This document shows positions 1 to 64,000 of a stretch of DNA of 64,000 bases, in pieces (position 1 is the stretch's first letter; each line of letters starts with the position of its first letter). The notes beneath the pieces are model-generated. The model was not told the origin of the DNA. It saw only the letters and a program-made list of their open reading frames with translations, and searched no databases. The position numbers and the translations under genes are program-made. Origin of the DNA: Embleya hyalina (GTDB lineage: Bacteria; Actinomycetota; Actinomycetes; Streptomycetales; Streptomycetaceae); NCBI RefSeq assembly GCF_003967355.1, contig NZ_BIFH01000040.1, positions 1-64,000 on the forward strand, read 5' to 3'.

Positions 1-955
1 CGATGAGCAACGCACCCGTCTCGTCGGGAGCTTCGGGTCCCCGAGCCCCGCATGCCGGCGGCGGCCCGCCTCACGACCCGGACCAGCCGGCCCGCGACCC
101 AAGGCGCAACGCCCGCCGAGGATGACCTGCCTACTCGGGAAGGCACCCCGGCGAACTCGACCCGAGCGCCCTCCTTGCCTGCCGCTGCAGGCCGCTTTTC
201 AGTGAGCAACGCACCCCTGTCGTCGGGAACCCTCCGGCCCGGAGCCCCGAACGCCGGCGGCGGCCCGTCCCACGACCCGGACCAGCCCCGCACCAGACCC
301 CGCGACCACAAGCGCAACGTCCGCCGAGGATGACCTGCCTGCTCGGGAACGCTCCCCGGCGGACTCGACCCGACCCCGTCCCTGTCCGCCGCTGCAGGCT
401 GGTTTTCGGTGAGCAACGCACCCGTCTCGTCGGGAGCCTCGGGTCCCCGAGCCCCGCATGCCGGCGGCGGCCCGCCTCACGACTCGGACCAGCTGGCCCG
501 CGACCCAAGGCGCAACGTCCGCCGAGGATGACCTGCCTACTCGGGAAGGCACCCCGGCGAACCCGACCCGACCGCCCTCCTTGCCTGCCGCTGCAGGCCG
601 CTTTTCGGTAAGCAACGCACCCCTGTCGTCGGGAACCCTCCGGCCCGGAGCCCCGAACGCCGGCGGCGGCCCGTCTCACGACCCGGACCAGTCGGCCCGC
701 GACCCAAGGCGCAACGCCCGCCGAGGATGACCCGCCTACTCGGGAACGCTCCCCGGCGGACTCGACCCGACCGCCCTCCCTGCCTGCCGCTGCGGGCCGG
801 TTTTCGCCGACCCACGCATCCGTCTCGTCGGAAGCCCCAAGTCTCCGAGCCCCGTACGCCGGCGGCGGCGGCCCACACCACGACCTGGACCCGCCCCGCA
901 CCGGTATCTCGTAACCAACAGCGCAACGTTCGCCGGGTCTCCGATCTACTCGGCC
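1..955. repeat. Alternating A/B tandem repeat array, about 200 bp per unit
   Basis: The anchor GAGCAACGCACCC, or a close variant, recurs at 5, 204, 411, 610 and 809, giving spacings of 199, 207, 199 and 199 bases. Units 1 and 3 (type A) share one version of the next stretch and units 2 and 4 (type B) another, so the true period is about 400 bp (ABAB). Unit 5 is a more diverged A-like copy that fades near 955. The array probably continues left of the window. Each unit has an inverted repeat after the anchor (CTCGGG/CCCGAG in A, CTCCGG/CCGGAG in B). Three of four unit ends carry a GCCTGC/GC(A/G)GGC hairpin followed by TTTT. Reading frames run through it on both strands, but none gives a protein-like sequence, so it is read as non-coding. 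Confidence 0.85.
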
Positions 956-1073
956 TCGGTCGGGGATGTCGGCGTGGTCGGCGCAGGGTGGTTGGCATCC
1001 CACATGTCCTGAGTTGGCCGATTGCCATGGCCGGGCTTCGAGCGTGTGGCGGCACTCGGCGGGTTTCGAGTGA

Positions 1074-2435
1074 TCACCGGTCGCGTTCGGGCTCGTGCTC
1101 CGGCTCGGGCTCGGGGTTTGGTCCGGTGCCTGCTGGTGGCTTTTGGGTTCTTTCGGTGAGGCTGAGTGTGGCCAGGATTTGGAAGAGCGCCGCTGTGGCC
1201 AGGGCTGTGGTGAGGGAGTGGGTGAGCAGAGGGCCGGTGAGGGCTGCGCCGAGGGCGAAGGCGGTGATTTTCAGGCTGGCGCCGGTGGTGAAGATGCGGC
1301 TGCGTAGGCCTTCGGGGGCTTCGCGGTGACGGATCGTGAACAGGGCCGTGAGCTGGGGGCCTTCGGCCGTGCCGGCGAGCAGCATCGCGGCGATCAGTGG
1401 GATCGGGTGGGCCGTTGCCGCGAGCAGGAGGGCGCCGGTGAGGATCAGTGTGCTGTACCGGATCACCGTCTCCGGGCGCAGTGCGTGCGGCCGGCGGGCC
1501 AGGAGCGCGTTGGTGGTCAACGCCGAGGCGGCGAGCAGTGAGAGCAGGGTCGTCCCGTGGGCGGCCGAGCCGAAGGCCCGTTCGCCGAGGAGTGGGCTGC
1601 CGGCGAGCAGGATGCCCTGTCCGACACAGGACAACATCGACGCCACCGTGGCCCGGGCCAGGGACGGTGATCCCACGATGGCCCGGAAGCCCGCGACGAG
1701 GTCGGCGCCGATCGACGGGGCCGACGAGTGCTTCGGGGGCACGTGGGGGCGGGTCGCCGCCGGCAGGTTCGAGGGCTCCCGGGGCTCATGGCTGCGATTG
1801 GCGGGCGACGCCCGGGTCGGTGGTGGCGGCACGTGCCTCCGCGGCACCTGCGTGCGGGCCGGCATCTGGGCTTGGGCCGGTGGTAGTGCTCGGGCCGCCG
1901 GCAGGGCCAGGCAGATCAGGACGATCGCGGTCGTTACCGCGAACCGTGCTCCGGCCAGGGTCGTGACGATCCCGGCCAGGGCCGGGCCGGTCAGGGCGGC
2001 CAGGTTGAATGTCATGGCGTCGTACGTCGTCGCGCGTGGCAGGTCGGATGGTGCGACCACGCGCGGCAGCTGGGACGTCCAGCCGCCGGTCAGGGCCGGG
2101 CCGGCCAGTCCTGCGGTCAGGGCGATCAGCAGTGTGACCGCGATCGGGGTTCGGCCCAGCGTGGCCAGGATCGCCCCTAGCGCCGCCGCGTAGCCCGCCA
2201 GCGTGGCGGTCAACAGGCGACCCGGTCGGGGGGAGCGGTCCAGGAGTACGCCGAAGACGGGACCGCCGAGAGCCGCCGCCGCGGTGACGGCGGCCAGTAG
2301 TGCCGAGGCGGTGGCGGCCGAGCCGGTGGCCGCCAGGCCGGCCAGCAGCAGGGCCGGGCCCGACATCTCGTCACCGGTGCGTGCGGCCGCCGCTCCGGCG
2401 ATGTAGGACCATACTCCTCCGTAACGCTTTTGCAT
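1074..2435 (-). CDS. MFS transporter
   Basis: This is an integral membrane protein of about 453 residues with MFS-type hydrophobic segments and the loop GVLLDRSPRPGR after the second helix. The centre has a long Pro/Ala/Arg-rich cytoplasmic loop and the C-terminus a Glu/Pro/Arg tail. It is probably a proton-coupled exporter; the substrate is unknown. The frame is open to a TTG at 2462, but the ATG at 2435 (MQKRYGG) is preferred because the upstream stretch lies within the divergent promoter region. It is divergent from the CGNR regulator at 2492, a layout typical of a regulator controlling a neighbouring efflux gene. Family assignment is firm; the substrate is not. Confidence 0.85.
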   Translation of the reverse strand: MQKRYGGVWSYIAGAAAARTGDEMSGPALLLAGLAATGSAATASALLAAVTAAAALGGPVFGVLLDRSPRPGRLLTATLAGYAAALGAILATLGRTPIAVTLLIALTAGLAGPALTGGWTSQLPRVVAPSDLPRATTYDAMTFNLAALTGPALAGIVTTLAGARFAVTTAIVLICLALPAARALPPAQAQMPARTQVPRRHVPPPPTRASPANRSHEPREPSNLPAATRPHVPPKHSSAPSIGADLVAGFRAIVGSPSLARATVASMLSCVGQGILLAGSPLLGERAFGSAAHGTTLLSLLAASALTTNALLARRPHALRPETVIRYSTLILTGALLLAATAHPIPLIAAMLLAGTAEGPQLTALFTIRHREAPEGLRSRIFTTGASLKITAFALGAALTGPLLTHSLTTALATAALFQILATLSLTERTQKPPAGTGPNPEPEPEHEPERDR

Positions 2436-2482
2436 GACTGGCACGTTACGTAGGTAACCCAATCATTGGCTAGATGCGTTAC
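2421..2482. promoter_or_regulatory. Divergent promoter region with GTAACG inverted repeats
   Basis: This AT-richer gap lies between the MFS gene (leftward) and the CGNR regulator (rightward). GTAACGC at 2421 is the inverse of GCGTTAC near 2476, and GTTAC/GTAAC flank a four-base spacer near 2444-2457. The symmetry suggests a dimeric regulator binding site, plausibly for the CGNR protein. TTGACA lies just upstream of the regulator's GTG start. Confidence 0.45.
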
Positions 2483-2491
2483 ATTTGACAG

Positions 2492-3058
2492 GTGCTGCAC
2501 TCGACTGACGAGCGGGCCACCCGCCATTCGGTACAGGCCGTGGCCCGACGCACGGTCGCCCTGGTCAACGCGCTGACGGCGGACGACCCGACGCCGGACC
2601 CGTCCCCCTCCGCCCTGGCCGAACTCCTGCGCGAACACGGCGAGTCCGATCCGATCGAGCTCACCGCGACCGACGTCGTCGACCTGCATGCCGCCGCCCT
2701 GCTGCTGCGTGCGGTCTTCGCCGCAGAGGACGTCGACGTCGCCGCCGACGCGCTCAATCGCCTGCTGCGTCGGGGTCGGGGCAGGCTTCGGCTCACCTCG
2801 CACGCCGGCCGCAGTCCCTGGCATCCGCACCTCGACCGCGACGACGACGCGCCGTGGGGCGAATGGTTCCTCGCCTCGTCCTGCCTGGCCCTGACCATGC
2901 TGCTGTGGGACCGGCAACGTCCACCCGGCGGCGTCTGTACGTCGGCGACCTGCCGACACGTCTTCGTCGACGAAGGCGGCGGCCCGCCCCGCCGCTACTG
3001 CTCCCGCCGCTGCGCCACGCGCGAACGTGTGGCCGCCCACCGCCGCGCCCGGGCGTAG
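2492..3058 (+). CDS. CGNR zinc-finger transcriptional regulator
   Basis: The protein has 188 residues. Its N-terminal ligand-sensing-type region (ABATE family) contains an ALVNALTADD-like segment, and its C-terminus is a CGNR-type zinc finger. Near the end it reads CTSATCRHVFVDE and then RRYCSRRCATRERVAAHR, supplying four cysteines and the basic helix expected of the family. These proteins are thought to bind DNA as local regulators. The start is GTG at 2492. The gene is divergent from an MFS transporter, which it may control. Its last 64 bases overlap, in antisense, the 3' end of the next MFS gene. Confidence 0.85.
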   Translation: MLHSTDERATRHSVQAVARRTVALVNALTADDPTPDPSPSALAELLREHGESDPIELTATDVVDLHAAALLLRAVFAAEDVDVAADALNRLLRRGRGRLRLTSHAGRSPWHPHLDRDDDAPWGEWFLASSCLALTMLLWDRQRPPGGVCTSATCRHVFVDEGGGPPRRYCSRRCATRERVAAHRRARA

Positions 3059-4593
3059 GGCGGCGTTTCGGCACCCGGCTCCCCGGCCTCCGGCTCCCCG
3101 ACACCCAACCCGTCGGCATCCGGCCCGTCGGCATGCAACTCCTCGGCACCCGACCCCCTGGCACCCCGCCCCCGACGCAGCGCCGGGTCCAGTGCCGTGG
3201 CCGCCACCAGTACGACCGACATCACCGTCAGGATCATGGCCAAATGGTGCAGCCCCGCGTCGGTTGCCCGGGGGCCGAAGGTGGTGCCGATCAGACTCGC
3301 CGACGCCAGTGCGCCCAGGTAGGAGAAGGTACGCAGCAGCCCGGCCGCCGTGCCCGTCGCGGCGGCCGGCGCCTGGCGGAACATCGCCCGCTGGTTGGTC
3401 GTGTTGGCCAGGCCGTTCTGAAGCCCGAAGACGACGCTCACCACGATCAGCAACCACAGCGGCGAGTCGGCGCGCAGCAGCAACAGGCTCGCGCTGCCCA
3501 CCGTCAGTACGCCGGCACCGGCCAGCAGGGGAGTACGCAGCCCCGGCCCCGTCACCACGGCCGAGACCCCGGCGGCCACCACGAACGACGGCGTCATCAG
3601 CAGCCCGGCGGCCGACGCGGAGCGGCCCGCGCTCTGCTCCAGCCACATGGTCCAGCCGTAGATGAAGCAGTAGGTCGAGGCCATCGCCACCGCCTGCCGC
3701 AGGTATGTCCTGGTCAGCGCGCCGTTGCGGGCCACCATCCGCACGTCCAGGAACGGCGAGGGCGCGCGCGACTCCCAACGGGTCAGCATCGATCCGGCCA
3801 CCAGACCGAGCGCGAGCAGCCACCACCTCGACGCGGCGGGCCGCATCAGGAACAGCAGTACGCTCGTCAACGTCGCGGCGAACAGCAGCAGGCCCGGGGG
3901 ATCGAGCTCCCGCGCCGCCGAACCGGTACGCCGCCGAGGCTCGTCCGCCGGCAGCCACAACACCGCGAACCCGGCCGCGATCGCCGCGAGCGGGATGTTG
4001 ATCAGGAACATCGTCCGCCACCCGCCGACCGCGATCAACAGCCCGCCCAGTGGCGGCCCGATCGCCATCGTGGTCTGCCCGGCCACCGCGAGCGCGTTCA
4101 ACACCCTTCCCGGCGCGGGCCGGGCGAGGCGTTCGGACTGCCGGCGCACCATCGTCATCGCCGCCGGATAGGCCGCCGACGTACCCAGCCCGAGCACCAC
4201 ACGCGCGACCACGAGCATGCCGATCGACGTGCCCACGAAGCCGACCAGCCCGCCGAGCGCGACCAGTGCCATGCCGGCGAGGTACACCCGCCTGGGCCCG
4301 AACAGATCCGCGAGCCGCCCGGCCGTCGGCTGCCCGATCGCGGTGGCCAAGTACAACGCCGACACCAGCCACGTTGTGGCCCCCGCGTCCACGCCGAACG
4401 CCCGGCCGATCGACACCAGCGCGATCGCGATGATGGACGAGTTGATCGGATTCAGGACCGATCCGATGGCGGCGGCCGCGGTGAACCGGGCCCCGAACCC
4501 GGCCTGTTCGGGGGTGGGTCCGGCGGATCGGCGGCGTGGGGGCGAGGGTATCGGGTGCGGAAGCGGATCGGTCGGGGGCATGGCGGCGGGCAC
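2995..4593 (-). CDS. MFS drug-efflux transporter (DHA2-like)
   Basis: The protein has 532 residues and about 14 hydrophobic segments. An early N-terminal loop reads GRLADLFGPRRVYLAG, the classic MFS motif A region. WLVSALYLATAIGQP and GPPLGGLLIAVGGWRTMF resemble motifs of QacA/EmrB-type proton-driven multidrug pumps. The first 30 residues are Pro-rich and cytoplasmic, and the last 60 are Gly/Glu/Pro-rich. The start is GTG at 4593, with an ATG at 4581 as alternative. The 3' end overlaps the convergent CGNR gene by 64 bases. It is divergent from the XRE regulator at 4853, a common arrangement for efflux control. Confidence 0.88.
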   Translation of the reverse strand: MPAAMPPTDPLPHPIPSPPRRRSAGPTPEQAGFGARFTAAAAIGSVLNPINSSIIAIALVSIGRAFGVDAGATTWLVSALYLATAIGQPTAGRLADLFGPRRVYLAGMALVALGGLVGFVGTSIGMLVVARVVLGLGTSAAYPAAMTMVRRQSERLARPAPGRVLNALAVAGQTTMAIGPPLGGLLIAVGGWRTMFLINIPLAAIAAGFAVLWLPADEPRRRTGSAARELDPPGLLLFAATLTSVLLFLMRPAASRWWLLALGLVAGSMLTRWESRAPSPFLDVRMVARNGALTRTYLRQAVAMASTYCFIYGWTMWLEQSAGRSASAAGLLMTPSFVVAAGVSAVVTGPGLRTPLLAGAGVLTVGSASLLLLRADSPLWLLIVVSVVFGLQNGLANTTNQRAMFRQAPAAATGTAAGLLRTFSYLGALASASLIGTTFGPRATDAGLHHLAMILTVMSVVLVAATALDPALRRGRGARGSGAEELHADGPDADGLGVGEPEAGEPGAETPPYARARRWAATRSRVAQRREQ

Positions 4594-4603
4594 GTCCGTT
4601 CTG

Positions 4604-4633
4604 CGAGTCGAGTCGAGTCGGGTCGGGTCGGGA
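4604..4633. repeat. Pentamer tandem repeat CGAGT/CGGGT
   Basis: Three CGAGT units are followed by two CGGGT and one CGGGA, between the divergent MFS and XRE genes. It is a simple slippage-prone repeat just upstream of the MFS start. No function is assigned. Confidence 0.7.
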
Positions 4634-4852
4634 GCCGGACCCGGGGCGGTGCTGTCAGCTTCGCGCGTGCGTGGGTCGCCATGAAGGCCGTGTCATTCGC
4701 GCCAATGGTGAGCGCGGTGCCGGGATGGGTGGCGGCACGGTCGTCCCCGTGCCGGTGCCACCGCGCCGTCGCGGTCCCTTTGCTCGGCCTGCGGCCGTGC
4801 CTGTCCCCGTGGGGGATACGCACCGAGACCCCGGCTTTGTGACAATCGAGAG

Positions 4853-5713
4853 GTGACATCACCACATCCACTCGGAGAGTTCCTGCAGGCCCGCCGCGCC
4901 CGGCTCCAGCCGGGCGATGTCGGGCTGCCCGCCGGCACCGGACTTCGGCGTACCCAGGGGTTGCGCAGGGAGGAGCTGGCCGCGTTGGCCGGGCTGAGCA
5001 TCCAGTACTACACGCGCCTGGAGCAGGGCCGCGAGAACAACCCCGGTGGTGCGGTCCTGGACGGGATCGCGAGCGCGCTGCGGTTGAACGAGGAGGAGCA
5101 CGCGCACCTGTACGCCCTGGCCAACCACGCGGCGGAACGGGTGCCGGCCGGCGGTGCGCCCGCCGATCGGGAGGTACGGCCGGGGATCCGCGCGCTCCTG
5201 GAGCGAGTCCGACCCTGGCCCGCGTACCTGCTCAGCCGGACCAGCGACATCCTGGCCGCCAACCCCGAGGTGTTCGCGCTGCTGCCCGGGCTGGCCGACT
5301 GGGCGCCGGAGCGGCGCAACAGCATCCGGTACCTGTTCCTGCACCCGATGGCACGGGAGTTGTTCGCCGACTGGGAGCGGGCCGCGCTCAGCACCACGGC
5401 GCAACTGCGCTCGCTGCTCGCCGCCGACCCCAGAGACCGGGAGTTGGCCGCTCTGGTGGACGAACTCACCGAGGAGAGCGCCGAGTTCGCGGCGCAGTGG
5501 CAGCGGTACGACGTACGTCGTCGGCGTAGTGACCAGGAGACGTACCGGCATCCGCAACTCGGCGAGATCACCCTCGCGTTCGAGGTGCTGCGGATGGAGG
5601 GCGGCCAGCGGATCACCATCTACCAACCGCAGGCGCCGGACGAGGAGGGCCGCCGGGTATTGCGGGGCCTGTCCGAACTGGCCACGAAGGTCCGGCCGGA
5701 GGCCACGGACTAG
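4853..5713 (+). CDS. XRE-family regulator with MmyB-like ligand-binding domain
   Basis: The protein has 286 residues. The N-terminal helix-turn-helix spans roughly residues 8-75 and includes LRREELAALAGLSIQYYTRL, typical of this actinomycete family. The rest, including RPWPAYLLSRTSDILAANP and YLFLHPMARELFADWE, is the MmyB-like domain that in relatives binds a small molecule or fatty acid. The start is GTG at 4853. It is divergent from the drug-efflux MFS gene and probably regulates it. The family call is very secure; the ligand is unknown. Confidence 0.93.
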   Translation: MTSPHPLGEFLQARRARLQPGDVGLPAGTGLRRTQGLRREELAALAGLSIQYYTRLEQGRENNPGGAVLDGIASALRLNEEEHAHLYALANHAAERVPAGGAPADREVRPGIRALLERVRPWPAYLLSRTSDILAANPEVFALLPGLADWAPERRNSIRYLFLHPMARELFADWERAALSTTAQLRSLLAADPRDRELAALVDELTEESAEFAAQWQRYDVRRRRSDQETYRHPQLGEITLAFEVLRMEGGQRITIYQPQAPDEEGRRVLRGLSELATKVRPEATD

Positions 5714-5811
5714 GGGGGCCGGCGGCCCGGGGGTGGGGTTCTCGGCGCTGTGCGGGCGCCGGCGGGGAGGGGTCTTGCGTCGGCGGGTTCGGGGCCATGG
5801 CGCTTGGGTTC

Positions 5812-5872
5812 TCGCGTACTCCTGCTCTCCTGTTCTCCCGTTCTCCCGTTCTCCTCTACTCCTGTACTCAGG
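5812..5872. repeat. Pyrimidine-rich CTCC/GTTCTCCC tract
   Basis: Imperfect copies of (G)TTCTCC(C) and TACTCCTG run for about 60 bases in the gap between the convergent XRE regulator and the gene at 5900. One strand is almost pure pyrimidine. No coding potential or hairpin explains it. Confidence 0.6.
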
Positions 5873-5899
5873 TTCTTGGCTGCCCGGGTTTTCGGCTGA

Positions 5900-6382
5900 T
5901 CAGTGTCCGGCCGTCGCGTCGACTCCGTTCGGGATGGTGGACTCCGTTTCGACCTCGGCCACCGGTTCGGCCCCGGTCGCGGCGGCGGCCTCGGCCTCGG
6001 TGAGTGCGCGGCGCATGTCCTCGGCGTGGCGGCGGGCCATCTCCCGGATCTCCGGGGTGAGATACGGGCGGTCGGCGACCGCCGCCGCCTCGGCCGACTC
6101 GGTCCAGGCGCGCATGACGTCGAGCGGGCGCTGGTGTCCGCACGACACCTCGGCACCCGATTCGTCGTGCACGGTGGCCTCGTAGGCGCCGTTGACCCAG
6201 ACGCTGACACCCTCGTCGTGGAATACGACGTCGAAGGGCACATCGTCGGGATCCGGTTCGGGACCGTCGCCGGTGAGGAGCGTGAACTTCTCGTGTGGTC
6301 GCATCCAGTGGTCGGTGCCCCACGGCTCGACCCAGATGGCCAGCATCGCGGCGGTGTCGTTGTTCAGTCTGATCGATGGCAT
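5900..6382 (-). CDS. Hypothetical acidic protein
   Basis: This is a soluble acidic protein of about 160 residues. The first 90 residues look like a compact beta-rich domain (NDTAAMLAIWVEPWG, then VFHDEGVSVWVNGAYEATV). The C-terminal 60 residues are Ala/Glu-rich and probably helical. There is no signal peptide or membrane segment, and I do not recognise the family. The start is ATG at 6382 with no obvious ribosome-binding site. It is convergent with the XRE regulator across the pyrimidine tract. Confidence 0.65.
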   Translation of the reverse strand: MPSIRLNNDTAAMLAIWVEPWGTDHWMRPHEKFTLLTGDGPEPDPDDVPFDVVFHDEGVSVWVNGAYEATVHDESGAEVSCGHQRPLDVMRAWTESAEAAAVADRPYLTPEIREMARRHAEDMRRALTEAEAAAATGAEPVAEVETESTIPNGVDATAGH

Positions 6383-6634
6383 GGCCCAGGGTATTCAGCC
6401 CACGCCCGGCCCGCTTCGGTTCGGCGCGTCGAGGGCGGGGTTCGCGCGAGTGGGACGGCGTGCGGCCCGGCCGGGCGGGCGGTCGGGTCGAATCCGCCGG
6501 AGGGCTCCCCGACTTCGTCATGCTCGCGCAGTGCTTCGAACGGTGTACGGCGTCCGACATCCTGGGCAGACGTCGCGGGCGGCAGCGGTCGAGCGAGTTC
6601 CCGGATGTGCATCACCACACCCGCCGCCGACGCG

Positions 6635-7029
6635 ATGACCGCACAACAGCTCGCGGAGAAGCTCAAGGCCGGCGGCCAGGCGATCGGCGAGATCACCGTG
6701 TTCGACGAGACCACCGACCCGAACCACCAACTCGGTCGTCCCGGCCAGTACTCGGCCAAGGTCGGATTCGTCGACACCCGCGTCAACCTCGCCGACGCGG
6801 TCGACACGCCGGGCGACATCTCACGCGGCGGCGGCATCAAAGTCCGGCCGAACCGGGCGGCAGCCCGGAAACGCGCCGACTACATCCGGAAGATCACCGC
6901 CGCCCTCGGCATGCCGACCATGCGCGAGTACGACTGTGTGCGAGGCGGCTATCTCCTGCGGATCACGCAGACTCTCACGCCCGCCAGGACAAGGCGTACG
7001 AAGCCGCCCTGAAGGCCGCGGTCGGCTGA
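6635..7029 (+). pseudogene. Decayed secreted-lipoprotein relative, frameshifted at the 3' end
   Basis: The frame starting MTAQQLAEKLKAGG resembles an actinomycete family of small secreted lipoproteins, with ITVFDETTDPNHQLGRPGQY and a RKRADYIRKI helix. Family members normally have a signal peptide, lipobox and cysteine before this point; here no intact signal sequence is joined to the frame. Near 6985 the frame leaves the family pattern and stops at 7012. One extra C there would restore QDKAYEAALKAAVG and a stop at 7029, the expected family ending. It is therefore read as a pseudogene with a lost N-terminus and a one-base deletion, though a sequencing error at the 3' site is possible. Confidence 0.6.
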
Positions 7030-7222
7030 CCCCGGACACGACACGGTCCGAACGCCACGACGGACGAAGCTCGGCCGGTGTCGTCGTCCGCGTTCCGCGA
7101 CGGCTTCTCGCGCCGACCGCCGCAATCCGCGACAACGCCCACACCGACCGGCCGACCGACCAACCGGCCCTCGGTGTGGCGCGAGAACTGGGGCGTGCCC
7201 GGCCGTGATCGGCCGGCGGGGC

Positions 7223-8671
7223 TCAGAAACCCGGTGGACGGCGGAATCCGCCGATCGCCTTCGCGAGGCACTGCACGAACCGGACCGCCGTGCGGTCGTG
7301 CAGGTAGGGCGCGATCACCTGGATGCCGACCGGAAGCCCGTCCCGGGTCGCCCCGACGGGCGCCACCGCCGCAGGCAGGTGGTTGACCGCCGAAGGCGCC
7401 ATCCATGTGAGCATCTCGCGATACGGCCGGTCGCCGCCGTCGACCCGCAGGGTCCGGACCGACCAGGCGGGGTCGGGTCGATGGTCGTGCGGGAAGGCGG
7501 CCGTCGGGCTGACCGGGCACAGGAGCACGTCGACGTCGCGGAAGAACTCGGCCCAGCGGCGGCGGGAGTGTTGCCGGCGTTCGTCGAGTGCGTGCCAGCC
7601 CCGGAAGCTGATCGTCAGGTCCGACGCGAACCCGCCCGTCGTCCCCTCCGTCGCGGCGAGTTCCACGAGCCCGGCATACGACTCGTCGGACTCGACCAAC
7701 CCGCTCTGCGCCATCAGCAACGGCTGATAGAGGGCCATCGTCTCGTCGAGCCCGACCGGCCCCTCGCCCTCCACCACGGAGGCGCCCTCGGCCCGCACCG
7801 CTTCCAGTGCCGCCCGCATGATCGCGACCAACTCGCTGTCGACAGGGCAGAACGGGTCGTCGAGCCAGGCCGCGACCCGGAACTCGCGCAGCGTGCGGGC
7901 CCTGGAGGCGGGCAGTTCCAGTCGCCATGCCGGGGCGCGTTCGTGATCCGCCCCGGCGAGGACGTCGAGACCCAGATCGAGGTCGTCGGCGTGCCTGGCG
8001 AGCGGGCCGAGCACCGCCATGTCGAAGTCCGCCAGTGTCCCGGGAGCGTGTCCCGAGACGCTGCCGTACCTCGGCACGATCCCGTACGACGGGCGCAGTC
8101 CGTAGACGCCGCAGAAGTGGGCGGGCACCCGGATCGAGCCCGCCGTATCGCCGCCGAGTTCCAGGCCGGTCAGTCCCGCGGCCACTGCCGCGGCGGACCC
8201 GCCGGACGAACCGCCGGGTCCGCGGGTCGGGTCCCACGGATTGTTCGTGGTTCCGTAGATCTCGTTGTGGGTCTGCCAGTCCCGGGCGTCGGCGGGCAGG
8301 TTGGACTTGCCGAACACGATCGCTCCCGCGTTCCTGAGCCGTGCGACCGACTCGGCGTCGTGCGTCGAGACGTGATGTCCCCAGCGGGTCGAGCCCCCGG
8401 TGGTCCGCATGCCCGCGACCTCGAGGCTGTCCTTGATCGTCACCGGAACGCCGTGCAGCCGGCCCAGCGGCTCGCCACGCGAGACCGCGCGGTCCGCCGC
8501 CAGTGCCGCGGCTCGCGCGCCCTCCTCGTCCCGGGCGACGATGGCGTTGACCTTCGGGCCGAGCCGCTCCAGCCGGGCGAGGTAGTGGTCGAGCAGTTCG
8601 ACGCTCGACACCTCCTTCGCCGCGACGGCGGCGGCGAGTCGGCTTGCGGAACGAAATGCCAGATCGGTCAT
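7223..8671 (-). CDS. Amidase-signature family amidase
   Basis: The 482-residue enzyme belongs to the amidase-signature family, which hydrolyses carboxamides through a Ser-cis-Ser-Lys triad. The lysine lies in GVPVTIKDS (about residue 80). The glycine/serine-rich core reads GGSSGGSAAAVAAG, followed by GGDTAGSIRVPA holding the nucleophilic serine. Full length matches the family. The ATG at 8671 has a good GGAGG ribosome-binding site. No neighbour indicates the substrate. A distant role as a Glu-tRNA(Gln) amidotransferase subunit is unlikely without gatB/gatC. Confidence 0.92.
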   Translation of the reverse strand: MTDLAFRSASRLAAAVAAKEVSSVELLDHYLARLERLGPKVNAIVARDEEGARAAALAADRAVSRGEPLGRLHGVPVTIKDSLEVAGMRTTGGSTRWGHHVSTHDAESVARLRNAGAIVFGKSNLPADARDWQTHNEIYGTTNNPWDPTRGPGGSSGGSAAAVAAGLTGLELGGDTAGSIRVPAHFCGVYGLRPSYGIVPRYGSVSGHAPGTLADFDMAVLGPLARHADDLDLGLDVLAGADHERAPAWRLELPASRARTLREFRVAAWLDDPFCPVDSELVAIMRAALEAVRAEGASVVEGEGPVGLDETMALYQPLLMAQSGLVESDESYAGLVELAATEGTTGGFASDLTISFRGWHALDERRQHSRRRWAEFFRDVDVLLCPVSPTAAFPHDHRPDPAWSVRTLRVDGGDRPYREMLTWMAPSAVNHLPAAVAPVGATRDGLPVGIQVIAPYLHDRTAVRFVQCLAKAIGGFRRPPGF

Positions 8672-8882
8672 GCGAACCTCCGGAAAAAGCCCGAACCGCA
8701 GCGATCACACCACTGCGGCCGACACAAAAGCCCAGTTCAGGGCCGGTCGAGGCCGAGACTAACGTGCGTTTGCGATCAATTCGGCGTGTGGCCTTTGTCA
8801 CTTTCGACAGCGGCTTCGTCCCGCACTCCGCGGCTCCCGACACGCCACTCGGACACGCCACTCGGACGCGGCCGACGGCCGG

Positions 8883-9120
8883 ATGCTTGCCGCGGGTCTG
8901 ATCGACGAGGTGCGCATGGACGTCGTACCCGTCGTGTGCGTGCGGGTCCGGGAAGCGCTACATCGGGTCGGCCCCCGCGCAGCACCTGCCGGAGGATCCC
9001 GACGTGGTGATCCGGAGTCACCGGGTGCTTCGCGTGCGCTATCGGGTGCGCCGTCGACCGACCCGAGCGGGGACGGGCCGCACCCACCGGTCCGCCGCCG
9101 TGCTCACGGCGTTGACGTGA
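8883..9120 (+). pseudogene. Remnant C-terminus of a DHFR-family (RibD C-terminal) reductase
   Basis: ATG at 8883 opens LAAGLIDEVRMDVVPVV, the conserved C-terminal segment of actinomycete dihydrofolate-reductase-like proteins. About seven bases later the family sequence resumes in another frame as GSGKRYIGSAPAQHL and then RVLRVRYRVRR. The catalytic N-terminal two-thirds is missing and a net one-base shift splits the rest. The second frame ends at 9120, overlapping the HIT gene on the other strand. It is clearly a fragment of the family that also has an intact member at 18443. Confidence 0.7.
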
Positions 9121-9583
9121 TCGGCACCGATCCGAGATGCCTGCGTATCGCGAGGGCCACGCGGTCCATCTCCGCGGTCGGCACTCGCTCCGCCTCGGAC
9201 GGGTTCAACAGGGCGAACACGCTCGGCCCAAGCAATTCGGGAGCCAGGCCCGCCATGCGGGGCACCAGGTGGAAGTGCACGTGCTCGAACCCGGGTTTCT
9301 CGGCGAACTGTGCCACGTAGGTCTTGGCACAACCGGTCACCTCCCGCAGCGCCCGCGACACATGGACCTGCAACAGTCCCAGACCCGCAGCCTCGTCATC
9401 GGTCAGGTCCGCGATCGAGGTCACATGGCGCCGAGGGACCAGGACCAGCCAGCCCGGCAGGCTCGTGCCGACCGCGTGCGTCACCCTCCACAGCGCGTCG
9501 GAAACGATGCGTTCGCGGGGCGGGAGGGTGTCGTACAAGGCGTCCTGCCGACAGGAGAAGCAGGTCTCGGAAGGTGTCGTCAT
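9104..9583 (-). CDS. HIT-family hydrolase
   Basis: The 159-residue protein carries the histidine triad HVHFHLVPR near residue 120, the nucleotide-hydrolase/transferase active site of HIT proteins. An N-terminal CFSC pair probably binds zinc with later residues. WLVLVPRRHVTSI and the helix after it match the HIT fold. The ATG at 9583 gives family-standard length, and longer upstream frame is not protein-like. It probably acts on nucleoside phosphoramidates or dinucleotides. It stands alone. Confidence 0.9.
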   Translation of the reverse strand: MTTPSETCFSCRQDALYDTLPPRERIVSDALWRVTHAVGTSLPGWLVLVPRRHVTSIADLTDDEAAGLGLLQVHVSRALREVTGCAKTYVAQFAEKPGFEHVHFHLVPRMAGLAPELLGPSVFALLNPSEAERVPTAEMDRVALAIRRHLGSVPITSTP

Positions 9584-10159
9584 GCCCCCGAGCGTAGGCG
9601 GCGCGCGAAACCGCGAGAGGGGAAGTCCCTTTCCTGATCGGGCCGATGCGATGCGCGGCGTGCCTGGTCCGGGGCGGGGAATTCGGCCGGGAGGGACGAT
9701 TCGGGGACGCCGAGGACGGGGAGGCGGGGTTCGCGCACTCGGCCCGGAGCAACGGGACTGCGGGCGTGCCGTGTGGCCGGGCGCGAAGGGGCCCGCAGGA
9801 TGGCGGGCAGGCCGCTGCGGACCGGGTGCGCGTCGATGGCGTCGGGATCGGGGTCGACATCGCCCGCGGATGGGAATCACTCGAACCCGGATCCGGGCGA
9901 CCGCTCGGCGAACTCACCTTCCAACGCCGCGTGTTCGCCGGGGGATGTCGGGATGTTCCACGGCGCGATCGGACGCGGGCCCGCGATCGCCGGCTTGTCC
10001 GCCGATTCGACGAGACTTGGCGATCGGGCGAGCTTCTGGGCGGGCCGACCGACCGGGGTGTTCTTCCACCCCTCGGCGACCGGTGTGTCCGACCGAGCGC
10101 GTGCGCTCACGGCGGAGTCGCTTCCGGTGCCGGTTCGTTCCCGTCGCGAGGGTGGAGCC
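9584..10159. other. No gene recognised
   Basis: Open frames exist on both strands, as usual at this GC content, but none has recognisable domains, a convincing start or protein-like composition. It may hold decayed sequence like the two pseudogenes to the left. Confidence 0.5.
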
Positions 10160-10993
10160 CTATGCGTCCGGGCCCAAGGCCGCGAACAGCGTGTCGATCC
10201 GCAGCCGTAGTTTGGCGTCCGTCGCCCCCGTGACGACGACGTCGACGAGGTCCTTGTCACGAGTGACGGTAGCGACGTGCACGTGGAGAGACGCGGTCGA
10301 GCCCTCCATCGAGTGGGTGTCCCACATGGCGAAGTCGTCCTCGTCCGTGCTCCGTACGCACGCCACCACGGCGTCCCAGTCGGTCGGGACGAAGTCGGCG
10401 TCCGTGAACCGGGCCAGGAGATGCATGAACGAGCCGAGGTTCCCGCGCGATATCCGGCCGTCGAGGGCATAGTCCGGCGGCGGTGTTCCGTCGGGCGAAG
10501 GGCCGGCGCGGAGTGCTCCGCTGACGGGATATGGGTCGTCGAAGTACGTGCGCAGGCGCACGGTGAGGTCGAGTTGCCGGCACGCGGTCTCGGGGTCGTA
10601 GGCGGCGGTGGGCAGTTGGGGCACGCGCTTGCGGCCGGTCCCATCCAGCCGGTACGGCTCCTCGAACGCCCGCTCCCACCGCTCGACGGCAGGCGCGAAG
10701 CACTCGCGGGCACGGGCCGCGTCGGTGCCGAGGAAGTGGGCGATGTCCTCCCACGAACTGCCCCGCTCGCGCTCGAAGATCACCGCGCGGGTGAGGAGGT
10801 GATCGGCGTATTCCCGCAGGGCGACGGCCTCGCTGACCCGTCCGCCCAGGCCCGTCTGGTCGTCGAACCGGGTGATCGCCAGGTTCGCCGCCCCCTCGGC
10901 GAGCCCGACGCCGGCGTGGCTCAGGACCAGGCGCGCCAGTGCCGCTCGGGTAAAGGTGGCGCGTGCGGCGTCGTAGGGGGTGTGCTGCGTCAA
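10160..10993 (-). CDS. Hypothetical protein
   Basis: This is a soluble protein of about 277 residues that I do not recognise. The N-terminal half is helical (ALARLVLSHAGVGLAEGAANLAI, then WEDIAHFLGTDAARARECF, which resembles a helix-turn-helix-like repeat). The C-terminal 100 residues look alpha/beta, with a DWDAVVACVRSTDEDDF segment and a beta-rich end. The TTG start at 10993 (read as MTQHTPYD) is chosen because GGGAG lies about ten bases upstream and the sequence before it is low-complexity. A longer frame reaches 11116. Confidence 0.6.
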   Translation of the reverse strand: MTQHTPYDAARATFTRAALARLVLSHAGVGLAEGAANLAITRFDDQTGLGGRVSEAVALREYADHLLTRAVIFERERGSSWEDIAHFLGTDAARARECFAPAVERWERAFEEPYRLDGTGRKRVPQLPTAAYDPETACRQLDLTVRLRTYFDDPYPVSGALRAGPSPDGTPPPDYALDGRISRGNLGSFMHLLARFTDADFVPTDWDAVVACVRSTDEDDFAMWDTHSMEGSTASLHVHVATVTRDKDLVDVVVTGATDAKLRLRIDTLFAALGPDA

Positions 10994-11248
10994 ATCCGGC
11001 TGCTCCCGTGCATGTTCCGACGGCCCCGGGCTGTGGGGTCCGCAGGACACTGTGACGCTCCGGGCGCGGCGGCGCCACCGCTTTTCCGACGCCGGAGCCC
11101 GAGGGCGCGGGCCCACTGTTCGGGTGAGCAGCGCTTTCGAGTGGGGTTGGGGGGTGGGGGTGGGGCGGAGCGATCGCCGGGAGCGTTTCGAGGGTTCGCC
11201 CGAGAAGTGCCTCGCCGCATGTCCCGATCGAATTGCCGGCGCAGGACA

Positions 11249-11863
11249 CTAGGTCGTCGGAGCGACGGCCCCGAACGGCTCGTAGGCGAGAACGTCCGAG
11301 TGCGTCGAGCCGGACCATTCCTCGATGACGATGACCTCGATCGGATTTCCGTCCTCGTCGCGGCCGACCCCGAGCGTGGCGCGGACCAGGCCCGACGTAT
11401 TCTCGGCGCGCAGCCGGGCCGTCTGCTGCTTCACCAGCGTTTGGACGCCCGCCTCGTCCGTGGCGGGAAGCCGCCGCGTCATCCACTTTTCGGCGACCGT
11501 GTCGACGTGCGCCACCACGGCGACGATCTCGGTCAGCGACCGGTCCCGCTCGATATCGGGGACCCGGTTGTTGACCGCCGCGCCAGGGATCGGCGCGACG
11601 TGGTGAACGTAGTGGTCGCGTGCGGCGGCGGTGGTCCACAGTGATTGGAGGAACAGCGTCGGTTCCGTCGGCGAGCGAAGCACCGAGAACCGGATCAGCC
11701 CGTCGGTCCGGGGCATCACCTCCAGCGCGCCGCGAGCGGCCTCGTCCGCCGCTGCCGCCGTGGGCAAACGCCACCAGCTGTCGATTCGCGCCGTGGCATC
11801 GTCATGGTGCGTGGCAACGTGTGTCGGCCGCATTGCTCGGGTTTGGTTCCGCTGATCGGTCAT
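11249..11863 (-). CDS. ABM-like (antibiotic biosynthesis monooxygenase superfamily) protein
   Basis: The protein has 204 residues. Its first half contains ALEVMPRTDGLIRFSVLRSP and LFLQSLWTTAAARDHYVHH, the strand-helix pattern of ferredoxin-like ABM/dabb stress proteins. The second half repeats the pattern, suggesting two tandem folds. The ATG at 11863 is divergent from the MerR regulator at 11927 with only 63 bases between, so MerR control is likely. Function is unknown; ABM-like proteins include small oxygenases and haem-binding or stress proteins. Confidence 0.65.
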   Translation of the reverse strand: MTDQRNQTRAMRPTHVATHHDDATARIDSWWRLPTAAAADEAARGALEVMPRTDGLIRFSVLRSPTEPTLFLQSLWTTAAARDHYVHHVAPIPGAAVNNRVPDIERDRSLTEIVAVVAHVDTVAEKWMTRRLPATDEAGVQTLVKQQTARLRAENTSGLVRATLGVGRDEDGNPIEVIVIEEWSGSTHSDVLAYEPFGAVAPTT

Positions 11864-11882
11864 GCCCCCACTCTGCGTGTTG

Positions 11883-11892
11883 AACATTTGTT
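11883..11892. promoter_or_regulatory. Small inverted repeat AACATTTGTT in divergent promoter
   Basis: AACA-TT-TGTT is palindromic and lies in the short gap between the ABM-like gene and the MerR gene. It overlaps TTGAAC/TTGAAG direct repeats. It is a possible MerR site, but short. Confidence 0.35.
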
Positions 11893-11926
11893 GAAGGCAA
11901 GGGCTCGGCGGTGGGAGAGTGCCGTC

Positions 11927-12364
11927 ATGGCAGACACCGGGACTCCGACCGATGCGCCGCAGACCGTTGGTCCACGCGAAGCCGGATTGACTGTCGGCGA
12001 CGTCGCTCGGGAGTCGGAGGTCGCCACTTCGGCGGTGCGCTTCTACGAGCGCTACGGCGTGATCAAGGCGGAACGGACCAGCGTCAACCACCGGGTGTTC
12101 GATCAGTCGGCGGCATGTCGGATCAAGGTGGCCAAGTTGACCCAGGGTGTCGGCTTGACCGTGCGCGAGATCGCGGAACTGCTCGCCACCCTGCCCCCCG
12201 ACCCCCAGCCTGACGACTGGGCCGGGATCGCTCAGGAATTGATGGACGAGGCCGAGCGTCGAGTGGCCACACTGCGCGGCTTCCTGACGGAGATCGCCTC
12301 TCCCGGCAAGCTCTGTGAGGTTGTCGACCGGGTGAGTTGGCGTCCTGCGCCCGCCCCGGCATAG
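11927..12364 (+). CDS. MerR-family transcriptional regulator
   Basis: The 145-residue protein has a MerR-type winged helix-turn-helix at residues 20-90: TVGDVARESEVATSAVRFYE and then RVFDQSAACRIKVAKL. A dimerisation helix and a short tail with one cysteine follow. The layout resembles SoxR-like members, but the iron-sulphur cysteine cluster is absent, so redox sensing of that type is not supported. It is divergent from, and probably regulates, the ABM-like gene. Confidence 0.9.
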   Translation: MADTGTPTDAPQTVGPREAGLTVGDVARESEVATSAVRFYERYGVIKAERTSVNHRVFDQSAACRIKVAKLTQGVGLTVREIAELLATLPPDPQPDDWAGIAQELMDEAERRVATLRGFLTEIASPGKLCEVVDRVSWRPAPAPA

Positions 12365-12390
12365 ACACGGAACCACTTGCCGAGCCGGGG

Positions 12391-13182
12391 TCAGAAGTAC
12401 GTGTCCACCCATTCGGCTGCGCCCGGGAGTACCTCGTCGAGGGTGGGGATTTCCGGGTACCAGGCTTTTTCCCACTCCAGGGAGATCCAGCCTCGCCAGT
12501 CGTGGTTTCGCAGGGTGGTGCCGATGGTGGTCAGTGGTACGGCTCCGGTGCCCAGGGGGACCGGGGTGGTGTCCACCGTCGAGGCCGCGTCCTTGATCTG
12601 CACGTAGTGCAGGAAACCCGCGAGTGCTTGGGCGGTTTCGGGGGGTTGTTCGCCGTGGCGCCAGGGGTGCAGGGCGTCCCAGATCACCCCGACCGCGCCG
12701 GCGAAGGGGCGGACCAGGGTGGCGACGGCCGTGCCCGTGGGGTGGGAGTCGTGGGTTTCGATGAGCATGGTGACGCCGCGTGCGCGGGCGTCGGGGAGGA
12801 GGGCGGCCAGCCTGCGTTGGGCGCGTTCGGTGTCGCCCTCGCCGGTGCCGCCGGGGAAGATGCGGACGGCCGATGCGCCCAGGTCGTAGGCCAGGTCGAG
12901 GAGGCGGTCGATGGTGGAGAGGACGACCGGGTCGGGGGTGGGTGCGCAGATGCCCGCGTAGCCGGCCAGGCACGGTACGGCCAGGCCGGCGTCGGTGAGT
13001 TGGGCGCGGATTGCCCGGCGCTCGGTCGGAGGCAGGTCCAGGTGTACGAACTCGTCCTGGTGGACCCGGAGTTCGATGCCCGTGCAGCCGTGTCGGAGGG
13101 CGCGGACGAGGTGTTCGTGCACCGGCCGACCGGGGGCGCCGAGGGTGCTGAAGGCCCACCTCGGATGCTCGGGTGTGCTCAC
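12391..13182 (-). CDS. Sugar phosphate isomerase/epimerase family (xylose isomerase-like TIM barrel)
   Basis: The protein has about 263 residues and the AP-endonuclease-2/xylose-isomerase-like TIM-barrel pattern. GIELRVHQDE, MLIETHDSH, VIWDALHPWRHG and WISLEWEKAWYPE supply the metal-binding Glu, Asp, His and Glu positions. It probably isomerises or epimerises a sugar or inositol derivative. GTG at 13182 has an AGGA ribosome-binding site. A LacI-type operator lies about 43 bases upstream, consistent with sugar-responsive repression. The substrate is unknown. Confidence 0.88.
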   Translation of the reverse strand: MSTPEHPRWAFSTLGAPGRPVHEHLVRALRHGCTGIELRVHQDEFVHLDLPPTERRAIRAQLTDAGLAVPCLAGYAGICAPTPDPVVLSTIDRLLDLAYDLGASAVRIFPGGTGEGDTERAQRRLAALLPDARARGVTMLIETHDSHPTGTAVATLVRPFAGAVGVIWDALHPWRHGEQPPETAQALAGFLHYVQIKDAASTVDTTPVPLGTGAVPLTTIGTTLRNHDWRGWISLEWEKAWYPEIPTLDEVLPGAAEWVDTYF

Positions 13183-13224
13183 GTGTCCTCGAATCTTTCG
13201 CCCGGCGGGTGGCACGGTCGACGT

Positions 13225-13238
13225 GGAAAGCGCTTTCC
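13225..13238. promoter_or_regulatory. LacI-family operator palindrome
   Basis: GGAAAGCGCTTTCC is a perfect 14-bp palindrome with the central CG typical of LacI-family operators. It lies upstream of the isomerase start. No lacI-type gene is present in the window, so the repressor would be encoded elsewhere. Confidence 0.8.
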
Positions 13239-13336
13239 CATTTCTGTTTCGGAGCGTAGGTCTCCTCCGCCCCCGGGTCAAGGCGACACCGGTGCGTCGA
13301 GGTGTGTCCCCCGCGTCCGACTGTCGGAGCCGGGTG

Positions 13337-13738
13337 TCAGCCGAGTGTGTAGTCCAGGACGTACGTGTGACCGCCGTCCTCCGTTCGCGCGATCTCCAGC
13401 GAGCCGGTGATCCCGGCGAGTTCGTCCGTCCCGCTGCCCGCGACCACCCGGATCGCCAGTTCCTCGCCGGCGGTGCCCGGCGCGCAGTGCAGGAAGACGA
13501 AGGAGCCCTTGCGGCCGGTCAGTTCGCCGGTGAAGCGTTCCACCGCGACATAGGCGGCGGGGGCGCCTTCGACGTCCATGACCGACGACATGTGCACCGT
13601 GCCCTCGCCGGCCAGGTCGCCGGCGAACACCTTGGTGATGGTGACCCGGCCGAGTGCGGCGCCCGGGGCGTCGTCGATCGCCTCCGGCCGGAAGGAGGTG
13701 AGGTCGAATGTCCCGGTGGCGGTCGTACCCGTGCCCAT
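13337..13738 (-). CDS. DUF3224 family protein
   Basis: The 133-residue all-beta protein matches DUF3224: GRVTITKVFAGDLAGEGTVH, a central YVAVERFTGELTGRKGSFVF and a C-terminal LEIARTEDGGHTYVLDY. Members are small, single-domain and common in actinomycetes; the function is unknown. The ATG at 13738 has GAGGG upstream. It lies between an isomerase and an MFS gene on the same strand with gaps of more than 120 bases on each side. Confidence 0.88.
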   Translation of the reverse strand: MGTGTTATGTFDLTSFRPEAIDDAPGAALGRVTITKVFAGDLAGEGTVHMSSVMDVEGAPAAYVAVERFTGELTGRKGSFVFLHCAPGTAGEELAIRVVAGSGTDELAGITGSLEIARTEDGGHTYVLDYTLG

Positions 13739-13861
13739 TGTGCGGCCCTCGTTTCTGGAAGCATTCGGAAGCAGTCGGAAGAATGAGGATTCCGTACCCC
13801 GTCGGTCGCACGCAGCCTTGCATACGGGGCCGACACCCGGGGAGGGCCGGGCGCCCGCGGG

Positions 13862-15145
13862 TCAATCCCGCCGCCGCGCCACCAGCACCGTCGTCACCGC
13901 GCACAGCGCGGCCGGCAGCAGCAGGGCCCGGGCCGAATCGTCCGCGCCCGTCGTGCCGTCGACGCCGACGAACGCGCCCATCGCCGCGACTCCGACCGTG
14001 GCGCCGATCTGGCGGACCGCGTTGAACAGGCCGCCGGCCGCGCCGGCGGTGCCCTCCGGCGCCGTGGTGATCACCGTGCCGACCAGTGCGGGCAGCGCGA
14101 AGGACACCCCGAAACCGGTGCACACCAGGCCGATCGCCAGCACCGGATACCCGAGGTCGGCAAGCACCGCGACGGCGAACACCACGCAGCCCGACGTCAG
14201 CAGCCCCAGCCCGGCCAGCATCGGGGCCCGGGGCCCGGACCGCGCCACGATCCGGCCGGTCAGCAGCGGGTTCACCGCGAACGGCAGCGTCATCGGCAGG
14301 AACGCCACCCCGGTCCGCATCGGCGACATGTGCAGGTTCTGCCGGAACAGCAGCGGCAGGACGAACAGCAGCCCCGTCATCGCGAAGTTGACCGCCGCCC
14401 CGGCGAGCAGCGCCGACCTCGTGGCGCGCGAGCGCAACACGGCGGCCGGCAGCACCGGGTGCGGGCTGCGCCGTTCGGCCCGGACGAACAGCAGCGCGGC
14501 GAGCACCGCCGCCGCCCCCGAGCCCGCCGCGTGCGTCCCGGACCCCGACCCGGCCGCGATCAGCGCGTCGGTGGCCAGGCCCAGCGCCACGCACACGACG
14601 AGTTGGGACGTCCGGTCGATCGGCCGCTCGCCCCGGGGACACCGCACCGCGCGGCCGGCGGTCAGCGCCAACGTGAGGGCGGCGATCGGGACGTTGATCA
14701 GGAAGATGGCGCGCCAGCCGTACGCGTCCGCGAGCAGGCCGCCGGCGAGCGGGCCGACCGCGAGGGCCGCGCCGCTGAGCGCGGCCCACACCGATACCGC
14801 TCCCGCCCGCTCGGCGGGGACCGGGAACAGCCGGGTGATCATCGCCATCGACGCCGGTACGCAGGCGGCCGCGGCCACCCCGAGCAGCCCGCGCAGCGCC
14901 ACCAGCGTCCACAGGTTCGGCGCCGCCGCGCTCAGCAGCGAACCGACGCCGAACCCGACGATGCCGACCCGGAACGCCCGGTGCGCGCCGAACCGGTCGG
15001 CCACCGCCCCCGCCGTCAGGAGCAGCGCGCCGAAGACGACCGTGTACCCGGACACCGTCCACTGCAGCCCCGCCACCGAACCGCCCAGCGACCGGGCCAG
15101 GTCCGGCTCGGCCACGGACAGCACGGTCATGTCGAGCAACACCAT
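13862..15145 (-). CDS. MFS drug-efflux transporter with apparent N-terminal frameshift
   Basis: This 14-helix-type MFS efflux protein (427 residues as read) has GAVADRFGAHRAFRVG, WRAIFLINVPIA and a typical efflux C-terminus. The first in-frame ATG (15145, MVLLDMTVLSVAEP) cuts helix 1. The missing part, RALIGISLGYF, is encoded just upstream in the same frame but has no start codon. A start with a strong AGGAG site exists at 15236 (MTVVDSPVATP) in a frame one base off, so the natural gene is probably 13862-15236 with one extra base near 15175. It is divergent from a LysR gene. It is either a recent pseudogene or a sequence error. Confidence 0.75.
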   Translation of the reverse strand: MVLLDMTVLSVAEPDLARSLGGSVAGLQWTVSGYTVVFGALLLTAGAVADRFGAHRAFRVGIVGFGVGSLLSAAAPNLWTLVALRGLLGVAAAACVPASMAMITRLFPVPAERAGAVSVWAALSGAALAVGPLAGGLLADAYGWRAIFLINVPIAALTLALTAGRAVRCPRGERPIDRTSQLVVCVALGLATDALIAAGSGSGTHAAGSGAAAVLAALLFVRAERRSPHPVLPAAVLRSRATRSALLAGAAVNFAMTGLLFVLPLLFRQNLHMSPMRTGVAFLPMTLPFAVNPLLTGRIVARSGPRAPMLAGLGLLTSGCVVFAVAVLADLGYPVLAIGLVCTGFGVSFALPALVGTVITTAPEGTAGAAGGLFNAVRQIGATVGVAAMGAFVGVDGTTGADDSARALLLPAALCAVTTVLVARRRD

Positions 15146-15355
15146 GAAGTAGCCGAGCGAGATCCCGATCAGGGCCCGGGTGCGACCTCGAGGTGATGGT
15201 GTGCGGGGTCGCGACGGGTGAATCGACGACGGTCATCGAGGGTTCTCCTGGCGTGCGGCGGCGGTGGGGAACGATCCCGGAGAGGCCGGGGATCGCGGCG
15301 CACCACTGTCCGTCCACCTCGGGTCTCGACTCGACCGGCCCGACCGTACGCTCCG

Positions 15356-15370
15356 TTCGGAATATCCGAA
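15356..15370. promoter_or_regulatory. LysR-type operator (T-N11-A palindrome)
   Basis: TTCGGA-ATA-TCCGAA is a perfect inverted repeat containing T-N11-A, the classic LysR-regulator recognition pattern. It lies 24 bases before the LysR start, between the divergent LysR and MFS genes. Confidence 0.7.
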
Positions 15371-15393
15371 TGCTCGAAGGAGGTTGCGCGGCC

Positions 15394-16425
15394 ATGGAAC
15401 TTCGCCAGCTCCGCACCTTCGAGGCGGTCGCCCGGTTCGGCACGGTCACCGCGGCCGCCAACGCGCTCGACATCGCGCCGTCGTCGGTCTCCGAGCAGAT
15501 CCGGGTCCTGGAGAAATCCGTCGGCGTACTCCTGTTCGACCGAGGCCCCCGGGGCATGACACCGACCGCCGCCGGGGAGCGTATGCGGGAATGGGCGCAC
15601 CGGCTGCTCGACCAGGCCGAGCAGGCCCGCCGCGAGGTGGCCGCCGCGGCGCCGCTGCTGCGGCTGGGGGCGTTGGAGAGCATCGCCGTGACCCACGTGC
15701 CCTCGGTGCTCGGCCGGCTCGCCGCCCGTCGGCCCGATCTGCGGGTCCGGGTGGTCTCGGACACCGATCGGAGCGGACTCCTGGCCGCCGTGGTGGCCGG
15801 TCGGCTGGACGCGGCGCTGCTCCTGGACACCGGCGCCCGGTTGGCCGAACTGGGGTTCGAACCACCGTCGGCCGCGCTGGCGTTCGTCGACCTGGAACCC
15901 GTCGCGCTGGCGCTGGTCGCCGCGCCGGGGCATGCGCTGGGCGGCCGGGACCGGATCACCGACGCCGACCTGCGCGAGGATCGGCTGCTGGTCAACGGGG
16001 CATCGGCCTGCTCGTTCCGGCTGGCCGGCGATCGGTTGCTGGGTGCCGAGGTGGAGCGGGTCCGGGCCGGCGGTGTCGCGGTCACCCGGGCCTGGGCCGA
16101 ACAGGGCCTCGGTGTAGCGCTGTTGCCGCACTTCGCGGTCGCCGATCAACTCGCCGCGGGCACCCTGGTCCGGCTTCCGCTGGACACCCCCGACCTCACC
16201 CTGCGCCTGGTCTGGCGCCCCGACCGCGAGACGCTGCCCGGGCTGCGCGAGGTGCTGTACGCGGCGGCGTCCGGCGAGCGGGCCGGTGCCGGCCCGCCGA
16301 TCCGGGCAGGCTCGTCGCGGGGTCGAGCCCACCCGCACCCCTCCCCCGGCCCAGTTCCCGCCCCACCGACGAGCGCGTCGATCGTGCGCCGACTACGCTC
16401 GAAAACCGACCGTCACGCTACGTGA
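15394..16425 (+). CDS. LysR-family transcriptional regulator
   Basis: The 343-residue protein has an N-terminal winged helix-turn-helix (MELRQLRTFEAVARFGTVT, then SSVSEQIRVLEKSVGVLLFD). A periplasmic-binding-protein-like effector domain follows from about residue 90 to 295. The last 45 residues are Pro/Arg-rich and probably disordered. The ATG at 15394 has an AAGGAGG site. The divergent MFS exporter is the likely target through the T-N11-A site at 15356. Confidence 0.94.
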   Translation: MELRQLRTFEAVARFGTVTAAANALDIAPSSVSEQIRVLEKSVGVLLFDRGPRGMTPTAAGERMREWAHRLLDQAEQARREVAAAAPLLRLGALESIAVTHVPSVLGRLAARRPDLRVRVVSDTDRSGLLAAVVAGRLDAALLLDTGARLAELGFEPPSAALAFVDLEPVALALVAAPGHALGGRDRITDADLREDRLLVNGASACSFRLAGDRLLGAEVERVRAGGVAVTRAWAEQGLGVALLPHFAVADQLAAGTLVRLPLDTPDLTLRLVWRPDRETLPGLREVLYAAASGERAGAGPPIRAGSSRGRAHPHPSPGPVPAPPTSASIVRRLRSKTDRHAT

Positions 16426-16531
16426 CGACAGTGCATCGGCCCATGCCCGCTCGCCGGCCCGGCCGGTCGACGGATGGGAGCAGGACGATGCCGGACAGCG
16501 CTGCGCTCCGCACGGCCGAAGGATGGTCGCC

Positions 16532-17893
16532 ATGGATCCGGTGACCGCTTCCCTGGCCGAACTGCACGACCGGCTGAGTTCGCTCGCGGACGGCGAAGTC
16601 GCCGACTACATCCCGCAGTTGGCCTCGGCCGACCCCCGTACGTTCGGACTCGCGCTGGTCAGCATGTCCGGCAACTGCTACCACGCCGGCGACACCGACG
16701 ACCTGTTCAGCATCCAGTCGGTGTCCAAGCCGTTCGTATACGCGCTCGCCGTGTCCGCACTCGGCCCGACCGAGGTGGCCCGCCGGGTCGGCGCCGAGCC
16801 CAGCGGAGAGGCGTTCAACGCGATCAGCCTGGAGCCGGGCACCGGCCGACCGGCGAACCCGATGGTCAACGCGGGGGCGATCGTCACCACCTCGCTGGTT
16901 CCGGCCGCCGACGCACGGGACCGCTTCGAGCGCATCCGCGCGTGCCTGTCCGCCTTCGCGGGCCGATCGCTGGACGTCGACGAGGACGTCTACCGCTCCG
17001 AGGCGGCGACCGGGGACCGCAATCGGGCGCTGGCCTACCTGATGCGCGGTGCGGGTTCGTTGGCCGGCGATGTGGACGAGACCGTACGCACCTACTTCCG
17101 CCAGTGCTCGATCCAAGTCCGGGTGGCCGATCTGGCGGTGATGGCGGCCACGCTGGCCAACGGCGGCGTCAACCCCGTCACCGGCGACCGGGTGATCGAG
17201 GAGCCGGTGGCGGTGCGGGCGTTGGCGGTGATGGCGACCTGCGGGATGTACGACGGCGCGGGCGAATGGCTGTTGCGGGTGGGGCTGCCCGCCAAGAGCG
17301 GGGTGTCCGGCGGCCTGATCGCGTGCAGCCCGGCGCGGTTCGGCATCGCGGTACACAGCCCGCCGCTGGACCGGGCCGGCAACCCCGTACGGGGCGTGCT
17401 CGCGCTGACCGAGTTGTCCGAGCGCTTCGCGCTGCACCTGATGCACCAGCCCGGTCGGCACATCGCGACCGTCACCGAGGTCACCACCACGCTCGACCAC
17501 CCGTCCTACCGGGCCCGCACACCCGCGCAGCGGGCCGTCCTGGACCGCGAGGGGCATCGTGTCGTGGTCATCCGCGCGCAGGGGGCGTTGGAGTTCACCG
17601 AGACGGAGCATCTGCTGCACGCGCTGCGCCAGTCCGCGCCGAGCCCGCCCGGGTGGATCGTGCTCGACCTGGACCGGGTCACCCGGATCGCGCTCGGCTC
17701 GGCCGCGATGCTGGGCGCCGCGCTGGCCGACCTGGTCGCCGCCGGCCACGAGATCGCCATCGCCGCCCGGGAACCGCTGCTCGACCCGATCGGCGACGGG
17801 CCGGCGCCGTGGACGGCGTTCGCCGGCCGGGAGGAGGCCGTCGCGTGGGGCGAGGACCGGCTGCTGGCGACGACGAGCGAGCCGACCGGATAG
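16532..17893 (+). CDS. glsA: Glutaminase A fused to a STAS domain
   Basis: The protein has 453 residues. Residues 1-310 form a serine-dependent glutaminase, converting glutamine to glutamate and ammonia. SIQSVSKPF holds the catalytic Ser-x-x-Lys, and ANPMVNAGAI, NGGVNP, CGMYDGAGEW and AKSGVSGG are family signatures. Residues 345-445 form a STAS domain (VVVIRAQGALEFTETEHLL, then IALGSAAMLGAALADL), as in anti-sigma-factor antagonists. This two-domain form occurs in some actinobacteria, and the STAS part may mediate regulation or partner binding. The ATG at 16532 is chosen over 16523 because GAAGGA is properly spaced for it. Confidence 0.93.
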   Translation: MDPVTASLAELHDRLSSLADGEVADYIPQLASADPRTFGLALVSMSGNCYHAGDTDDLFSIQSVSKPFVYALAVSALGPTEVARRVGAEPSGEAFNAISLEPGTGRPANPMVNAGAIVTTSLVPAADARDRFERIRACLSAFAGRSLDVDEDVYRSEAATGDRNRALAYLMRGAGSLAGDVDETVRTYFRQCSIQVRVADLAVMAATLANGGVNPVTGDRVIEEPVAVRALAVMATCGMYDGAGEWLLRVGLPAKSGVSGGLIACSPARFGIAVHSPPLDRAGNPVRGVLALTELSERFALHLMHQPGRHIATVTEVTTTLDHPSYRARTPAQRAVLDREGHRVVVIRAQGALEFTETEHLLHALRQSAPSPPGWIVLDLDRVTRIALGSAAMLGAALADLVAAGHEIAIAAREPLLDPIGDGPAPWTAFAGREEAVAWGEDRLLATTSEPTG

Positions 17894-18442
17894 CCACGCC
17901 GCTGCCCGGTCGCCCGGCATCGTGCCGCTCCGTACGGCCCCGAAAGACTTCACCGGAGCGGTTACCCTCCTCCGCCGGCGCGGGGCACCCCCCGACGGAC
18001 CAACAACGGTCCCGCACCCGCAAGGGCGAAAGCCTCGACCCGGACCCGGACCCGGACCGGATCGCCGGCCGGCCCCCCTTCGCGTCCCTGGTCGAGGCCG
18101 GCGCGCAGTCGCTCCGGGACGTCGAGGAGGCCGACGACAACTCGATCGGTCTCATCCGGGAGGTCTGAGTCGGGAGCGTCGTGGGCCCGGGAACTCGCGA
18201 GTCCCGGCCGAGGACACCGAACCCCGGCCATGACTCCCGAGACCGGACTTCCGCGCCCGCGCGGGGAGCGGGACGCCCGAGCCGATATCTCCGGCCGGAC
18301 CCCGCCCCGCCCCTGCTCCGGACCCCGCCTCCGCTCCGGCTCCGGCCCCGGACCGCGCCCCCGCCCCCGCGACCCGTACGGCGCGGCCGACGCCCCCCGT
18401 GGGCGTCGGACGCACCGTCGGTGTGTGCTCCCGGGCGTTCGG
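17894..18442. other. Intergenic, no convincing gene
   Basis: The stretch is very G/C-rich with CCGGACCC/CCGCCCC low-complexity runs around 18040-18380. A plus-strand frame ending at 18168 has a protein-like tail (SLVEAGAQSLRDVEEADDNS) but no start codon, so it could be a remnant. No RNA or operator is recognised. Confidence 0.5.
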
Positions 18443-19066
18443 CTACCCCTGCTCGGGACGCTCGTAGCTGCCGTAGGCGGGTGCGCCCCGGCGCTCGTAG
18501 GAGGTGATCACCACGCCCTTCCCGGTGACCTCCGAGCCGGTGAGCGCGAACGCGGTCGGCAGGACACCCGGCTCGAACAGGCGCTTGCCCGCGCCGAGGG
18601 CGACCGGGAAGGTCAGCAGGTGCATCGTGTCGATCAGGCCGAGCCGCAGCAGCGCCCCGGCGAGCGCGCCGCTGCCGTGGATCTGGAGTTCGCCGCCGTC
18701 CTGCTTCCGGAGCGCGCCGACCTCCTTCGCCAGGTCGCCGTGCAGCAGTCGGGTGTTGTTCCAGTCGGCCGACGTGAGGGTGTTGGTGGGCACGTACTTG
18801 GGCAGGGTGTTCAGCGGCCCGGCGATCGGATCGGCCGGGTCGGTGATCGCGGGCCAGTAGGACGCGAAGATGTCGTACGTCCGACGCCCGAGCAGGAACG
18901 CCTCGGCGCGGCCGATCACCCCGACCATGAACCGGCCGAAGTCGTCGTCCCCGTAGGGCACCGACCAGCCGCCCTGTTCGAAGCCGCCGCCGCGGTCCTC
19001 CTCCGGGCCGCCCGGGGCCTGGTAGACCCCGTCGATGGTGAGGAAGGTGGTGAGGGTGATCTTCAT
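18443..19066 (-). CDS. Dihydrofolate reductase family (RibD C-terminal) protein
   Basis: The 207-residue protein has the DHFR-like NADPH-binding fold: MKITLTTFLTIDGVYQAPGG at the N-terminus, LLGRRTYDIFASYWP and LQIHGSGALAGALLRLGLID in the middle, and FPVALGAGKRLFE near the end. Many actinomycete paralogues exist; most are reductases of unknown substrate rather than true folate enzymes. The ATG at 19066 follows AAGGGCGG. It is divergent from a cupin gene across a direct-repeat array. A broken relative lies at 8883. Confidence 0.92.
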   Translation of the reverse strand: MKITLTTFLTIDGVYQAPGGPEEDRGGGFEQGGWSVPYGDDDFGRFMVGVIGRAEAFLLGRRTYDIFASYWPAITDPADPIAGPLNTLPKYVPTNTLTSADWNNTRLLHGDLAKEVGALRKQDGGELQIHGSGALAGALLRLGLIDTMHLLTFPVALGAGKRLFEPGVLPTAFALTGSEVTGKGVVITSYERRGAPAYGSYERPEQG

Positions 19067-19217
19067 GGCGCCGCCCTTCGTCGCGGTGGTGGTCCGGTGG
19101 TTTTCGAGCCGACACATGCTTCGACCGCGCGTCCACCGGAAACTCATCGGTCCGGGAGCCCCCGGAAGCCGGTCCTCGATCGATCTCCGACGATTCCCGC
19201 CCGGATCCGCCCGCATG

Positions 19218-19266
19218 CGTCACGACCACACACGTCACAACCACACACGTCACGAACGTGCGTCAC
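19218..19266. repeat. CGTCAC direct-repeat array between divergent genes
   Basis: CGTCAC occurs at 19218, 19233, 19248 and 19261 (spacings 15, 15 and 13). The first two copies are followed by (G/A)ACCACACA. The array lies 20 bases before the cupin start and about 150 bases before the DHFR-like start. Regular helical-scale spacing suggests cooperative regulator binding. Confidence 0.65.
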
Positions 19267-19285
19267 GTCCGACGAGGAGCCCGCG

Positions 19286-19810
19286 ATGTCCTTCCCCGAC
19301 GTCCCCGACGATCCGCAGAGCCTCGGTTACCCCGAGACCCGCTACCGAGGCGACTCCGGCGAGGTCAACGCCCGGTTCCGCCCCGCCGAGCACCCGCCCG
19401 AGCTGATCACCGCCGGTGCGACCTACCACTACCTGGCCACCACCGATGCCACCGACGGCGAGTACGGCCTGTACCGGGTCGACATGCACGCGGCGCCCAG
19501 CGGGCCCGGCACCCACTTCCACCGGACCATCTCCGAGTCGTTCTTCGTGCTCTCCGGCACGATCCGGCTGTTCGACGGCCGGGACTGGCGCGACGCCAAA
19601 GCCGGGGACTTCCTGTACGTCCCGGTCGGCGGCCTGCACGCGTTCCGGAACGAATCCGGCGAGCCGGCGTCGATGCTGCTCCAGTTCGCCCCGGGGGCGC
19701 CCCGCGAGGCCTACTTCGAGGGCATCCCCGAGCTGGAACACCTCACCGACAAGGAACGCGCCCGGTTCTTCCTCCGCCACGACAACCACTGGGTCGACCT
19801 CGGCGGGTAG
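19286..19810 (+). CDS. Cupin-domain protein
   Basis: The 174-residue single-domain cupin has the motif GPGTHFHRTISESFFVLSG (metal-binding His, His and Glu) and a second motif GDFLYVPVGGLHAFRNES (His). Such proteins bind a metal and serve as small dioxygenases, isomerases or sugar-binding proteins; the substrate is unknown. The ATG at 19286 has a GAGGAG site. It converges with the DMFase-like gene, with only four bases between the stops. Confidence 0.92.
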   Translation: MSFPDVPDDPQSLGYPETRYRGDSGEVNARFRPAEHPPELITAGATYHYLATTDATDGEYGLYRVDMHAAPSGPGTHFHRTISESFFVLSGTIRLFDGRDWRDAKAGDFLYVPVGGLHAFRNESGEPASMLLQFAPGAPREAYFEGIPELEHLTDKERARFFLRHDNHWVDLGG

Positions 19811-19814
19811 GCGC

Positions 19815-21719
19815 TCAGCCCCTCGTCGGCGGCGGTACCGCGGAGCGGCGGTGGATCCGGGAGCCCGGGGCGGTGACGATCAGGCTCCCGGCGTGGCCGG
19901 CCAGCGTGCGACAGGCGTCGGCCGGGGCCGATTCGCCGGGCAGCGGGACGAACGCGGCCGGCCCCACGATCGGCAGCCGGGTGCACAGCCGGCCGGCGCC
20001 GTCGGCGGCGTACAGCCGGCCGTTCATCGCGGCGAGCGCGATCGTGCCGCCCGCCGGGCCGAGCACGCGCCAGGGCGCGGGCGCCTCGGGGTCGGCGGGC
20101 AACTCGGTCGCGTACACGTGGTGCAGCGTGTCGGCGGCGTCCACCGCGAAGACGCCGCCGTCGCACAGCGCCAGCGCGAGGGTGCCCTCGGGCAGTCGGG
20201 CGACCGGAGTCCACGGCGCGGCCCGGGTCACCGGCGGCCGGCGCAGCAGCCGATCGTGCCCGCCGACCGCGTACACCTCCAGCGGCAGCGGACCGGCCGC
20301 CTCCCGCGCCGCGGCCAGGGCGCGTACCGTCGGCGCGGCGCCGATCGTCCGCCAGGGCAGGTTCTGCCCGCCGGTGTCGCGGCAGATCAGCGCTCCCTCG
20401 GTGTCCACCGCGAACAGCACGTCCTCGCAGGCGGTGAGCGCGTGGATGTCCGCGGCGGGGCCGATCACCTCCCACTGCGGTCGCGTGGCGGCGCCGAGCC
20501 GGTCCAGCACGTTGCGGGTGACCCGGTCGACCACCGGATCGGCCAGCGCACTGCCCCAGTTGATGGTGCCGGCGTTGAACACCGTGCCCGCGCCGAGCCG
20601 GAACGTGCCCATCACCGCGTCGCCACCCTGCCCGTAGCGCGCCCAGTGCCGCAGGTCGGCGGTGGCGAGCACGACGAACGACGGCGGGGTGCCGTCGCGG
20701 CCGGTGGTGCGCGGGACGCCCGTGCTCCAGTCCAGTTCGGCCGCGTCCGTCTCGTAGCCGAGCGCGCCCTGGGCGAACTTGTCGCCGTCCGCGAGGCCGG
20801 TGCCGGCGAACACCCAGTGGTCGGTGAACCGGGCGATGTACGCCTCCTCGCGGATCACCTTCATCCCCTCGCCCCACGCACCCGCGCCCCGCCGGAAGCT
20901 GAGCCCGGTCATCGTGTTCTCCGGCCGGTGCACCGGCGCGCTGGACCACTCCACGGTGACTCGTTCGGGATCGATCGCCGCCATCGGGTCGGCGACCGCG
21001 TCCCGGTGGCAGACCATGGTGCGGCCGTCGTCCTCCAGGCGCATCTGCCACCACGCGGTGTTCCCGGCGAAGATGGCCAGGTTGCCGCCGCGCCGGACGA
21101 ATCCCTCGACGCTGTCGCGCTGTTCCCGGGACCAGTACTCGTCGTGCCCGTTGATCACCAACAGCCGGTAGTGCGCCAGGAGTTCGTCACCACCGTGCAG
21201 ATCCAGGCCGGAACAGAACTCGACCGGGCGGCAGGTGGCCCGCAACCAGCGCTGCAGGCCCTCCTCCCAGCGCTCCGGCGGGGGCCCGCCCCCGGGCCGG
21301 TCGAACGCGACCCGGGCGGCCCGGTCCGGCTGCTCGGCGTAGTACAGCCCCAGGCCGGGCACGCCGGAGCGGTTGTACGCCTGCCAGGTGGCGAACGGCA
21401 CCGACACCAGGATCGGCGCGGCCGCGCCGGGGCGCGCCGCGCGGACCACGAACCAGGCCTCGTGGTCCAGGGGTTCGTCCCCGGCGAGCGGTGTGCCGTC
21501 GTCGAACACGGCCCGGTACAGCGAGCTGGGCCAGTCGGACGGGACGGGCAACTCCCAGTGTTCGCCGATCACTCGGGACCGGGCCAGGACGTGGTCGGTG
21601 GTCGCGTCGATGATCGTGACCTCGCCGCGCACCGGGCCGCCGTCGGTCGAGGCCAGATGGAAGCGCAGCCGGTCGCCCGCCGTGACGGACGTGGCACCGG
21701 CATACGCCAGGACGCTCAC
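19815..21719 (-). CDS. N,N-dimethylformamidase beta-subunit-like protein with C-terminal propeller-like repeats
   Basis: The protein has 634 residues. Residues 1-90 form a beta-sandwich-like region. Residues about 95-420 match the N,N-dimethylformamidase large-subunit fold: a GLGLYYAEQPDRAARV segment, GHDEYWSREQRDSVEGFVRR, then FAGNTAWWQMRLEDDGRT. In DMFase an iron held by two Tyr and one Glu hydrolyses an amide. Residues 430-634 hold four or five repeats of the type W-x-x-(I/L)-G...LYAxDxxGxL, like tachylectin or propeller blades. GTG at 21719 overlaps the previous stop by four bases, so it is the last gene of the NRPS operon. An amide-forming or amide-cleaving tailoring role is an inference. 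Confidence 0.82.
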   Translation of the reverse strand: MSVLAYAGATSVTAGDRLRFHLASTDGGPVRGEVTIIDATTDHVLARSRVIGEHWELPVPSDWPSSLYRAVFDDGTPLAGDEPLDHEAWFVVRAARPGAAAPILVSVPFATWQAYNRSGVPGLGLYYAEQPDRAARVAFDRPGGGPPPERWEEGLQRWLRATCRPVEFCSGLDLHGGDELLAHYRLLVINGHDEYWSREQRDSVEGFVRRGGNLAIFAGNTAWWQMRLEDDGRTMVCHRDAVADPMAAIDPERVTVEWSSAPVHRPENTMTGLSFRRGAGAWGEGMKVIREEAYIARFTDHWVFAGTGLADGDKFAQGALGYETDAAELDWSTGVPRTTGRDGTPPSFVVLATADLRHWARYGQGGDAVMGTFRLGAGTVFNAGTINWGSALADPVVDRVTRNVLDRLGAATRPQWEVIGPAADIHALTACEDVLFAVDTEGALICRDTGGQNLPWRTIGAAPTVRALAAAREAAGPLPLEVYAVGGHDRLLRRPPVTRAAPWTPVARLPEGTLALALCDGGVFAVDAADTLHHVYATELPADPEAPAPWRVLGPAGGTIALAAMNGRLYAADGAGRLCTRLPIVGPAAFVPLPGESAPADACRTLAGHAGSLIVTAPGSRIHRRSAVPPPTRG

Positions 21720-23179
21720 GCGACCGGCTCCGCCACCCGCTCCGCGAAGCCGGTCAGCGCGCCGATCGGCACCTCCCGCCCGGCGGCCGCGCGCACCAGC
21801 AGATCCTCCAGCGCGACCAGGTGCGCCTCCAGCGCGTGTACGGGCAGATAGGCGGTGTCGCCGGTGACGCTGACCACCAGCGCGTCGCCCTCGGCGACCA
21901 CGTGCAGGCAGTACCGGCAGGCGATGAACTCGTGCCCGCCCGCCGGTTCCACCCGACTTCGGGTGCGCGCCACGTCCAGTTCGGCGGCGGTCGGCTCGGG
22001 GCCCGGCTCCGGCGGCCGGTCCACCAGGCGCATGTCGTTGAAGCAGCAGAACGGCCGGATGGGCGTGCCGCGTTCGGCGGTGATCCTGGACATCAGCGCG
22101 TTCCACCGGTCGGGGTCGTAGCCCGCGCTGCGATACGCCCGCAGCGACGCCCGCCACGCGGCGGGAAGCAGGTCGGTGAAGCGCGCGTCGAGGTCCAGGT
22201 CGAGCACGAACAGCCCTTCCTGGGACAGTGTGGTGACCAAATCGCGGCTGTCCGCCCGGAAACGGTTGGCGACGATCGGCAGCATCACCGCGGTGTCCCG
22301 GCCGCCCGCGCGCGCCGCCAACACGGCCGCGCCCGCGAGCAACACCGCGGACGGGCTGACCCGATGGCGCAGCGCGACCGCGTCGGCGGCGCGGGCCAGG
22401 GCGGGGGAGACCAGGCGCACGGTGCGAAAGCGCGGCGCCGCCGGCTCGGCGACCACGTCCGCGAACACCGTCGGGGCGATCCGCCGATAGTGCGTCTCCC
22501 AGTGCGCGAGCGCCGATTCGCCCCGGCGCAGGCCGGTGGTCGTGGACTGCTCGTGGGCCAGGTCCAGTGGCGCACCCGCCGCCGGGCCGCCCGCCGATCC
22601 GCGACGGATCAGCAACCGCAGGTCGCGGACCAGGACTTCGACGCCGTGCCCGTCGGTGGCCACGTGACACAGGGCCAGTGCGATGTAGCGGACCCGGCCG
22701 CCGTGCACCACCAGGCCGACCCGGATCGGCCAGGCGTCGAAGTAGTCGAAGCGGGTGGCGCCCAGACGTTCGGCCACCGCCGCGGCGACCGTGTCCGCGT
22801 CCTCGATCAGCGCCGCCTCGAACACCTCCACCGGCAGCGTGCCCACCGAATGGCGGGCCTGTAGGGGCTCGCCGTCGGCGGGCACGAGCCGGGTGCGCAA
22901 CGCGTCGTGACGCTCCATCAGCCGGCCGAGCGCGGCGCTCGCCCGGGTCACGTCCACCGGGTGTCCGCGGTCGGCGATCGGTAATACGCGGGTCATGTTG
23001 AAGTAGTGGTCGCTGGGCGCGGTGCGCCGGATGGCCTGCCAGATGGCCCGCTGACCCCACGTCAGCGGCGCCCGGACCGGGTCGTCGGCGGAGACCGCGA
23101 AGGGTGCGGGCACCTCGTAGGGGGCCGCGACCGGTGTCCGGGCCGCGACCCGGGCTCTCGCCGACTCGTCCTCAACCAT
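21716..23179 (-). CDS. Free-standing NRPS condensation domain
   Basis: This 487-residue protein is a single condensation domain. LTWGQRAIWQAI is the C1 motif, RHDALRTRL the C2 motif and CHVATDG the catalytic C3 motif. The first histidine of the usual HHxxxDG is Cys, while the catalytic second His and the Asp remain. It should join an acyl or peptidyl group on one carrier to an amine or alcohol acceptor. Its start overlaps the carrier gene's stop by eight bases, so the two probably act together. An alternative role is chain release by condensation. Confidence 0.92.
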   Translation of the reverse strand: MVEDESARARVAARTPVAAPYEVPAPFAVSADDPVRAPLTWGQRAIWQAIRRTAPSDHYFNMTRVLPIADRGHPVDVTRASAALGRLMERHDALRTRLVPADGEPLQARHSVGTLPVEVFEAALIEDADTVAAAVAERLGATRFDYFDAWPIRVGLVVHGGRVRYIALALCHVATDGHGVEVLVRDLRLLIRRGSAGGPAAGAPLDLAHEQSTTTGLRRGESALAHWETHYRRIAPTVFADVVAEPAAPRFRTVRLVSPALARAADAVALRHRVSPSAVLLAGAAVLAARAGGRDTAVMLPIVANRFRADSRDLVTTLSQEGLFVLDLDLDARFTDLLPAAWRASLRAYRSAGYDPDRWNALMSRITAERGTPIRPFCCFNDMRLVDRPPEPGPEPTAAELDVARTRSRVEPAGGHEFIACRYCLHVVAEGDALVVSVTGDTAYLPVHALEAHLVALEDLLVRAAAGREVPIGALTGFAERVAEPVA

Positions 23180-23438
23180 CGCCCACCGCCACGCCGTGTC
23201 GGGTCAGGTGTGCCACCAGCGAGTCCAGGTCCTCGACGAAGTCCAGGTCGGCGTCCAGGTCGAAGAACACGTCGAACTCGCCCTCCAGGGCGTCGATCAG
23301 GCGCAGGAAGGTCAACGAACTCACGCCGGACGCGGTCAGCGGGCCGGTCGATTCCAACACCTCGTGCGCGCTCACCTCGCCCCCGCTCACGTCGGCGATC
23401 AGCGTGGCCACCCGTTCGCGCAGCGGGTCCGCCCTCAT
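23172..23438 (-). CDS. Free-standing acyl/peptidyl carrier protein
   Basis: This 88-residue helical protein has a carrier motif reading SGVSSLTFLRLIDALE, in which the phosphopantetheine serine is preceded by Ser instead of the usual Asp or His. The second half is strongly acidic (DVFFDLDADLDFVEDLDSL), typical of carriers. It overlaps the MbtH gene by four bases (ATGA) and the condensation gene by eight. It probably hands its substrate to the neighbouring condensation domain. Confidence 0.88.
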   Translation of the reverse strand: MRADPLRERVATLIADVSGGEVSAHEVLESTGPLTASGVSSLTFLRLIDALEGEFDVFFDLDADLDFVEDLDSLVAHLTRHGVAVGDG

Positions 23439-23668
23439 GCCGCGTCCCCGGCCAGTCGCCGACGCAGGCTCAACGGCCGGATGTCGGGCCAGACCCGGTC
23501 GATGTGCGCCGTGCACTCCTCGCGGGTGCCGACGAACCCGGTGGGCACCCAGCCGGCGGGCGGGTCGGTGCGCAGCGGCCACAACGAGTGTTGTTCCTCG
23601 TCGTTGACGACCACGCGGTAGGTCTCCTGGTCGGTCTCGGGGTCGAGGGGTTCGGGATCGTCGTGCAT
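23435..23668 (-). CDS. MbtH-like NRPS accessory protein
   Basis: This 77-residue protein has the full MbtH signature: NDEEQHSLWP, GWVPTGFVG, the C-x3-I segment and DIRPLSLR. MbtH proteins bind NRPS adenylation domains and support their folding and activity. The start shares one base with the NRPS stop (TGATG), so it is translated in step with the synthetase it most likely serves. Confidence 0.97.
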   Translation of the reverse strand: MHDDPEPLDPETDQETYRVVVNDEEQHSLWPLRTDPPAGWVPTGFVGTREECTAHIDRVWPDIRPLSLRRRLAGDAA

Positions 23669-26600
23669 CACGGCTCCTGGAGGTCGCGGACGGCGTCGGT
23701 CACGCCGCCGACGGTGGGGGTGTCGAAGAAGACGTCGAGCGGGACCTCGACGCCGAGGCGTTTGCGGATCCGGGCGGCGATCCGGGTGATGGTGAGCGAG
23801 TGGCCGCCGAGGTCGAACAGGTCCTCGTCCACGCCGATGTCGTCCAGGCGCAACACCTCGGCCCAGATCGTGCGCACGGCCTCGGTGAGGTCGTCGGCCG
23901 GGCCGACGACCGCGCGGAACGCGTCGGTGGGGTCGATCGGTTCGGGCCGGGTGGGTGCCGGTTCGGGCAGACGGGCCCGGTCCAGCTTGCCGTTGGGGGT
24001 CAGCGGGAAGGCGTCCAGGGCCAGGAAGCCGGTGGGCACCATGGCGCTCGGCAGGGTGCGGGCGAGGAAGGCGCGCAATTCGCCGGGGGCGACGGGGGGT
24101 CGTCCGGGCTCGGGGACGAGGTAGCCGACCAGGCGGGCGTGTTCGCCGTCCGGGTCGAGCAGTCGGATCGCCGCCTGGGCGATCCCGGGGTGTGCGGCGA
24201 GCCGGCTCTCGATCTCGCCGAGTTCGATCCGGTGTCCGCGCAGCTTGACCTGGGCGTCGGTACGCCCGACGTAGTCCAGGCCGCCGTCGGGCGCGTGCCG
24301 GACCAGATCGCCCGTGCGGTACAGGCGGGCGCCGGGCGGCCCGAACGGGTCGGCCACGAAGCGCTCGGCGGTCAGCCCCGGGAGGCCCGGGTAGCCGTGC
24401 GCGACGCCGTCCCCGCCCAGGAACAACTCGCCCACCAGGCCCTCGGGGACCGGATGCAGCCGGCCGTCGAGCACGTACGCGCGGGTGTTGGCCAGGGGCC
24501 GGCCGATGCCGGGCGCGGCCGCGGAGTCGACCTCGGCGTAGGTGGACCACACCGTCGTCTCGGTGGGTCCGTACACGTTGACCAACCGGCCCACCACGCC
24601 GCGTAGTTCGGCGGCCAGTGGGGCGGGCAGGGCTTCGCCGCCGGTGATCGCGGTCAGTCCCGGACGGTGCAGGCCGGCCGCGAGCAGCACCCGCCAGCCG
24701 CTCGGGGTGGCCTGGACGTGCGAGACGGCGTGCCGCTCCAACAGGGCCAGTTGGGCGTGTCCGTCCCGGTGCCGATCGTCGGGGACCAGTACCACCCGGG
24801 CACCGGTGGTCAGCGGCAGCAGGAGTTCGACCGTGGAGATGTCGAAGGACAGCGAGGTCAATCCGAGCCAGCGGTCGCCGGGACCGGCGCCGAGCCGGTC
24901 GCGCATGCTCGCGAGCAGGTTGGCCAGCGCGAGGTGCGGGATCTGGACGCCCTTGGGCCGCCCGGTCGAGCCGGACGTGTAGATCACGTACGCCGGATCG
25001 CTCGGCGCGGGCCCGGTGGGCGGCCGGACCCGACCGGGTTCGGCACCGAACAGGTCGGGCCCGTTCAGGTCGGGGGCGGCCAGGACGAGCGGTTCGGCGG
25101 GGGCGACGAGGCGGAGCCGGGCCGGATCGGCCGGAGCGTCCGGGACGATCGGTTCGGCGGGGGTGACGGGGTGGACCCGGGTCGGCTCCGCGGGTATGTC
25201 CGGAACGCGAGGGGCCGTGGCGTGCGCACCGGGGCTGCCCGGACCGTCGCTCGCCGGCGCACCCGTGTTCCGCACGATCGCCGCCACACGCGCGTCCGAC
25301 CGGATGAAGGCCAGCCGTTCGGCCGGATGGCCCGGGTCGAGCGGCAGGTACGCGGCGCCCGAGGCGAGCACGCCGAGGACGGCGGCGACCTGTTCGCCGG
25401 TGCGCGGCAGTTCGATCGCCACCAGGTCGCCCTGGCCGACCCCGGCCCGGTGCAGGCGCTCGGCGAACACGTAGGCGGCCGAGGCCACCTGGCGGTAGGT
25501 CAGGAACCGGCCCGAGCACACGACGGCGACCGTGTCGGGGGCCGCCGCGGCGCGCGCGGCGAACGACTCGACGACGGTGTCCCCCGCCGGATACGGCGTG
25601 TCGGTGGCGTTGTCGGTGTGCAGGACCCGGACCAGCTCCCGCTCGGACAGCAGCGGCAGGTCGCCGAGCGGCAGTTCGGGGTCGGCCAGCGCCGTGTTGA
25701 GCAGGGTGGCGAAGTGGCCCGGGATGCGCGCGGCCGCGTCCGGGACGAAGCCGTCCGTCGGTACGTGCAGCGCGCCGTCGATGCGATCCCGGCCCTCGAC
25801 CAGTTGCAGATGCGCGGTGTTGCGCGCGGTCGGCGGCAGCACGATCCACTCGACCCGGGTCTCCACCCCGGGGAAGACCGGCTCGACCACGCGGGTGCGC
25901 CGTCGATAGCTCACGGTCAGTTCGGTCAGCGCGGTCCTGGGGCCGAGGCCGCGCACGGTGTGGCTGTAGGGCACGTCGCGGAAGGCGTAGATCGCCCGCA
26001 GTTCGGCGCGCAGTTCGCGGGCGAACGTGCCGAAGCCCTGTTCGGCGCGCGGCCGGGAGGAGACCGGCAACTCGTTGACGTGCAGCCCGACCCGGCGCGC
26101 CTCGGCCGGGGTGCGGGTGGTGAGTTCCAGCGCGGTGCGCACCCGCGCGTTGCCGTAGCGGAACAGCAGCGCGTGCCAGGCGGCCAGCAGCAGTTCGAAG
26201 TGGGTCACACCGAGCCGCACGGCGCTCTCGTGCAGTGCGTCGACCGTTTCGGGGCCGAGGGTGAACGGGATCGTGGTGCCCGGCGCCGGTTCGCCGCCGG
26301 CCCGCGTGGTGGGCAGCAGCCCCGGCAGGATCGCCCGACCGGGTTCCTCGCGGTGCCGGGCCCAGACGCCGGTGGTGTCGGTGGCGGGGTATTCGGTCGA
26401 CGCCGCTCCGGCCCGGAACACGTCGGCCGTTCCGTGTCCGTCCGTGGTCGGGGTCGCCGGGATCCCGCCCTCGCGGGCCGCGCGGTAGGCCCGCGCCAGG
26501 GCCGCGACCACGATCTCCTTGGACGTGCCGTCGAAGATCACGTGATGCGCGGTCACCAGGAGCGTGTGCCGGTCCGGCGCGAGGGAGAACAGGGTGAAAC

Positions 26601-27042
26601 GGGCGAGTGGACCGGCGTACAGGTCGAAGGGGCGCCCCAGTTCGGCCCGGATCAGTGCCTCCAGGTCCGCCGCGTCGGCCCGTACCCGGCGCATCGGCGC
26701 GGGGGTCGTGGGCACCAGGCCCGGCGTGCCGTCGGCCTCGCCGACCGCCGCGGCCAGTATCGGGTGCCGCTCGATCGTGGCGGCGCACGCGCGCGCCAGC
26801 GCGTCCGGGTCGAGCGGGCCGTCGAAGCGCAGCAGCACCGAGAGGTGGTAGGCGGACCCGGCGGGCAAGGTGCGTTCGGTCACCCAGACGCCCAACTGGG
26901 CGGCGGACAACGGCGCGAAGGGCAGCGCGTCGAGCACCGGGCCGGGGGCGACGCCGGTGTCGACGCCGCCGGCCGTCGGGGCCCGGTGATCGTTCGGCGG
27001 AATACGATCGTTCCAGGGGATCTGATCGTTCGTCACAGTCAT
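23668..27042 (-). CDS. NRPS module C-A-PCP, predicted glycine-activating
   Basis: The protein has 1,124 residues. The condensation domain (about 40-460) has HHVIFDG. The adenylation domain (about 475-1020) has [25 protein letters not shown] and NGKLDR. The carrier (about 1045-1120) has LGGHSL. Aligned by eye to GrsA, the ten specificity residues read D-I-V-Q-I-G-V-V-W-K, very close to the glycine code DILQLG(L/I)(V/I)WK. A Pro/Ala-rich insertion of about 45 extra residues lies between core motifs A2 and A3. There is no epimerase or thioesterase, so the chain must pass to another protein, perhaps the free-standing condensation domain. The ATG at 27042 overlaps the ligase stop. Confidence 0.95.
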
Positions 27043-28553
27043 GGTCGGACCTCGTCGTCCAGGAGCCGGCGCAGCTCGCGCTTGAGGATCTTGCCGCCCT
27101 CGTTGCGCGGCAGGGATTCCCGGAACACCACGTGCCCGGGGAGTTCGTGGGCGGCGAGCCGTTCCATCAGGAACACCCGCAGCTCGGTCGCGGTCAGTTC
27201 GCCCCGGGGTACCACGACGGCCGCGACGGTCATCCCGAGCACGGGGTGCGGTACGCCGAACGCGGCCGCGTCCAGCACGCCCGGGTGCTCGTGCAGGGCG
27301 TCCTCGACCTGCAACGTGGAGACCTTGTACGCACCGGACTTGATCACGTCCCGCTCGCGGTCGACCAGGTACAGGAAACCCTCCGCGTCCAGATAGCCGA
27401 GGTCGCCCATGCGTACCCAACGCCCGGAGAAGACCCGGGAGTCGGCCTTCTCGCCGTAGTACGAGCGGGGCGTGGTCGGGGTGCGCAGCCAGACCTCCCC
27501 GGTCTCCCCGACCGGCAACACCCGCCCGCGCTCGTCGGTCACCCGCAGGTCGCGCAACGACGCGGGTCGGCCCGGCGAGCCGGGGTTTTCGGGGTCGAAC
27601 AACATCGTGGTCTGCGCGGGCGCGGCCTCGGTGGAGGTGTAGTAGTTGACGATCTGTGCCTGGGGGAACAGCCGGGCCAGGCCCACCGCGACCCGGCGCG
27701 GCAGGGCGGCGGCGGTGGAGCCGAGCAGGCGCACGCTGGACAGGTCGTGGCGGTGTGCCCGGTCCGCGCCGAGTAGTTCGACGGCCATCGCCGGCACCAC
27801 GAACACGCTGCCCACCGCGTGCCGTTCGATCAGGCGGGCGAAGTGTCCCGGGGTGAAGCGCGGGGCGGCGATCGCGGTCGCATTCGCGTCGAGCGCGTTG
27901 ATCAGCATGGTCTGCCCGGCGTTGGTGCCCACCGGGTACGCGTGCAGGAAGTGCGTGGAGTGGCCGAGCGGGCGGCGGCGCGCGTCCAGCGTGCAGCCGT
28001 AGGCCAGGTTGGCGTGCGTCGCGGCGACTCCCTTGGGGGTGCCGGTGGTTCCGGAGGTGTACAGGATCTGCGCGAGATCGCCGGGGGCCGGAGCCGGCAG
28101 GGCGCCGACGGGGTAGGTCTCGATGTCCTCGACCGGGGCGGTCCACGCGCCGGTGCCCGCGTCCGGCGGGACCGACTCGGCGCGGTGCAGCACTGCCGCG
28201 GCGCCGCTGTGCGCGAGCAGATGCCGCACCTCGGCCGGGGCGAGCCGGTCCGACATCGGCACCGCGACCGCGCCGGCGCGCTGTACGCCCAGGTACGCGG
28301 TCGCGTAGTCGATCCAGTCGCCGTTGCCGTACAGGAGCGCGACCCGATCGCCCGCGCCGATGCCGCGCTCGGCCAGCCCGGCGGCGACCGCGTCCGCGCG
28401 GTAGTGCCAGGAGCCGAACGTCAACTTCTCGCGCCCGCTGAGGATCGCGGGTCGGTCCGGCTCGATCTCGGCGCGATGCGCGAGCAGTGCGGGCAGACTC
28501 TCCGGTGCGCGGCGGCCGGCGGCCGTCGGTCGGGGTCGGATTCCGATGCTCAT
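27039..28553 (-). CDS. Acyl/aryl-AMP ligase (ANL superfamily)
   Basis: This 504-residue adenylate-forming enzyme has [11 protein letters not shown] (AMP-binding P-loop), [19 protein letters not shown] and the C-terminal GGKILKREL lysine. It activates a carboxylic acid as its adenylate and loads CoA or a carrier. The sequence is closer to acyl/aryl ligases than to amino-acid A domains. ATGA overlaps at both ends show tight co-translation with the condensation fragment before it and the NRPS after it. It probably supplies the acid joined to glycine. Confidence 0.9.
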
Positions 28554-28972
28554 CTCGACACCTCCGCGAGGGCGGGCACCGACTCGGCGGCCCGGACCCG
28601 GATCCGACGTTCGCGCTCCCGGACGCCGACCTCGTCGTCGGGGGGCGCTTCCGGTGCGTCCCGGTCGAAGCCGGCGTCGACCCGCTCGGCGAGTATGCGG
28701 GCCGGGGTGGCGGCACTCGGCCCGGCCGGGTCCACGATCTCGATCGGAACCGGGCCGGGCGGTGCCACCACGGCGACGGGGCGTCCCCCGTCGTCGGGGA
28801 ATCGGGTGCGCGGCGCGTCGTGTCGGGCGACGACGCCCGCGAACGCGACACGTGGCGCCTCGATGTCCGGCGGGCCGGACGGGCGCACCGACCACGGGAT
28901 GTTCCCGGCGGCCCGGGTCGACTCGGTCCGCTCCCGGGACCCGGTTCGGGACAGCGTGTGCTCGTCGTCCAT
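28550..28972 (-). CDS. Incomplete condensation-domain-like protein
   Basis: The 140-residue protein has [20 protein letters not shown], matching the C2 motif and next strand of NRPS condensation domains, then [10 protein letters not shown] and an [12 protein letters not shown] helix. Motif C1, the catalytic HHxxxDG and the whole C-terminal lobe are absent, and the last 40 residues are charged. It cannot be a working condensation enzyme on its own. It is the first gene of the NRPS operon and its stop overlaps the ligase start by four bases, so it is still translated or retained for coupling. It is a remnant or a repurposed domain. Confidence 0.65.
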
Positions 28973-29139
28973 GTCGACCCCCTCGCCACCATCGCCCGAG
29001 GGACCTCACGCGCCGACCGAACGGCGGTGCCCTCATCCCGTTTCCGCGATCCGACGCGGCCGTCGGCTCGCGGCACGGCGGCGCGTCGGACGGCCTGTCG
29101 TCGCCCGATCGAAGTCCGCCCCCGTGGCGTGCGTCGGCA

Positions 29140-29202
29140 ACGCTAGGAGTGCCATCGACACAGTGTCAATGGTCTATACCAAACCGACTATTGGTCCAGA
29201 CC
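29140..29202 (-). promoter_or_regulatory. Promoter and operator-like palindromes of the NRPS operon
   Basis: On the minus strand TTGACA (29169-29164) and TAGCGT (29145-29140) lie 18 bases apart, a good vegetative promoter about 165 bases before the first gene. GACAC-A-GTGTC (29157-29167) overlaps the -35. Upstream, 29171-29202 is an interrupted palindrome: GGTCT-2-ACCAA-8-TTGGT-2-AGACC. Both are candidate regulator sites. Confidence 0.6.
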
Positions 29203-29318
29203 TCAAATCAAGCGGAACGGGACCGACCGGCCCGGACACCAACCGGGTGTTAACGATCGGGGTGTTCGAACAGGCGTCGGTGCAAGGGGAATCGGGGTGG
29301 ATTCGAGCCGGACTCGGC

Positions 29319-30230
29319 TCAGCTTCGGAGCAGGTCGATCAGCCCCGTCCCGCTCTCGTTCCCGTGTCCGTCGGCGACCCGACGCTCCATCAGGGTCAGG
29401 TAGGGGAGCAGCAGTGCGGGATCGACCCCCTGTTCGGCGGCGGTGCGCAGGAGGGTCGGCGCGCCCGCGAGTTGCATCGCGAGCGTGGAGGCCACGCCCG
29501 AGACGTAGTCGTCGGCCGCCAGTTGGGCCGCCGTGCGGTGCGCGGCGGGCGCCATCGCGGTCAGCCACTCGGCGAGCAGCGGGGCGAAGGCGGTCGGGTC
29601 GACGGCCTCTTCGCGCACCAGTGCGAAGGCGTGTGTGATGCCGGCGAACATCCCGGTCATCGCACTGAGCAGGGCCACGTCGTGCAACGCGGCGAAACCG
29701 GCGTCGGCGCCCACGTAGCGGCCCGCCGCCGGTACGGCGAGGATGTCGCCGTGGGTGTCGAAGACGTCCCGGGAGCCGCTGTAGAAGACGTAGCCGCCGG
29801 CCCCGGGGACGCCGATCATCGGCGGGATCGCCATCACCCCGCCGGCCAGGAAACGGGCCCCGCGCTCGGCGGCCCGGGCGGCGCCGGCGCGGGCCTCGGC
29901 GGGGGTGGTCGTGGTCAGGTCGACCAGGTCCCGACCGGCGAGGTCGACACCGGCCAGGGCCTCCTCGACCGAGGCGTGGTCGAGCAGGCACACCACGACC
30001 AACTCGGCCGAGGCCACCGCCTCGGCGGCGCTCGCGGCGACGGTCGCCCCTGCGGCGGCGAACGGCTCGGCCCGGCTCGGGGTGCGGTTCCAGACGGTCG
30101 GCGCGTGTCCGGCGGCGAGCCAGGCGCGGGCCAGAGCGCCGCCCATGGCACCCAGGCCGAGCACGGCGAGCGGGGTCTTCGGGGTGGCTGCGGGCACGGT
30201 GGGATCGGTCGTTCGAGTGTCGGGTTCCAT
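29319..30230 (-). CDS. Imine-reductase-like NADP-dependent dehydrogenase (6PGDH/beta-HAD superfamily)
   Basis: The 303-residue protein has an N-terminal Rossmann fold (AVLGLGAMGGALARAWLAAGH, VWNRT) for NADP. The middle reads GGVMAIPPMIGVPGAG and VFYSGSRDVFD, characteristic of imine reductases rather than 6-phosphogluconate or beta-hydroxyacid dehydrogenases. AALHDVALLSAMTGM places an Asp where imine reductases carry their proton-donor residue. It could reduce a cyclic imine in the cluster product, but it is also often found alone. The ATG at 30230 is divergent from the HxlR-type regulator. Confidence 0.82.
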   Translation of the reverse strand: MEPDTRTTDPTVPAATPKTPLAVLGLGAMGGALARAWLAAGHAPTVWNRTPSRAEPFAAAGATVAASAAEAVASAELVVVCLLDHASVEEALAGVDLAGRDLVDLTTTTPAEARAGAARAAERGARFLAGGVMAIPPMIGVPGAGGYVFYSGSRDVFDTHGDILAVPAAGRYVGADAGFAALHDVALLSAMTGMFAGITHAFALVREEAVDPTAFAPLLAEWLTAMAPAAHRTAAQLAADDYVSGVASTLAMQLAGAPTLLRTAAEQGVDPALLLPYLTLMERRVADGHGNESGTGLIDLLRS

Positions 30231-30389
30231 GCCGATTAGGCTGGTCACGGGCGTCCGGGCGGGCAAGTACGCACTTGGAAGTGGGTACTCGCGAGACGCC
30301 GGTCGCCGGGATCGCCCGGCGGCCCCGGAGCGGGGCCGCACCCGGCGGGAGTGGCACGTGCACGGGCGACGAGCGGGCGGAGGACGGAC

Positions 30390-31142
30390 ATGACGGGAAC
30401 GGGCGGCGACAGGGGCAGGGGCAGGCCGGGGGCGTACGTCTGCGGTATCGATGCGGCCATGGGGGTGGTCGGCGGGAAGTGGAAGGTGCTCATCCTGTGG
30501 GCGCTGAACGAGCACCCGTGCCGCTTCGGCGAGCTGCGCCGGTTGGTACCCGGCATCACCGAGAAGGTACTGGCCTCGCACCTGCGGGAGTTGGAACTGG
30601 ACGGCATCGTGCATCGCGAGCAGTTCGACGAACTGCCTTTGCGGGTGGAGTATTCGCTCACCCCGCTGGGCACGTCGCTGAACCGGGCGCTGGGTCCGCT
30701 CGGTGCGTGGGGGCGGGCGAACCTCCTGGGCGACGCGTCCGGGGACGGCGCCGACACGGACCGGCTGATCACCCTGTCGGTGGTCGGCGACCGTACCGAA
30801 CTCACGGACCGGGAATGGGCGTTGCTCGCGCCGCTCTGGCCCGCGTCCGGACCCTTCGCCGACCGGGGACCGGATCTGCGACGGATCGTCGACGGTGTGC
30901 TGTACCGGATGCGGACCGGGGTGCGCTGGTCCGACCTCCCGCCCCGGTTCGGGCCGTGGCGGACGGTCGCCGCGTGCCGGCGCCGCTGGCTCGCCGACGG
31001 CACGTGGGCGGAGGTCGTCCGGGTGTTGCGAGACCGCCTCCAGGCGGTCGGCGGGGACGACGCGGAGGTGCTGCGCGGCCTGATCGGCCGGTTGGGCGAG
31101 GTGGCCCGGCAACCACGACCGGTGGTCGTCGGCCGGGGATGA
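30390..31142 (+). CDS. HxlR-family regulator fused to an IS5-type transposase N-terminal domain (DUF4096)
   Basis: The protein has 250 residues. Residues 15-110 are an HxlR winged helix-turn-helix: CGIDAAMGVVGGKWKVLILW, FGELRRLVPGITEKVLASHL and LRVEYSLTPLG. Residues 128-215 match the transposase-associated DUF4096: LTDREWALLAPLWP, RRIVDGVLYRMRTGVRWSDL and FGPWRTVAACRRRW. No DDE catalytic domain follows. The reading frame is continuous, so this is a real fusion or a captured transposase fragment. The ATG at 30390 has GGAGG. It is divergent from the imine-reductase-like gene, its likely target. Confidence 0.85.
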   Translation: MTGTGGDRGRGRPGAYVCGIDAAMGVVGGKWKVLILWALNEHPCRFGELRRLVPGITEKVLASHLRELELDGIVHREQFDELPLRVEYSLTPLGTSLNRALGPLGAWGRANLLGDASGDGADTDRLITLSVVGDRTELTDREWALLAPLWPASGPFADRGPDLRRIVDGVLYRMRTGVRWSDLPPRFGPWRTVAACRRRWLADGTWAEVVRVLRDRLQAVGGDDAEVLRGLIGRLGEVARQPRPVVVGRG

Positions 31143-31154
31143 GTCCGGCCCCGG

Positions 31155-32393
31155 TCAGCCCTGGCCCATCGTGTGATGGGTGAAGACGCGGTCGCGGGCG
31201 GTGGCGACGGCCGTGGCCACCGCGCCGAGCAGGACCGCCTCCTCGCCGAGCACGCTCGCCGCCACCCGCGGGCGCAGCGGGGTCAACTCGTGCAGTTCGG
31301 CGGTCATCGGGCCGAGCAGCAGGTCCGCGTTGGCGCCGATCCCGCCGCCGAGGACCACCAGTTCCGGATCGAGCACGGCGGCCACCGAGGCCACCACGTG
31401 GGCGAGTCGCTGCGCCTCGTGCCGAACCGCGCTCGCGGCCGGCTCCTCCGCGCGGCGGGCGGCGTCGAAGACGGCCTTCGCGGTGAGCGGCCCGGTCATC
31501 CCCAGCGCCCGCGCGCCGCGTACGACCGCGTCCGCGGACACCGCGTCCTCCAGCATGCCGCGTCGCGGTACCGGGGCGCTCGCCCCGTGCCCGACCCGGT
31601 CCGACGGGCGCGGGGACAGCGGCAGGAAGCCGATCTCGCCCGCGGCGCCGCCCGCGCCCGGGAACAGCCGCCCGTCGGCGACGATGCCCATGCCCAGGCC
31701 GGTACCGACGGTGACGTACACGAACAGCGGGCAACCCACCCCGGCGCCGCCGTGGTACTCGCCGAGCGCGGCCAGGTTGGCGTCGTTGACGATCTCCACG
31801 GTGGTGCCAAGGGCCGCCTCCATTCGGCCGCGCAGGCCCGGGCGACCCCACCCGGGCAGGTTCACCGCGTACCGGATCCGGTCGGCCGCGCGGTCGTACA
31901 CACCCGGGCAGCCGATCACGGTGTGCACGACGGCGGTCGGTTCCAGACCGGCGTCGGCGACCACGGTCCGGGCCAGGTCGGTGGCGGTGGCCAGCATGGT
32001 GGCCGAGGTACGGGCCCGGTTGTGCCGGTCCTGCCGGGCCAGCAGTCGGCCGTCCAGGTCGGCGACCGCGACCCGGATCCAGGACCGCCCGACGTCGACG
32101 CCCACCACGTAGCCGGCGGTCGGATCGGGTTCGTACAGCAGCGCGGCCCGCCCCCGCGCGCCGGTCTCCAGACCCACCGGGCGCACCAGCCCCGCACGTT
32201 CCAACGCCTCCAGGGCGGTGGACACCGTCGGCTTGGACAGGCCGGTGTCGCGGGCCAATTGGGCGCGCGAGATGGGCGCGGCGGCGCGGACCCGGTCCAG
32301 GAGTACGCGCTCGTTGTGACTGCGCAGCACGCCCCGGTTCCAGTGCGCCACGGCGGGCGCGTCGGGTTCCGGCGGGATACCTCCTGGGGTCAT
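31155..32393 (-). CDS. ROK-family transcriptional regulator
   Basis: The 412-residue protein has an N-terminal winged helix-turn-helix (ISRAQLARDTGLSKPTVSTA) and a ROK/actin-like ATPase fold (VGVDVGRSWIRVAVADLDG, VNDANLAALGEY, VTVGTGLGMGI). The ROK zinc motif (normally CGxxGC) is not seen: the segment after GEIGFLPL has no cysteines, which is odd. It probably senses a sugar or sugar phosphate. It is divergent from the APC permease operon, whose promoter contains a NagC/ROK-like palindrome. The start is ATG at 32393. Confidence 0.9.
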   Translation of the reverse strand: MTPGGIPPEPDAPAVAHWNRGVLRSHNERVLLDRVRAAAPISRAQLARDTGLSKPTVSTALEALERAGLVRPVGLETGARGRAALLYEPDPTAGYVVGVDVGRSWIRVAVADLDGRLLARQDRHNRARTSATMLATATDLARTVVADAGLEPTAVVHTVIGCPGVYDRAADRIRYAVNLPGWGRPGLRGRMEAALGTTVEIVNDANLAALGEYHGGAGVGCPLFVYVTVGTGLGMGIVADGRLFPGAGGAAGEIGFLPLSPRPSDRVGHGASAPVPRRGMLEDAVSADAVVRGARALGMTGPLTAKAVFDAARRAEEPAASAVRHEAQRLAHVVASVAAVLDPELVVLGGGIGANADLLLGPMTAELHELTPLRPRVAASVLGEEAVLLGAVATAVATARDRVFTHHTMGQG

Positions 32394-32480
32394 CGGCTCT
32401 CCGTCAGCGGCGTCGAGGGTGGTCGCGCCACTGTAACCGCCACGGAAGGGCAAAGATGTGGCCTCGATCCCGGGGTGCTC

Positions 32481-32513
32481 TTGACGGCGATTAGTTAAGG
32501 AATTTTACTTAAC
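32481..32513 (+). promoter_or_regulatory. Promoter with ROK-type operator
   Basis: TTGACG (32481) and TTTACT (32504) are 17 bases apart. GTTAAG-8-CTTAAC (32494-32513) is a perfect AT-rich inverted repeat covering the spacer and -10. It resembles operators of ROK/NagC-type repressors. It should control the APC permease-ROK kinase operon, with the divergent ROK regulator as candidate binder. Confidence 0.7.
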
Positions 32514-32620
32514 AAATCGATGGCCCCGACCATCCGGTCGTTGCCCGAAGTCCCTTGCTCCGCACCATCGTTCCGACCCCCGGCAGTCCCCCGGGGGTAC
32601 CCCTCTGCAGGAGGTCCACG

Positions 32621-34156
32621 ATGAGCGCCGGCCCGAGAACGACCACGCCGGACGGCGGATTCGTCCGCCGGATCGGCCTGTTCCAGGCGACCGCGATCAA
32701 CATGAGCCAGATGTGCGGCATCGGACCGTTCGTCACGATCCCGCTGATGGTCGGCACCTTCGGCGGTCCGCAGGCCGTCCTCGGCTTCCTCGCCGGCGCG
32801 CTGCTCGCCCTCGCCGACGGCCTGATCTGGGCCGAACTCGGCGCCGCGATGCCGGGCGCGGGCGGCACGTACATCTATCTGCGCGAGGCGTTCCAGTACC
32901 GCACGGGTCGGCTGATGCCGTTCCTGTTCGTCTGGACGGCCATCCTGTTCATCCCGCTGATCATGTCCACCGGCGTGCTGGGCATGGTGCAGTACCTGCA
33001 ATACCTGTGGCCCTCGATGTCGCAGTCCGAGGGCGACGTCGTCGGCGTCGGCGTGGTGGTGCTCGTGGTGCTGCTGCTGTGGCGCCGGATCGAGTCGATC
33101 GGGCTGCTCAGCACCGTCATGTGGGTGGTCATGCTGATCAGCGTGGGCGCGGTGATCATCGCGTGCTACACCGACTTCGACGCCGATCTGGCCTTCACCT
33201 ACCCCGACGGCGCGTTCGACATGGGCACCACCGGCTTCTGGTTGGCCTTCGTCGGCGGTCTCAACATCGGCATCTACGACTACCTCGGCTACAACACCAC
33301 CGCCTACCTCGGCGCCGAGATCAAGAACCCCGGCCGGGTACTGCCGCGTTCGATCGTCTACTCGATCGTGGGCATCATGGGGATCTACCTGATCATGCAG
33401 ATCGGCGTGCTGGGCGTGACCGACACCGACACCATCTCCGGTTCCTCGTCGATCGGTTCGCTGGTGCTGGAGAAGGCGTGGGGCAAGGGCGCGGCGCGGA
33501 CGGTGACCGTGCTGATCCTGATCACCGCCTTCGCGTCGGTGTTCGCCGGCCTGCTCGGCGGCTCCCGGGTGCCCTACGACGCGGCCCGCGACCGGGTGTT
33601 CTTCAAGCACTTCGCCCGGCTGCACCCGCGCCACCGGTTCCCGACCGTGGGGCTGGTCACCATGGGCGTGGTGACCGCGGCCGGCTTCCTGATCGGCAAC
33701 CACACCGACTTCAACACGATCATCGTGCTGCTGACCGCGGTGATGGTGATCGTGCAGGCGGTGTCCCAGGTCGCCGCGCTGATCGTGCTGCGCCGCCGGC
33801 AGCCCGGGCTGCGCAGGCCCTACCGGATGTGGCTCTACCCGGTGCCGGCCGTGGTCTCGCTGGTCGGTTGGATCGCGATCTTCTGCTACGCGGACAAGAA
33901 TTCGCCCGACCGGCATCCGATCGAGTGGGCGCTGGCGTGGGTGGGGCTGGGCTGCGTGGCGTTCCTGATCTGGGCGAAGGTGGAGCGGACCTGGCCGTTC
34001 GGGCCGAGGGAGATCGACGAGGTGTACGTGAACCGGAACGAGGCGGATATGGACGGCAGGATCGACGGCGAGCCGGCGCCGGCCGGGGCGGCGGCGAGCG
34101 AGGTCGGGCCGGGTGGAGCCGGTGCGACCGGCGGCGGCGTCGCGGAGCCCGCATGA
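32621..34156 (+). CDS. APC-superfamily permease
   Basis: This 511-residue polytopic membrane protein of the amino acid-polyamine-organocation superfamily has about 12 hydrophobic segments. Helix 1 contains GIGPFVTIPLMVG, with the broken-helix Gly-x-Gly of substrate binding, followed by WAELGAAMPGAGGTYIYLRE, a family hallmark. The last 45 residues are an Ala/Gly/Glu-rich tail. The ATG at 32621 has a GGAGGT site. It overlaps the ROK kinase by four bases. An amino acid or amino-sugar derivative is possible; the substrate is unknown. Confidence 0.92.
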   Translation: MSAGPRTTTPDGGFVRRIGLFQATAINMSQMCGIGPFVTIPLMVGTFGGPQAVLGFLAGALLALADGLIWAELGAAMPGAGGTYIYLREAFQYRTGRLMPFLFVWTAILFIPLIMSTGVLGMVQYLQYLWPSMSQSEGDVVGVGVVVLVVLLLWRRIESIGLLSTVMWVVMLISVGAVIIACYTDFDADLAFTYPDGAFDMGTTGFWLAFVGGLNIGIYDYLGYNTTAYLGAEIKNPGRVLPRSIVYSIVGIMGIYLIMQIGVLGVTDTDTISGSSSIGSLVLEKAWGKGAARTVTVLILITAFASVFAGLLGGSRVPYDAARDRVFFKHFARLHPRHRFPTVGLVTMGVVTAAGFLIGNHTDFNTIIVLLTAVMVIVQAVSQVAALIVLRRRQPGLRRPYRMWLYPVPAVVSLVGWIAIFCYADKNSPDRHPIEWALAWVGLGCVAFLIWAKVERTWPFGPREIDEVYVNRNEADMDGRIDGEPAPAGAAASEVGPGGAGATGGGVAEPA

Positions 34157-35280
34157 AGGCGGTCGGCGGTGATCGGAATCCCGCTACGGCGGACGGATTC
34201 GGCGTTCCCGGCGCACCCGGCGCGGCCGGACCGAACGGAACGCATGGCGGCACCGAAGCCGCCGGTGCGCTCCGTACACCCGGCACCCTTCCCGCGCCGG
34301 AGCGGGTGTTCGCCCGCTCCGGCGCGGGGACGGGGGAATCCTTCGTGTGCGGCATCGACTTCGGCGGCACCAAGATCGCGGTGGCCACCGCGCGGCCGGA
34401 CGGGACGGTGCTGGCCGGCGAGCGGCTGGACACCGACGCACGCGAGGGCGCCGAGCAGGCGGTTCGGCGGGCGATGCACGTGGCGCGCGACCTGGTCGCG
34501 CGGACCGCGGCCGATACCGGCGGGCACTGCTCGGCGGTGGGCGCGGTCAGCCCCGGAATCGTGCTGCCCGACCGGGTGTTGCTCGCGCCCAACGTGCCCG
34601 GTTGGCAGGATCTGGCGCTCGCGGCCACCCTGGCCGAGGGTTTCGACCTGGAGCCCGAGCGGGTCGCGGTCGGCAACGACGGCAAGGCCGCGGCCCTGGC
34701 CGAATCCCGCTGGGGTGCGCTGCGCGGCGCGGATCCGGCGATCCTGCTCACCCTCGGCACCGGGATCGCCGCGGCGATCGTGCTCGGCGGGCGGGTCCTG
34801 GCCGGTGCGAACGGCGCCGCGGGCGAGATCGGTTACCTGCTTCGGGACCGCGCGGACATCGGATTCGGCGCCGGACGCGCGCCGTTGGAGGAGTACACCG
34901 CCGGCAGCGGCCTGGGCTGGCGTGGCGGCGAACTGCTCGGCCGTGAGGCGGATGCCGCCGCGCTGTTCACGGACCCGGATCCGCGCGTGCGGGCCATGGT
35001 CGACGAGGCGCTGGACGAACTCGCGGTCCACGTCGCCAATCTGGCGATCACGATCGACGCGGAACGCATCGCGATCACCGGCGGGCTGATGCGTTCCGCA
35101 CCGCGCGTGCTGGCCGCGCTGCGTGCCCGCATCCGCACCGCGGTGCCGTTCCCGCCGGTGGTCGTCCCGGCCCGCTTCCTCCAGGACGCGTCCCTGCGGG
35201 GCGCCCTGTCACTCGCCGCCGAATTGCCGCACCTGCCCACGGCCACCGCCGGGGCGGCCTCGAATGCCGGGCGACCGTGA
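34153..35280 (+). CDS. ROK-family kinase/glucokinase-like protein
   Basis: The protein has 375 residues. After a 65-residue low-complexity Gly/Pro/Ala leader comes the ROK kinase fold: CGIDFGGTKIAVATARPDG (phosphate 1), VGNDGKAAALAE (where the kinase catalytic Asp is usually in GNDxxAA), LTLGTGIAAAIV (phosphate 2) and NGAAGEIGYL. It has no helix-turn-helix, so it is a sugar kinase or a kinase-like protein. ATGA overlap with the APC permease suggests transport and phosphorylation of the same compound. Confidence 0.88.
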   Translation: MKAVGGDRNPATADGFGVPGAPGAAGPNGTHGGTEAAGALRTPGTLPAPERVFARSGAGTGESFVCGIDFGGTKIAVATARPDGTVLAGERLDTDAREGAEQAVRRAMHVARDLVARTAADTGGHCSAVGAVSPGIVLPDRVLLAPNVPGWQDLALAATLAEGFDLEPERVAVGNDGKAAALAESRWGALRGADPAILLTLGTGIAAAIVLGGRVLAGANGAAGEIGYLLRDRADIGFGAGRAPLEEYTAGSGLGWRGGELLGREADAAALFTDPDPRVRAMVDEALDELAVHVANLAITIDAERIAITGGLMRSAPRVLAALRARIRTAVPFPPVVVPARFLQDASLRGALSLAAELPHLPTATAGAASNAGRP

Positions 35281-35394
35281 GGGCTCGCCCCGGCCCGATA
35301 CCCGCCCGGAATCGGCCCGAACGACAGGAGAATTGCGGATCGGATTAGTCCGGTACGCGGGCCGGGAGCGTACCGGGCGCGCGCACGATCCACC

Positions 35395-35441
35395 CGGTAC
35401 CCGCTCCGAATGCGCCCGGACCGCATTCGGAACGGGTACCG
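35395..35441. terminator. Long hairpin between ROK kinase and PKS genes
   Basis: A 20-base arm (35395-35414) pairs with 35422-35441 at 19 of 20 positions around a seven-base loop. An 8-bp inverted repeat, CGGTACGC/GCGTACCG, precedes it at 35351-35375. No T-tract follows, as usual in actinomycetes. It probably ends the ROK operon. Confidence 0.7.
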
Positions 35442-35453
35442 CGTTCGCCTGCA

Positions 35454-35543
35454 CGAATTCGACGCCGCGCCGAATTCGTGCGCCGCACGCGCGATATGCG
35501 CGTCGGAATTCGTCCGCACCCGGACAACGGCCGCTCCGAATTC
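35454..35543. repeat. Cluster of four GAATTC-core palindromes
   Basis: CGAATTCG occurs at 35454, 35471 and 35537, and GGAATTCG at 35505: four AT-core palindromes within 90 bases of otherwise G/C-rich DNA upstream of the PKS gene. Such clustering suggests multiple binding sites for one regulator. Confidence 0.55.
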
Positions 35544-35650
35544 GCCGCACCCGGTGACCGATGGCGGCCGATACCGGGCGACTTCCGCCGGCTCCCGACA
35601 ACGCCCGCCGCACGTCGGCGTTCGCATCCCGATCGAAATGATCGACCGAT

Positions 35651-35694
35651 AAGACCCTTTCGTCTTGACAAGATGTGCGCCCCACCCGCACCAT
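35651..35694 (+). promoter_or_regulatory. Putative PKS-operon promoter
   Basis: TTGACA at 35665 lies inside the palindrome TCTTG-A-CAAGA (35663-35673). AAGAC-6-GTCTT lies just before it. A weak -10 candidate, CACCAT, is 18 bases downstream. It points to the PKS start about 90 bases on. Confidence 0.45.
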
Positions 35695-35781
35695 GCACAC
35701 GCATACGCGCGCCATGGTCACCGCCTGTGTGCGCAACGGTCGGCATGTGGCGGCCCATTCGGTGTGCGGGGGTAGGTGCGG

Positions 35782-41817
<6,036 letters not shown>

Positions 41818-41909
41818 CCACCCCCGTACGCACCCCGTCCGCCCGTCCCACCACCGCACCGCCGGCGCCCGGCGTCGTGCGGCCACCCCTTGTGTCAGGA
41901 GCCACCCCG

Positions 41910-43787
41910 ATGACCGAGCACGCCCGGCGAACAGCCCTGGGACACGCACCCCTTCCACCCATCGAGCCCGCCTTCCCCGACCCCGCCAAGCTGTTCGCCG
42001 ACGTGCTCTTCGATCCGCCGGCCGGGCCCGACGCGGCGATCGCCGGGCCGGTCCGCGACGCGCTGACCTACCGTCGGGTGCGGTGGCTGCACGAGCGCAT
42101 ATCCGGCGAGGATCCGCTCCTGCACCATCCCGCGTACCTGCGCGAACTGCTCGAACTCGCCGCGATGGTGGACCCGAGCGTGTTCCATGTGATGTTCCTG
42201 CACCACTGCATGACCCTCGGCCCCGCCCTGGACTTCGGCGCGAGCCCCGAGGACATCGCCGAACTGGCCCTCGGCCCCTCGATCGGCGCCGCGCTGATGA
42301 CCGAGGTGGGCCGGGGCAACAGCGCCGCCGGCATCCGCACGGAGGCGGTCTGGGACCCCGTGGGCCAGGTGTTCGACCTGCACACCCCGGACGCCGGGGC
42401 CTGCAAGTACCCGCCCAACGTGGGGCTCTCCGGCATTCCCCGAGTGGCGGTCGTCGGCGCGCGGATCGTGGTGGACGGCATCGGCCGGGGTACCGGGCTG
42501 TTCCTGGTGCCGCTGCGGGACGAGGCCGGCCCGTGCCCCGGGGTGGTGATCACGCCGCGACCGCCGACCGGCCTGCTGCCGCTGGACTACGCCGCCGTAC
42601 GCTTCGACCACGTCCCGGTGCCCGCCGCCCGCTGGTTGCGCGACGGGGCCACGATCACCGCCCCCGGCGAGCGCGGCGGCGGCCATCACGACCCGCTCGA
42701 TCCGGCGGCCCGCAGCCGCCGCAGCCAGGGCCAGAGCAGGTTCGCGTGGGGAGCGATCGCGACCGGGATGGCCGCCGTCACCCGCGCCGCCACCGCGATC
42801 GCCCTCGCCCACGCCCACCGGCGCCGCACCGTCGGCCGCTTCGATCCACAAACCCCGGCGCTGGCCCACCGCAACCAGCAGCGCGCGCTGTTCGGCGCCC
42901 ACGCGGCGGCCCTGACCGCGACGGTGCTGGCCCGCCGGGCGACCGACCTGTGCTGGCGGTTGCCGGTGCACCGGGCGGCCGATCGGGGCCTGCCCCCGAC
43001 GACGATGCGCACTGCCTCGCTGCTCAAGGTGACGACCGATCGACTCGCCGAACAGGCCGTGTCGCGCTGCCGGCGGGCGTGCGGCGCGTTCGGCTTCTTC
43101 ACCGAGAACCGGCTGATCGACTACCAGGGCCTGGCGATGGCCTTCAACGCGGCGGGCGGCGACAACCAGTTGATCCTCCTCGACGCGGGCTGGTCGATGG
43201 CGACGGGCGTCGACTACGAGCCCCCGGCCGTCGCCGACGCTCCCGGCGACGCCCACGCCCGTGACGACGCCGAAACCCCTGCCGGCGCCGACGCCCCGGG
43301 CCGCTCCACCGAACCCCTCGAACGCCCCGGCTGGGCCGACCTGTTCCGCACCCGCGAGCGACTGCTGCACGAAGAACTCGTCGAGCGGCTGCGGCTCGGC
43401 GCGGAGCGGGGAGTCGACCCGTTCGTCCTGCGCAACGACTGCGCCGACGCCGCCGAGCGCCTGGGCGAGGCGCACGCGGCGCGGATCACCGTCGAGGCGC
43501 TGATCCACGACGCCCGCGCCACGTTCGCACACCGGGTGGCCGAGTCGGTGCTCGACGACCTGTGCCTGCTCCGGGTCCTGGAGGAGGTCGCGGCGCACGA
43601 CGGCTGGTTCCTGGCCGCCGGCCTGCTCACCGCCGACGAGGTCCGCGGCCTGTCGGCCCGGATCGACACCGCGTGCGCCCGACTGGCTCCGCACGCCCGG
43701 GCGTTGATCGAGCTGCTGGACGTACCGCCGGGCCTGGTCCGGGGCGCCCTGGTCGGGGACGACCCGATCGGCGACCCGACGAGGTGA
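41910..43787 (+). CDS. Acyl-CoA oxidase/dehydrogenase-family protein
   Basis: The 625-residue flavoprotein resembles acyl-CoA oxidases. The N-terminal helical part has FHVMFLHHCMTLGPALDFG, and the middle beta domain EVGRGNSAAGIRTEAVWDP and KYPPNVGLSG. FGFFTENRLIDYQGLAM lies near the usual FAD/catalytic region, and the C-terminal oxidase-type helical extension is present. It would oxidise an acyl-CoA or acyl-carrier at C2-C3. The ATG at 41910 has CAGGAG. It lies 92 bases after the PKS on the same strand, so it probably tailors the starter acid or PKS product. Confidence 0.85.
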   Translation: MTEHARRTALGHAPLPPIEPAFPDPAKLFADVLFDPPAGPDAAIAGPVRDALTYRRVRWLHERISGEDPLLHHPAYLRELLELAAMVDPSVFHVMFLHHCMTLGPALDFGASPEDIAELALGPSIGAALMTEVGRGNSAAGIRTEAVWDPVGQVFDLHTPDAGACKYPPNVGLSGIPRVAVVGARIVVDGIGRGTGLFLVPLRDEAGPCPGVVITPRPPTGLLPLDYAAVRFDHVPVPAARWLRDGATITAPGERGGGHHDPLDPAARSRRSQGQSRFAWGAIATGMAAVTRAATAIALAHAHRRRTVGRFDPQTPALAHRNQQRALFGAHAAALTATVLARRATDLCWRLPVHRAADRGLPPTTMRTASLLKVTTDRLAEQAVSRCRRACGAFGFFTENRLIDYQGLAMAFNAAGGDNQLILLDAGWSMATGVDYEPPAVADAPGDAHARDDAETPAGADAPGRSTEPLERPGWADLFRTRERLLHEELVERLRLGAERGVDPFVLRNDCADAAERLGEAHAARITVEALIHDARATFAHRVAESVLDDLCLLRVLEEVAAHDGWFLAAGLLTADEVRGLSARIDTACARLAPHARALIELLDVPPGLVRGALVGDDPIGDPTR

Positions 43788-43934
43788 CGCCGCGCCGCCC
43801 CCGGATCCGCCTCCCCGGGCATCCCCGGCCCTCCACACACCTCCACCCGGCGCCCCGCCCCGACCCGCGCACCCCCGCAGGGTCGTTCGGGACGCGCACG
43901 CACCACCCTCGGACCACGGACAAACGGAGCTTCG

Positions 43935-45719
43935 ATGAACCCTGCACCTTCGACGGCCGTCCCGACCGGGATCGACCCCGAGTACCTGTCCGATCCGGAC
44001 GCCGACCGTATCCGCGCGTTGATCGACCACGTGTGCGGACACGGCGCGGCGGACATCCTCCGGGCCGCGCTGCCGCCGGGAGTCCCCGACGCGGTCGTGG
44101 ACATGGTGTCCCGGCACTGCCGCTTCGACCACGCCGCGCTGCTCGTCTTCCCGGAGCGGCTCGGCGACCTGCTCGACCGCCTGCCGCACTGGGGATTACG
44201 CACCACCGAGGTCGTGCCCAGCACGGTCGTCCGCGACCGGATCGCCGAACGCCTGGGCCTGCGCGCGGAGTCGGTCGAGGTACACATCGTGCGCTGCGCG
44301 CTGCCCGGCGACGGGGTCGCCGCCTGCGAGGGCCGCAATCTCGAACTGTTCGCCGTGGCACCGGTTCCGGGGGCCGACTTCGCCCGACTACGGGCCGAGG
44401 AGCGTGCCCGCAACGGCGAGACACACTTCGCCTTCCGCGTGGTCGAGCCGACTCCGATCACCCTCCTGGACCTGCACGACCTGCTGGTCTCCCGGGACGA
44501 GGTGCGCCGGGACGGCGGCGGCTTCAATCCGCACGAGGACACCTTCGTGCTGTACTTCCGCAGCATCGGCGAACCGGCCTCGGACCGCTGGCCGCGCCGC
44601 TTGGAGATCCTTGCCACCGGTTCGTATCCCGAGGTGCTGCGGCGTCACGCGGCACCGCGCCCGGCGGCGGGTCGGGCCGGTTCGCCGCCACGCGAGGATT
44701 CGTCGCGCGAGGACCCGACGCGGGAGATGTTGCACCTGGTCACCGGCGCGTGGGTGACCCAGGCGATCGGTGTCGCGGCGCGGTTGGGCCTGGCCGACCA
44801 CCTCGGCGACGGGTCCCGGTCGGTGGCCGACCTGGCCGAGGCGGCGGGCGCGGAACCGGACCGCCTGGGGCGGCTGTTGCGCCTGTTGGCCGGGCACGGG
44901 GTGCTGCGGGCCGAGGCGGACGGGCACTATCGGCTCACCGAGCGCGGCGCGCTGCTGCGCACCGAGCGGGACGGATCGTTGGCCGCACTGGCGGATCTGT
45001 ACAGCGGTCTGTTCTTCACGTCGTATCTCGGCCTGGAGCACACGGTGCGCACCGGCGAGGACGCGTTCACCCGGGTGCACGGCCGGGAGTCGTTCGAATA
45101 CTTCGCCGAACACCCGGACGACGCACGGCTGTTCCGGGAGGCGATGGCGTTCGGCACGGTCGTCTTCGACGCGGTGCCGGCCGCTCTGGACCTGCCGCCG
45201 GGCGCGACGGTGGTCGATGTCGGGGGTGGCGACGGGGAGTTGCTCCTCCGCGTGTTGCGCGACCATCCGAGCGCGCGCGGGGTGCTCTTCGAGCAGGGGC
45301 ACGTGGTCGAAGCCGCCCGGGAGTTGCTGGCCGTGTCGGCCGCGGCGGATCGGTGCGACCTGGTGGTCGGCGACTTCTTCACCGGCGCCCTGCCCGATGG
45401 CGCCGATTTGTACCTGCTGGCCCGGATCCTGCACGACTGGGCGGACCCCGAGTGCCTGGTCGTGTTGCGGGCACTGGCCCGGGCGATGCCGGCCGACGCA
45501 CGTCTGGCGATCGTCGAACGGCCGATCGTCGAGGCGGGCGGGTCGGTGTTGCCGCTGCGCTTCGACATCCAGATGATGACCAACGCCCGGGGCCGCGAAC
45601 GCACGGTGGCGGAGTATCGCGCGTTGTTGGCCGAGGGCGGCTTCGAACTGCTCGACCTGCGACCGCTGCCGCTGGACATGGCGGTACTCACCGCCCGACC
45701 GCGTCCCGCGCAGGGGTAG
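43935..45719 (+). CDS. Two-domain SAM-dependent O-methyltransferase with an N-terminal domain of unknown type
   Basis: The protein has 594 residues. Residues 260-590 form a class I O-methyltransferase of the plant/actinomycete type: a dimerisation helix set (GAWVTQAIGVAARLGLADHL), SAM motif VVDVGGGDGELLLRVL and ARILHDWADPE near the catalytic base. Residues 1-230 are a separate alpha/beta domain (CRFDHAALLVFPERLGDLL, HWGLRTTEVVPSTVVRDRIA, THFAFRVVEPTP). Its paired beta-alpha-beta pattern hints at a VOC/glyoxalase-like fold, but I cannot place it. It is the last gene of the PKS arm. Confidence 0.85.
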   Translation: MNPAPSTAVPTGIDPEYLSDPDADRIRALIDHVCGHGAADILRAALPPGVPDAVVDMVSRHCRFDHAALLVFPERLGDLLDRLPHWGLRTTEVVPSTVVRDRIAERLGLRAESVEVHIVRCALPGDGVAACEGRNLELFAVAPVPGADFARLRAEERARNGETHFAFRVVEPTPITLLDLHDLLVSRDEVRRDGGGFNPHEDTFVLYFRSIGEPASDRWPRRLEILATGSYPEVLRRHAAPRPAAGRAGSPPREDSSREDPTREMLHLVTGAWVTQAIGVAARLGLADHLGDGSRSVADLAEAAGAEPDRLGRLLRLLAGHGVLRAEADGHYRLTERGALLRTERDGSLAALADLYSGLFFTSYLGLEHTVRTGEDAFTRVHGRESFEYFAEHPDDARLFREAMAFGTVVFDAVPAALDLPPGATVVDVGGGDGELLLRVLRDHPSARGVLFEQGHVVEAARELLAVSAAADRCDLVVGDFFTGALPDGADLYLLARILHDWADPECLVVLRALARAMPADARLAIVERPIVEAGGSVLPLRFDIQMMTNARGRERTVAEYRALLAEGGFELLDLRPLPLDMAVLTARPRPAQG

Positions 45720-45770
45720 GCACCGGACGCACGTACGAGCCCCGGGCACACGTGGGCACCGGACGCACGA

Positions 45771-45810
45771 CGGCGCCGTGTCCCCGACCACGGTCGGGGA
45801 CACGGCGCCG
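45771..45810. terminator. Bidirectional terminator
   Basis: Perfect 19-bp inverted repeat (45771-45789 with 45792-45810) around a two-base centre, lying between the convergent methyltransferase and NlpC/P60 genes. It marks the right border of the PKS operon. Confidence 0.9.
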
Positions 45811-45868
45811 AGCCACTGCCATCGCTGTGCGATCGTCACCCGGGCGCCGCCGCGGCCGGGTCGCGCGA

Positions 45869-46831
45869 TCAGTTCGGGCGGGTGGCGCCGGCGATCGGCA
45901 TGGTGTTGATCGAGGCGATCTCCACCGGCTTGCGCGAGTTGGCGGCGTGCACCATCTTGCCGTCGCCGATGTAGATGCCGACGTGGCTGATGCCCGAGTA
46001 GAAGAACACCAGGTCGCCGGGCTGCAGGTTGGCGATCGACACGTGCGGGTCGGCGGCGAACTGGTCGTTGGTCACGCGCGGTAGCGAGATGCCCGCCGCC
46101 TTGTACGCGGCCTGGACCAGACCCGAGCAGTCGTACGCGTTCGGGCCGGTGGCGCCGTACACGTACGGCTTGCCGACCTGCGCCTTGGCGAAGGCGACGG
46201 CCTGGGCGGCCTTGCTCGACGTGTTCGATGAACCGCCGGTGGGCGCCTGGTTGCCCTTCGAGCCGCCGGTGGCGGGCTTGGCGGCGGGCTTGGCCGCGAC
46301 GTCGACCGACGGCTTGCTCGCCGGCTTCGGCGCGGTCTTGCCGGTGACCGTGGTCTTCGGCTGGACCCGGATGCTCGGCTTGGCCGGGGCGTCCGCCTCG
46401 GGCTGCGCGGGCGCCGAGCCGGTCAGCCGCAGGCTCTGGCCGATCTCGATCAGGTCCGGGCCGGACAGGAGCACGTCGCGGTTGAGCTGGTACAGGTTCT
46501 GCCAACCGCCGGCGACCTTGTTGGTCAGCGCGAGCTGGGACAGCGTGTCACCGGCCTGGACCAGGTAGCGGGCCTTCTCCGCGGCGGTGGCGGCCGCGGG
46601 CGAGGCGGTCTCGGCCTGGACCGGGGCGCTCTCGACCGCGGCGGTCGGCGTGGCCGACAGCACGGCGGAGGCGCCGGTGGGGGCCTGGTCGGTGGTGGGG
46701 ACCTGCGCGTGGGCCGCACCGGCGCCGGCGACCGGGATGACGGCTCCCATGCCGGCGATGCCCACCGCCGCGACGAAGCGGCGGACGTTGGCGGGGCGAG
46801 CGGCTCGATGGCGAGCGTTTGCGGACAGCAT
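45869..46831 (-). CDS. Secreted LysM-NlpC/P60 peptidoglycan endopeptidase
   Basis: The protein has 320 residues. A signal peptide (RRFVAAVGIAGMGAVIPVAG, cleavage near AHAQ) is followed by a LysM domain (about 90-138: YLVQAGDTLSQLALTN). A Lys/Pro/Ala-rich linker leads to a C-terminal NlpC/P60 domain (about 210-320) with catalytic Cys in YDCSGLVQ, His in ISHVGIYIG and HAANS. It should cleave stem peptides in the cell wall. The ATG at 46831 has AGGAGAGG. A c-di-AMP riboswitch leader precedes it. Confidence 0.95.
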   Translation of the reverse strand: MLSANARHRAARPANVRRFVAAVGIAGMGAVIPVAGAGAAHAQVPTTDQAPTGASAVLSATPTAAVESAPVQAETASPAAATAAEKARYLVQAGDTLSQLALTNKVAGGWQNLYQLNRDVLLSGPDLIEIGQSLRLTGSAPAQPEADAPAKPSIRVQPKTTVTGKTAPKPASKPSVDVAAKPAAKPATGGSKGNQAPTGGSSNTSSKAAQAVAFAKAQVGKPYVYGATGPNAYDCSGLVQAAYKAAGISLPRVTNDQFAADPHVSIANLQPGDLVFFYSGISHVGIYIGDGKMVHAANSRKPVEIASINTMPIAGATRPN

Positions 46832-46849
46832 GAAATGGGGTCCTCTCCT

Positions 46850-47045
46850 GTCGCCTACGAGGTGAGCTGTCGGATTCGGACTGGAGCAGCCCGGTCGCTT
46901 CACGCGACTTCACCCCTAGCCGTCACCGGAACGATCCCGGCCACGGCGATTCACCTGGTTCCCCCGCTCCCGTCGGATTCTTCGCTGTGGACCTCCCGCT
47001 GCCGGCGACGGGATTCGGCGTACCGGCGGCAGGGTTCACCCGAAA
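46850..47045 (-). ncRNA. ydaO-type (c-di-AMP) riboswitch
   Basis: Read on the minus strand, the leader contains the conserved blocks of the actinobacterial ydaO/yuaA motif in order: GGTGAACCCTGCCGCC, GCCGGCAGCGGGAGG, CCACAGCG, GGGGGAACCAGGTGAATCG, GGGGTGAAGTCGCG and a closing CTCACCTCGTAGGCG. In actinobacteria this riboswitch typically precedes cell-wall hydrolase genes and lowers expression when c-di-AMP is high. It ends about 20 bases before the start codon. Confidence 0.92.
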
Positions 47046-47253
47046 GGTGAATCGGCGAGAAAGGTAGGCAATGCGACGGGGAGATCACAACCGAATCGCA
47101 GACTTTGCCCGGAGTGTAAAGGCGGAATAAAGGCGACATCTCGGCCGGCTTCGGTCGGAAGCACCCGTGGTGACGAGGGCATATCTCGGAGAGTGGCGTG
47201 ACGGAGCGGTAACGGAAAATAGTCGAGATTCGTCGCCGCCCCCCGGAAATGAA

Positions 47254-47279
47254 TTGCAACCCGAAGTCGGCTATATAAT
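47254..47279 (+). promoter_or_regulatory. Candidate promoter in an AT-rich island
   Basis: TTGCAA (47254) and a perfect TATAAT (47274) face the TIGR04222 gene, but spacing is only 14 bases. The surrounding 47080-47330 stretch is unusually AT-rich for this genome and separates the riboswitch leader from the divergent gene. Confidence 0.4.
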
Positions 47280-47441
47280 TTATGTCCGTTTTATCCATGC
47301 GGGCTACATCACATTCCGGGCATCGGGCCGCCGTGCTCCCGGCAGAGGGGTTTCCACCGGACAGACGCGCGGGGAGCCGTCACTGTGGTGCGTACCGGCG
47401 CCACGACGAACGTGCCGCGCGGGGGATACCGGGGGGTTGGG

Positions 47442-48341
47442 ATGAACGCCGTGTCCGGCGGGGGCGTCGCGATACATCCGACACACGCGACGGGACTCGC
47501 GACGACCGGAAGCGGGGCCGGGGCCGGCGCCGGTGTCGTCGACGGCGGGGTCCTCGCCGGGAGTTGGTCGATGCCGACCGGCCTCGGTGGTCTGTACCTG
47601 GCGGTGGCGACCGCCTGTCTCGGCTGCCTGGTCGCGGGGTGGGTGGTCCGGGTGGTCCTGATGTACCGGCTGCGCCGCCGTCCGGCGTCGCCCGGAGCCG
47701 GTCGCCCGCTCGACGTCTGGGAGATCGCGCTGCTCGTGGCCGGCCCCGGGCGATTCGCCCAGGTGGCGCTGGTCGCCATGCACCGCCGCCGGCGTGCGGT
47801 GATCGGCGCCGACCGCCGGATCGGACTGCTCGCCCCCGTACCGGAGGACGGGTACGAGCGCGCGGTGTTCGACGCGGTCGGCTCGGCCCGTACCGCCGTG
47901 ACCGACCCGGTCGTCGAGCACATCGCCCGCTCGACCCCGACCGCCGTCTGGCGACCGGCGCGCACGCGCCTCGAACAGGACGGACTGCTGCTGACCGAAC
48001 GGGAGGTGGGCCCGCGCGGCGTCACGGGTCTGTGCGGTGTGCTGCTCCCGGGCCTGGGCTTCGCCATCGCGGGCGGCGTGAACGGCTATCCGGTGCCGGG
48101 CGGGCTGCTCTTCTTCGCCCAGTTGGCGGTCGTCACCCCGCTGTTCGACCGCACCCTCGCACCGCAGACCCTGACCGGTCGGGCCCGGATCGCGGAACTG
48201 CGGACCATGCCCCCGACCGTATCGACCGACTCGGACGAGGACGCCCTGATCCGTCTGGCCGTCTTCGGCCCGGAAGCCCTCCCGGATCCGGCGCTGCGTA
48301 CGGCCCTGATGCCGCCGCCGGCGCAGCCCACTCCGGGCTGA
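47442..48341 (+). CDS. TIGR04222-domain membrane protein
   Basis: The protein has about 299 residues. A Gly/Ala-rich start is followed by a membrane helix (LYLAVATACLGCLVAGWVV), then a basic stretch and a cytoplasmic region containing PLDVWEIALLVAGPGRFAQV, the core of the TIGR04222 family. More hydrophobic segments follow (GLCGVLLPGLGFAIAGGV, LLFFAQLAVV). Function is unknown; the family is mainly actinobacterial and cyanobacterial. The ATG at 47442 is chosen; GTG at 47385 would add 19 residues. Confidence 0.75.
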   Translation: MNAVSGGGVAIHPTHATGLATTGSGAGAGAGVVDGGVLAGSWSMPTGLGGLYLAVATACLGCLVAGWVVRVVLMYRLRRRPASPGAGRPLDVWEIALLVAGPGRFAQVALVAMHRRRRAVIGADRRIGLLAPVPEDGYERAVFDAVGSARTAVTDPVVEHIARSTPTAVWRPARTRLEQDGLLLTEREVGPRGVTGLCGVLLPGLGFAIAGGVNGYPVPGGLLFFAQLAVVTPLFDRTLAPQTLTGRARIAELRTMPPTVSTDSDEDALIRLAVFGPEALPDPALRTALMPPPAQPTPG

Positions 48342-48403
48342 CCCGAAGGCCGTACCTCACCGTGTGAACAGACCGTTCATCACAAGTCGAGCAACGTAAT
48401 CCG

Positions 48404-48433
48404 TTGACATCAATCCATGTGTCCCGGCATGAT
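48404..48433 (+). promoter_or_regulatory. Promoter for a leaderless gene
   Basis: TTGACA (48404-48409) and CATGAT (48428-48433) are 18 bases apart. The -10 ends six bases before the ATG at 48440, so transcription should begin at or next to the start codon. Confidence 0.6.
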
Positions 48434-48439
48434 GTGCTC

Positions 48440-48916
48440 ATGTCTTCGACTCCGGACACCCCCGCGACCCCCGAACCCCACGACCCCTTCAGCCCGCCCG
48501 ACCCCGAGCAGGCGCGGGCCGAGCGCGTACACGCCTCCCTCTTTCGGATCGCCGAACGGCACGCGGCCACCGACGAGCAGCGTGCGCGGCAGGTGCATCC
48601 GTACATGCTCGGCCCGCACGAGGCGATCCGCCTGGTGTCGTTCCTGCTCAGCGGCATCGCGCAGCCCGCCGACGGCGAGCCGGCGGTGGACCACGCCGAC
48701 ATCACCGCGGCGCTGAGCCTGATTCCGCTGGCCCGGGGCGAGATGGACGACCTGGAGGCGGGGCTGCTCCGGATGGCCCGGGGGCGCGAGATGACCTGGC
48801 AGGAGATCGCCTTCGGCCTGGGCCTGGGCACCCCGCAGGCGGCCCGCCAGCGCTATGAACGCCTGCTCGGCCGCACCACCCCCGAGTCGGCGGACGACCC
48901 GGCCGCCCACGCCTGA
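48440..48916 (+). CDS. Hypothetical protein, HTH-like C-terminus
   Basis: This is a soluble 158-residue protein of unknown family. The N-terminal 20 residues are Pro-rich. The C-terminal 50, with GREMTWQEIAFGLGLGTPQAARQRYERL, look like a sigma-like or MerR-like helix-turn-helix. No Shine-Dalgarno site precedes the ATG at 48440, and the promoter spacing implies a leaderless mRNA. It is convergent with the GDT1-family transporter, with 12 bases between. Confidence 0.75.
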   Translation: MSSTPDTPATPEPHDPFSPPDPEQARAERVHASLFRIAERHAATDEQRARQVHPYMLGPHEAIRLVSFLLSGIAQPADGEPAVDHADITAALSLIPLARGEMDDLEAGLLRMARGREMTWQEIAFGLGLGTPQAARQRYERLLGRTTPESADDPAAHA

Positions 48917-48928
48917 ACGCCCACCGGG

Positions 48929-49513
48929 TCAGCCCGCGAACACCTCGACCAGCGACCAGATCGCCAGGCCGAGCATGCACACCCCGCCGATCCGCTGCAC
49001 GGTCTGCAAAGGCATGCGCTTGGCGATGAACCGGCCGGCGAGCAGCGCCAGCGCGGACACCGACATCAGTGCCGCGACCGAGCCGATCGCGGTGGACCAG
49101 GTGCCGTTGGTGGCGGCCAGGTTGGCGGTGGTGATTTGGGTCAGGTCGCCCCACTCGCTGATGAACACGGCCATGAAGGCGGTCGAGAACACCGCCCGGA
49201 AACCGGTGATCCGCGCTCCGCCGCCGTCCGCGTCCTCGTCGTCGGCACCACCGCGCAGCAGCATGAACGCACCGAAGCCGAACAGCGCGGCGGAGACGAG
49301 CTTGACGATCCAACCGGGAAGCAGGCCGAGCAGTCCGCCCGCGCCGACGGCGAGCGCGACGTGCACGGCGAACGCGGTCGAGGTACCGAACCAGACGTAG
49401 AGAGGGCGCATGCGGGTGCCCATGGCGAGCGACGCGAACATGGTCTTGTCCGGGAGCTCGGCGAGGAAGATCAGCCCGAAGGCGGTCAGGATCGCCAGGA
49501 GGTCGAGGTGCAT
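48929..49513 (-). CDS. TMEM165/GDT1 (UPF0016) family cation transporter
   Basis: The 194-residue membrane protein has about six helices and two copies of the family signature: LAELPDKTMFASLAMG (about residue 18) and SEWGDLTQITTANLA (about residue 118). The acidic residues in these motifs bind Mn or Ca in family members. A Mn-sensing riboswitch in its leader indicates a manganese exporter induced by high Mn. The start is ATG at 49513. Confidence 0.95.
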   Translation of the reverse strand: MHLDLLAILTAFGLIFLAELPDKTMFASLAMGTRMRPLYVWFGTSTAFAVHVALAVGAGGLLGLLPGWIVKLVSAALFGFGAFMLLRGGADDEDADGGGARITGFRAVFSTAFMAVFISEWGDLTQITTANLAATNGTWSTAIGSVAALMSVSALALLAGRFIAKRMPLQTVQRIGGVCMLGLAIWSLVEVFAG

Positions 49514-49603
49514 TCCGGGTGGCTTTCTGCGAGAGCCGGGCCCCGGGTCTTCACGAAGCGCCGCTCGGCGGATTGGAGGACCACTCGGCCCGGCACGACG
49601 GGG

Positions 49604-49628
49604 CGCGTCCGCGAGACTCGCGGACGCG
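49604..49628 (-). terminator. Hairpin in the riboswitch-gene leader
   Basis: CGCGTCCGCGAG and CTCGCGGACGCG form a perfect 12-bp inverted repeat with one central base, 10 bases downstream of the Mn riboswitch aptamer in the direction of transcription. It is probably part of the expression platform (attenuator). No T-tract follows. Confidence 0.6.
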
Positions 49629-49637
49629 TCGTTGCCT

Positions 49638-49737
49638 GGCCGAAGGTCTCGCCCACCCGGATGATCGGGCCCGGCCACCGGGAACCCGAGGGCTCCAGCA
49701 TGTCGACGACCGGTTCGCGGGGCTACTCCCCTTCGCT
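49638..49737 (-). ncRNA. yybP-ykoY (Mn2+) riboswitch
   Basis: On the minus strand the 5' end reads GAAGGGGAGTAGC (49734-49722) and the 3' end GGCGAGACCTTCGGCC (49653-49638). These are the two conserved loops of yybP-ykoY aptamers (GGGGAGUAG and GC(A/G)AGACCUU), and GAAGG pairs with CCTTC to close the aptamer. A -10 TAGGGT (49749-49744) places the transcription start at about 49737, exactly at the aptamer start. The downstream gene is a GDT1-family transporter, a typical yybP-ykoY target. Confidence 0.9.
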
Positions 49738-49798
49738 GCTGCGACCCTACCGCATGCGTACGCCCCGACCGAGCCTCGCCGGGCGGGTCCGGGCCGGT

Positions 49799-50338
49799 TC
49801 ACGACGCCAGACAGCGCGCCAGCGACCAGCGCAGTTGCTCCTCGTCCAGTGGCCTGCCCAGGGTCAGCACCTGCAACATCGTGCCGTCCAGGACCGCGAC
49901 GGCCGCGGCCGCGGCGGGCGGTCCGAACCGGTCGACCAGGAAGCCGCCGACCCCCTCGACCCAGGCCCGGGCGAAACCGCGCAACTCGGGGCTGCGCGCG
50001 GCGGCCAGATACAACTCGTACTCGACCAGCGCCCGAGGGCGGTCCGCGAGGTATTCGGCGGTGAGCGTGGCGAGCACGCGGGGTACGTCGTCGCTGCCGC
50101 GGATCCGCGCCGCCCAGTCGTCCACCATCCGCACCGTCTCCGCCGACGCGTACGCCAACGCCGCGGCGACCAGGTCGTCGAGCGACGCGAAGTAGTACGT
50201 GGTCGCCCCCAGCGGGACCTCGGCCCGCGCCGCGACCAGGCGGTGCGTGGTGTTGCCGACGCCCACCTCGGCGATGGCCTGGACGGCGCCGCGCACGATC
50301 CGCAACCGGCGGCCCTCCGGATCCCGGGTCGCGGTCAA
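49799..50338 (-). CDS. TetR-family transcriptional regulator
   Basis: The 179-residue protein has an N-terminal helix-turn-helix (IVRGAVQAIAEVGVGNTTHR, then GATTYYFASLDDLVAAAL) and a helical ligand-binding domain. The start is taken as TTG at 50338, which overlaps the SMR stop by four bases (TTGA); no other in-frame start fits. It lies second in an operon with the SMR transporter and probably represses it, and itself, through the double palindrome at 50675. Confidence 0.9.
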   Translation of the reverse strand: MTATRDPEGRRLRIVRGAVQAIAEVGVGNTTHRLVAARAEVPLGATTYYFASLDDLVAAALAYASAETVRMVDDWAARIRGSDDVPRVLATLTAEYLADRPRALVEYELYLAAARSPELRGFARAWVEGVGGFLVDRFGPPAAAAAVAVLDGTMLQVLTLGRPLDEEQLRWSLARCLAS

Positions 50339-50655
50339 TGCGCACCACCGAGGTTCAGCACCACGACGCCCGCGATCACCAGGGCCATCCCGAACGCCTT
50401 GAGCAGGGTCATCGGCTCGTTCAGGAACACCGCGCCGACCAGGGCGATCGCCACCGTGCCGAGCCCCGACCAGATCGCGTACGCCGTGCCCACCTGCAAC
50501 TGGCGCAGCGAGAGCGTCAGGAGATAGAAGGCGCCGGCGTAGCCGCCCAGGCACGTCAGTGTCGGCCACAGCCGGGTGAAGCCGTCGGTGCTCTTGAGCA
50601 GACTGGTCGCGATCACCTCACACGAGATCGCCAACCCCAGGAACAACCAGGCCAC
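50335..50655 (-). CDS. Small multidrug resistance (SMR) transporter
   Basis: The 106-residue protein has four helices. LGLAISCEVIATSLLKS carries the essential membrane glutamate, followed by GGYAGAFYLLTLSL, GTAYAIWSGLGTVAIAL and a C-terminal helix ending VVVLNLGG. It works as a dimeric proton antiporter exporting cationic drugs or guanidinium-like compounds. GTG at 50655 with GGAGGA is chosen over an upstream frame extension. Confidence 0.94.
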   Translation of the reverse strand: MAWLFLGLAISCEVIATSLLKSTDGFTRLWPTLTCLGGYAGAFYLLTLSLRQLQVGTAYAIWSGLGTVAIALVGAVFLNEPMTLLKAFGMALVIAGVVVLNLGGAH

Positions 50656-50674
50656 GCGTCCTCCCCACCGAGTG

Positions 50675-50700
50675 GTACAGATGTACAAGTACAAATGTAC
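50675..50700. promoter_or_regulatory. Double-palindrome TetR operator
   Basis: Two copies of GTACANNTGTAC (50675-50686 and 50689-50700) are spaced 14 bases centre to centre. Each is a perfect inverted repeat. They lie 20 bases upstream of the SMR start, where a repressor would block the SMR-TetR promoter. Confidence 0.78.
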
Positions 50701-50765
50701 TGGAACGGGGTGCGCGGTCGCCGGCCCCTCGCGGGCCGGTTCGTGGTGGTGGGTAGGCTGCGCCG

Positions 50766-51431
50766 ATGCCTCCCGACCGGCCCGAACGGCCCGAACGGCT
50801 CGATCCGCGCCGGTGCGCGACGGCCGCCCGGTTGGCCGCGTGTGTCGGGGTGCTGCCGCCGTCCGTCGGCGGGACCCGGCTGATCGTGGTGGACGGGATC
50901 GGCGGCTCGGGCAAGACCACGTTCGCCGACGCGCTCGCCGCGCACCTGCCCGGCGCGCCCGTGGTGCGATTGGACGACTTCGCCCGGCCCGGCGACTTCT
51001 TCGGCTGGTCGCCTCGACTGCGCGAGCAGTTGTTGGCGCCGCTGGCCCGGCACGAGACGGCGCGGTGCGACATCTACGACTGGCCCGCCTATCGGATCGC
51101 CGGCTACCGCGAGATACCGGCCGCCCCGGTGGTGATCCTGGAGGGCGTCGGCGCGGCCCGCCGGGAACTCGGCACGGTCACCGCGCTGCGCGTCCTGGTC
51201 GACGTCCCGGCCGAGGTCGCCGCCGCCCGCACGCTGGAGCGGGACGGGCCCGGGCTGGCCTGGTTCTGGCGGTTGTGGCGCACCGCCGAGGCCGCGCACC
51301 TGGCCGCCGACCGTCCCTGGGACCGCCCCCATGTGCGCGTCGACGGTACGAGCGGCCGGTTGTCGTCGGCGGGGCCCGTGCCGCCCGGATCGCCTCTTCC
51401 GCGAGCCGGGGCCGTCGCCGGATCCGGCTGA
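50766..51431 (+). CDS. Uridine kinase-like P-loop NTPase
   Basis: The 221-residue protein has Walker A motif VVDGIGGSGKTTFADALA, then VVRLDDFARPGDFFGW (substrate-binding Asp pair as in uridine kinases), YDWPAYRIAG and VVILEGVGAARREL (Walker B-like). It lacks the full uridine-kinase length and probably phosphorylates a small metabolite. The C-terminal 30 residues are Gly/Pro-rich. Its stop lies in the terminator hairpin at 51430. Confidence 0.85.
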   Translation: MPPDRPERPERLDPRRCATAARLAACVGVLPPSVGGTRLIVVDGIGGSGKTTFADALAAHLPGAPVVRLDDFARPGDFFGWSPRLREQLLAPLARHETARCDIYDWPAYRIAGYREIPAAPVVILEGVGAARRELGTVTALRVLVDVPAEVAAARTLERDGPGLAWFWRLWRTAEAAHLAADRPWDRPHVRVDGTSGRLSSAGPVPPGSPLPRAGAVAGSG

Positions 51432-51462
51432 GCCCGCCGCCCGGGGAGCGGGCGGCGGGCTC
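51430..51462. terminator. Bidirectional terminator
   Basis: A perfect 14-bp inverted repeat (51430-51443 with 51449-51462, GGGAG loop) lies between the convergent kinase and DUF6571 genes and overlaps the kinase stop codon. Confidence 0.88.
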
Positions 51463-51469
51463 GATCGCG

Positions 51470-53590
51470 CTACTTGCGGCCCAGCCGGCGGGCGGCGGTG
51501 TCCATCGCCTGGGCCCGGCGGTCCTCGGCCAGGTCGGCGATCTCCTGCGGACTGGTGGTGTTCGCCCGCGCGTACTCCTCCGCCATCGCCTTCGAACTCG
51601 ACCAGCCGCTCCAGTAGTTCTCGGTCCGGTCGAGCCCGGAGCCGTGTTCGAGGGCGGCGGTGTCGGCGGCCAGGGCGTGTGCGGTGTAGATGTCCATCAT
51701 CCGGCCGGCGGGAATGCCGACGTGCGGGATGTAGCTCAGGATCTGTGCGCTCGCGAGGGTCTGGTACTTGCGGTTCCAGGTCGCCTCGGTGACCCCCGCC
51801 TCGCGCGCGGCCACGATCGACTCGTCGCGCAGACCGTCCATCGTGCCCAGCGCGTTGAACGCCTGGCGGGCCTCGACGTCCATCGCCGGCAGTGCCCCCG
51901 GCACCTCGACCACCGGGTGCGCGGCCAGCACGCCGGCGGCGTGTTCGACGGTGGCGCCGTGCATCACCGCGAACGCCTCGGGGTCGTTGCCCGCGCCGGT
52001 GATCACCCGCATCAGGTCCCGGTCGTGGAACATGGCCCCGTTCCGCCCGTCCTTGGCGACCAGTTGGTCGTACACGCCGTCGCCCATGTAGGACGCGACC
52101 ATGTTGCCGACGCTGTCCCGCAGATCGGCCGCGAACCTGCCGCGCAGGCCGTCCTCGCCGCCGAGCGTGGCGACCGTGTCCCGCATGATCTGCCGCATCG
52201 TCTCGTCGTGCGGGGGCTGCGGGCCGCCGGGGAGTCCGTGGCCGCCGCCCGGAGTCCGTCCGGTCGAGGCGGCCTCCAGCGCCCGGCCCAACTGGTCGAG
52301 GCCGGGCGGCTCGTACCCCTCGGGGATCGGCCCCGCACCGGCCCAGTCCGGCAACCAGTGCCGCTTGAGCATGTAGCCGACCTCACCGGGATGCTCGGCC
52401 GGGTCGAAGAACTCCTTCGACGCCTCGGGGTTGTTGCCGAAGGCGGCCATCAGGCCGGTCATCGGGTCCAGCCCCGCCCCGTGTCCGTCGGCGATGTCGA
52501 GTCGGAACCCGTTGTACATCGCCCCCGACGGCGTGTTCTTCATCCAAACGGCGGGATCGTCCCGCTCCATGGCGCGCATGTCCTGACCGATCAGGCGCAG
52601 GAAATCGGTGTCCTGTCGCCCGGTGTCGAGCAGGGTACCCAGGAGTTGGTACCCGTAGGGCCGAAACGAATACAGCCCGATGTCGGTCTTCTCCCGGCCG
52701 GCCCGCATGAGTTCGTCGACCCACGCTCGATCGACGTGCGGCCCGGGGCCCTTTCCGGTACCCGCGGCCAATACCCGACCGAGATCGGCCTGGATCGCCT
52801 TCAGGTCCTCCTGTTGGCCCTCGGGCACGTCGCCGCCGCCCAGCTTGGCGATCATCCCCGCCAGCCAGAGCGTGCCGCGCGGACCCTGCCCGTTCAGGAA
52901 CGGGGTGGCGAACGCCGGGTCGTCGGCGTTGGCGGCGAGCAGGTTGCGCAGTTCGCCGCGCTCGGCCGGGCCGAGCATCATCAGCCGATTGGCCAGGTCG
53001 GTGGCGCGCCGCGCGTCCTGGGCGGGACCCGCGCCGACCGCCTTGCCGTTGAACTTCCTTGGATCGTCGCCGCGCGTGTCCGCGTTCAGCGCGAACGCGG
53101 CGCGCCGGTCGGCGGCGGTGGCCTCGGTCAGGGCCCGGCCGATCCGGTCCGCGATGGCCTGCGCCGCCTCCTTGAGCGGTTTGGTCACCGCGTCGTAGTC
53201 GTCCGGGGGCAGGTTGCGGGCGTACGACGGCGCGGTCCAGTGCACGCCGCCGCCGTCGTCCACGGTCAACTTCCGGTCGGCCGCGTCGGCGATCGCCTCG
53301 GTCAGGTGCTCCTTGGCGGTTCTCAGGTCGCTCGCCGCGTCGAGCAGCACCGTGCGCAGCGCCGCCGCCTCGGTATGCGCGTCCTCCATCTGGCCGGACA
53401 TGGCCCGGAGTTCGCCGATACCGGCGGTGGCCTCGGCGCCCTTCCAGGCGCCGCCGGCGAGCGGGGAGACCACGTCGCGGTCCACGTCGCCGTGCTGGGT
53501 GTGCATCCGGTCGGGCAGCGTGGCCCACACCTCGGCCGCGGTGGTCAGCGTGCCCAGGTCGACGTCGCGCAGGTGGATGAAATCGACCAC
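51470..53590 (-). CDS. DUF6571-family (WXG100-associated) protein
   Basis: The 706-residue, mostly helical protein has an N-terminal 100 residues like a WXG100/ESX-type helical hairpin (LRDVDLGTLTTAAEVWATLP, GGAWKGAEA). The rest matches the actinomycete DUF6571 family (NRLMMLGPAERGELRNLLA, DKTDIGLYSF-like and HPGEVGYMLKRHWLPDW segments). No signal peptide is present, consistent with type VII export or a cytoplasmic role. GTG at 53590 starts one base after the upstream stop, so it is co-translated with its small partner. Confidence 0.75.
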   Translation of the reverse strand: MVDFIHLRDVDLGTLTTAAEVWATLPDRMHTQHGDVDRDVVSPLAGGAWKGAEATAGIGELRAMSGQMEDAHTEAAALRTVLLDAASDLRTAKEHLTEAIADAADRKLTVDDGGGVHWTAPSYARNLPPDDYDAVTKPLKEAAQAIADRIGRALTEATAADRRAAFALNADTRGDDPRKFNGKAVGAGPAQDARRATDLANRLMMLGPAERGELRNLLAANADDPAFATPFLNGQGPRGTLWLAGMIAKLGGGDVPEGQQEDLKAIQADLGRVLAAGTGKGPGPHVDRAWVDELMRAGREKTDIGLYSFRPYGYQLLGTLLDTGRQDTDFLRLIGQDMRAMERDDPAVWMKNTPSGAMYNGFRLDIADGHGAGLDPMTGLMAAFGNNPEASKEFFDPAEHPGEVGYMLKRHWLPDWAGAGPIPEGYEPPGLDQLGRALEAASTGRTPGGGHGLPGGPQPPHDETMRQIMRDTVATLGGEDGLRGRFAADLRDSVGNMVASYMGDGVYDQLVAKDGRNGAMFHDRDLMRVITGAGNDPEAFAVMHGATVEHAAGVLAAHPVVEVPGALPAMDVEARQAFNALGTMDGLRDESIVAAREAGVTEATWNRKYQTLASAQILSYIPHVGIPAGRMMDIYTAHALAADTAALEHGSGLDRTENYWSGWSSSKAMAEEYARANTTSPQEIADLAEDRRAQAMDTAARRLGRK

Positions 53591-53591
53591 G

Positions 53592-53999
53592 TCAGCCTCC
53601 GAAGGTCGTGCAGACGGATCCCTCGGTGTTGCGCCATGTGGTCGCCGCGGTGTTCAGGTTCCCGGCCCGGCCCGCGAGTGTGTCGGCGACCGCGATGGTA
53701 CGGTCGTGCCACGCGGTGTGCGCGGCGTCCACCGCCTTGGCCAGGTCGAAGCCGCCGAGCGCCTTGGCCACCGGTTCGAGGGCGGTGACGCCCTTGAGGC
53801 CGGTGGTGCGGAAGTCCCCCGCGATCTCCCGCAGTCGGCCGGCGGCGGTGTCCAGTGTGCCCGGCTCGACGTGTACGTCCGGTGCCTGCGGCGCGCAACC
53901 GGGCCGCGGGTCGGGCGTGTTCGTGGCGGCGAACGGACCGCCGTCCACCTTCACCCGGGGCAGCCCCGGATTGAGTATCGAGTCGAAATCGGTCGTCAT
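53592..53999 (-). CDS. Small WXG100-like helical protein
   Basis: The 135-residue protein has a predicted long helical hairpin (LDTAAGRLREIAGDFRTTG, VDAAHTAWHDRTIAVADTLA) ending in TTWRNTEGSVCTTFGG. Size and layout fit ESX/WXG-like partners found next to DUF6571 genes. The canonical WxG turn is not obvious. It is translationally coupled to the DUF6571 gene and probably forms a complex with it. Confidence 0.7.
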   Translation of the reverse strand: MTTDFDSILNPGLPRVKVDGGPFAATNTPDPRPGCAPQAPDVHVEPGTLDTAAGRLREIAGDFRTTGLKGVTALEPVAKALGGFDLAKAVDAAHTAWHDRTIAVADTLAGRAGNLNTAATTWRNTEGSVCTTFGG

Positions 54000-54309
54000 G
54001 CCGTAACCCCCGAGTCACCGATGCGATACGCGCCATACATGCGCGATACCTGGCCATCCAAGACCACCGGCTCGCCGTGATCAACCGATCCGTGGACATC
54101 GCGGGGGATGATGCCGGATCGGGATTCGCGGGGCGGGGAGTCGGCCGGTGGGCGCCGGTATTGCGCCGAGCGGGTGGGTCGCGGTGGCGCGGTGGCGAGG
54201 TACGGGGGAATGTGCCGTCCTGTGGCGATCGGGTACGGGAGGCTGGCGCCGGGACGTCCCCGGTCGTCCGCCGCGTCACCCCGTTCGCCGCCGTCAAGAG
54301 GAGCCTTCG
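54000..54309. other. Divergent intergenic region
   Basis: This region separates the WXG-like gene (leftward) from the FMN reductase (rightward) and must hold both promoters. CGATACGCGCCATAC and CATGCGCGATAC near 54023-54048 form a loose repeat. No RNA or strong operator is recognised. Confidence 0.5.
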
Positions 54310-55035
54310 ATGCCCGACTTCGGACCACCGCCCGCGCGCTACGACGACCTGCGTGCGCTGTTCGTGAACTGCACCCTCAAACGTTCCCCGGAGATCAGCA
54401 ACACCCAGGGCCTGGTGGACATCAGCCGCGGCATCATGACCCGACACGGGGTCGCGGTCGACGAGTTCCGGGCGGTGGATCACGAGATCGCCACCGGGGT
54501 CTGGCCGAACATGCGCGAGCGCGGGTGGCCGAGCGACGAGTGGCCGGAGTTGTACGAGCGGGTGATGGACGCGGACATCCTGGTCCTGGCCGGGCCGATC
54601 TGGCTCGGCGACAACAGTTCGGTGCTCAAGCGGGTGGTGGAGCGGCTGTACGCGTGTTCCAGCCTGCTCAACGAGGCCGGGCAGTACGCCTATTACGGGC
54701 GGGTCGGCGGTTGTCTGATCACCGGGAACGAGGACGGGGTCAAACACTGCGCGATGAACGTGCTGTACAGCCTTCAGCATCTCGGCTACGCCATCCCGCC
54801 GCAGGCGGACGCCGGCTGGATGGGCGAGGCCGGGCCGGGGCCGTCGTATCTGGATCCCGGGTCGGGCGGGCCGGCGAACGAATTCACCAACCGCAACACC
54901 ACCTTCATGACCTGGAATCTGCTGCACCTGGCCCGGCTGCTCAAGGACGCGGGCGGGATGCCGGCGTACGGCAACCAGCGGGCGGGCTGGGACGCCGGGT
55001 GCCGGTACGACTTCGAGAATCCGGACTATCGCTGA
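54310..55035 (+). CDS. NADPH-dependent FMN reductase-like flavoprotein
   Basis: The 241-residue flavodoxin-fold protein begins ALFVNCTLKRSPEISNT (FMN phosphate loop), with DILVLAGPIWLGDNSSVLKR forming the second FMN-binding loop and CLITGNEDGVKHCAMN a third. It is probably an NAD(P)H:quinone or flavin reductase. The ATG at 54310 has AGAGGAG upstream. It stands alone between divergent and convergent neighbours. Confidence 0.9.
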   Translation: MPDFGPPPARYDDLRALFVNCTLKRSPEISNTQGLVDISRGIMTRHGVAVDEFRAVDHEIATGVWPNMRERGWPSDEWPELYERVMDADILVLAGPIWLGDNSSVLKRVVERLYACSSLLNEAGQYAYYGRVGGCLITGNEDGVKHCAMNVLYSLQHLGYAIPPQADAGWMGEAGPGPSYLDPGSGGPANEFTNRNTTFMTWNLLHLARLLKDAGGMPAYGNQRAGWDAGCRYDFENPDYR

Positions 55036-55059
55036 GGGTTCACGCGTCTGCGGAGGAGG

Positions 55060-55686
55060 TCAACCCGGCGGGCTCGGCAGTACGGCGATCGTGTCCTCGG
55101 TCCAGGTGCCGGCCGCGCCCGGGCAGCCGGCGAGGTAGCGCGCGGCGCGCCGGCGGGACCAGCCGTGCGCCTCGCCGAGACCGGCACTCAGGTGGTGCAG
55201 ATATGCGGCGGAGGGGGCGTTCCACGGCACGTCGGCGCTGCGGGACGGCGTGGTCAGGGTGAGTATCGGCAGGCCGTCGGCCGTACCGACGCGGACCACC
55301 GTCTCGTAGCGGCCCGGGCCGAGGGTCACCCGGGCGCCGGCCGCCAGGTCGCCGAGGTCGAGGTCGAGGCCGGGCGCGCGGTGCATCTCCTGTGCGGCCA
55401 GGTCGGCGAACTGCCCGACGGTCAGCAGGTATGCCCGGCCGGGCGTGCGGCCCGGGTCCAGCGGGTCGTACAGGGCGAGTCCGCCGGTCCACACCTTCGA
55501 CTCCAGGGCGAAGTACATCCGGCCCGATATCACCATCGGTCGCGTCGCGCGCGGTGCGGCCGGGTCCCGGCATCCCGGATAGTCCCGGACGCCGCCGGGC
55601 GGCCGGCCGCCGCGCAGGTAACAGTCGAGGCGGGCGGCATGCATGTTGGACCCGTACGCGACATACCACACCAGATCTGGACACAC
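55060..55686 (-). CDS. Gamma-glutamylcyclotransferase-like protein
   Basis: The protein has about 208 residues. VAYGSNM near the N-terminus is the substrate-binding loop of GGCT-fold proteins; MYFALESKVWTGGLALYDP and GRAYLLTVGQFADLAAQEM continue the fold. These enzymes form 5-oxoproline from gamma-glutamyl amines, though many bacterial members are uncharacterised. The start is GTG at 55686; a later GTG at 55671 is possible. Confidence 0.8.
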   Translation of the reverse strand: MCPDLVWYVAYGSNMHAARLDCYLRGGRPPGGVRDYPGCRDPAAPRATRPMVISGRMYFALESKVWTGGLALYDPLDPGRTPGRAYLLTVGQFADLAAQEMHRAPGLDLDLGDLAAGARVTLGPGRYETVVRVGTADGLPILTLTTPSRSADVPWNAPSAAYLHHLSAGLGEAHGWSRRRAARYLAGCPGAAGTWTEDTIAVLPSPPG

Positions 55687-55784
55687 ATCCGGCAGCCTAA
55701 CCCGGCGTGCGCCCGGAAACGGCGACGCGCGCCCGGATCCGGGCGATCGGTGCCGCCGTGCGCGGTCGTCCGGCGCGGCCCGGT

Positions 55785-57584
55785 CTATCCGGCCCGGGCC
55801 GCCGCCACCAGCGGTCGTACGTCCCATACCTGCACGTCGGCGACCCGTCGACCCGGACCGAGCAGCGCGGTCAGGGTGTCGGTCAGCTCCGCGCCGTGCG
55901 GGTGCGGGGGCAGGACGACCACGTCGGCGCGCCAGCGGGTCAGGTCCTCGCGGGCCTCGCGGCGCTGGTCGTCGGTGATCTCGGGAACCTTGCCCTCGGA
56001 GGCGACCCGACCGAGCAGCGCCGAGGTCGGGCTGTAGTCGGCGCCGTACACACCCACCCGGTCGGGACCCCACGGGCCGACGAAGTAGCCCTCCGCGAGC
56101 GGGAAGCCCAGGTCGGCCACGCTCTGCCAGTGCAGCGCGGAGGCCTCGACCACGCTCGGCAGCGGCACCACGACCACCGACCCGTGGTCCACGTACGGGC
56201 GCCACCGTCCGTCGGCGAAGAAGGCGGGCACCGAGCGGCGCTCGACGACGTCCAGCGGGGTGGGCGCGATCGGCAGCAGGGCCATGGTCAGCACGCCGGC
56301 CCAGATCAGCCGCACCGGCAACTCGCGCCCGGTGACCGAGTGGTCCCGGACCGAGGTCAGTACCCGGTCGGTGGCCATCGCCAACAGGACCGCGATCGCG
56401 GGGACGCAGACCATCGCGTACCGGGATTCCAGGATCGATTCGAACAGCGGCAGCTTGTTCACCAGCTGCCACGGTCCCGGGATGCCGGTCTGCTCGTGGT
56501 CGACGACGATCCGCAGCCCGAGCGAGAGCAGTGCCGCGACCAGGGCGGTGATCGTCGCCGCCCGGGCGACCGCCTCGCGGCGCAGCCACACGACGAGGAA
56601 TCCGGTGAGGATCACCAGCGGCCAGCCGAAGAACGCGTTCTCCTCGGTCGGGCCCTCGGACAGCGCCGCCGCGCCGCTCCGGTCGCCGGCGAGGGAATCG
56701 CTCGCGTACGCGGTGAACGCGGCCAGGTCGTTGCCCGACTCGTGGTCGAGCGAGGAGTAGTGCTGCGGCCCGAAGAACTGCACCCAGAGTGGATACGCCA
56801 CCAGCGCGAACGACACGCCGGCGGCGATCAGCAGTCCCGTGCCCAGCGGTCGGGCCGCCGCCCGGGCCGCCTCGGGGCGGGCCAGTGCGTAGGCGATCCC
56901 GAACACCACCAGGCCGGTGGCGGCGAACAGCAGGGGTTCCTCGCCGAGGAAGATCTGGAACGCGATCAGCAGCCCGAGCACGATGCCGTCGCGCACCGGG
57001 CGCTCGTCGCGCCACAGCCGGATCAGGGCGCCGATGATCGGCGGGATCACGAAGAGCACGACGAAGTTCGGATGCGCGTTGCCGTGCGCGACGATCGGCG
57101 GCGCGAACCCGCAGAACCCGCCGGCGATCACCGCCGCCGCGCGATGCTGCACGAGGTGGCGGATGAACAGGCGGTACCAGGCGAACGCACTGGCGGCCAG
57201 GCCGCCGGTGAGCACCAGGGCCCACGTGCTGGTCGGGCCGAACAGCAGGGTGACCGGGGTCAGCGGCACGCCGAGGCCGAGCATGGCCGTGTTGGCCATC
57301 ATGTTGACGCCCAGCGGGTGGTTCTGCAGGTCCGAGATCAGCGGATTGCGCAGGTCGCGCACCGCGTCGGCGGTGGCGTCGAAGAACCACTCCCACATGT
57401 TCTGGTCCTGGCCGGCGGAGGCCAGGTAGGCCTGATCGAGATCGGCCCAGAGGTCGTGGTAGAGCCAGATGGCGAGCAGGAGGAACCCGACGGCGACCCA
57501 CCGGTCACCGGCACGTACACCGGGTATGCGACCGCCGCGCGCGAGACGGGACGTTATGCGGAGACGAGTCTCGACGGCGGCCAT
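55785..57584 (-). CDS. Polytopic membrane protein, GT-C glycosyltransferase-like
   Basis: The 599-residue protein has about 10 to 12 membrane helices in its first 430 residues and an extracytoplasmic C-terminal domain. After helix 1, LYHDLWADLDQAYLASAGQDQ has acidic residues in the position of the GT-C catalytic loop, and HGNAHPNFVVLFVIPP is typical. The C-terminal part (VVVVPLPSVVEASALHWQS, VGPWGPDRVGVYGADYSP) resembles soluble domains of related actinomycete proteins. It may transfer a sugar from a polyprenyl donor. The ATG at 57584 has GGAAGGA. Confidence 0.78.
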   Translation of the reverse strand: MAAVETRLRITSRLARGGRIPGVRAGDRWVAVGFLLLAIWLYHDLWADLDQAYLASAGQDQNMWEWFFDATADAVRDLRNPLISDLQNHPLGVNMMANTAMLGLGVPLTPVTLLFGPTSTWALVLTGGLAASAFAWYRLFIRHLVQHRAAAVIAGGFCGFAPPIVAHGNAHPNFVVLFVIPPIIGALIRLWRDERPVRDGIVLGLLIAFQIFLGEEPLLFAATGLVVFGIAYALARPEAARAAARPLGTGLLIAAGVSFALVAYPLWVQFFGPQHYSSLDHESGNDLAAFTAYASDSLAGDRSGAAALSEGPTEENAFFGWPLVILTGFLVVWLRREAVARAATITALVAALLSLGLRIVVDHEQTGIPGPWQLVNKLPLFESILESRYAMVCVPAIAVLLAMATDRVLTSVRDHSVTGRELPVRLIWAGVLTMALLPIAPTPLDVVERRSVPAFFADGRWRPYVDHGSVVVVPLPSVVEASALHWQSVADLGFPLAEGYFVGPWGPDRVGVYGADYSPTSALLGRVASEGKVPEITDDQRREAREDLTRWRADVVVLPPHPHGAELTDTLTALLGPGRRVADVQVWDVRPLVAAARAG

Positions 57585-57740
57585 GGATCGGGTCCTTCCA
57601 GGGAGATTGCCCGCCATGAGCGCCCAGCGGCGAGGGGATCGCCGGCCATGGTACGAGGGCCGTGCGGCCGAGTGGGCAGCGGGGTCGCCCGTCCGGGAAA
57701 TCGGCCGGCCCCGGCTCGCGCCGTCGGCCAGGATGGCGGG

Positions 57741-58316
57741 ATGTCGATCTTTGTGGAGACGCCGCGTCTGGAGCTGCGGGCGTTCGTCGAGTCGGACCTG
57801 ACGCATCTGGTCGAGCTGGACGGGGATCCGGAGGTCATGCGCTTCATCGACGGCGGGCGGCCGACGTCGGTCGAGGCGGTTCGGGAGCGGGTCCTGCCGC
57901 GGCTGCGGCATGTGTACCCGGCGTGGGGCCACCCGGGTTTCTGGGCCGCGCGGGAGCGGGACGGCGGGCGGTTCGTGGGGTGGTTCGAGCTGCGACCGCT
58001 CGCCGAGGACGGTGTCGACGTGGTCGAGCTGGGATATCGCCTGCGCCGTGCCGCGTGGGGGCTGGGCTACGCGACCGAGGGCTCGCGGGCGCTGCTCGAC
58101 CGGGGCTTCGCCGAGCCGGGACTGCGCGAGGTGACGGCGAACACGATGTTCGTGAACCGGGCCTCGCGACGGGTGCTGGAAAAGCTGGGACTGACCCTGC
58201 GACGCACCTACTTCGGCGACTGGCCGGAGTCGATCGAGGGCTCCGAACACGGCGAGGTCGAATACACCGTCACCCGCGCCGAATGGCTCCGCCGGCCGCC
58301 GCCCACCCTCGCCTGA
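57741..58316 (+). CDS. GNAT-family N-acetyltransferase (RimJ/RimL type)
   Basis: The 191-residue protein has the GNAT pattern of RimJ/RimL-like enzymes: [50 protein letters not shown] (acetyl-CoA loop) and [18 protein letters not shown]. It acetylates an amine; the substrate is unknown. The ATG at 57741 has AGGA upstream. It is divergent from the GT-C-like gene. Confidence 0.93.
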
Positions 58317-58521
58317 CCCGGCGACACCGCTCTCGGCACCCGGGCCGCCACGGCCTCGCCCGCCCGAGCCCGTCCGGCTGCCCGCCCGCCCGCTCGCCGG
58401 GCCCGGCCCGACCGCTTGCTCGCGCGCCCGAGTGGCCGCTGCTTCGGTCGGTGGCTGCCGGGGGCGGGTTGCGGTCACCCGATCCGTCCGCCCGGCCCGG
58501 GGCCGTGGGAAGCTGCGTTGT

Positions 58522-61476
58522 GTGACTGTTCTTGTCGGTGTGCCGCAGTTCGTTGGTCGTGAGCCCGAGATGGGGCGGCTTGTCGAGGCGCTCGGCGAGG
58601 CCGATGCCGGGGAGCCCCGGGTCGTGCTGCTCACCGGGGAGGCCGGGGTCGGGAAGACCCGGTTGCTGGACGAGTTCCTGGCCGGCGCCGTCGGGCGGGC
58701 GCGACCGACCGTGGTCGCGGTCGGGGCCTGTCTCGAACTGGGTGCCGAGGGGTTGCCGTTCGCGCCGTTCTCGGCCATCCTGCGGGCGCTGGCGGGCACG
58801 CTCGGCGACGACTTCGACGCCGCGGTCGGCGACCGGCGCCGCGAACTGGCCTGGATCTCGCCGACGCTCGCCACCGAGCCCGTCGTGGGGCCCGCACCGG
58901 AGCGGGCCGGGCTGTACGAGTCCGCGCTGCGCCTGCTGGAGCGCGCCGGCGAGGACCGCACCCTCGTGATCGCCTTCGAGGACCTGCACTGGGCCGACTC
59001 GGCCACCCGCGAACTGCTCGCGTTCCTGGTCCGCTCGCTGCGCCGGGGCCGGATCCTGCTGGTCGGCACACTGCGCGCCGACGCGATGGACCGCAGCCAC
59101 CCGATGCGCCGCCTGGTCGCCGAACTGGAACGCATCCGCTCGGTGACCCGGGTGGAACTGGGCCGGCTCACCCTGCCGCAGGTGGAGAGGCACCTCACCG
59201 GCCTGCTCGGCGAGACCCCCTCGCGCACCCTCACCCGGCAGGTGTTCGAACGCTCCGAGGGCAACGCGTTCTTCGTCGAGGAACTGGCCGCCGGCATCCG
59301 CGACGGGCGGCTCACCGACCTGTCCGATACGCTCCGCGACCTGCTCCTGATCCGGATCGAACAACTGCCCGAACAGGCCCGTCGGGTGGTCCGGCTGGCC
59401 GCCGTCGGCGGCATCGGCGTGGAGCACCGACTGCTCGCCGAGGTGGCCGGCCTGGACCCGGACACCCTGGAGACGGCGCTGCGCGCGGCCGTGTCGGGGC
59501 ACGTCCTGGTCTCCGACGCGAACGGCGAGGGCTACACCTTCCGGCACGCGCTGGTCGGCGAGGCGGCGCTCGGCGATCTGCTGCCCGGTGAGCGCACCCG
59601 GATGTACGCGGCGTTCGCCCGGGCCCAGGACGCCCTGGTGGAGCGCGGCGAACTGTCCCCCCACCGCGACCACGTGGAGCGCCGGGCCCGCTACTGGACC
59701 GCCGCCGGCCGCCCCGCCGAGGCGCTGCCCGCGAGCCTGACCGCGGCGGTCGCCGCCGCCGATCGATACGCCTTCGGCGAGGCCCGGGAGCTGTACGAGC
59801 GGGCGATCGCGATGTGGGACATGGTCCCCGACCCGGAGGGGTCGACCGGCACCACACTCGCGCAGGTCCTGGACGGTGCCATCGTCGCGGCCCGCTACGA
59901 CAACTCCGGCGATCGCGAACTCGCCCTGCTGCGGCACGCGTTGGACCTCGTCGACGAGGAGCGCGACCCGCTCCGGGCGGCGCTGCTCTGGACCCAGCGG
60001 GCGAAGTCGCTGAACCGGCTGGGTCGCGGCTCCGGCATGGTCGAACTGGAGCACGCCGAGAGCCTGTTGCAGGACCGACCGGACTCGATCGAATACGCGG
60101 GGGTGGCCCTGCGGAGCGCCCGCGCACACTTCCTGGAGGGGCACGTCCGGGAGGCCCTGCGGATCGCCCGGCAGGTCCTGGAGATCGCCCGCCGGCTCGA
60201 CGACCAGGACATGGTCGCCGGCACGCTCCAGGCGCTGTCCTGGTTCCTGACCGGGTCCGGCGAGCCGGACGAGACGCAGGCGCTCGCGTACGGACGCGAG
60301 GCGGTCCGCGTCGCGGAGGCGGCTCGGGGCGGCAAGCCGGACACGCTGATCTACGTGCTCGGCAACTGGGCCTCGGTCCTGGAGGGCGTCGGCCGCCACG
60401 AGGAGTCGGTGGCCGCGCTCCACCGCGCGCTCGAACTGTCCCGCGAGCGCGGGGTGGTCCGCAACACCGGCGCGTTCCTCCTGGGCAACCTCGCGGAGAG
60501 CCTGTTCTCGCTCGGCCGCTGGGACGAGGTGGCCCGGACGGTGGACGACATCCGCGAGCACAACGCGGACGGCTGCGCCACCGGCCACGCGGAACGCATG
60601 CTGGCCATGACCCGCCTGGTCCGCGGCGACATCGCCGAGGCGGCGACCCCGCTGACCCACGCGCGCGAGAGCGCACGCGGCAGGCACCAGGAGGCGCAAC
60701 ACCGCATCCCGCAGTCCGGTGCCGCGATCGCGCTGGCCCGGGCGCGGGGCCGGCGTGCCGAGGTGGCCGAGATCCTGGACGCGGAACTGCGGGCCGGCTT
60801 CGGCGTCGGCAACCAGCGGTTCGCGTTCCCGCTGCTGATCGAGGCGGCCCGCGCGTACGCCGACGACGAGCCCACCGAGGCGATCCGGGCCGACCTGATC
60901 CGGATCCGGGCGGCCGGCGCGGCGCTGGCCCGGGACTGCGCGCTGGACCGCCTCCAGGCACGCACCCTGACCGCGTACCTGGACCGGGCCGAGGGCACCG
61001 ACACCGTGGACCGATGGCGGGAGGTGGTGGCCGGCTGGGAGGCGACCACGCAGCCCTATTCCACCGCGCAGGTACAGGCCGACCTCGGCGCCGCGCTCGT
61101 GGCGGCCGGCGAGCGGTCGGCCGCCGCCGAGGTGCTCGGCCGGGCCCACGAGACGGCGGTGCGCCTGGGTACCGTGCCGCTGCGCGAACGCATCGAACTG
61201 CTCGCCCGACGGGCCCGGCTCGAACCCTTCGGCCGCGCCGGCGCGGCCCCGGCCGCAGGCCGACCGGCGCACCAGGCGGGCGATCTGACGCCCCGTGAGC
61301 AGGAGGTGCTGCGCCTGCTCGTGGACGGGCGGAGCAACCGAGGGATCGCCGAGACGTTGTTCATCAGCGTCAAGACGGCGAGCGTGCACGTGTCCAACAT
61401 CCTGGCCAAGTTGGAGGTGGCCACCCGCGGCGAGGCCGCCGCGCTGGCCCATCGCATGCGGCTGCTCGACGACTGA
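58522..61476 (+). CDS. LuxR-family LAL-type regulator
   Basis: The 984-residue protein has an N-terminal AAA ATPase ([14 protein letters not shown] Walker [13 protein letters not shown] Walker B), a long helical TPR-like middle and a C-terminal LuxR helix-turn-helix ([35 protein letters not shown]). Large ATP-binding LuxR regulators often control secondary metabolism or sugar use. It is about 13 kb from the PKS arm, so control of the cluster is possible but unproven. GTG at 58522 is the start. Confidence 0.94.
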
Positions 61477-61597
61477 CCCGAGGTCGACGAACCTCGGCGA
61501 ACCCGGGACCGATCGCGCCGAGCGGGGTGTCCGGGGCCGGTCGCACGGGCTATACATGACCCGTCGATGGTTCGGGGGCAGTCGTCGGGGGGCACTC

Positions 61598-63361
61598 ATG
61601 ACGGGGCACGGGATACGGGTCGCGGCGTGCGACGTGGAACGAACGGTCGGCGGGCGGACCGTGCTTCGCGGCGTCTCGCTGGTCGCCGAGGCCGGCGAGG
61701 TGTCGGCGATCGCGGGCGGCAGCGGGTCGGGCAAGACCACGCTCCTGGACACCCTGGCCGGCATCCGGCCGCCGAGCGCGGGCGAGGTGCGGCACGACGG
61801 CGGGCGGCCCGACGCGCGCGGCCTGGGCTATGTACCGCAGGACGACATCCTGCATCGCGCGCTGCCGTTGGCGCACAGCCTGCGCTACGCCGCGGCGCTG
61901 CGCGCACCGGCCGACGAGGGGCCGGCCGACGCCGTCGACCGCACCCTGGCCGCGCTCGGGCTGACCGCGTGCGCGGGCCGGCGGGTGGGCACGCTCAGCG
62001 GCGGCGAGCGCAAGCGGGCCAGCATCGCGGTGGAGTTGCTGACCCGGCCCAGGGTGCTGTTCCTGGACGAGCCGACGTCCGGCCTCGACCCGGCCGCCGC
62101 GGCCGAACTGATGTCCCTGCTGCACGAGTTGGCCCGCGCGGGCACCACCGTCGTGCTCACCACGCACGCCCCGGCCGACCTCGCCCGCTGCGACCGGGTG
62201 GCGTTCCTGGCGCCCGACGGACGGCCCGCCTACGTCGGGGATCCCCGGGCGATGTGCGCGCACTTCGGCGTGGCGACCGAGGCCGACGTGTACGCCGCGG
62301 TGGCCTCCCGAGGGGCGAGCGTGGACGCGGGCCGTGAGCCGGAACTCCAGCTGGAACCCGAACTCGGGGCACTGGAACCGGAGTTGGAGCGAAATGCCGG
62401 ACCGGGAGGGACGTCGGGTCCGGCCGCCGAGTCGGTGCCCGGATCGGAACGCGCGGCCGAGACACGTCCCGCCGGCCCGAAACCCGCGGCCGTCCGCGGG
62501 CCGGGACCCGCCCGCGGCGCGGGCGCCGATCACCCGCTGCGCCAATGGTCGATCCTGGCCCGCCGCGACCTCGAACTGATCACCCGGGACCGGCTGACCG
62601 CCGCGATGCTGATCGGCTCGCCGCTGGTGATCGTGGCCATGTTCGCGATGCTCTTTCGCCCCGGCGCCTTCGATCCGCTCGCGCCGAGTCCGTCCGGAGC
62701 GGCGATGATCCTGTTCTGGATCGCGTTCGGCGGCTTCTTCTTCGGGCTGACCTACGGGCTGTTGCAGATCTGCGTGGAACTGCCGATCGTGCGCCGCGAA
62801 CGGCTGAGCGTGCTGCGGATCGGGCCGTACCTCGCGGCGAAGTTCACCGTGTTGTTGCCGATCCTGGTACTGGCCGACGTAGTGCTGCTCGCGGTGCTGC
62901 GCGGGATGAACCGGCTGCCCGCCGCGTCCTGGAGCGTGTACGGATCCCTCCTGGTGACGCTGCTGCTCGCCTCGGCCGCGGCGCTCGCGCTCGGGCTGCT
63001 CACCTCCGCCGCGGTGACCGAGGTCGGCCAGGCCACCCTGATGTTGCCGCTGCTGTGCTTTCCCCAGGTGCTCTTCTCCGGCGCGTTCGTACCCGTGCCC
63101 CGGATGCCCACGATCGGGTACACGCTCAGCTACGCGATGACCAACCGATGGGCGTTCGAGGCCCTGGGCAGCGACCTGGACCTGTCCGGCCGCTGGGCGC
63201 ACAGCCGTTCCCCGCTCGGGCCGCCGCTGCTCGCCTCGTACGGGGACAGCTTCGACCACTCGCCGCTGCTCGGCTGGGCGGTACTCGCGGGCTGCGCCGC
63301 GCTGTTCGTCGCCGCGACCTGCGCCGTGCTGGCCCGCCGCTGCCCCCGGGCCGGGTGGTGA
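61598..63361 (+). CDS. ABCG-type ABC transporter (ATPase and ABC-2 permease in one chain)
   Basis: The protein has 587 residues. The ATPase domain (1-225) has Walker A GGSGSGKTTLL, signature LSGGERKRASIAVEL and Walker B VLFLDEPTSGLD. A Glu/Pro/Ala-rich linker (235-310) precedes an ABC-2 permease domain with about six helices (AMILFWIAFGGFFFGLTYGL, LMLPLLCFPQVLFSGAFVPV). This is the ABCG half-transporter order, acting as a dimer to export lipids or drugs. The ATG at 61598 has a GGGGGG site; ATG at 61556 is an alternative. Confidence 0.92.
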   Translation: MTGHGIRVAACDVERTVGGRTVLRGVSLVAEAGEVSAIAGGSGSGKTTLLDTLAGIRPPSAGEVRHDGGRPDARGLGYVPQDDILHRALPLAHSLRYAAALRAPADEGPADAVDRTLAALGLTACAGRRVGTLSGGERKRASIAVELLTRPRVLFLDEPTSGLDPAAAAELMSLLHELARAGTTVVLTTHAPADLARCDRVAFLAPDGRPAYVGDPRAMCAHFGVATEADVYAAVASRGASVDAGREPELQLEPELGALEPELERNAGPGGTSGPAAESVPGSERAAETRPAGPKPAAVRGPGPARGAGADHPLRQWSILARRDLELITRDRLTAAMLIGSPLVIVAMFAMLFRPGAFDPLAPSPSGAAMILFWIAFGGFFFGLTYGLLQICVELPIVRRERLSVLRIGPYLAAKFTVLLPILVLADVVLLAVLRGMNRLPAASWSVYGSLLVTLLLASAAALALGLLTSAAVTEVGQATLMLPLLCFPQVLFSGAFVPVPRMPTIGYTLSYAMTNRWAFEALGSDLDLSGRWAHSRSPLGPPLLASYGDSFDHSPLLGWAVLAGCAALFVAATCAVLARRCPRAGW

Positions 63362-63377
63362 GCGCGCGCGGGCATGG

Positions 63378-64000
63378 TCAGCAGCGCAGTCGCGGGGCCA
63401 GTCCGTGCGGGTCGGCCGGTCGGTCGCGGTAGGTGCGGACCAGGAAGTCGAGGAAGGCGTCGACGTCGGCGTGGGTGGACGGCAGGCCGAGCGAGACCCG
63501 GACCGCGCCGCCCGAGGGCAGGCCGAGCCGGGTCAGGTGGTCGTCGAGGGTGCCGCCGGAGGCGGCGGTGCGCGACACAGCGCCACGCAGCGTGCGTCGG
63601 CCGATCGCGAACGCCGCCTCGCCCGCGCCGGGATTGCAGAAGCAGCCGGTGCGCACACAGATCCGGGCGGCGGCGGTGTCGCGCGCCACGGCCCGCTCGT
63701 CCACCACCTGCCCGGCGGCGTCCAGGACGTTGAGCGCCACCGTCGCACCCCGCTCGTTCGTCGTGCCCGGCCCGTACAGCCGGATCAGCGGTTCGCCGCC
63801 GTGATGGCGCAACTCGGCCAACCCGGCGAGGAGATACCCGGTCAGCGCGTCCACCCGCTCGTGGATCGCCCGCATGCCCACCTCCTCGACCCAGGCCAGG
63901 CCGTGCGCCACGTCGGGAACGGCCAGGAAGTTGAGCGTGCCGTCCTCGTACGCGGACTCGTCGTCGGCCATCCGATGCCAGCCGCCCTGCGCGCTGGCCG
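63378..64000 (-). CDS. Class V aminotransferase, MoCo-sulfurase-like (partial)
   Basis: Only the C-terminal 207 residues are in the window; the frame continues past 64000. DGTLNFLAVPDVAHGLAWVE and TGCFCNPGAGEAAF, with the catalytic-type cysteine loop, resemble cysteine desulfurase/molybdenum-cofactor sulfurase N-terminal domains. VRVSLGLPSTHADVDAFLDF is the usual C-terminal segment. The PLP lysine would lie outside the window. Confidence 0.82.
   Translation of the reverse strand, partial: ASAQGGWHRMADDESAYEDGTLNFLAVPDVAHGLAWVEEVGMRAIHERVDALTGYLLAGLAELRHHGGEPLIRLYGPGTTNERGATVALNVLDAAGQVVDERAVARDTAAARICVRTGCFCNPGAGEAAFAIGRRTLRGAVSRTAASGGTLDDHLTRLGLPSGGAVRVSLGLPSTHADVDAFLDFLVRTYRDRPADPHGLAPRLRC

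What the first reader, a model, noticed from the sequence alone, without database searches (positions are those of the whole stretch)
19815..45719. Unrecognised two-armed NRPS/PKS gene cluster
Seven overlapping leftward genes (C fragment, AMP ligase, C-A-PCP, MbtH, carrier, C domain, DMFase-like) face a rightward arm (ligase-ACP-KS-AT-ACP-TE, acyl-CoA oxidase, two-domain methyltransferase). Two acid-activating ligases, one glycine module and one methylmalonyl extension imply a small acyl-glycine/beta-keto hybrid. The DMFase-like protein beside a free-standing carrier and condensation pair is not an arrangement I know from described pathways.
Basis: partly seen in the sequence, partly recalled or inferred. 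Interest (0 to 1): 0.85.

Follow-up and report, generated by a model that had tools for sequence, protein, structure and literature searches.

The report
Broken peptide-making cluster beside unrelated one
The region holds two separate natural-product gene clusters of a soil actinomycete (genus Embleya); one belongs to a widespread peptide-making family with an unusual iron-amidase-like enzyme, but here it has lost its two largest genes, so its product cannot be read from what is left.

Summary
The genes reported are there, at the stated coordinates. The one-cluster reading fails. The arms lie about 6.8 kb apart with five other genes between. Of 119 relatives searched, 10 carry the left-arm DMFase-like gene, 3 carry most of the right-arm oxidase, and 1 (G002) carries both. 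The left arm is a truncated member of a conserved eight-gene cluster: NRPS1 (C-A-T), NRPS2 (C-A-T-TE-MFS), ligase, C-A(Gly)-T, MbtH, carrier, free C, DMFase-like. Against sister genome G002 the window lacks 8,348 bp at an 8-bp microhomology. The 'C fragment' is the in-frame fusion scar of NRPS1's start and NRPS2's end. Both NRPS genes remain in 14 of 17 loci, window included. So 'one glycine module' describes what survived a deletion, not the pathway. Relatives predict acyl-Gly-(basic residue)-Ser or Asp. The DMFase-like protein has the fold of dimethylformamidase and N-acetyl-beta-Phe acylase, with the catalytic His and ligand Glu invariant in 26 of 26, plus a C-terminal beta-propeller. Likely an N-deacylase; unproven. 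No paper linking DMFase-like proteins to NRPS was found in the open library.

The parts
19815..21719 (-). DMFase-like protein, 634 aa: DMFase-fold metallo-amidase domain plus C-terminal beta-propeller
   Evidence: PF20254 5.4e-68; AF2 model pLDDT 88.6; Foldseek top hits 8i5a, 6lvb; propeller hits for about residues 415-626; H192/E194 aligned with H519/E521 of 6lvb
21716..23179 (-). free-standing condensation protein, motif CHVATDG
   Evidence: PF00668 4.4e-17; sequence
23172..23438 (-). free-standing carrier protein
   Evidence: PF00550 5.7e-4, just below cut-off; GVSS serine site
23435..23668 (-). MbtH-like protein
   Evidence: PF03621 3.3e-19
23668..27042 (-). NRPS C-A-PCP, glycine-type code DIVQIGVVWK
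27039..28553 (-). stand-alone acyl-AMP/CoA ligase
   Evidence: PF00501 1.3e-66
28663..28670 (.). junction of the 8,348-bp deletion relative to G002, 8-bp microhomology
29319..30230 (-). reductive-aminase-like NAD(P)-binding protein; between the arms, not assigned to either
   Evidence: PF21761/PF03446; conserved in G002
30351..31142 (+). HxlR-type regulator fused to DUF4096 transposase-type domain; between the arms
31155..32453 (-). ROK-family repressor; between the arms
32621..34156 (+). amino-acid permease; between the arms
34153..35280 (+). ROK-family kinase; between the arms
35782..41817 (+). separate cluster: PKS ligase-ACP-KS-AT-ACP-TE
41910..43787 (+). separate cluster: acyl-CoA-oxidase-like flavoprotein
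   Evidence: PF22924/PF01756
43935..45719 (+). separate cluster: O-methyltransferase with unassigned N-terminal half

Best explanation
Two unrelated biosynthetic clusters lie side by side. The left one is a deletion derivative of a conserved eight-gene NRPS cluster. In intact relatives (shown) the order is NRPS1 (C-A-T), NRPS2 (C-A-T-TE-MFS), ligase, C-A(Gly)-T, MbtH, carrier, free C, DMFase-like. The likely intact pathway (inferred): the ligase charges the free carrier with an unidentified acid; the Gly module, then NRPS1 (basic residue), then NRPS2 (Ser, or Asp in other lineages) build an acyl-Gly-X-Ser/Asp peptide; the TE releases it and the fused MFS exports it; the free C protein and the DMFase-like amidase add and later remove an N-acyl cap, or otherwise mature an amide. 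In the window NRPS1 and NRPS2 were removed by one 8,348-bp microhomology deletion that fused their ends in frame (shown by comparison with G002), so this copy lacks elongation, release and export and probably makes no mature product on its own (inferred). The right arm is a PKS/oxidase/methyltransferase set that occurs without the left arm in G027 (three genes together) and G029 (PKS and oxidase together) (shown).
For: The deletion is precise and in frame against G002. G001, G002, G072 and G056 carry NRPS1+NRPS2 in the missing place, and 14 of 17 loci do in all (window counted, L154 left out as too short and L155 as a different architecture). The own genome has no close copy of the missing DNA: its best long matches are 66-69% identical and belong to a paralogous cluster on C38 (the query held all but about the first 170 bp of the missing stretch). 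The scar drifts (dN/dS 0.63 over 79 codons; leucine-to-proline changes in the C-domain stretch) against 0.07-0.57 in the six remaining genes, 0.57 being the 77-codon MbtH. Arms separate: G001 has the left arm and the ROK/permease genes but no PKS; 1 of 119 relatives has both arms; no ACOX or KS-AT hit in 34 DMFase-like loci. A-domain codes agree across lineages. NRPS2 domains of G002, including TE and MFS. DMFase fold, and His/Glu invariant in 26 of 26.
Against: The deletion is seen in one assembly only; reads could not be checked. The remaining genes show no significant relaxation on the window branch (N/S 84/132 against 48/104 in G002, Fisher p 0.15; flanking controls 30/60 against 31/80, p 0.44), so the remnant may still do something, or the deletion is young. 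In the same stretch of NRPS1, intact G002 against G001 also gives a high dN/dS (0.49), which weakens the drift argument. In G002 the arms are together as in the window. The free carrier is just under its Pfam cut-off. The deacylase role rests on fold and motif; the two iron-ligand tyrosines could not be aligned. The link of DMFase-like gene and cassette is not strict: L145 and L148 lack the DMFase-like gene, and L081, L082, L085, L049 and L050 have it without a free C or carrier hit in view.
Confidence: 0.82

Rival explanations
1. The remnant still works with the paralogous assembly line on C38 of the same genome (ligase-T-C, C-A(Gly-like)-T, C-A(DTED-type)-T, C-A(DFTKIGHVGK)-T-TE-MFS, MbtH), which has no DMFase-like gene and no close free C gene; the window's ligase, carrier, C and DMFase-like proteins act in trans on its peptide.
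For: The C38 line belongs to the same family (50% identity to NRPS1 and NRPS2, 47% to C-A-T, 53% to the ligase), has no broken gene in view, and is found in 4 of 4 Embleya genomes, own included (in pieces in G003). The window's DMFase-like gene is the only hit at E<=1e-20 in the own genome. The remnant is not measurably relaxed.
Against: G001 and G002, with an intact left cluster, also have the C38 line, so the two lines coexist and C38 need not depend on the remnant; no direct evidence of crosstalk. The Gly assignment on C38 is by similarity only; one search gave no code for that module.
Confidence: 0.12
2. One reading: both arms form one hybrid pathway.
For: Neighbouring in the window and in G002, with the intervening genes conserved.
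Against: Of 119 relatives 10 have the left gene, 3 have most of the right one, 1 has both; the right-arm genes stand without the left arm in G027 and G029; five other genes lie between; G001 has the left arm and the intervening ROK/permease genes without the PKS.
Confidence: 0.04
3. The deletion is an assembly artefact and the cluster is intact in the strain.
For: One draft assembly of 78 contigs; NRPS modules are repetitive.
Against: Only 8 bp are shared at the junction, too short to mislead an assembler; no close copy of the missing DNA on another contig; the scar carries further changes, including a second in-frame loss of 30 codons.
Confidence: 0.05
4. In intact clusters the DMFase-like protein is not a deacylase but forms or rearranges an amide, or hydrolyses a formamide.
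For: The characterised DMFase acts on formamides (PMC7686228).
Against: The closest fold match is an N-acetyl-beta-amino-acid acylase. I saw no formyltransferase among the genes that were annotated, but did not search for one.
Confidence: 0.3

Closest known systems
N,N-dimethylformamidase large subunit (Paracoccus, PDB 6lvb; PMC7686228)
   Same: Fold (Foldseek 4.6e-16); H519 and E521 align with the invariant H192 and E194.
   Different: 775 aa, and the characterised enzyme has a second, small subunit; the window protein has 634 aa with a C-terminal beta-propeller and lies among NRPS genes; Tyr ligands not aligned.
N-acetyl-(R)-beta-phenylalanine acylase (PDB 8huy, 8i5a)
   Same: Best fold match (4.8e-17) and the same HxE motif.
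   Different: About 18% identity over the aligned fold; no NRPS link known to me.
NRPS prodrug-maturing hydrolases such as XcnG/ClbP and PvdQ (recalled, no call)
   Same: Would play the same role, removing an N-terminal acyl cap.
   Different: Serine peptidases or Ntn hydrolases by recall, not the DMFase fold.
Paralogous NRPS cluster on C38 of the same genome
   Same: Ligase, Gly-like module, DTED-type module, terminal module similar to NRPS2 over its length, MbtH.
   Different: No DMFase-like gene; ligase, carrier and C are fused.

Membership tests
Eight-gene NRPS / DMFase-like cluster family defined here | carrier, free C and DMFase-like genes in tandem | tested here: met
   Window 19815-23438; among 28 named loci the DMFase-like family occurs in 26, the C family in 23, the carrier family in 22 and the ligase family in 19
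Eight-gene NRPS / DMFase-like cluster family defined here | ligase, Gly C-A-T and MbtH upstream | tested here: met
Eight-gene NRPS / DMFase-like cluster family defined here | NRPS1 and NRPS2 (TE-MFS) present | tested here: not met
   Deleted in the window; present in 14 of 17 loci. The window is therefore a derivative, not a complete member
DMFase-fold amidohydrolases | overall fold | tested here: met
DMFase-fold amidohydrolases | catalytic His and ligand Glu (H519, E521 of 6lvb) | tested here: met
   H192 and E194 invariant in 26 of 26, aligned
DMFase-fold amidohydrolases | two tyrosine iron ligands (Y399, Y440) | tested here: inconclusive
   Y115 and Y126 are invariant in 26 of 26 but no alignment reaches them
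N,N-dimethylformamidase proper | activity on DMF with a small subunit | not testable with these tools
   needs protein; a small-subunit gene was not searched for
Single two-arm NRPS/PKS cluster | arms co-occur in relatives | tested here: not met
   1 of 119 relatives has both
MIBiG-described pathway | matching entry | not testable with these tools
   MIBiG not held; only paper searches

The most novel reading that the evidence does not exclude
Ligase, carrier, free condensation protein and DMFase-fold iron amidase form a transferable 'acyl on, acyl off' cassette. It puts an N-acyl guard on an amine or peptide and removes it with a metalloamidase not linked to NRPS chemistry in the papers searched. 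It occurs with varied assembly lines, and once with no NRPS within view (Kitasatospora indigofera L072: DMFase-like, C, ligase, carrier). In the window the cassette outlived its own assembly line and may serve the paralogous line on C38.
Probability: 0.25. Interest if true: 0.75.

Novelty: new variant of a known kind. Interest (0 to 1): 0.5.

Why it matters
An actinomycete NRPS family found in Streptomyces, Kitasatospora, Embleya, Nonomuraea, Planobispora, Catellatospora and others carries an enzyme of the DMFase fold that I could not find described in natural-product biosynthesis, and a terminal module with thioesterase and exporter in one protein. The window also shows why a product should not be predicted from one genome: the neat 'glycine-only' arm is what a deletion left.

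Tried and rejected
One pathway spanning both arms: rejected on co-occurrence. The missing NRPS DNA elsewhere in the genome: long matches only at 66-69%. Relaxed selection on the whole remnant: not significant. Paper searches: (dimethylformamidase + nonribosomal peptide + biosynthetic gene cluster) 0; (DUF6605) 0; (NRPS with MFS) 0; one paper (PMC7686228); (dimethylformamidase alone) 13 papers, listing seen only, none on NRPS by title or abstract start; (acylase/DMFase terms) 0; (Embleya + NRPS) 18 papers, 12 listed, of which only PMC13152386 was opened for passages; one hit, listing only; (code strings) 0. PDB sequence search with the single DMFase-like protein gave only a chance hit; profiles were needed. 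The specificity of the DTED-type domain is left as 'basic-like': the key is recalled and no call confirms it. My notebook gives the deletion as 8,340 bp; recounted from the coordinates it is 8,348.
Full report
What is there. The window is contig C40, bases 1-64000, of a 12.05-Mb genome in 78 contigs. On the minus strand seven ORFs overlap by a few bases: scar ORF, ligase, C-A-PCP, MbtH, carrier, C, DMFase-like. On the plus strand lie a PKS (ligase-ACP-KS-AT-ACP-TE), an acyl-CoA-oxidase-like protein and a methyltransferase. Between them, 29319-35280, are five other genes: a reductive-aminase-like protein, an HxlR-DUF4096 fusion, a ROK repressor, an amino-acid permease and a ROK kinase. The genus is Embleya: G001, of the same genus, has the contig length of Embleya scabrispora DSM 41855. 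G002, with 8 contigs and a 1,247,984-base contig, fits the description of E. scabrispora NF3 in passages of PMC13152386; this last match is inferred.

The arms are separate. In 120 genomes, own included, the DMFase-like protein is found at 48% identity or more in ten relatives (G001, G002, G003, G034, G045, G056, G065, G072, G081, G083; G034 is cut by a contig end and has one stop inside). Hits of about 29-43% elsewhere are weaker DMFA2_C-type matches. The right-arm oxidase is at 92% in G002 and 55-56% in G027 and G029; G015 has only a 119-residue stretch at 55%; hits at 27-38% elsewhere are weaker relatives. Only G002 has both arms. G001 has the left arm and the ROK repressor, permease and ROK kinase but no PKS, oxidase or methyltransferase before the next shared gene. 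In G027 the three right-arm genes lie together, in the order methyltransferase, PKS, oxidase, and its PKS has the same domains; in G029 PKS and oxidase lie together, with only a weak methyltransferase match nearby. None of 34 DMFase-like loci has a right-arm ACOX or KS-AT hit, with at most 10-kb flanks and some cut by contig ends; of 14 further loci one (L142) has a weak 37% oxidase hit at its edge and no PKS hit.

The left arm is a deletion derivative. In G001, G002, G072 and G056 the operon has eight genes: NRPS1 and NRPS2 stand before the ligase. NRPS2 is C-A-T-TE-MFS in one protein of 1,878 aa in G002. Aligned to G002, the window breaks at 28663-28670: one side ends at G002 19831, the other starts at 28172, with CTTCGACC on both sides. 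8,348 bp are missing. The scar has a second in-frame loss of 30 codons and several leucine-to-proline changes. dN/dS in its NRPS1 part is 0.63 over 79 codons; the intact G002/G001 pair gives 0.49 there, so this is only suggestive. The remaining six genes give 0.07-0.57 against G002; the 0.57 is MbtH with 77 codons. A branch test shows no significant relaxation. No close copy of the missing DNA was found on another contig of this genome; the query lacked about its first 170 bp.

Conservation. Of 17 loci of this architecture (window; G001, G002, G072, G056; L142-L153), 14 keep both NRPS1 and NRPS2, sometimes cut by the edge of the stretch; in G072 and G056 NRPS2 was judged by place and length. 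The window, L148 and L152 do not: L152 has lost ligase and NRPS2, and L148 lacks NRPS1 and the C-A part of NRPS2. L145 and L148 lack the DMFase-like gene. L154 (short) and L155 (other architecture) were left out of this count. The free C protein at 43% or more (best hit) is in 15 of 391 genomes of the order, own included. Among 28 named loci, clustering finds the DMFase-like family in 26, C in 23, carrier in 22, ligase in 19, the Gly-module family in 11 (one, L080, with another code), TE-MFS NRPS in 10, MbtH in 9, a C-T protein in 9, and E1-alpha, E1-beta and E2 subunits in 6, 5 and 5 (domains were tested in one member each). L081, L082 and L085 have the DMFase-like gene without these neighbours, and L049 and L050 have it with a TE-MFS NRPS but no free C or carrier hit in view. 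Kitasatospora indigofera L072 has only DMFase-like, C, ligase and carrier in view, with a contig end 4 kb upstream; Dactylosporangium fulvum L070 has only C and DMFase-like.

Assembly logic. A-domain codes, read by alignment with the key positions recalled from memory, are constant: Gly type in the C-A-T module, DTED(I/V)G.. in NRPS1, Ser type DVWHVSLVDK in NRPS2, or DFTKIGHVGK (Asp-like) in other lineages. So intact clusters probably make acyl-Gly-X-Ser or acyl-Gly-X-Asp. The acid is unknown: the ligase is a generic acyl-CoA/AMP ligase by NCBIfam and PDB hits, all NCBIfam hits being below their cut-offs.

The DMFase-like protein. The AF2 model (26 sequences, pLDDT 88.6, pTM 0.91) matches N-acetyl-(R)-beta-phenylalanine acylase (8i5a, 4.8e-17) and dimethylformamidase (6lvb, 4.6e-16), then beta-propellers; by sequence profile the propeller part is about residues 415-626. 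In DMFase the iron is held by Y399, Y440 and E521, with H519 needed for activity (PMC7686228; passages and the first of three parts of the text seen). Counting along the HMM alignment, H519 and E521 meet H192 and E194 of the window protein, invariant in 26 of 26. Y115 and Y126 are also invariant but unaligned. An N-deacylase that removes a cap set by ligase, carrier and free C is the simplest role; it is inferred.

A second line. The same genome has, at C38 from about 21.1 to 36.8 kb, a paralogue with no broken gene in view: ligase-T-C, C-A-T (47% to the window's Gly module), C-A-T (DTEDIGTVIK), C-A-T-TE-MFS (DFTKIGHVGK) and MbtH, without a DMFase-like gene (TE and MFS of the last gene by 50% identity to NRPS2 over its length). 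It is in 4 of 4 Embleya genomes, own included, in pieces in G003. It may make the loss of the C40 line tolerable, or use its leftovers.

Verdict. The genes are real, but the 'two-armed cluster' is two clusters, and the left one is broken in this assembly. The family behind it looks undescribed in the papers that could be searched, which is not a test against MIBiG.

Noticed in passing
window 30351-31142 (+): HxlR-type regulator fused to a DUF4096 (IS4/5 transposase-type) domain; the stretch is also in G002, 82% by a tblastn made with a badly framed query.
   Followed up: partly
G000 C38 about 21109-36755 (L059/L060): Paralogous NRPS line with TE-MFS-like terminal module, in 4 of 4 Embleya genomes, own included; a LanC-like/DUF4135 gene lies next to it.
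   Followed up: partly
L051, L052 (G083): A different cluster type with a DMFase-like gene beside a peptidase S66 protein, carrier, stand-alone A domain and, in L051, PhyH and an aldehyde-dehydrogenase/LuxC-like protein.
   Followed up: no
L152, L148, L145: Partial losses in related clusters: ligase+NRPS2 (L152), NRPS1+DMFase-like gene (L148), DMFase-like gene alone (L145).
   Followed up: partly
L069, L073-L075, L079, L085, L086, L089: Shared neighbours: a ROK-like regulator, ABC sugar-transporter-like genes (by look only) and a GH3 enzyme (Pfam in L069); the window also has ROK genes nearby. Possibly only synteny.
   Followed up: no
window 43935-44750 (+): N-terminal half of the methyltransferase has no recognised domain.
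   Followed up: no
window 18201-18299 (-): ARAGORN tRNA-Ala(CGC) call inside an ORF-dense stretch, probably false.
   Followed up: no
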